Part shown: positions 1 through 17,196 of the stretch, one piece after another
Position numbering within the stretch: the stretch's first letter is position 1
Layout: each line of letters opens with the position of its first letter
Source of the DNA: Acidobacteriota bacterium
Lineage (GTDB): Bacteria; Acidobacteriota; Terriglobia; Terriglobales; Acidobacteriaceae
Length of the DNA stretch: 17,196 bases
Assembly: GCA_003224785.1 (NCBI GenBank)
Contig: QHZV01000201.1
Location: forward strand, 5,102 to 22,297
Reading direction: 5' to 3'
Made by a program: the position numbers and the translations under genes
The notes under the pieces: generated by a model
Databases searched by the model: none
What the model was told of the DNA's origin: nothing
What the model saw: the letters and a program-made list of their open reading frames with translations, nothing else

Positions 1-6
1 TGCTGC

Positions 7-510
7 ATGGGCGGGCTGATCCAACCTCCACCGATCCCGGAAGAGCGCGACAATAGCCGCTGGATCATTCTTATCGCACTGGTGGCAATCGCGGCTGTCG
101 TAATCACGGTGGCATTTCTCACCCATGAAAAACCGCAGAACGCATCCGGCCCTCCTCCGTACGCAGCGAATCTCAAATTCACTGACCTGAAGATGAGCCA
201 GGCTCAAAACTTTGTCGGCGCAACCGTGACCTACGTTGACGGCACACTGACCAATGCTGGCGACAAAACGGTAACGCGCGTCATCGCGCACGTCACATTC
301 AAGGATTCTTACGGCCAGGTCGCGCAGATCGAAAATGTAACGGTCCGCACACTGCAGCAGTTCGGGCCGTACTTCGATGCGGTTGATCTCTCCGCTTCCC
401 CGCTAGCTGCGGGACAGAGCAAGCCCTTTCGTTTGACGTTTGAACATGTCAGCGAGCAGTGGGGCCAGTCGTATCCGGAGCTGCAGGTTGAGGATGTGAC
501 GGTCAAATAG
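7..510 (+). CDS. Membrane-anchored DUF2393-like protein
   Basis: A 167-residue protein with a proline-rich N-terminus, one strong transmembrane helix at about residues 19-38 (WIILIALVAIAAVVITVAFL) and an extracytoplasmic domain. The domain has the pattern YAANLKFTDLKMS, VTYVDGTLTNAGDKTV and SPLAAGQSKPFRLTFEHVS, which I recognise from a family common in Acidobacteria (DUF2393-type, immunoglobulin-like beta fold). Its biochemical role is unknown; such domains usually sit on the outer face of the inner membrane. The ATG lies seven bases into the window, so the ribosome-binding site is mostly out of view and a start further upstream cannot be excluded. The frame is intact to its stop, unlike many neighbours. 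selD follows after 126 bases on the same strand. Family recognition is from memory, not from a search. Confidence 0.8.
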   Translation: MGGLIQPPPIPEERDNSRWIILIALVAIAAVVITVAFLTHEKPQNASGPPPYAANLKFTDLKMSQAQNFVGATVTYVDGTLTNAGDKTVTRVIAHVTFKDSYGQVAQIENVTVRTLQQFGPYFDAVDLSASPLAAGQSKPFRLTFEHVSEQWGQSYPELQVEDVTVK

Positions 511-636
511 GAAAGCCGTCGTATCTCGCCTCCCGTTCGTCGTACGCCAAAACAAATCCGCAGGGCACCCAAAAATCTGCGGCATCAATTTTGCGCGGGA
601 CGCGCGACCTGCGACGGTTCCCTTTACAATCTGTCC

Positions 637-1800
637 ATGTCCGAAACGAAAACCGTTCGCCTCACGGAGACGGTTAAAGCTGCGGGTTGAGCTTCCAAGC
701 TGAGTCCGGCGGCGCTGGACACGGTGCTTGGGAAATTAGCCCGGCAACATGACCCGAACGTTCTAGTCGGCTTCGACCACGCCGACGACGCCGGAGTGTA
801 TAAAATCGCACCCGAACAGGCTCTCGTGCAAACCGTCGATTTCTTCACGCCCATAGTTGACGATCCCTACACATTCGGCCAGATCGCGGCCACAAACTCG
901 TTGAGCGACATTTACGCGATGGGCGGACGCCCGCTCACCGCCCTTGCTCTCGTTTGCTTTCCGGAAAAAGGCGACCTCGAAGTCCTTGAGCGAATTCTTG
1001 CCGGTGGGCTTTCAAAAATGATCGAAGCCGGATGCACCATCATCGGCGGCCACAGCATCCGCGACGACGAAACCAAATTCGGCTACTCGGTTACAGGATT
1101 GATTAATCCGAAAGGCGTGCTGAAGAACGGCGGCGCTCAAGCCGGAGACCGCCTGCTCCTGACGAAAGCGCTAGGCACCGGCGTAATTTCCACTGCAATT
1201 AAGAAGGGAGTAGCCAAACAAGCCTGGATCGATGCGGCAGTCGTATCAATGACGACGCTAAACAAAGCCGCCGGCGAAGTAATCGCCACTGGCAGTGTGG
1301 GAACGGACGCTCTCGCCCGCCAGGCGGACCAAGACTCCGCAAAGAATCGCCAACCCGGGGTGCCCCACCCTTCCCCGGTCTTTGGGCAGGGTGGGGATTT
1401 TGACTTTCCGGTCAACGCTCTAACCGACATCACCGGCTTCGGCCTCATCGGCCATCTTCGCGAAATGCTGCTCGCCTCAGACAACGTCTCGGCGCGAATT
1501 CAGACAAGCAAAGTGCGCCTACTCGAAGGCGCTCTCGAGTGTGCACGTGCCGGCCACATCCCTGCAGGTCTCAAAGCCAATAGAGAATTCGCGGAATGCA
1601 TGGTCACCTACGAAGACAAAATAAGCAATGATCTCAAGAGCCTGTTGTTCGATCCCCAAACGGCTGGTGGTTTACTCATCTCCATTCAGAAGGAATCGGT
1701 CGCCGAGCTGATTCAGGCCCTCGCAGCCCGCGGAGTTTCAGTAGCCGAGATTGGCTCTGTTCAACCGCGCACGAAAGTGTTAATCGAAGTAGCCCCATAG
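637..1800 (+). CDS. selD: Selenophosphate synthetase, selenocysteine-containing SelD
   Basis: Makes selenophosphate from selenide and ATP for selenocysteine (and selenouridine) synthesis. From the ATG at 637 the frame reads MSETKTVRLTETVKAAG, then TGA at 688-690, then ASKLSPAALD and on without interruption to 1800, giving 387 residues. The TGA falls exactly where E. coli SelD has catalytic Cys17; the essential lysine three residues later (Lys20 in E. coli) is present as Lys21, so the codon is read as selenocysteine, as in many known SelD proteins. Family motifs follow: DDAGVYK, DFFTPIVDDPYTFGQIAATNSLSDIYAMGG, GGHSI, LTDITGFGLIGHL and LLFDPQTAGGLL. A caller that ignores UGA recoding would start wrongly at the GTG at 724. 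The protein is about 40 residues longer than E. coli SelD; the excess lies around residues 222-258 just before LTDITGFG and contains a palindromic repeat. No strong ribosome-binding site is seen. Confidence 0.93.
688..733 (+). promoter_or_regulatory. UGA selenocysteine codon with bacterial SECIS-like hairpin
   Basis: Directly after the in-frame TGA (688-690) the sequence can fold into a two-part hairpin. The outer stem pairs 693-700 with 726-733 (TTCCAAGC with GCTTGGGA, one G-U pair). The inner stem pairs 704-710 with 714-720 (GTCCGGC with GCTGGAC, one G-U pair), leaving the apical loop GGC at 711-713. The two stems are separated by a small internal loop. Bacterial SECIS elements lie immediately 3' of the UGA inside the coding region and carry guanines in the apical loop to bind SelB; the loop here begins about 20 bases after the UGA, within the usual distance. 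The pairing is visible in the sequence; its function is inferred. Confidence 0.7.
1363..1396. repeat. Palindromic element inside selD
   Basis: CCCCACCCT (1363-1371) is the exact reverse complement of AGGGTGGGG (1388-1396), with a C-rich/G-rich centre that can pair further. It lies inside selD and is translated in frame as Pro/Gly-rich residues (PGVPHPSPVFGQGG) that are absent from typical SelD. GC-rich palindromes of this CCCACCCT type are, from memory, scattered through acidobacterial genomes. Confidence 0.7.
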
Positions 1801-1890
1801 TTATCGCCAAATCTGCTTGGCAATTCGCGGTCTTGTTGGTAGGATTCAGCCACTTCCCCGGCGATCGATAACCATTTTTGGAGGTATCCC

Positions 1891-2347
1891 ATGGCAACAC
1901 CCGGAGCCAGCCTGAATGCCGCGTCACAATCCTCGCTCACGAATTTGGTGGAACAGAAGCTACGTGCAGAACGCATCGTAAGAGTCGGCGCCGGTTGGTT
2001 TGCCATCATTGCTGCGCTTTCGATGATCAATTCCCTGTTGTCCATGAGCGGCGCCGGAATCCGTTTCATCTTTGGCATGGGGATCGCCCAGTTTGTTGAC
2101 GGGCTGGCGCATCAGGCTGGGCAGACAGGGTTCGCCCTCGATCTTGTCATCAACGGATTCGTTGCGGGTATATTCGTGATTTTCTGGAGATTTGCACGTA
2201 AGGGTGAACAGTTTCAAGGACCTCCTAGCCGGGGCATTTCATGCCTATGCGCTGTACCGAATCTACACCGGCATGAGCGGCATTCCAACTCTGCAAAAAT
2301 TTCAACAGGCCCTCGCGCCACCCGGAGCTCCCATTCAGCCGAGGTGA
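1891..2347 (+). pseudogene. Small multi-spanning membrane protein, interrupted by internal deletion/frameshift
   Basis: The ATG at 1891 is preceded by a good Shine-Dalgarno (TGGAGG, about 9 bases upstream). The first frame encodes two to three hydrophobic segments (WFAIIAALSMINSLLSM, FALDLVINGFVAGIFVIFW) up to FARKGEQ near 2212. It then becomes low-complexity and not protein-like. A second frame starting at about 2213 reads FKDLLAGAFHAYALYRIYTG and continues to a stop at 2345-2347, which looks like the true C-terminus. A predicted membrane segment normally found between these two halves appears to be missing, so the likely event is an out-of-frame deletion near 2195-2213. The product is an uncharacterised membrane protein; no function is assigned. 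Confidence 0.6.
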
Positions 2348-2397
2348 GAACCTGGCTGTTGGCTATCGGCTCTTGGCTGTTGGTGAAGAGCAGGTTC
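2348..2397. repeat. Inverted pair enclosing tandem GGCTnTT-type units
   Basis: GAACCTG at 2348-2354 is exactly complementary to CAGGTTC at 2391-2397. Between them lie short tandem units such as GGCTGTTGGCTATCGGCTCT and a further GGCTGTTGG, with a period of about 7-8 bases. The element starts right after the stop of the preceding broken gene and may act as its terminator. Confidence 0.5.
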
Positions 2398-2870
2398 CAC
2401 TCAGGCCTGCCACAGTCGGCTGCAGCGGTTTTTCGAAAGCCGCTGGACAAATAGGCTGATCGCTCAGCTCACGCAAACGAAGCGGAGACTCATCCGGTGT
2501 TCTTAGTACCTGTAGCCAGCGAACCAGCTCATCCAAAGATTCTGGAAATGGGACCCGGTGATCGGCATCAGTCCAAGTATAACGCTTTGCGCTCGCGCTG
2601 AATTCCACCATCACAGATTCTGAGCCTTGGCGAACGATACCGTCCTCCCTCTTCTGCGGATACAGTCTCTTCAACATTTCCACCGCTGTACAGCGCGAAG
2701 CAGACTCGCGGAGAGGCTTGTTGCTCGCGCCAGTCCACGCCGTACGTGCTGCGATAGGAGATCCGCACCAGTATTTCATGCGAATCACGATCCGCCGACT
2801 GTGCGAGGCAGGGCCTGAAGGCCAGTACTAGCAGGATCACTATGGGTACTAGTGGTTTGCTCGATCGCAT
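2363..2870 (-). pseudogene. Secreted hypothetical protein, frameshifted
   Basis: The ATG at 2868-2870 has a clear Shine-Dalgarno, GGAGG, five bases upstream (2875-2879 on the plus strand). The first frame begins with a signal peptide (MRSSKPLVPIVILLVLAFRP, then CLAQS) and continues HEILVRISYRSTYGVDW. The second reverse frame, closing at 2363, carries the more protein-like C-terminal part: GIVRQGSESVMVEF, YTWTDADHRVPFPESLDELV and LRLRELSDQPICPAAFEKPL. The first frame closes at 2568, so neither frame alone gives a full protein. The switch falls somewhere in 2640-2720. I recall similar small exported proteins in Acidobacteria but no function. Whether the frameshift is real or a sequencing error cannot be told here. 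Confidence 0.55.
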
Positions 2871-3028
2871 GTAACCTCCACAGGCCGAAACCGCTCTTCA
2901 GACACGCCTGTTTGTGACCGCTGGTAGCGCGGCTCCGCTCAATTCCAAGAACGCATGACAATCAGAGTCTTGCATAGGATTTCGATTGTTCGGGTCGCGA
3001 TCAGAAAAGGCAAGAGCCAACAGCCGAA

Positions 3029-3370
3029 TTACTTTGCGGCCATTTTCTTGACCATTGCCACCACCAGTTTGCGGTCACTGTCGTTCAGGTTGCCGGAGTA
3101 GCGGCGGATCTGGGTCAGGAAGCGGAGTTCGTCATCGGAGAGCTGGGGAATAGCCTTGGAGCCATTGCTGTTTCCAGGTTCTGAAAAGAAGTGCGAAAGC
3201 GGCAGTTCCATTGCGCCGGCGATCTTTGACAGCGTGTCGAGCGACGGCACCGTATGCCCGTTTTCCACACGCGAAAGATAGCAGCGCAGCAGTCCGGTCC
3301 GCTTTTCAATGTCGCCCTGCGACATCCCCTTTTGCAGCCGGAATGATCGGATTGTTACCCCAATATTCAT
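3029..3370 (-). CDS. XRE-family helix-turn-helix transcriptional regulator
   Basis: A 113-residue DNA-binding protein. An HTH_3/Cro-CI-type domain spans about residues 4-60: IGVTIRSFRLQKGMSQGDIE, RTGLLRCYLSRVENGHTVPS and LDTLSKIAGAMELPLSHFF, with the recognition-helix region around LRCYLSRVENG. The C-terminal tail, DDELRFLTQIRRYSGNLNDS and then DRKLVVAMVKKMA, is a conserved arrangement I associate with a widespread acidobacterial regulator family. The ATG at 3370 is chosen because MNIGVTIRSF matches the usual N-terminus; a longer TTG start at 3439 only adds unrelated sequence. No Shine-Dalgarno is evident in front of it. Its target genes are unknown. Confidence 0.85.
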   Translation of the reverse strand: MNIGVTIRSFRLQKGMSQGDIEKRTGLLRCYLSRVENGHTVPSLDTLSKIAGAMELPLSHFFSEPGNSNGSKAIPQLSDDELRFLTQIRRYSGNLNDSDRKLVVAMVKKMAAK

Positions 3371-3679
3371 TAAAGGAGTCAGGTCGCATGGTAACCAGAG
3401 TAGTACCCGTTGGCAAGAAAAAAGTTTTAATACCTGCAAACATTAGGAACTGCAAATCTTTGCGCGCGGATTTTCAATGATTGATTACTTCAACTGCGCC
3501 GCGGATTTCGCGGATCACGCGGATAACTTCTTTTTCCCTGATCCAAAATGGCTGAAGACGATACCTTCTTTTCTGCGGACTCTGCTCAGTTCTCAACGAA
3601 AGCGGTTAAAAGCTCTAAAAGTTGAGTGCCACTATCCGCGCCATTCGCGGCGCGCTTGAAATGAGAGCAACACGGCGCC
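3371..3679. other. Gene-free spacer holding an inverted-repeat element
   Basis: About 310 bases between the XRE regulator and the hydrolase gene. I see no convincing coding sequence on either strand. It is largely taken up by the GCGGAT-type inverted-repeat element described separately (3496-3653). The part next to 3370 should carry the promoter of the XRE gene, but no clear -35/-10 pair was recognised. Confidence 0.5.
3496..3653. repeat. Intergenic element with inverted GCGCCGCG / GCGGAT arms
   Basis: The left arm (3496-3526) contains GCGCCGCGGATTTCGCGGAT followed by ACGCGGATAA, that is, tandem CGCGGAT units. The right arm (3633-3653), read on the other strand, gives GCGCCGCGAATGGCGCGGAT, closely matching the left arm. 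The roughly 110 bases between them show nothing coding. This is the form of a non-autonomous inverted-repeat element or a large hairpin. A single GCGCGGATCTTCACGGATTT unit recurs at 7485-7504. Confidence 0.5.
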
Positions 3680-4420
3680 CTACTTCTGTAAATGCTGCGC
3701 GAAGAACATAAGAATCTTACTCCACGCATCGGCCGTGTCTTCGGGCTTGTATCCTGCTCCGTTCACCGGATTTTGAAAGCCGTGGCCAGCGTCAGGATAG
3801 ATGGTGATGTCCCCTTTTTTCCCGAGCTTGTCCAGTTCTTCTCCGAACTTCTTTACGTCGTCAGGAGTAATCCCCTGATCGTGTGCGCCGAAGAGACCCA
3901 GGATCGGCGCGTTAATTCTTTTTAGCTCATCCGAGGATGCGGAGACATCGCCGTAGTTGATCACATCAGCGGCGAGGGTCGGTTCTTCTATCGCAAGTTG
4001 AAGCGAATAGCCGCCGCCCCAACACCAGCCGATCGCGCCAATCTTGTCTTTCTTTACGTCCGCGCGGGATTGCAGGTAGGCAAACGCTGCTTGCGCATCA
4101 CGTTTCACGCGGTCGGAAGGCGCCCGCGAGAGTTCGTGCGCCTCATCCCGCGTGGTGGCGACCTTTCCGCGGTAAAAATCAACAGCCAATGCCAAGTAGC
4201 CTTGATCCGCCAGCTTTGAGGCTTGCTCCTTGACCCAGTCGTTGAGCCCCCACCACTCGTGAATGACAATTATGGCCGGGAACGGGCCTTTGCCTTCGGG
4301 CGTGTAGGCGATGGCTTTAACAGTGTCGCCGTCACTCTTAAAGGTGACGTCTTTGGGGGTGGCGGCGAACAACGGAACTGCCATTAGCAGCGCAGTGCAG
4401 AAAATTGTAACGGATGTCAT
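3680..4420 (-). CDS. Exported dienelactone hydrolase family protein
   Basis: A 246-residue alpha/beta hydrolase of the dienelactone hydrolase (carboxymethylenebutenolidase) family. An N-terminal signal peptide (VTIFCTALLMAVPLFAA) indicates export. The catalytic triad can be read: nucleophile Cys133 in GWCWGG, Asp181 in GAHDQG and His213 in AGHGF. The family's conserved glutamate is present in HEWWG (Glu55). Length and order match the family. The ATG at 4418-4420 is preferred over the GTG at 4426 because AGGAG lies five bases before it. The substrate is not predictable; many DLH homologues are general esterases or lactonases. The gene is separated from the upstream GNAT gene by a 100-base spacer filled with an inverted TTAGC-type repeat, which may end transcription between them. 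Confidence 0.9.
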   Translation of the reverse strand: MTSVTIFCTALLMAVPLFAATPKDVTFKSDGDTVKAIAYTPEGKGPFPAIIVIHEWWGLNDWVKEQASKLADQGYLALAVDFYRGKVATTRDEAHELSRAPSDRVKRDAQAAFAYLQSRADVKKDKIGAIGWCWGGGYSLQLAIEEPTLAADVINYGDVSASSDELKRINAPILGLFGAHDQGITPDDVKKFGEELDKLGKKGDITIYPDAGHGFQNPVNGAGYKPEDTADAWSKILMFFAQHLQK

Positions 4421-4435
4421 GTGCACTCCTGGGAA

Positions 4436-4514
4436 AAGCTTTAGCCATTAGCTTTTAGCTCTTTAGCTAGTTCTGAATCGTTTTGGCTAAAGGCTAAGAG
4501 CTAACAGCTAAGAA
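4436..4514. repeat. Intergenic inverted array of TTAGC units
   Basis: The left arm (about 4440-4470) consists of units such as TTAGCCATTAGCTTTTAGCT and CTTTAGC. The right arm (4486-4514) carries the complementary units GGCTAAAGGCTAAGAGCTAA and CAGCTAAGAAC. Each arm is a short tandem array with a period near 8, and the arms are inverted, so a long imperfect hairpin can form. It fills almost the whole gap between the GNAT and hydrolase genes. Confidence 0.65.
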
Positions 4515-4522
4515 CTCGTTTT

Positions 4523-5017
4523 TCACAACTGCAACTCCATATACAGCGCACCCTCAATCGGATTTGCTCGATAAGGCTCAATCTCTTGGAACCCGAGCTG
4601 CCGGTACATCGCGACTGCCGCACGCATCACTGGCTCGACGGTGTCGAGTCGCAGTTTTTTGTATCCGATCTCGCGTGCCTCATGGATGATCCGCTCGGCC
4701 AAAGCTTTGCCCAGACCCTTGCCGCGAAATTGCGGGCGCACGTATAACCGTTTCATCTCACAGACATCGTTCTCGATTTTATGCAGGGCCACGCATCCTG
4801 CGGTCTGGCCGTCGAAGATTGCGAGCAGCAAGCGCCCTCCCGGCGGCGCGTAGTCACCCGGCAACCCCGCAAGTTCTTTATCGAAACTTTGAAAGCACAG
4901 ATCGAAGGTAAGCGATCGCGCATATTCGAGAAAAAGCTCTCGTACTTCAGCGGCTTGCTCCCGTGACTCTACCTGTGTGGCATGCAGGATAGGTTCCCGA
5001 CCATTTGCAATCAGCAT
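4523..5017 (-). CDS. GNAT-family N-acetyltransferase
   Basis: About 164 residues with the GCN5-related acetyltransferase fold. The acetyl-CoA binding motif A is clear: CEMKRLYVRPQFRGKGLGKA, with the Q/R-x-x-G-x-G/A signature as QFRGKGLG, followed by LAERIIHEAREIGYKKLRLD and the motif B region YRQLGFQEIEPY. The acceptor substrate is unknown. The start is taken at the ATG at 5015-5017; a GTG two codons earlier (5023) is equally possible. The start overlaps the end of the upstream membrane-protein gene (stop at 5011-5013, sequence ATGCTGA), which suggests translational coupling and a common transcript. The protein appears complete. Confidence 0.9.
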   Translation of the reverse strand: MLIANGREPILHATQVESREQAAEVRELFLEYARSLTFDLCFQSFDKELAGLPGDYAPPGGRLLLAIFDGQTAGCVALHKIENDVCEMKRLYVRPQFRGKGLGKALAERIIHEAREIGYKKLRLDTVEPVMRAAVAMYRQLGFQEIEPYRANPIEGALYMELQL

Positions 5018-5409
5018 AGACACCGCCCTATGCAGAAGTGACCGGCCACCCCTTCCGGAGAAGCGAAATCAGCGACGAAAGAAACCACAATTCCACCCAC
5101 GCACCACAAAACCAAGTTGAATACTGTTTGAGTATCTGACTTCCTGCCGATAAGCGCACCCAAAATGAACCACTCCACCATCCGGACCGGAGTGTAAATT
5201 GCGATGTACTTCCACAGAAGGTCTTGGCGCTGAGTCGACACCACGAAGAAAATGGCGATACCAAATCCGACGCCGATTGCCAACCGTAGCACACCGAAAC
5301 TCGCAGCTCTTATTAGGCCCGCTGAACTAGCTCGCCAGAGCCTCAACCCGAGCCAACACCAAGCGATGTACGAGATCAGCTTGACCGTGACGTAGAGCAA
5401 AGTTGGCAT
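5011..5409 (-). CDS. Small integral membrane protein, hypothetical
   Basis: A 132-residue hydrophobic protein with about four predicted membrane segments: LLYVTVKLISYIAWCWLGL, FGVLRLAIGVGFGIAIFFVV, AIYTPVRMVEWFILGALIG and VFNLVLWCVGGIVVSFVA. I do not recognise the family. It lies 16 bases after the fabG stop and its own stop overlaps the start of the GNAT gene, so it is most likely part of a fabG-membrane protein-GNAT transcription unit. The ATG at 5407-5409 is the natural start; no strong Shine-Dalgarno is seen. Confidence 0.75.
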   Translation of the reverse strand: MPTLLYVTVKLISYIAWCWLGLRLWRASSAGLIRAASFGVLRLAIGVGFGIAIFFVVSTQRQDLLWKYIAIYTPVRMVEWFILGALIGRKSDTQTVFNLVLWCVGGIVVSFVADFASPEGVAGHFCIGRCLC

Positions 5410-5425
5410 GGCGAGATCTGGCGCA

Positions 5426-6205
5426 CTACCCCATCAGCATACCGCCGTTCACGTTCAGCACGTGTCCGGTGATGTATCCGGCTTCTTCCGAGGCGAGAAA
5501 TGCCACACAGTTGGCAACCTCCTCGGCTGTTCCTACACGACCGAGAGGAATCATTTTGAGAGCGCTTTCTTTCAACTCGGCTGAAAGCTCGGCCGTCATT
5601 GCGGTTTCGATGAATCCTGGTGCAACCGCGTTACAGGTAATGCTTCTTGATCCCACTTCGCGCGCGATTGCCATGGTCAAGCCGATCAGTCCTGCCTTCG
5701 ACGCGGCATAGTTCACCTGTCCCGCCTGGCCCATCTGCCCAAAAATGGAAGTGATGTTGATGATTCGTCCCCAACGCTGACGAAGCATTGAGCTGATCGC
5801 CTGCTGACTGCACAGATAAGCGGAAGTCAGGTTCGTGTTCAGGACTGCATCCCAATCGGCGCGTTTCATCCGCATGAGCAACTGATCGCGCGTGATGCCG
5901 GCGTTGTTCACGAGTATGTCGATTTTACCAAGCTCAGAAATGATGGACTTGAATGTCGTTTTGATCTGGTCTTCGTTATCAACATCTGCTGAAAACGCAC
6001 GAGCCGAGCCCACAGCACCTGGGTTTGGGGGCACGGGCGTTCCCGCCTGTGCAGAAGTTATTTCTAGCGCAACCTCTTCCAGCTTCTGCTGATTGCGCGC
6101 GACCAGCGCCACACTGGCGCCGCAGGCCGCCAGCTTCAGCGCACACGCGCGCCCAATACCCTGTGATGCTCCGGTAACCACGGCCACCCTTCCGCTGAGT
6201 TTCAT
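5426..6205 (-). CDS. fabG: 3-oxoacyl-[acyl-carrier-protein] reductase FabG-like
   Basis: A short-chain dehydrogenase/reductase of 259 residues that, by its FabG-type motifs, reduces 3-ketoacyl-ACP with NADPH in type II fatty acid synthesis. Seen in order: nucleotide-binding TGASQGIG (11-18), NNAG (100-103), Asn125, catalytic Ser153 (NITSIFG), Tyr166 and Lys170 (YAASK), APGFIETAMT, and the C-terminus GYITGHVLNVNGGMLMG. ITRDQLLMRMK is characteristic of FabG rather than of other SDRs. The protein is about 15 residues longer than E. coli FabG (244); the extra residues AQAGTPVPPNPGAV (around 53-66) are encoded by a palindromic insertion. It heads a compact group with the membrane protein and GNAT gene. 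Other SDR substrates remain possible, because acidobacteria carry many FabG paralogues. Confidence 0.9.
   Translation of the reverse strand: MKLSGRVAVVTGASQGIGRACALKLAACGASVALVARNQQKLEEVALEITSAQAGTPVPPNPGAVGSARAFSADVDNEDQIKTTFKSIISELGKIDILVNNAGITRDQLLMRMKRADWDAVLNTNLTSAYLCSQQAISSMLRQRWGRIINITSIFGQMGQAGQVNYAASKAGLIGLTMAIAREVGSRSITCNAVAPGFIETAMTAELSAELKESALKMIPLGRVGTAEEVANCVAFLASEEAGYITGHVLNVNGGMLMG
6031..6052. repeat. Palindromic element inside fabG
   Basis: A nine-base stem pairs GCACGGGCG (6031-6039) with CGCCTGTGC (6044-6052), with one G-U/T pair and a four-base loop. Read on the gene strand it encodes QAGTPVP, part of a roughly 14-residue segment missing from ordinary FabG. The frame is kept on both sides. 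Confidence 0.7.
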
Positions 6206-6274
6206 AGGGTTTTCTTTGCGATGTTTGCGAGTCCTTTGTACACTTTGCGGTTAAAAAGCTTTTGAGAAGCGAAA

Positions 6275-7407
6275 TTATAACTGTATGGGCGCCGAAGCGT
6301 TCTCTTCCACTGGTACGCGGATCTCGTCACGAAAGAGATATCGCAGGATTGGGGGAGCCAATAGCGTGGTCACAATCGTCATCAGCACAACTACTCCATA
6401 GGCGGGTTGACTCAAAATCGCGGACTGCAATCCCACGAGTGCGACGATCAATGCCACTTCGCCGCGCGGAGTCATGCCAATTCCAACCTGAAAGACGGTC
6501 GTCCAGCCTTCGCGTAGGAGGGGTAAGCCGCATCCGATTAGTTTCGAGATCACCGCCAGCAACGAAATAACGAGGGCTGCGGTCAGAAGATTGCCGGTGA
6601 GCAGCCGGACATTAAATCGCGAGCCGATATCAAAGAAAAAGAATGGCGCGAGGAAAGCTGTGATTCCGCCCACGCGCGGCGGCAGGTTCCATTGAGGCGC
6701 GTAATCGGCAAACATGAGCCCGGCAAAGAACGCCCCAATGATGGCCGCCATTCCAATCTTCACCGACAGCCATGAGAAGAAGAGACAAATAGCCAGCGCG
6801 ACCACCAGGGTCGAACTCTGTGTGGAGAATTTCGCCAGGCGCGGATGCAACTGCCGGACGATGTTGGGGGCTACAAACATCATGAACAAGGCGAACGCGA
6901 CTGCTTCACCCGTGAGCACACCCAAATGAACCCAACGCACGCCCGCCCCGGAGGCCGAGCCGGCTACGACTGCCAGCACAACCATTGCCAGAATGTCGTC
7001 GAAAACCGCAGCCGCGAGAATGATTTTTGCCGTGCGGGTTGAGAGCACGTTCATGTCGGCCAGCACTCGCGCCGTGATGCCGACACTTGTAGCGACCATC
7101 GCTGCGGCGACGAAGGTTGCCTCAATGTTGGTGTCGCCACGCAGCTTGAGGTATGCAAAGCCGAGAACAAAGGGCGCTGCCACTCCAGCGATTGAAACCA
7201 CAAGCGCCTTTCGACTGACTTGTATAAGTTCGTACGGGCTGGTCTCAAGAGTGCATAGGGACCAAGAGCAACTCCGGCCAGGATTTCGCCGGGAACCGCG
7301 GGCAGGTTGAGCCACTCGAACATTTCGCCCAGCAATTTTGCCGCCACGAAAATCACGAATAGATACAGCAGCAACTGCTCAGCCGGATTGGGTATGTTGC
7401 TCTGCAT
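6275..7407 (-). pseudogene. CPA2-type cation/proton antiporter, interrupted by internal deletion/frameshift
   Basis: A monovalent cation:proton antiporter of the KefB/NapA (CPA2) type. The N-terminal part, from the ATG at 7407, reads QLLLYLFVIFVAAKLLGEMF and then LPAVPGEILAGVALGPYAL, the usual first helices. The rest is in another frame: ETSPYELIQVSRKALVVSIA, VAAAMVATSVGITARVLADM, LAAAVFDDILAMVVLAVVAG (with the family's ion-binding-region Asp pair) and IGMTPRGEVALIVALVGLQS. Between GPYAL and LETSPYEL the family normally has roughly 25 more residues (a helix ending in LLFTVGLETS), so an out-of-frame deletion is inferred at about 7244-7254. If the frameshift is real, the transporter is dead; otherwise it is a complete gene with an assembly error. 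Confidence 0.8.
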
Positions 7408-7484
7408 GATCTACAGGCAGGATATGGAAAGCCTGAGCTGCCCGCAACAAAACTCGAGAGCTGCTGCCCTGAGATTGAAAGCAG

Positions 7485-7505
7485 GCGCGGATCTTCACGG
7501 ATTTA
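7485..7505. repeat. Single GCGGAT-type repeat unit
   Basis: GCGCGGATCTTCACGGATTT resembles the CGCGGAT units of the element at 3496-3653. It lies in the 140-base gap between the DUF2071 remnant and the antiporter start. Only one arm is seen here. Confidence 0.35.
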
Positions 7506-7548
7506 CTTTAGCTTTCAGAGATGACTGACGATAACTTGAGTCAGCGGC

Positions 7549-8263
7549 TCAGGCCTTTTTCAGTGGCCAGATAAGGACTTCCAGCTTTTTTGAAAAATGC
7601 AATCGCGGAGCGATCGCGGGCAGCTCAATTCCAGCGGCGGAGGCCATGGTGTTCACGACTATTTCTGCTTCAGCATCCTGCAGGGGCCATTGCGCATGAT
7701 GAATTTCCGCCCGAAAGACCTTGCCGCGGAAAACCGTATATAGACTCGCGAAGCCGTACCGGTCCAACTGGACCGTATTTAGCGCGAAACTTCGTGCTTG
7801 AATCGCGGAAACAATCATATTGAATCGAAGCGTCCGTGTATGGACGGCCCTGTAGGCTGGCCTCGCTCACTTTCATCAGCGAGTAGAAGTACGGCAGGTG
7901 ATAAGTCGTTCTTGCCCCCCACACCGCAGCGCGGCTTGCTGCATCCAGACTAAAGAAAAACACTCCCGGCTTGCCGCCATAGTTCACATAAGTACGGACG
8001 TTCAACTCAGGGAAACTCGATAGCGCAGGAATCGGCGGCAGCCAGCGGCCGCGCACGCCAGTCATATGAAAGGGTGTAACCGCGATCCAGCATTGGCCAT
8101 TGAAAGTATCGAGCGGCAAAATCACGGGAATAAGAGGTCGCAGACTCTCCGGTGCGATTGGCCAATGTGCAAACAGCAGATCGTTCCATGTCTGCTGCAT
8201 GATCCACGGTGCGGAAGGTAAGGGCCAGGGACGAGGGTCGGTGGATGTGAGCGCTGGATGCAC
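7549..8263 (-). pseudogene. DUF2071 (YqjF-like) protein, interrupted by internal deletion/frameshift
   Basis: The N-terminal two thirds, in the frame opening at the GTG at 8263, read RPWPLPSAPWIMQQTWNDLL, FAHWPIAPESLRPLIPVILP, WIAVTPFHMTGVRGRWLPPI, ELNVRTYVNYGGKPGVFFFS and LPYFYSLMKVS, the recognised DUF2071 pattern. The C-terminal part lies in a second frame: SLYTVFRGKVFRAEIHHAQW, PLQDAEAEIVVNTMASAAGI and LEVLIWPLKKA, stopping at 7549. The family segment that normally bridges GPVGPV and LYTV (around a conserved FLTERY stretch) is missing, placing a junction near 7740-7758. The function of DUF2071 is unknown. Its start is 183 bases from the divergent DUF374 gene. Confidence 0.75.
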
Positions 8264-8446
8264 TAAGCAGGATAACTCGCCGTCTCCCGAACCTAGATTA
8301 AACGTTGAGTGGTTGGAAAAGAGTTCAGTCCTCTACTACTACTTGCAAGGCAAGTACCACGAACTCCAAACCTCCGATTGACAGTAACGGTTTCATTTTC
8401 ATGTAGCGTCCCATGTTTTATGAAATCCAAAAGCTACAATTAGATT

Positions 8447-9193
8447 GTGAGCGCAGTCACTACTCCCACCACACCACCAGTTGACAAGCCCTGGAGGAAA
8501 TTCACCTTCAAACAGCGCCTCCTTCTCTGGCTCATCACCTGGGCTGGATATCTCATCGTCCGCGTTCTGGGCCCAACGATCCGCTTCGCTGTTTCCTGGG
8601 AAGACGGTGCGCCAAAGAGTCTCGCCGAGCGTCCGTTCATTTATTCCTTCTGGCACAACTGCATGATCCCGGCGATGTATTGGTGCCGCGATCTGAATGT
8701 CCGAGTGATGAGCAGCGACAGCTTTGATGGCGAATACACCGGGCGGATCATGCAGAAATTCGGTTTTGTGAAAGTTCGGGGATCGAGTTCGAAAGGCGCG
8801 GTGCGTGCGCTGCTCGGAATGCGCCGCGAAATCGAGCAAGGCTGGACCGCCGCCTTCACCATTGATGGCCCCAAAGGTCCTCGCTACGTCGCCAAGCCGG
8901 GGCCGGTCGTGCTTTCCCGCAGCACGGGGGCGCCCATGGTGGTCTTCCACATCGCCCTTGACCGCGCCTGGGTGCTCAGTACCTGGGACGGAGCGATGAT
9001 CCCGAAACCGTTCTGCCGTGCTCTAATGCGGATCAGCACTAAAATTCCGGTTTCGCGAGACGGCGGCGACGAACAATATCTTGCCCAACTACAAACAGCA
9101 TTAGATCGTGTACGGATCTTCGCTGAAGAAAATATCGCAAAGGCAGGGACGGCGGAGTTTCCTTACGGACGGAGCAACCGAGACGAGCACTAG
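8447..9193 (+). CDS. DUF374 lysophospholipid acyltransferase family protein
   Basis: A 248-residue inner-membrane protein. An N-terminal hydrophobic segment (LLLWLITWAGYLIVRVLG) is followed by the DUF374 motifs: YSFWHNCMIPA, MSSDSFDGEYTGRIMQKFGF, VRGSSSKGAVRALLGMR and FTIDGPKGPRYVAKPGPVVL. DUF374 belongs to the LPLAT superfamily and is related to acyltransferases of lipid A and phospholipid synthesis; the acyl donor and acceptor are not known. The frame is intact and the length normal. The GTG at 8447 is the first in-frame start; no clear Shine-Dalgarno precedes it. A TTGACA at 8378-8383 could be a -35 box but lacks a convincing -10. Confidence 0.88.
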   Translation: MSAVTTPTTPPVDKPWRKFTFKQRLLLWLITWAGYLIVRVLGPTIRFAVSWEDGAPKSLAERPFIYSFWHNCMIPAMYWCRDLNVRVMSSDSFDGEYTGRIMQKFGFVKVRGSSSKGAVRALLGMRREIEQGWTAAFTIDGPKGPRYVAKPGPVVLSRSTGAPMVVFHIALDRAWVLSTWDGAMIPKPFCRALMRISTKIPVSRDGGDEQYLAQLQTALDRVRIFAEENIAKAGTAEFPYGRSNRDEH

Positions 9194-9654
9194 TTCGCCT
9201 GGGTTCCTCTTCGAGCTAAAGGCGTGTCGAATACCAACTCTTTTACATTAGAGTTGATGGTTTGAACTGGCGCGGGTTTGGGAGCATCTTCAGAAGGCGT
9301 CAGCAACTCCCGCACCGTTGAAATCAGGCTTCCGGTCTCCGATTTAGATATTACCTGTTTCGCCCCGGCCGCCAACGCAGCTGCGGACAATTGGTCCGTG
9401 TAGTGCATCGTGTACATCACGATGGGAATTTCCGGCAACGAATTCTGCAAGACCCTGGCCACCTTCAGCCCGTCCATTCCGGGCATCGCAAAATCCAGAA
9501 TGATGAGATTGGGCCTGCATTCGTTGGTCTTCGCGACCGCTTCTGTCCCCGACTCGGCTTCCAGGATTTCATAATCCCCTATGCCATTGAAAAGTCCGCG
9601 CAGTGCGCTTCTAAGCAACGCGGAGTCATCGGCTATCAGGATTCGGGAGGGCAT
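9190..9654 (-). CDS. Single-domain response regulator (CheY-like receiver)
   Basis: A 154-residue protein made of one receiver domain and a short, Pro-rich C-terminal tail with no output domain. Phosphorylation-site residues can be read: acidic pair Asp9-Asp10 (ILIADDSALLR), phospho-acceptor Asp54 (LIILDFAMPGMDG), Thr82 (MYTMHY) and Lys104 (ISKSE). It is expected to take phosphate from an unlinked histidine kinase and act through protein contact. The ATG at 9652-9654 is chosen because MPSRILIADD is the usual receiver start; the frame extends upstream without family similarity. The gene ends convergently with the DUF374 gene with a four-base overlap. The 5' side faces the Crp/Fnr gene across a shared intergenic region that should hold both promoters. 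Confidence 0.88.
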   Translation of the reverse strand: MPSRILIADDSALLRSALRGLFNGIGDYEILEAESGTEAVAKTNECRPNLIILDFAMPGMDGLKVARVLQNSLPEIPIVMYTMHYTDQLSAAALAAGAKQVISKSETGSLISTVRELLTPSEDAPKPAPVQTINSNVKELVFDTPLARRGTQAN

Positions 9655-9841
9655 TTCACTTAAAAGTGTGCTCGCACGCACGCGGAAGATTGTTGGGCAG
9701 ATTACAAAGTATCTGAATCGGTGCGAAGTAAACATACTGTTAAATATGTACGGCCTTATGGGGTTTTTCCCTTGTATTTCAGCCTGATAACAAGACCGCC
9801 CTTGCATCGTAGAGACGTGGATGCCGGTCAGGAGGTGGTCA

Positions 9842-10573
9842 TTGCGAACAGCAAGAACATGGCGCCAACCACTTCGTCCGGGCGAGCGTACCAGTGGCAC
9901 GGGAAAACCTGTGTCGAATGCAATTCTCTTGTCACTTCCGGACGCCGAGTACCGGCGCGTCCGCCCGCATTTGCAATTTGTAAATTTGCCGCATCATGAA
10001 AATCTTCATGAGCCCGGAAGAAAGCTAAAATTTGCATACTTTTTGAACACAGGAATGATCTCTTTAATTCTGGTCGGACGGGACGGCAAAAGTGTTGAAA
10101 TTGGCGTAACCGGCAAGGAAGGCTTCACACCGATTCCCCTGGCAGTCGGTTTGAAAAGAAGTCCGCATCGGGCCATCGTCCAGGTTGCGGGCGAAGGGTT
10201 CAGGCTCAGTGTGGCAGCCCTCGACAAGCTCCTGCCAACCAGTCCCCTGTTGCAGGCGACGCTCAATCGTTATGCGGTCGTGCAGGGGCTGCAAGTTGGA
10301 CAAACGGCCGGCTTTGATTCCGGCTCGCTTGAAATTACCCACGACTTTCTCGCCAGTATGCTCGGTACCGACCGCCCGAGCGTGAGCCTGACTGCAAATT
10401 CGCTGCAAAAGAAAGGGATCATCGAATACATGTACGGTGGGGTAAAGATTCTTAACCGCAAGAAACTGGAACGGTCCGCATGTGAGTGTTATAAGGTGAT
10501 TCACCAATTCGATGGCGAATTCGCACTGCAGTTGCATCAGCGGAATGGTAAGTCATTTAGGCGGAATGACTAG
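9842..10573 (+). CDS. Crp/Fnr family transcriptional regulator with an apparent internal loss
   Basis: An effector-binding domain (LPHHENLHEPGRKLKFAYFL, VEIGVTGKEGFTPIPLAVGL) is followed by the DNA-binding part (EITHDFLASMLGTDRPSVSL, LQKKGIIEYMYGGVKILNRK, KLERSACECY), matching a Crp/Fnr group common in acidobacteria. The DRPSVS stretch is the recognition helix. Relatives have about 20-25 residues (CNRLHDIEQRLARWLL-like, the end of the dimerisation helix and first HTH helix) between GQTA and DSGSL; here these are joined directly at about 10306-10314, still in frame. The start is uncertain. An AGGAGG at 9830-9835 sits six bases before an in-frame TTG at 9842, chosen here; an ATG at 9821 has no such site, and a GTG at 9911 (MSNAILLSLPD) fits the family N-terminus. 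The signal sensed is unknown. Confidence 0.8.
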   Translation: MRTARTWRQPLRPGERTSGTGKPVSNAILLSLPDAEYRRVRPHLQFVNLPHHENLHEPGRKLKFAYFLNTGMISLILVGRDGKSVEIGVTGKEGFTPIPLAVGLKRSPHRAIVQVAGEGFRLSVAALDKLLPTSPLLQATLNRYAVVQGLQVGQTAGFDSGSLEITHDFLASMLGTDRPSVSLTANSLQKKGIIEYMYGGVKILNRKKLERSACECYKVIHQFDGEFALQLHQRNGKSFRRND

Positions 10574-10791
10574 GGCTGCGGCGGTTTTCGAGATCTCGGC
10601 TTCTTGTTTGCCTTAGCTTCCAGTGCGGTCAAAGTATTAACCTGCGCCTCCAAAGATTCTCGTGCCAAGCCAATGTGCTCGGCGAGAGTCTTCTGAAGTT
10701 CTTTCAGCACCCCTTTTGCTTCTCCATCCGTTTGAGCGGCTTTCGTCTGGGAACAGAGTTGCTCAATCCTAATGTCAGTGTGACGCGGCAC
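10570..10791 (-). CDS. Small hypothetical protein, helical
   Basis: A 73-residue charged, mostly helical protein (IRIEQLCSQTKAAQTDGEAK, LKELQKTLAEHIGLARESLE, AQVNTLTALEAK) with a basic tail (KKPRSRKPPQP). The pattern is protein-like and I recall similar short acidobacterial proteins, but know no function. The start is the GTG at 10789-10791; no clear ribosome-binding site is visible and the true start might lie elsewhere. It ends convergently with the Crp/Fnr gene, overlapping by four bases. Confidence 0.55.
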   Translation of the reverse strand: MPRHTDIRIEQLCSQTKAAQTDGEAKGVLKELQKTLAEHIGLARESLEAQVNTLTALEAKANKKPRSRKPPQP

Positions 10792-10910
10792 TCATCTGTA
10801 AGGTATCCGACAATGTCGCGGACCTAAATACAGTGAATCCTGTACTCACTTAGCCGAAAGTTCTAGTCCGGTCGCAATGCTAGAATTTCAGTTCCCTTAT
10901 CCGAGGTCGA

Positions 10911-11772
10911 ATGTCCGCAAGCATCCTGGATGGTAATAAGATCGCTGCTGAAATCCGCGCCGAAGCTGCGGCTGAAGTTCGCGCTTTGGCAGCGGCTGGG
11001 ACGCGTCCCGGGCTGGCTGTTGTGCTGGTCGGCAACAATCCGGCGTCGGAAGTTTATGTTCGCGGCAAAGTCAAGGCCTGCGAGGAGACCGGCATTTTCA
11101 GCGAAAAGCACACCCCTTCTGCAAACGCTTCAACTGAGGAATTGTTGGAACTTGTGGCGGATTTAAACCGGCGCGATGAAATTGACGGCATCCTGGTGCA
11201 GCTGCCTCTTCCCCCGCAAGTCGATTCCAAGAAAGTTTTGCTGGCGGTTGATCCCGCGAAAGACGTGGATGGATTTCATCCCACCAACGTCGGGTTCCTT
11301 TCCACGCAGAGACCTGGCCTCGTTACGCAGCGATATTGTCGGCAAGCCCATGGCAATGCTGCTGTTGAATGGCAACGCAACCGTGACGGTTTGCCATTCC
11401 AAGACGCATGATTTGCCTTCCGTCTGCCGGCGCGCTGATATTCTGATTGCCGCAATCGGGCGCGCGGGCATGATCACGAACGATTTTGTTCGACCGGGCG
11501 CGACAGTGATTGATGTCGGCATGAATCGCGTCACGGATCCTGCAGAGGTTTCTCGCCTGTTTGCGGGAAACGCTAAACGCGAGGAGACTTTGCGCAGTAA
11601 AGGTGCAGTGCTCGTTGGCGATGTGCATCCCGAAGTCGCGGAAGTTGCTGGCGCGATCACGCCGGTTCCTGGCGGCGTGGGGCCGCTCACGATCGCAATG
11701 TTGATGTCGAACACGGTCAAAGCCGCGAAGATGCGGAGAGGGCGGAGAGGGAGCGAGCGCGCCGGGGCCTAA
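10911..11772 (+). pseudogene. folD: Bifunctional methylenetetrahydrofolate dehydrogenase/cyclohydrolase FolD, internal deletion
   Basis: FolD interconverts 5,10-methylene- and 10-formyl-tetrahydrofolate using NADP. The first frame, from the ATG at 10911, carries the catalytic domain: ILDGNKIAAEIRAE, LAVVLVGNNPASEVYVRGK (with the YxxxK catalytic lysine), [13 protein letters not shown] and [17 protein letters not shown]. After RPGLV (about 11324) the reading must move to another frame from 11326: [71 protein letters not shown] and [14 protein letters not shown]. By family comparison about 27 residues (PCTP... to ...VVxG) are gone, equal to a deletion near 80 bases. coaE follows after a repeat-filled gap. 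A weak GAGG precedes the start. Confidence 0.9.
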
Positions 11773-11779
11773 GAGCTCA

Positions 11780-11873
11780 TTCACCACGGGGGAACAGAGG
11801 CACAGGAAGCAATTGCAGTGAAATTTTGAATTGATTTAAATGTTTCTCTGTGTCCCTGTGTCTCTCTGGTGAA
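11780..11873. repeat. Intergenic inverted element with CACAGAG-type units
   Basis: TTCACCA at 11780-11786 is exactly complementary to TGGTGAA at 11867-11873. Next to each end, inside, are related units (AACAGAGGCACAGG on the left; CTCTGTGTCCCTGTGTCTCT on the right) in opposite orientation. Similar TTCACCACAGAGACACAGAG repeats are known to me from intergenic regions of several bacterial phyla. It sits between folD and coaE. Confidence 0.65.
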
Positions 11874-11895
11874 ATAATCCCCTGCGGGAGTGCTC

Positions 11896-12482
11896 ATGCT
11901 TAAAGTCGGACTGACGGGTGGCATCGCATTGACGCCGACAGCATTGGCCACGAACTTATGGCTCCGGGCGAGCCGGTGTATGACGAAATCGCCAAGCGTT
12001 TCGGCACGGATATTCTAAATTCCGACAAGACCATCAATCGCGCCAAGTTGGCAGAGCTGGCCTTCGACCAGCGACGCCCGCGGATTTACGAGCTCAACAG
12101 TCTCCTGCATCCCGGAATTATTCAGCGATACGAAAAGCGCATGGAAGAAATCGCTGCCGGCGAGCCGGATGCAATTGTCATGCTAGAGGCAGCTCTGTTA
12201 CTCGAAGCCGGTTTGCGCCGCCGTTTCGATCGCATCATTGTGGTGAGCTGCAAGCCGCAGCAGCGAATCGAGCGATGGGAAAAGCGACTGCAGGTAGATA
12301 CCGATGCGGCCCGCCGTGAAGTCACGCGCAGAATGATGGCTCAGGCGCCGGACGAAGCCAAGATCCAAGCCGCAGACTACGTTATTGACAACAGCGGCTC
12401 AATGGAGGAAACGCGAAAGCAGGTCGAAAAAGTATTCGCCACTCTCCGAGAACAGACGAAAATAGTAGCCTCGAGAAATTAG
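11896..12482 (+). pseudogene. coaE: Dephospho-CoA kinase CoaE, lacking its P-loop through internal deletion
   Basis: CoaE phosphorylates dephospho-CoA in the last step of coenzyme A synthesis. The ATG at 11896 begins MLKVGLTGGIA, the exact family N-terminus. The next codons should be SGKST (Walker A) and a helix up to IDAD. Instead the sequence jumps at 11926-11930 to IDADSIGHELMAPGEPVYDE in another frame, continuing INRAKLAELAFDQRRPRIYE, LNSLLHPGI, MLEAALLLEAGLRRRFDRII and ERWEKRLQVDTDAARREVTR to the stop at 12482. Matching the family gives about 52 missing bases. The remaining frame has a Met (ATG 11958), but without the P-loop the product could not bind ATP. CoaE is normally essential, so either another copy exists or the deletion is not real. 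Confidence 0.9.
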
Positions 12483-12496
12483 AGTCAGCTGCGAAC

Positions 12497-12582
12497 AGCC
12501 ATCAGCCGTCAATAAACCGTAACATCCATCGTGGCTCCCGTTTTTCATTCCCAGAAGGGTCTTTCACTGATGGCTGATGGCT
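12497..12582. repeat. Inverted AGCCATCAGCC pair downstream of coaE
   Basis: AGCCATCAGCC (12497-12507) is exactly complementary to GGCTGATGGCT (12572-12582), and both are flanked by further similar units (GTCA; TGATGGCTGATGGCT). About 64 bases lie between the arms. The element begins 15 bases after the coaE stop and could serve as a terminator, or be a mobile repeat. Confidence 0.6.
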
Positions 12583-12632
12583 AGTAGCTCACTTTGCGAC
12601 TCTTCCACCCGGCGCGTAACATCTAAACCAAC

Positions 12633-13874
12633 ATGCAGGTATCCACCGCAGTCGCCGAGCTCAGACCGAAACTCGCATTCAGCGAGATCATGAGCTTTGC
12701 GATTGAGACCTTTTGCAGCAACAAAGTCCGGTTCATGCTGACTGGCCTCGGTATGGTGATCGGCACCGCCTCATTGATTCTGGTAGTGACGATTGGAATG
12801 ACCGGCAAGCAATATGTGCTCAACCAAATCCAGGGAATCGGCGCCAATCTGATCTACGCCGAATACGAGGGCGGCGCCCAGAGAATAACCAATACCGCGC
12901 CAGATCCGCTTACGGTTGACGACATGACCGCCGCGCACGAGCAAGTGTCGGGCATTGTTGCTGCATCTCCAGTCGTGCCTTTAGCGGAGCGGATCCCTGT
13001 CGGCAATGGCAAAGAGCGGGACATCCAGATACTCGGCGTATATCCCGAATATCGCGCAGTGCGTAACTTGGTTGTGGCGTCAGGCCGGTTTTTCGATCAG
13101 CAAGAGGAGCAATCGCACACCAAAGTCGGCCTGGTTACGGAAAAAATGGCGCAGGAAATCTACGGTTCCGCCGAAGCTGCCGTCGGCAAGGTGGTTAAGT
13201 TGAGCGGCTTGCCATTCACGATCATCGGGACTTTTCGCGAACGGGTGGACACATTCGGTCAGTCGGAAGTCACCACCAATACATTTCTCATTCCTTACAA
13301 CGTAGCTCGATATTTCACCGACACGCCGACCGTAAAACTGATCTATTTCTCAGTCTCGGATCCCTCGATGGTCGAGTCCGTAACCGAGCAGGTCAAGCGG
13401 GTCATCCAGTCGCGACATCGCGCCGAGTCGGTGTACAACATCACCAATTTGACTCAACTCGTAAGCGTGGCCGAGAAGACGGCAAACGCGCTGACTCTCG
13501 TCCTTCTGGCGGTCGCGGCAGTAGTTTTATTGGTTAGCGGAATCGGAATTATGAATATCATGCTGGCCACCGTGAGCGCGCGAATTCGCGAGATTGGAAT
13601 TCGAAAAGCGCTCGGCGCGACCAATCGCGAAATCCGCTTCCAATTCCTGTCAGAAGCGATCCTGATTTCCGTAGGCGGAGGATTAATCGGAGTTGTGGTT
13701 GGGCTCGCGGTGCCCTACTCGGTGCGTTTTCTTACGGAGTATCGTGTGCCGATTTCCGGCTTGTCTGCCATTATCGCTATTGTGGTTTCTTCATTGGTGG
13801 GAGTTCTCTTCGGCACGGTCCCAGCGGTACGGGCGGCCCAAATGGATCCTGTAGAGAGCTTGCGGTATGAATAA
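12633..13874 (+). CDS. MacB/FtsX-type ABC transporter permease
   Basis: A 413-residue inner-membrane protein with the MacB permease plan. A first helix at about residues 34-56 (VRFMLTGLGMVIGTASLILV) is followed by a large periplasmic MacB_PCD-like domain (about 60-275). Three further helices form the FtsX domain: LTLVLLAVAAVVLLVSGIGI, LSEAILISVGGGLIGVVVGL and LSAIIAIVVSSLVGVLFGTV. The cytoplasmic loop SARIREIGIRKALGATNREI and the C-terminus PAVRAAQMDPVESLRYE are hallmarks. Such permeases work with an ATP-binding subunit and often an outer-membrane channel and adaptor to export peptides, lipoproteins or antibiotics. No ATPase gene is next to it here, so the partner is encoded elsewhere. The frame is intact; the start at 12633 has no strong Shine-Dalgarno. 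Confidence 0.92.
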   Translation: MQVSTAVAELRPKLAFSEIMSFAIETFCSNKVRFMLTGLGMVIGTASLILVVTIGMTGKQYVLNQIQGIGANLIYAEYEGGAQRITNTAPDPLTVDDMTAAHEQVSGIVAASPVVPLAERIPVGNGKERDIQILGVYPEYRAVRNLVVASGRFFDQQEEQSHTKVGLVTEKMAQEIYGSAEAAVGKVVKLSGLPFTIIGTFRERVDTFGQSEVTTNTFLIPYNVARYFTDTPTVKLIYFSVSDPSMVESVTEQVKRVIQSRHRAESVYNITNLTQLVSVAEKTANALTLVLLAVAAVVLLVSGIGIMNIMLATVSARIREIGIRKALGATNREIRFQFLSEAILISVGGGLIGVVVGLAVPYSVRFLTEYRVPISGLSAIIAIVVSSLVGVLFGTVPAVRAAQMDPVESLRYE

Positions 13875-13919
13875 GGTCGGTCGGACCTGGATTGTGCAGA
13901 CGACTATCAAAACAAGAAC

Positions 13920-13939
13920 GCCGGGCTGGTTGGCCCGGC
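13920..13939 (+). terminator. Possible terminator hairpin after the permease gene
   Basis: GCCGGGC (13920-13926) and GCCCGGC (13933-13939) form a perfect seven-base stem with a six-base loop, 45 bases after the permease stop. Only a weak run of T follows (CAACTTCCTTG), so intrinsic termination is possible but not certain. Confidence 0.4.
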
Positions 13940-14045
13940 AACTTCCTTGTCATTACATCTGTGGGGAGAGACTCGTTTACGTCTGAGTCCCCGCGGATCT
14001 CAAAATTAGCGACCAGCTTCACAGAGGCTTTGCTCGCTAGAAGCT

Positions 14046-14276
14046 CTACATCACCAGCGCTAAGCCTTCCAATTCCTTCTCTAAGACCGGCAGTGCACAA
14101 CCTGCCATTTCCACGCGGCTCACCGCGTCATACGCCGCCTGTGGCGACACCCCATAGCCCCGGCCCATCAGGAAAACCTGAACCAACTCCGCCGCTTCGC
14201 GAGAGTCAGCCAGACCACCTTGCAGCAGGTCGTTCCGTAGAGCCGTTAATTCCGTCGCCGAAAATCGCTCTCTCAT
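14046..14276 (-). CDS. Small hypothetical protein
   Basis: A 76-residue protein: MRERFSATELTALRNDLLQG, LADSREAAELVQVFLMGRGY, VSPQAAYDAVSRVEMAG and VLEKELEGLALVM. It appears all-helical and soluble, and I do not know a function. The start at ATG 14274-14276 is strongly supported by GGAGGTGA about five bases before it; the frame is open further upstream, but that part is not protein-like. It stands alone between the permease gene (convergent) and the Trm112-like gene (same strand, about 320 bases upstream). Confidence 0.75.
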   Translation of the reverse strand: MRERFSATELTALRNDLLQGGLADSREAAELVQVFLMGRGYGVSPQAAYDAVSRVEMAGCALPVLEKELEGLALVM

Positions 14277-14597
14277 CGTTCTCACCTCCGACCCTGACTG
14301 CTCATAACCATTAGACTCAGCAGCTATTACTTTTGTTGCATGCAATTTTTCTGCCGAACTTAGGATCATCTCGTATATTCGGCCGTGAAAGTCTGCACAA
14401 TCCTTTAAACCCTTCAAACTCAGCGAAGTTGTTAATGGATATCGGCCAATCGACGAGCGGGATGAGCACTCGGCAGGTGACCTTTGGAGTCTCAAGACTG
14501 ACACAAAGTGTCAGTTTGGGACGCGACCGTGTATTTGATTTGAGAATGGTGCTTGGGGCGGTCGGCTCTGATCAGTCGGGTCTTTGGGGATCGCTAT
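14277..14597. other. Gene-free spacer with one palindrome
   Basis: About 320 bases between the 76-residue gene and the Trm112-like gene. Open frames on the plus strand here read as shadows. The only structure noted is the perfect palindrome at 14497-14515. The region next to 14276 should contain the small gene's promoter. Confidence 0.4.
14497..14515. promoter_or_regulatory. Operator-like palindrome
   Basis: ACTGACAC and GTGTCAGT are perfect inverted arms of eight bases around AAA. Symmetry and length suit a dimeric regulator's binding site, although a small hairpin is equally possible. It lies about 220 bases upstream of the 76-residue gene (minus strand). The regulator is unknown. Confidence 0.35.
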
Positions 14598-14768
14598 CTA
14601 GGTCGGATCGGTTGTTGCTTCGTCTATCAGGAGGATGGGAATGTTGTCGCGAACCGGATACACGCGCTTACACTCTCCACACTTCAGGCTCTCACCGTTC
14701 TCTTTCTGAACGAGAGGCTTCTTGCAGGCGGGACAAACCAGAATATCGAGCAGATCCTGGGGAATCAT
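14598..14768 (-). CDS. Trm112-family zinc-binding small protein
   Basis: A 56-residue protein starting at ATG 14766-14768: MIPQDLLDILVCPACKKPLV, then KCGECKRVYPVRDNIPILL and DEATTDPT. Two CxxC pairs (CPAC at 12-15 and CGEC at 30-33) form a zinc-ribbon-like site, and the DLLDILVCPACK start and YPVRDNIPILL end are the classic Trm112/YcaR (UPF0434) signature. Eukaryotic and archaeal Trm112 activates methyltransferases; the bacterial role is unclear. The short size makes it easy to miss. No strong Shine-Dalgarno is visible before the ATG. Confidence 0.88.
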   Translation of the reverse strand: MIPQDLLDILVCPACKKPLVQKENGESLKCGECKRVYPVRDNIPILLIDEATTDPT

Positions 14769-14947
14769 AAGCAATTATTTTACGTCAAACCAGAATGGTC
14801 AGCGAATCGTACTGTGAGCCTTCTCGATGGATACCCATCTCTGGCGTTCTCATCATTAGGTGCTGATGACGGGGAACAACTGAATCCCGGCAGTCTATTC
14901 CGTTGGCCGGTTTTGAAATGATTACCGAAATTACAAGGAGCCTAAAG

Positions 14948-15358
14948 ATGGAACGCGCGCGGCAAATCGTTCTGGCACTCGCAGGCCTGTTGTATTTCGC
15001 TCTGCTTTATCCGCTATGTAGTGACTTGTGGCATTCCCATTGGCTTGTCGACATGAACAGCAACGACTGCGAGCCAATGTTCTTGAGTTTTTATGTCGGG
15101 CTCGGATTATTTCTGTTGCTCGCCGTGAGAAAACCGTCAGAGCATCGCTCCCTCATTGCCTTCGCCGGATGGTCAAGCCTACTCCATGCCTCGGTAATGG
15201 CAATCGAAACGGTGGAAGCCTGGAGCCACGGAGTTCACCGAGATTACAACGATGTGGTAATTGCCGGCATAGTTGGAGCGGTACTGCTGGCGATCACACC
15301 AACAAAACGGCGGGAGGCAGCTACTGCGCCATCTGCGGAGGTTCAGAAGCAAGGCTAA
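14948..15358 (+). CDS. Small membrane protein, DUF6632-like
   Basis: A 136-residue protein with four hydrophobic segments: IVLALAGLLYFALLYPL, MFLSFYVGLGLFLLLAV, LIAFAGWSSLLHASVMAI and DVVIAGIVGAVLLAIT. The pattern RKPSEHRSLIAFAGWSSLLH is one I recall from a small acidobacterial/proteobacterial membrane family (DUF6632). Function unknown. The ATG at 14948 is chosen because AAGGAG lies seven bases upstream; a frame start at 14903 lacks this. After its stop there is no further supported gene before the riboswitch. Confidence 0.75.
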   Translation: MERARQIVLALAGLLYFALLYPLCSDLWHSHWLVDMNSNDCEPMFLSFYVGLGLFLLLAVRKPSEHRSLIAFAGWSSLLHASVMAIETVEAWSHGVHRDYNDVVIAGIVGAVLLAITPTKRREAATAPSAEVQKQG

Positions 15359-15572
15359 GGGCGAACCAGCTTATTGCCGACGCGGCCATCACGAGCGCCC
15401 TGCTCGACTGCCTGCTGCGCCAGCGACACTTGCGATTCGCGGAATTGGGGAAGCGAACTGACTTGACCACACCGGAGGCCGCGGGTAGAAGAATTTAGTC
15501 TCAGAAGCTACTTCCATTTGGCCTGGCTTTGAACTGATGATTGAGGTCGATTCTCTATGACGAAAACTATGT

Positions 15573-15602
15573 TTGACCAGGAGGGCTTGGCCGCATTACA
15601 TT
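15573..15602 (+). promoter_or_regulatory. Possible sigma-70 promoter for the riboswitch-receptor unit
   Basis: TTGACC at 15573-15578 and TACATT at 15597-15602 are separated by 18 bases and end about 20 bases before the first riboswitch helix. Position and order fit, but the -10 box matches only four of six consensus bases. Confidence 0.3.
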
Positions 15603-15621
15603 CATAAAGCTTTTGAAATAG

Positions 15622-15833
15622 GTTCGCGCGTCCTCCTCACTCGAGGAAGACAGGGAAGCGGGTGCAATTCCCGCGCTGCCGCGCAACTGTAAGCGAGGAC
15701 ACAGCACCGGGCCACTGGATTTTTCCGGGAAGGCCTGAGGCAAAGCCGAATGAGGGACGGCATGAACGGGCGAGGACGCCCGTTCTTCCATGATCTCCCA
15801 TTCTTACTCGCGAGCCAGGAGACCGGCGCGAAC
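15622..15833 (+). ncRNA. Cobalamin riboswitch
   Basis: The conserved core can be read in order: GGGAAGCGGGTGCAATTCCC near 15653-15672, GCTGCCGCGCAACTGTAAGC (the adenosylcobalamin-riboswitch signature) near 15674-15693, GCCACTGG, GGGAAGGCCTGAGG, and the 3' box AGCCAGGAGACCGGC at 15813-15827. The closing helix P1 pairs GTTCGCGC (15622-15629) with GCGCGAAC (15826-15833). A variable arm, GAACGGGCG (15764-15772) with CGCCCGTTC (15777-15785), is a perfect nine-base hairpin. No U-rich terminator follows. A weak pairing between CCTT and AAGG of the ribosome-binding site just downstream would allow control of translation, which is inference. It precedes a TonB-dependent receptor gene. Confidence 0.93.
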
Positions 15834-15871
15834 TTCATACACCAACCCCTTTCGCGAGTGAAGGAGGAGTG

Positions 15872-17196
15872 ATGCGTTCCTGCTGCCGATTTCTTGCCGT
15901 AATCTCTTTGTCGATTTCAGCCCTGGCTTCCGACCTCACCGTCAGAGTCCTGGATCCACGTTCCGCGGCCGTTCCTGGCGCACAAGTGGAGCTTTTCAGC
16001 GCCGGCTCTGATCGCGCTACCGCCATCTCAAACACAACTGGACAAGGCACCGTGCATGATTCGCTGAACAATCGCGTGCCGTCGTAAACGAAGCTGAAGT
16101 CACGATCACCCTGACCCTGGCGGTGGCGACGGAAACTGTGACCGTTTCCGCAACCCGCACCGCTGCCCGCACCGATGAGTCTGGGGCCTCAATTGAATCG
16201 TTAAGCGGCGCGGAACTGGATACAATCCGCCCGGTCGCAGCCAACGATGCCCTACGCTTCCTGCCGGGAGCCATTGTTGCCAGCAGCGGCCAGCGCGGGG
16301 GCCTGGGCTCATTGTTTGTGCGCGGCGGCGACTCCCGTTACAACAAGGTGATCGTGGATGGAGTCCCAGTTAATGACCCCGGCGGCACATTCGATTTCGG
16401 CACTCTTCCGCTCTTCGAAGAAGACCGTGTCGAATTTCTGCGCGGTGCGCAAAGCACTCTTTATGGCTCGGACGCGATGACTAGCGTTGTGCAGACGTGG
16501 AGCCGTATTGGCAATACGCCAGTTCCCGAGCTGCGTTTCGGAGCCGATGCCGGAAACTATGGAACCGAGAACGGATATGCCTCGCTTGCCGGGGCCAACG
16601 GCCGATTCGATTACAACGTATTTGGGAACCAGTTCAACACATCTGGCTCCGGCCCGAATGACGATTACTCGAATTCGCTCGAAGGCGCAAACCTCGGCGC
16701 GAAGTTGAATGATTGGGCTTCCCTGCGTCTGCGGATGCGTCATGACAACAGCGTGAGCGGCGTGCAAAATGAGTGGAACTTCAACGGTACAAACGTCCTC
16801 ACAATGCACGGGACAACCTACACAGTTCTTCCCGATCTCGACCAGCGGGCCCGGCAAAATAATTTTCTGAGTAGCCTTGAGCTGGCGATCAACGGTCCAT
16901 CACGCCTGCAACAACGGATTGCGGGCTTCGATTACACGTTGCACCGCACAAATATTGATGCCATTCGCCAGAACACCAGGCAGTCTCCTTTTGGCGAGGA
17001 AGACTTTCAGTTCCACAACGTTAACAATTACAACCGCGGCGGATTTGAATATCAAGCCAATTACGCCGAGCGCAGTTGGGCTATGAGCACCGCGGGCTAC
17101 GAATTTGAGGACGAGAACGGCGCTACTGGAAACCCTCTTTTCCCGAGCCGTGGAGTGCGGCGCAATCACGCGCTCTTCGGGCAGCAGATGCTCAGT
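15872..17196 (+). pseudogene. btuB: TonB-dependent vitamin B12-type receptor, 5' frameshift, 3' end outside window
   Basis: An outer-membrane receptor placed directly under a cobalamin riboswitch, hence a cobalamin transporter candidate. ATG 15872 follows AAGGAGG by four bases. The first frame gives a signal peptide and the start of a carboxypeptidase-regulatory-like domain (DLTVRVLDPRSAAVPGAQVE, LFSAGSDRATAISNTTGQGT), then stops at 16085. The second frame opens at 16060 (FAEQSRAVVNEAEVTITL) and runs without stop to the window end. It contains the TonB-box-like ETVTVSATRT, a plug domain (NDALRFLPGAIVASSGQRGG, LFVRGGDSRYNKVIVDGVPV, RVEFLRGAQSTLYGSDAM) and the first barrel strands. About 20 residues of the N-terminal domain seem lost at 16053-16060. 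As with its neighbours this may be an assembly error. About 1.3 kb of the gene is seen; the full receptor would be longer. Confidence 0.85.

Follow-up and report, generated by a model that had tools for sequence, protein, structure and literature searches.

The window, by which we mean the whole stretch of 17,196 bp that was analysed, belongs to a MAG of 490 contigs that is 65.7% complete. Along it lie eight genes that lack an internal piece. The preliminary description had listed seven abrupt changes of reading frame and one in-frame loss in a Crp/Fnr gene, and comparison with same-genus genomes bears out all eight junctions. The missing lengths were obtained by DNA chaining to these genomes (G001-G007) and the reading frames by protein alignment; the relatives counted at a junction are the genomes that align on both of its flanks. 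The junctions are as follows.

2205..2214, blunt join in a membrane-protein gene (plus strand, approximately 1891-2344): 56 bp missing at 2211, frame shifted; three of three relatives (G001, G002, G004), frames 1 and 2 at the protein level
2675..2680, blunt join in a secreted-protein gene (minus strand, approximately 2255-2873): 86 bp missing at 2678, frame shifted; G004 only
7249..7250, join in a cation:proton antiporter gene (minus strand, 6275-7407): 76 bp missing at 7249, frame shifted; four of four relatives (G003, G005, G006, G007), frames -1 and -3
7743..7748, join in a DUF2071 gene (minus strand, 7549-8263): 38 bp missing at 7744, frame shifted; protein alignments to G003, G005 and G007, frames -3 and -1
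10313..10328, join in a Crp/Fnr-type regulator gene (plus strand): 63 bp missing at 10313, in frame; G004 only, a single frame across the junction
11320..11326, join in folD (plus strand, 10911-11772): 80 bp missing at 11324, frame shifted; six of six relatives
11927..11929, join in coaE (plus strand, start near 11896): 52 bp missing at 11928, P-loop cut, frame shifted; G004 only
16048..16060, join in a TonB-dependent receptor (BtuB-like) gene (plus strand, 15869 onward): 49 bp missing at 16055 against G004, frame shifted; frames 2 and 1 against G003, G004, G005 and G006

The mean missing length is 62.5 bp, and the frame is shifted at seven of the eight junctions, the Crp/Fnr-type one keeping it. 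The losses of approximately 80 bases in folD and 52 in coaE, first estimated from the window alone, match the measured values, and the relatives' folD, coaE and btuB, which had been suggested for comparison, carry the intervening sequence between matching flanks. Protein identity to related loci is at most 71% among the 80 loci listed.

A change of frame is seen at the protein level in the membrane protein, the secreted protein (from one relative, in a messy alignment), the antiporter, DUF2071, FolD and the BtuB-like receptor. Both pieces of the antiporter align to the 402 amino acid relative P0121, and its PF00999 match begins at profile position 59; the PF13545 match of the Crp/Fnr-type regulator begins at position 20, and in the DUF2071 gene PF09844 is broken at position 141 of 212. 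The 38 bp given for DUF2071 were computed by hand from the G003, G005 and G007 protein alignments; an earlier value of approximately 14 bp, from net distances, was dropped, the window gene also having extra codons. In FolD, residues 1-138 of P0001 match one frame and residues 166-313 another; folD is a single locus in the assembly and is split there. For CoaE, PF01121 matches the downstream frame and the protein alignment gives an antisense frame only; the break is seen in the DNA alignment and in the cut motif, which we take to be the P-loop. At the BtuB-like junction the loss against G003, G005 and G006 is 64, 58 and 58 bp (by hand), each equal to 49 modulo 3.

Gaps and joins across the assembly

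We looked for runs of N in 14 contigs plus C200 (C200 and C445 were covered up to 20 kb) and compared 16 of these gaps with the corresponding intervals in the relatives. Fifteen of the 16 are too short, with a mean deficit of 42 bp (SD 30). Since this table involves choices made by hand among relatives, we added a stricter subset of seven gaps with agreeing relatives, in which six are too short (mean 36 bp, SD 35). One gap exceeds the interval in the relatives by 11 bp, in seven of seven, and others are short by just 7-31 bp; the offset is therefore noisy, and joins lacking 76-86 bp require the top of its range. In principle, the N runs could be of mixed origin, as sequence that is withheld likewise appears as N.

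The choices were these. For the 193-N gap, G003 and G004 were used, and G001, G002 and G005 were excluded (intervals much longer, +172 to +582); for C445:6646, G004 (+88) was used, where G007 and G006 give +49 and +34. For C468:8362 we used G003, G004 and G005 and excluded the poorly anchored G001 and G002 (+76, +69) and G006 and G007 (-11, -10). For C468:14184 we used G004 and G005 (+14, +17) and excluded G001 (-46) and the poorly anchored G002, G003, G006 and G007 (+25, +7, -13, -35). For C445:7514 and C200:6217 the values come from another comparison, since the flank method crossed a second join. Five gaps have a single relative (C96:2787, C445:7514, C200:1046, C2:7225, C38:6322), and the table leaves out three N runs, two in C487 and one in C3.

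Differences without any N were compared across eight contigs, the window's own and seven others, and 38 are listed. Sixteen have at least two agreeing relatives and no contradiction, with lengths of 24-80 bp (mean 48.6); 13 depend on one relative. Nine are contradicted by another relative, and some of the listed differences are probably true indels. The 16 well-supported joins fall in six of the eight contigs, namely the window's own and five of the seven others; among the contigs compared, C468 and C9 have no join with this level of support. In 77.3 kb of this assembly there are 12 well-supported joins (0.155 per kb), as against none in 141.5 kb of the two well-assembled congeners, G003 and G005. 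The rate in the five other congeners is 0.026-0.084 per kb, with G002 at 0.084, i.e., some joins occur in other draft MAGs of the genus. Joins without N are in excess of chance here.

Might these differences reflect ordinary gene decay or strain-specific indels? The nine contradicted rows are of the kind that such indels would give. However, in the antiporter, DUF2071, FolD, CoaE and BtuB-like genes the pieces on both sides stay open across their aligned lengths, the rate exceeds that in all seven congeners, and generally essential genes are affected; we regard decay or such indels as a very unlikely explanation.

Sequence at the junctions

For tests of the junction sequence we picked by hand 24 junctions from the 38 rows, namely 15 of the 16 best supported and nine others; one of them, C468:13397, is contradicted by two relatives. 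Across these 24, microhomology above chance was not found: the bases shared at the two ends overlap by 1.67 bp (maximum 5), compared with 1.87 bp in simulated random deletions, and overlaps of at least 3 bp occur at 29% of junctions compared with 25% in the simulation. The junctions are blunt, with no overlap above chance. The alignments also agree with the initial impression that the junctions share no motif. Nor is the GC content of the lost segments at these 24 junctions unusual (0.569 versus 0.568), and they show no unusual folding under RNA parameters; the idea that GC-rich or hairpin-prone segments are lost was dropped, both properties being ordinary.

These results bear on two ways in which an assembler could have lost the segments. 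One is collapse of short tandem or direct repeats in a de Bruijn graph, which would yield clean losses within genes and no N. At C445:~7627-7630, left out of the overlap test, there is a 7-bp ambiguity (the largest against G004) of the sort that collapse would leave. At the 24 junctions, however, the two ends of a lost segment have no more bases in common than those of simulated random deletions; collapse needs flanking direct repeats of k-mer size, which these junctions lack, and we consider it refuted for them and exceedingly improbable overall. The preliminary description had favoured "collapsed or mis-joined assembly", with a deletion process as its alternative; mis-joining is supported, and collapse is not, given that flanking direct repeats do not exceed chance. 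The other is false merging of read pairs, or faulty gap-filling, in place of an error by the scaffolder. It, too, produces joins that lack bases and carry no N, and some junctions have overlaps of up to 5 bp. Merging should leave overlaps above chance, which the 24 junctions do not have, and both versions leave the short N runs unexplained; this route seems unlikely, though less so than the others considered here.

Origin of the missing segments

Four things are observed directly: segments are missing, relatives have them, the runs of N are too short and the junctions are blunt. A real process stripping pieces of 24-86 bp throughout the genome would account for segments missing from the assembly and for sharp junctions in many genes. 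It would also strike folD and coaE, which are generally essential: folD, present in a single copy, is split, and CoaE has its P-loop cut, which are hardly tolerable losses. Furthermore, there are intact FolD proteins on record with 96-99% identity to the window fragment (they may not share its sample), and such a process would not shorten N-run gaps, yet the deficit of those in the same scaffolds is of similar size. With junctions that show neither microhomology nor folding above chance, we find it scarcely credible. Equally implausible is a lineage-specific excision of 24-86 bp, independent of sequence, that affects a subset of genome copies and was caught by the assembly. Deletions mediated by microhomology or replication slippage likewise cause short internal losses with clean flanks; they differ from the present case, which has no microhomology above chance, a rate ill-suited to function and N gaps that share the offset.

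The relatives, the short N gaps and the intact near-identical genes on record make the case for an artefact. Judging from these sequence comparisons, the gene pieces are very probably missing through assembly and were not deleted in the organism, the scaffolder having underestimated gaps and butted contigs together. A population with thin coverage, presumably of Acidobacteriota, would have yielded short contigs that paired reads ordered into scaffolds, with gap sizes underestimated by approximately 40 bp on average and a wide spread (-11 to +91). Where the estimate was still positive, a run of N, mostly too short, would be written; where it was zero or below, the contigs would be butted without N, or in one case with a single N, and the true sequence between them dropped, amounting to 38-86 bp at each of the eight window junctions. 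We infer that a single scaffolding step lies behind both the short N runs and the N-less joins, and the underlying breaks would be ordinary coverage gaps.

Parts of this scheme have precedents. A naive gap estimate comes out short, as PMC4864936 states for longer edges in a passage attributing the bias to Sahlin et al. 2012, and negative gaps occur in scaffolds (PMC3504050). In both, paired reads position neighbouring contigs and the estimated gap lies under the true distance, as proposed here. They differ in that the bias in PMC4864936 concerns longer edges and is called milder than earlier seen, and that the validated negative gaps of PMC3504050 needed trimming of contig ends, whereas bases are lost in the window; our evidence comes from congeners and not from reads. 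According to PMC7111523, local errors that go uncorrected in metagenome assemblies, together with scaffold gaps, place wrong proteins in databases, and its local MAG scaffold errors, giving incomplete or wrong proteins, resemble ours. The error types in its passages on such errors are consensus without perfect read support, Ns despite overlap (of opposite sign) and errors of repeat number, none being exactly a blunt N-less join with lost bases. A literature search on MAG scaffolding errors with frameshifts returned no match, and one on joins made without Ns returned a sole match, concerning the cow genome.

The finding leaves biology unchanged and is ordinary save as a warning of one hidden assembly error. 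A FASTA file shows no trace of N-less scaffold joins, yet approximately one gene is broken per 2 kb of the window. In such MAGs, seeming pseudogenes and split genes are untrustworthy, as are the absence of a domain and a low completeness by markers. Comparing the length of an N run with the real interval in a congener offers a simple test that needs no reads.

Other differences on the contig

The 193-N gap ends immediately before base 1 of the window. Beyond the window, this contig carries a further join at approximately contig position 2786-2787, with a single N and 63 bp missing, and another at contig position 4396. Within the window there are three additional N-less differences: at approximately 3371 (27 bp, against G003 alone; five relatives contradict it), at 6262 (46 bp, G003 only) and at 13887 (47 bp, G005 only). 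These three may be natural indels.

Segments absent from eight genes of the window

The window occupies bases 5102-22297 of contig C96, and the MAG that holds this contig comprises 2.61 Mb in 490 contigs, with a completeness of 65.7%. Among the protein matches listed, the nearest with a name come from Acidobacteria, Terriglobia and Terriglobales MAGs, which would place it in the Acidobacteriota. We searched 40 relatives, seven of them from the same genus, and took the missing lengths from chained BLASTN matches with collinear flanks on both sides (DUF2071 excepted). The preliminary description had claimed eight junctions, seven with a change of frame and one, in the Crp gene, with an in-frame loss. 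Both counts are borne out: relative to the relatives a piece is absent between collinear flanks, and the frame is altered at every junction except Crp. The comparison it proposed with the relatives' folD, coaE and BtuB-like genes gives 80, 52 and 49 bp.

Bases absent at each junction (window coordinate; lengths from BLASTN chains unless stated; G004 is a same-genus genome)
2211, membrane protein: 56 bp, three of three chaining relatives agreeing
2678, secreted protein: 86 bp, length from G004
7249, antiporter: 76 bp, four of four chaining relatives agreeing
7744, DUF2071: 38 bp, hand-worked protein alignment to three relatives
10313, Crp/Fnr regulator: 63 bp, length from G004, frame kept
11324, folD: 80 bp, six of six chaining relatives agreeing
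11928, coaE: 52 bp, length from G004
16055, TonB-dependent/BtuB-like receptor: 49 bp, length from G004; three more relatives give other lengths in the same frame

Relatives chaining over the same junction mostly give a length identical to the base.

Are complete copies of these genes found elsewhere? Database sequences indicate that intact alleles of folD and of the antiporter gene exist on record. Among the 120 matches listed (8,000 scored) for the FolD C-terminal fragment, 24 proteins match at 96-99% identity over 69-75% of the query. Their length is 313 amino acids in 22 cases, 303 in P0046 and 168 in P0009. The three 313 amino acid proteins inspected (P0001, P0003, P0014) all contain the residues absent from the window's FolD. 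P0001 aligns with the window's two FolD pieces over residues 1-138 (98%) and 166-313 (99%), and the residues between these stretches are the portion without counterpart in the window. In the MAG assembly FolD is found at a single location, split over two frames. P0121 (402 amino acids) aligns to both antiporter pieces and is 94% identical to the C-terminal one. The cut in coaE falls within the P-loop, directly after GGIA, so that the gene as written should, on our understanding of the family, yield no working kinase.

Another database protein, P0192 (290 amino acids, on a 1,038-base ENA contig), matches the antiporter (window 6275-7315) at 100% identity over 65% of the query; it begins with an N-terminus that looks unrelated, and the contig may be chimeric.

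Junction sequences and shortened scaffold gaps

A biological or repeat-mechanism signature was sought at 24 junctions in overlap, GC and folding, and none was seen. The bases assignable to either side average 1.67, against 1.87 in 3,680 simulated random deletions, with a maximum of 5; GC is 0.569 in the missing segments and 0.568 in the flanks (higher in 11 of 24), and the missing segments fold ordinarily. Because all three features are ordinary, we reject at these junctions both repeat collapse, as the shared end bases do not exceed those of the simulations, and microhomology-driven loss, on the same comparison.

Judged by comparison of sequences, the missing pieces are very probably an ordinary assembly artefact. 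The preliminary description preferred "collapsed or mis-joined assembly"; mis-joining is supported and can be specified as a probable shortening of scaffold gaps, whereas collapse is not supported, the overlap at the junctions being no greater than chance.

The N runs in the MAG scaffolds, whose lengths vary irregularly between 1 and 193, offer a clue to the cause. For 16 of them the corresponding interval could be measured in relatives: 15 fall short of it (mean 42 bp, SD 30) and one exceeds it by 11 bp, where some values required choosing between discordant relatives and five gaps have one relative each. In the stricter subset with concordant relatives, six of seven are too short (mean 36, SD 35).

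N runs and the interval they represent
65 Ns: 120 bp (net +55), five of five relatives
29 Ns: 88 bp, four of four relatives
190 Ns: 281-284 bp, four of four relatives
1 N: 64 bp, one of one relative
91 Ns: 80 bp (too long), seven of seven relatives
48 Ns: 57 bp, four of four relatives, hand-worked

A true gap of a few dozen bases, underestimated by about the same amount, would be written as nothing. Because the N runs are mostly too short, joins without an N run (N-less joins) seem to form the low end of a single noisy gap-shortening process, a link to the N runs that we infer; such a process would unite two kinds of observation, short N runs and N-less joins.

According to PMC4864936, a widely used naive procedure consistently underestimates the length of longer scaffold edges, as the distribution that observed pairs sample is truncated; the paper calls this bias milder than in earlier reports. 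Excerpts of PMC3504050 describe negative gaps and gap sizes predicted too small, and those of PMC7111523 describe local MAG assembly errors leading to wrong proteins in databases, as well as the reverse error, Ns put in despite overlap. The portions available of the literature searched hold no description of the exact failure seen here, an N-less scaffold join losing bases.

N-less joins across the assembly and the genus

Eight contigs of the MAG, 121 kb of which are matched by one relative or more, hold 38 N-less sites at which a relative carries 20-130 bp extra. At 16, at least two relatives are concordant and none is contrary; another relative speaks against 9, and the remaining 13 have a single relative or no agreement. 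The 16 well-supported joins are spread over six of the eight contigs (five besides C96) and lack 24-80 bp (mean 48.6). For comparison between genomes, one single criterion was applied to the fetched loci of each.

N-less joins in the MAG and its same-genus relatives
MAG under study: 12 in 77.3 kb
G005: 0 in 77.6 kb
G003: 0 in 63.9 kb
G004: 2 in 78.3 kb
G002: 3 in 35.9 kb
G001: 2 in 37.3 kb
G007: 1 in 25.7 kb
G006: 1 in 15.4 kb

The two genomes with zero joins are the least fragmented in the genus (contig counts of about 20 and 140 for the pair). By their counts per kb, other drafts show a slight form of the same joins, G002 at about half the MAG's rate.

At single loci, G002 is without 113, 98 and approximately 82 bp, with no N, at L049:2968, L048:6400 and L047:7831, and a 7-N gap in G001 (L055:7136-7142) represents approximately 105 bp beyond its written length relative to five genomes, G000 included.

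Repeats in the window

A recurring stretch at window 6208-6265, with copies at contigs C38 and C177, lies directly upstream of a dehydrogenase-like gene; a folding test found no hairpin in it. Two repeats lie within open frames and are apparently read through in frame: 1358-1403 (three matches elsewhere in the genome; possible hairpin, z -1.7), in a presumed selenide, water dikinase-like gene, and 6025-6056 (one match elsewhere; possible hairpin, z -2.5), in the dehydrogenase-like gene just mentioned, which we take from its translation to be of the short-chain type. An intergenic, hairpin-forming element of 87 bases at 4436-4522 (fold z -2.8), which we take to be a REP-type repeat, receives 14 of the window's 22 non-self matches within its own genome.
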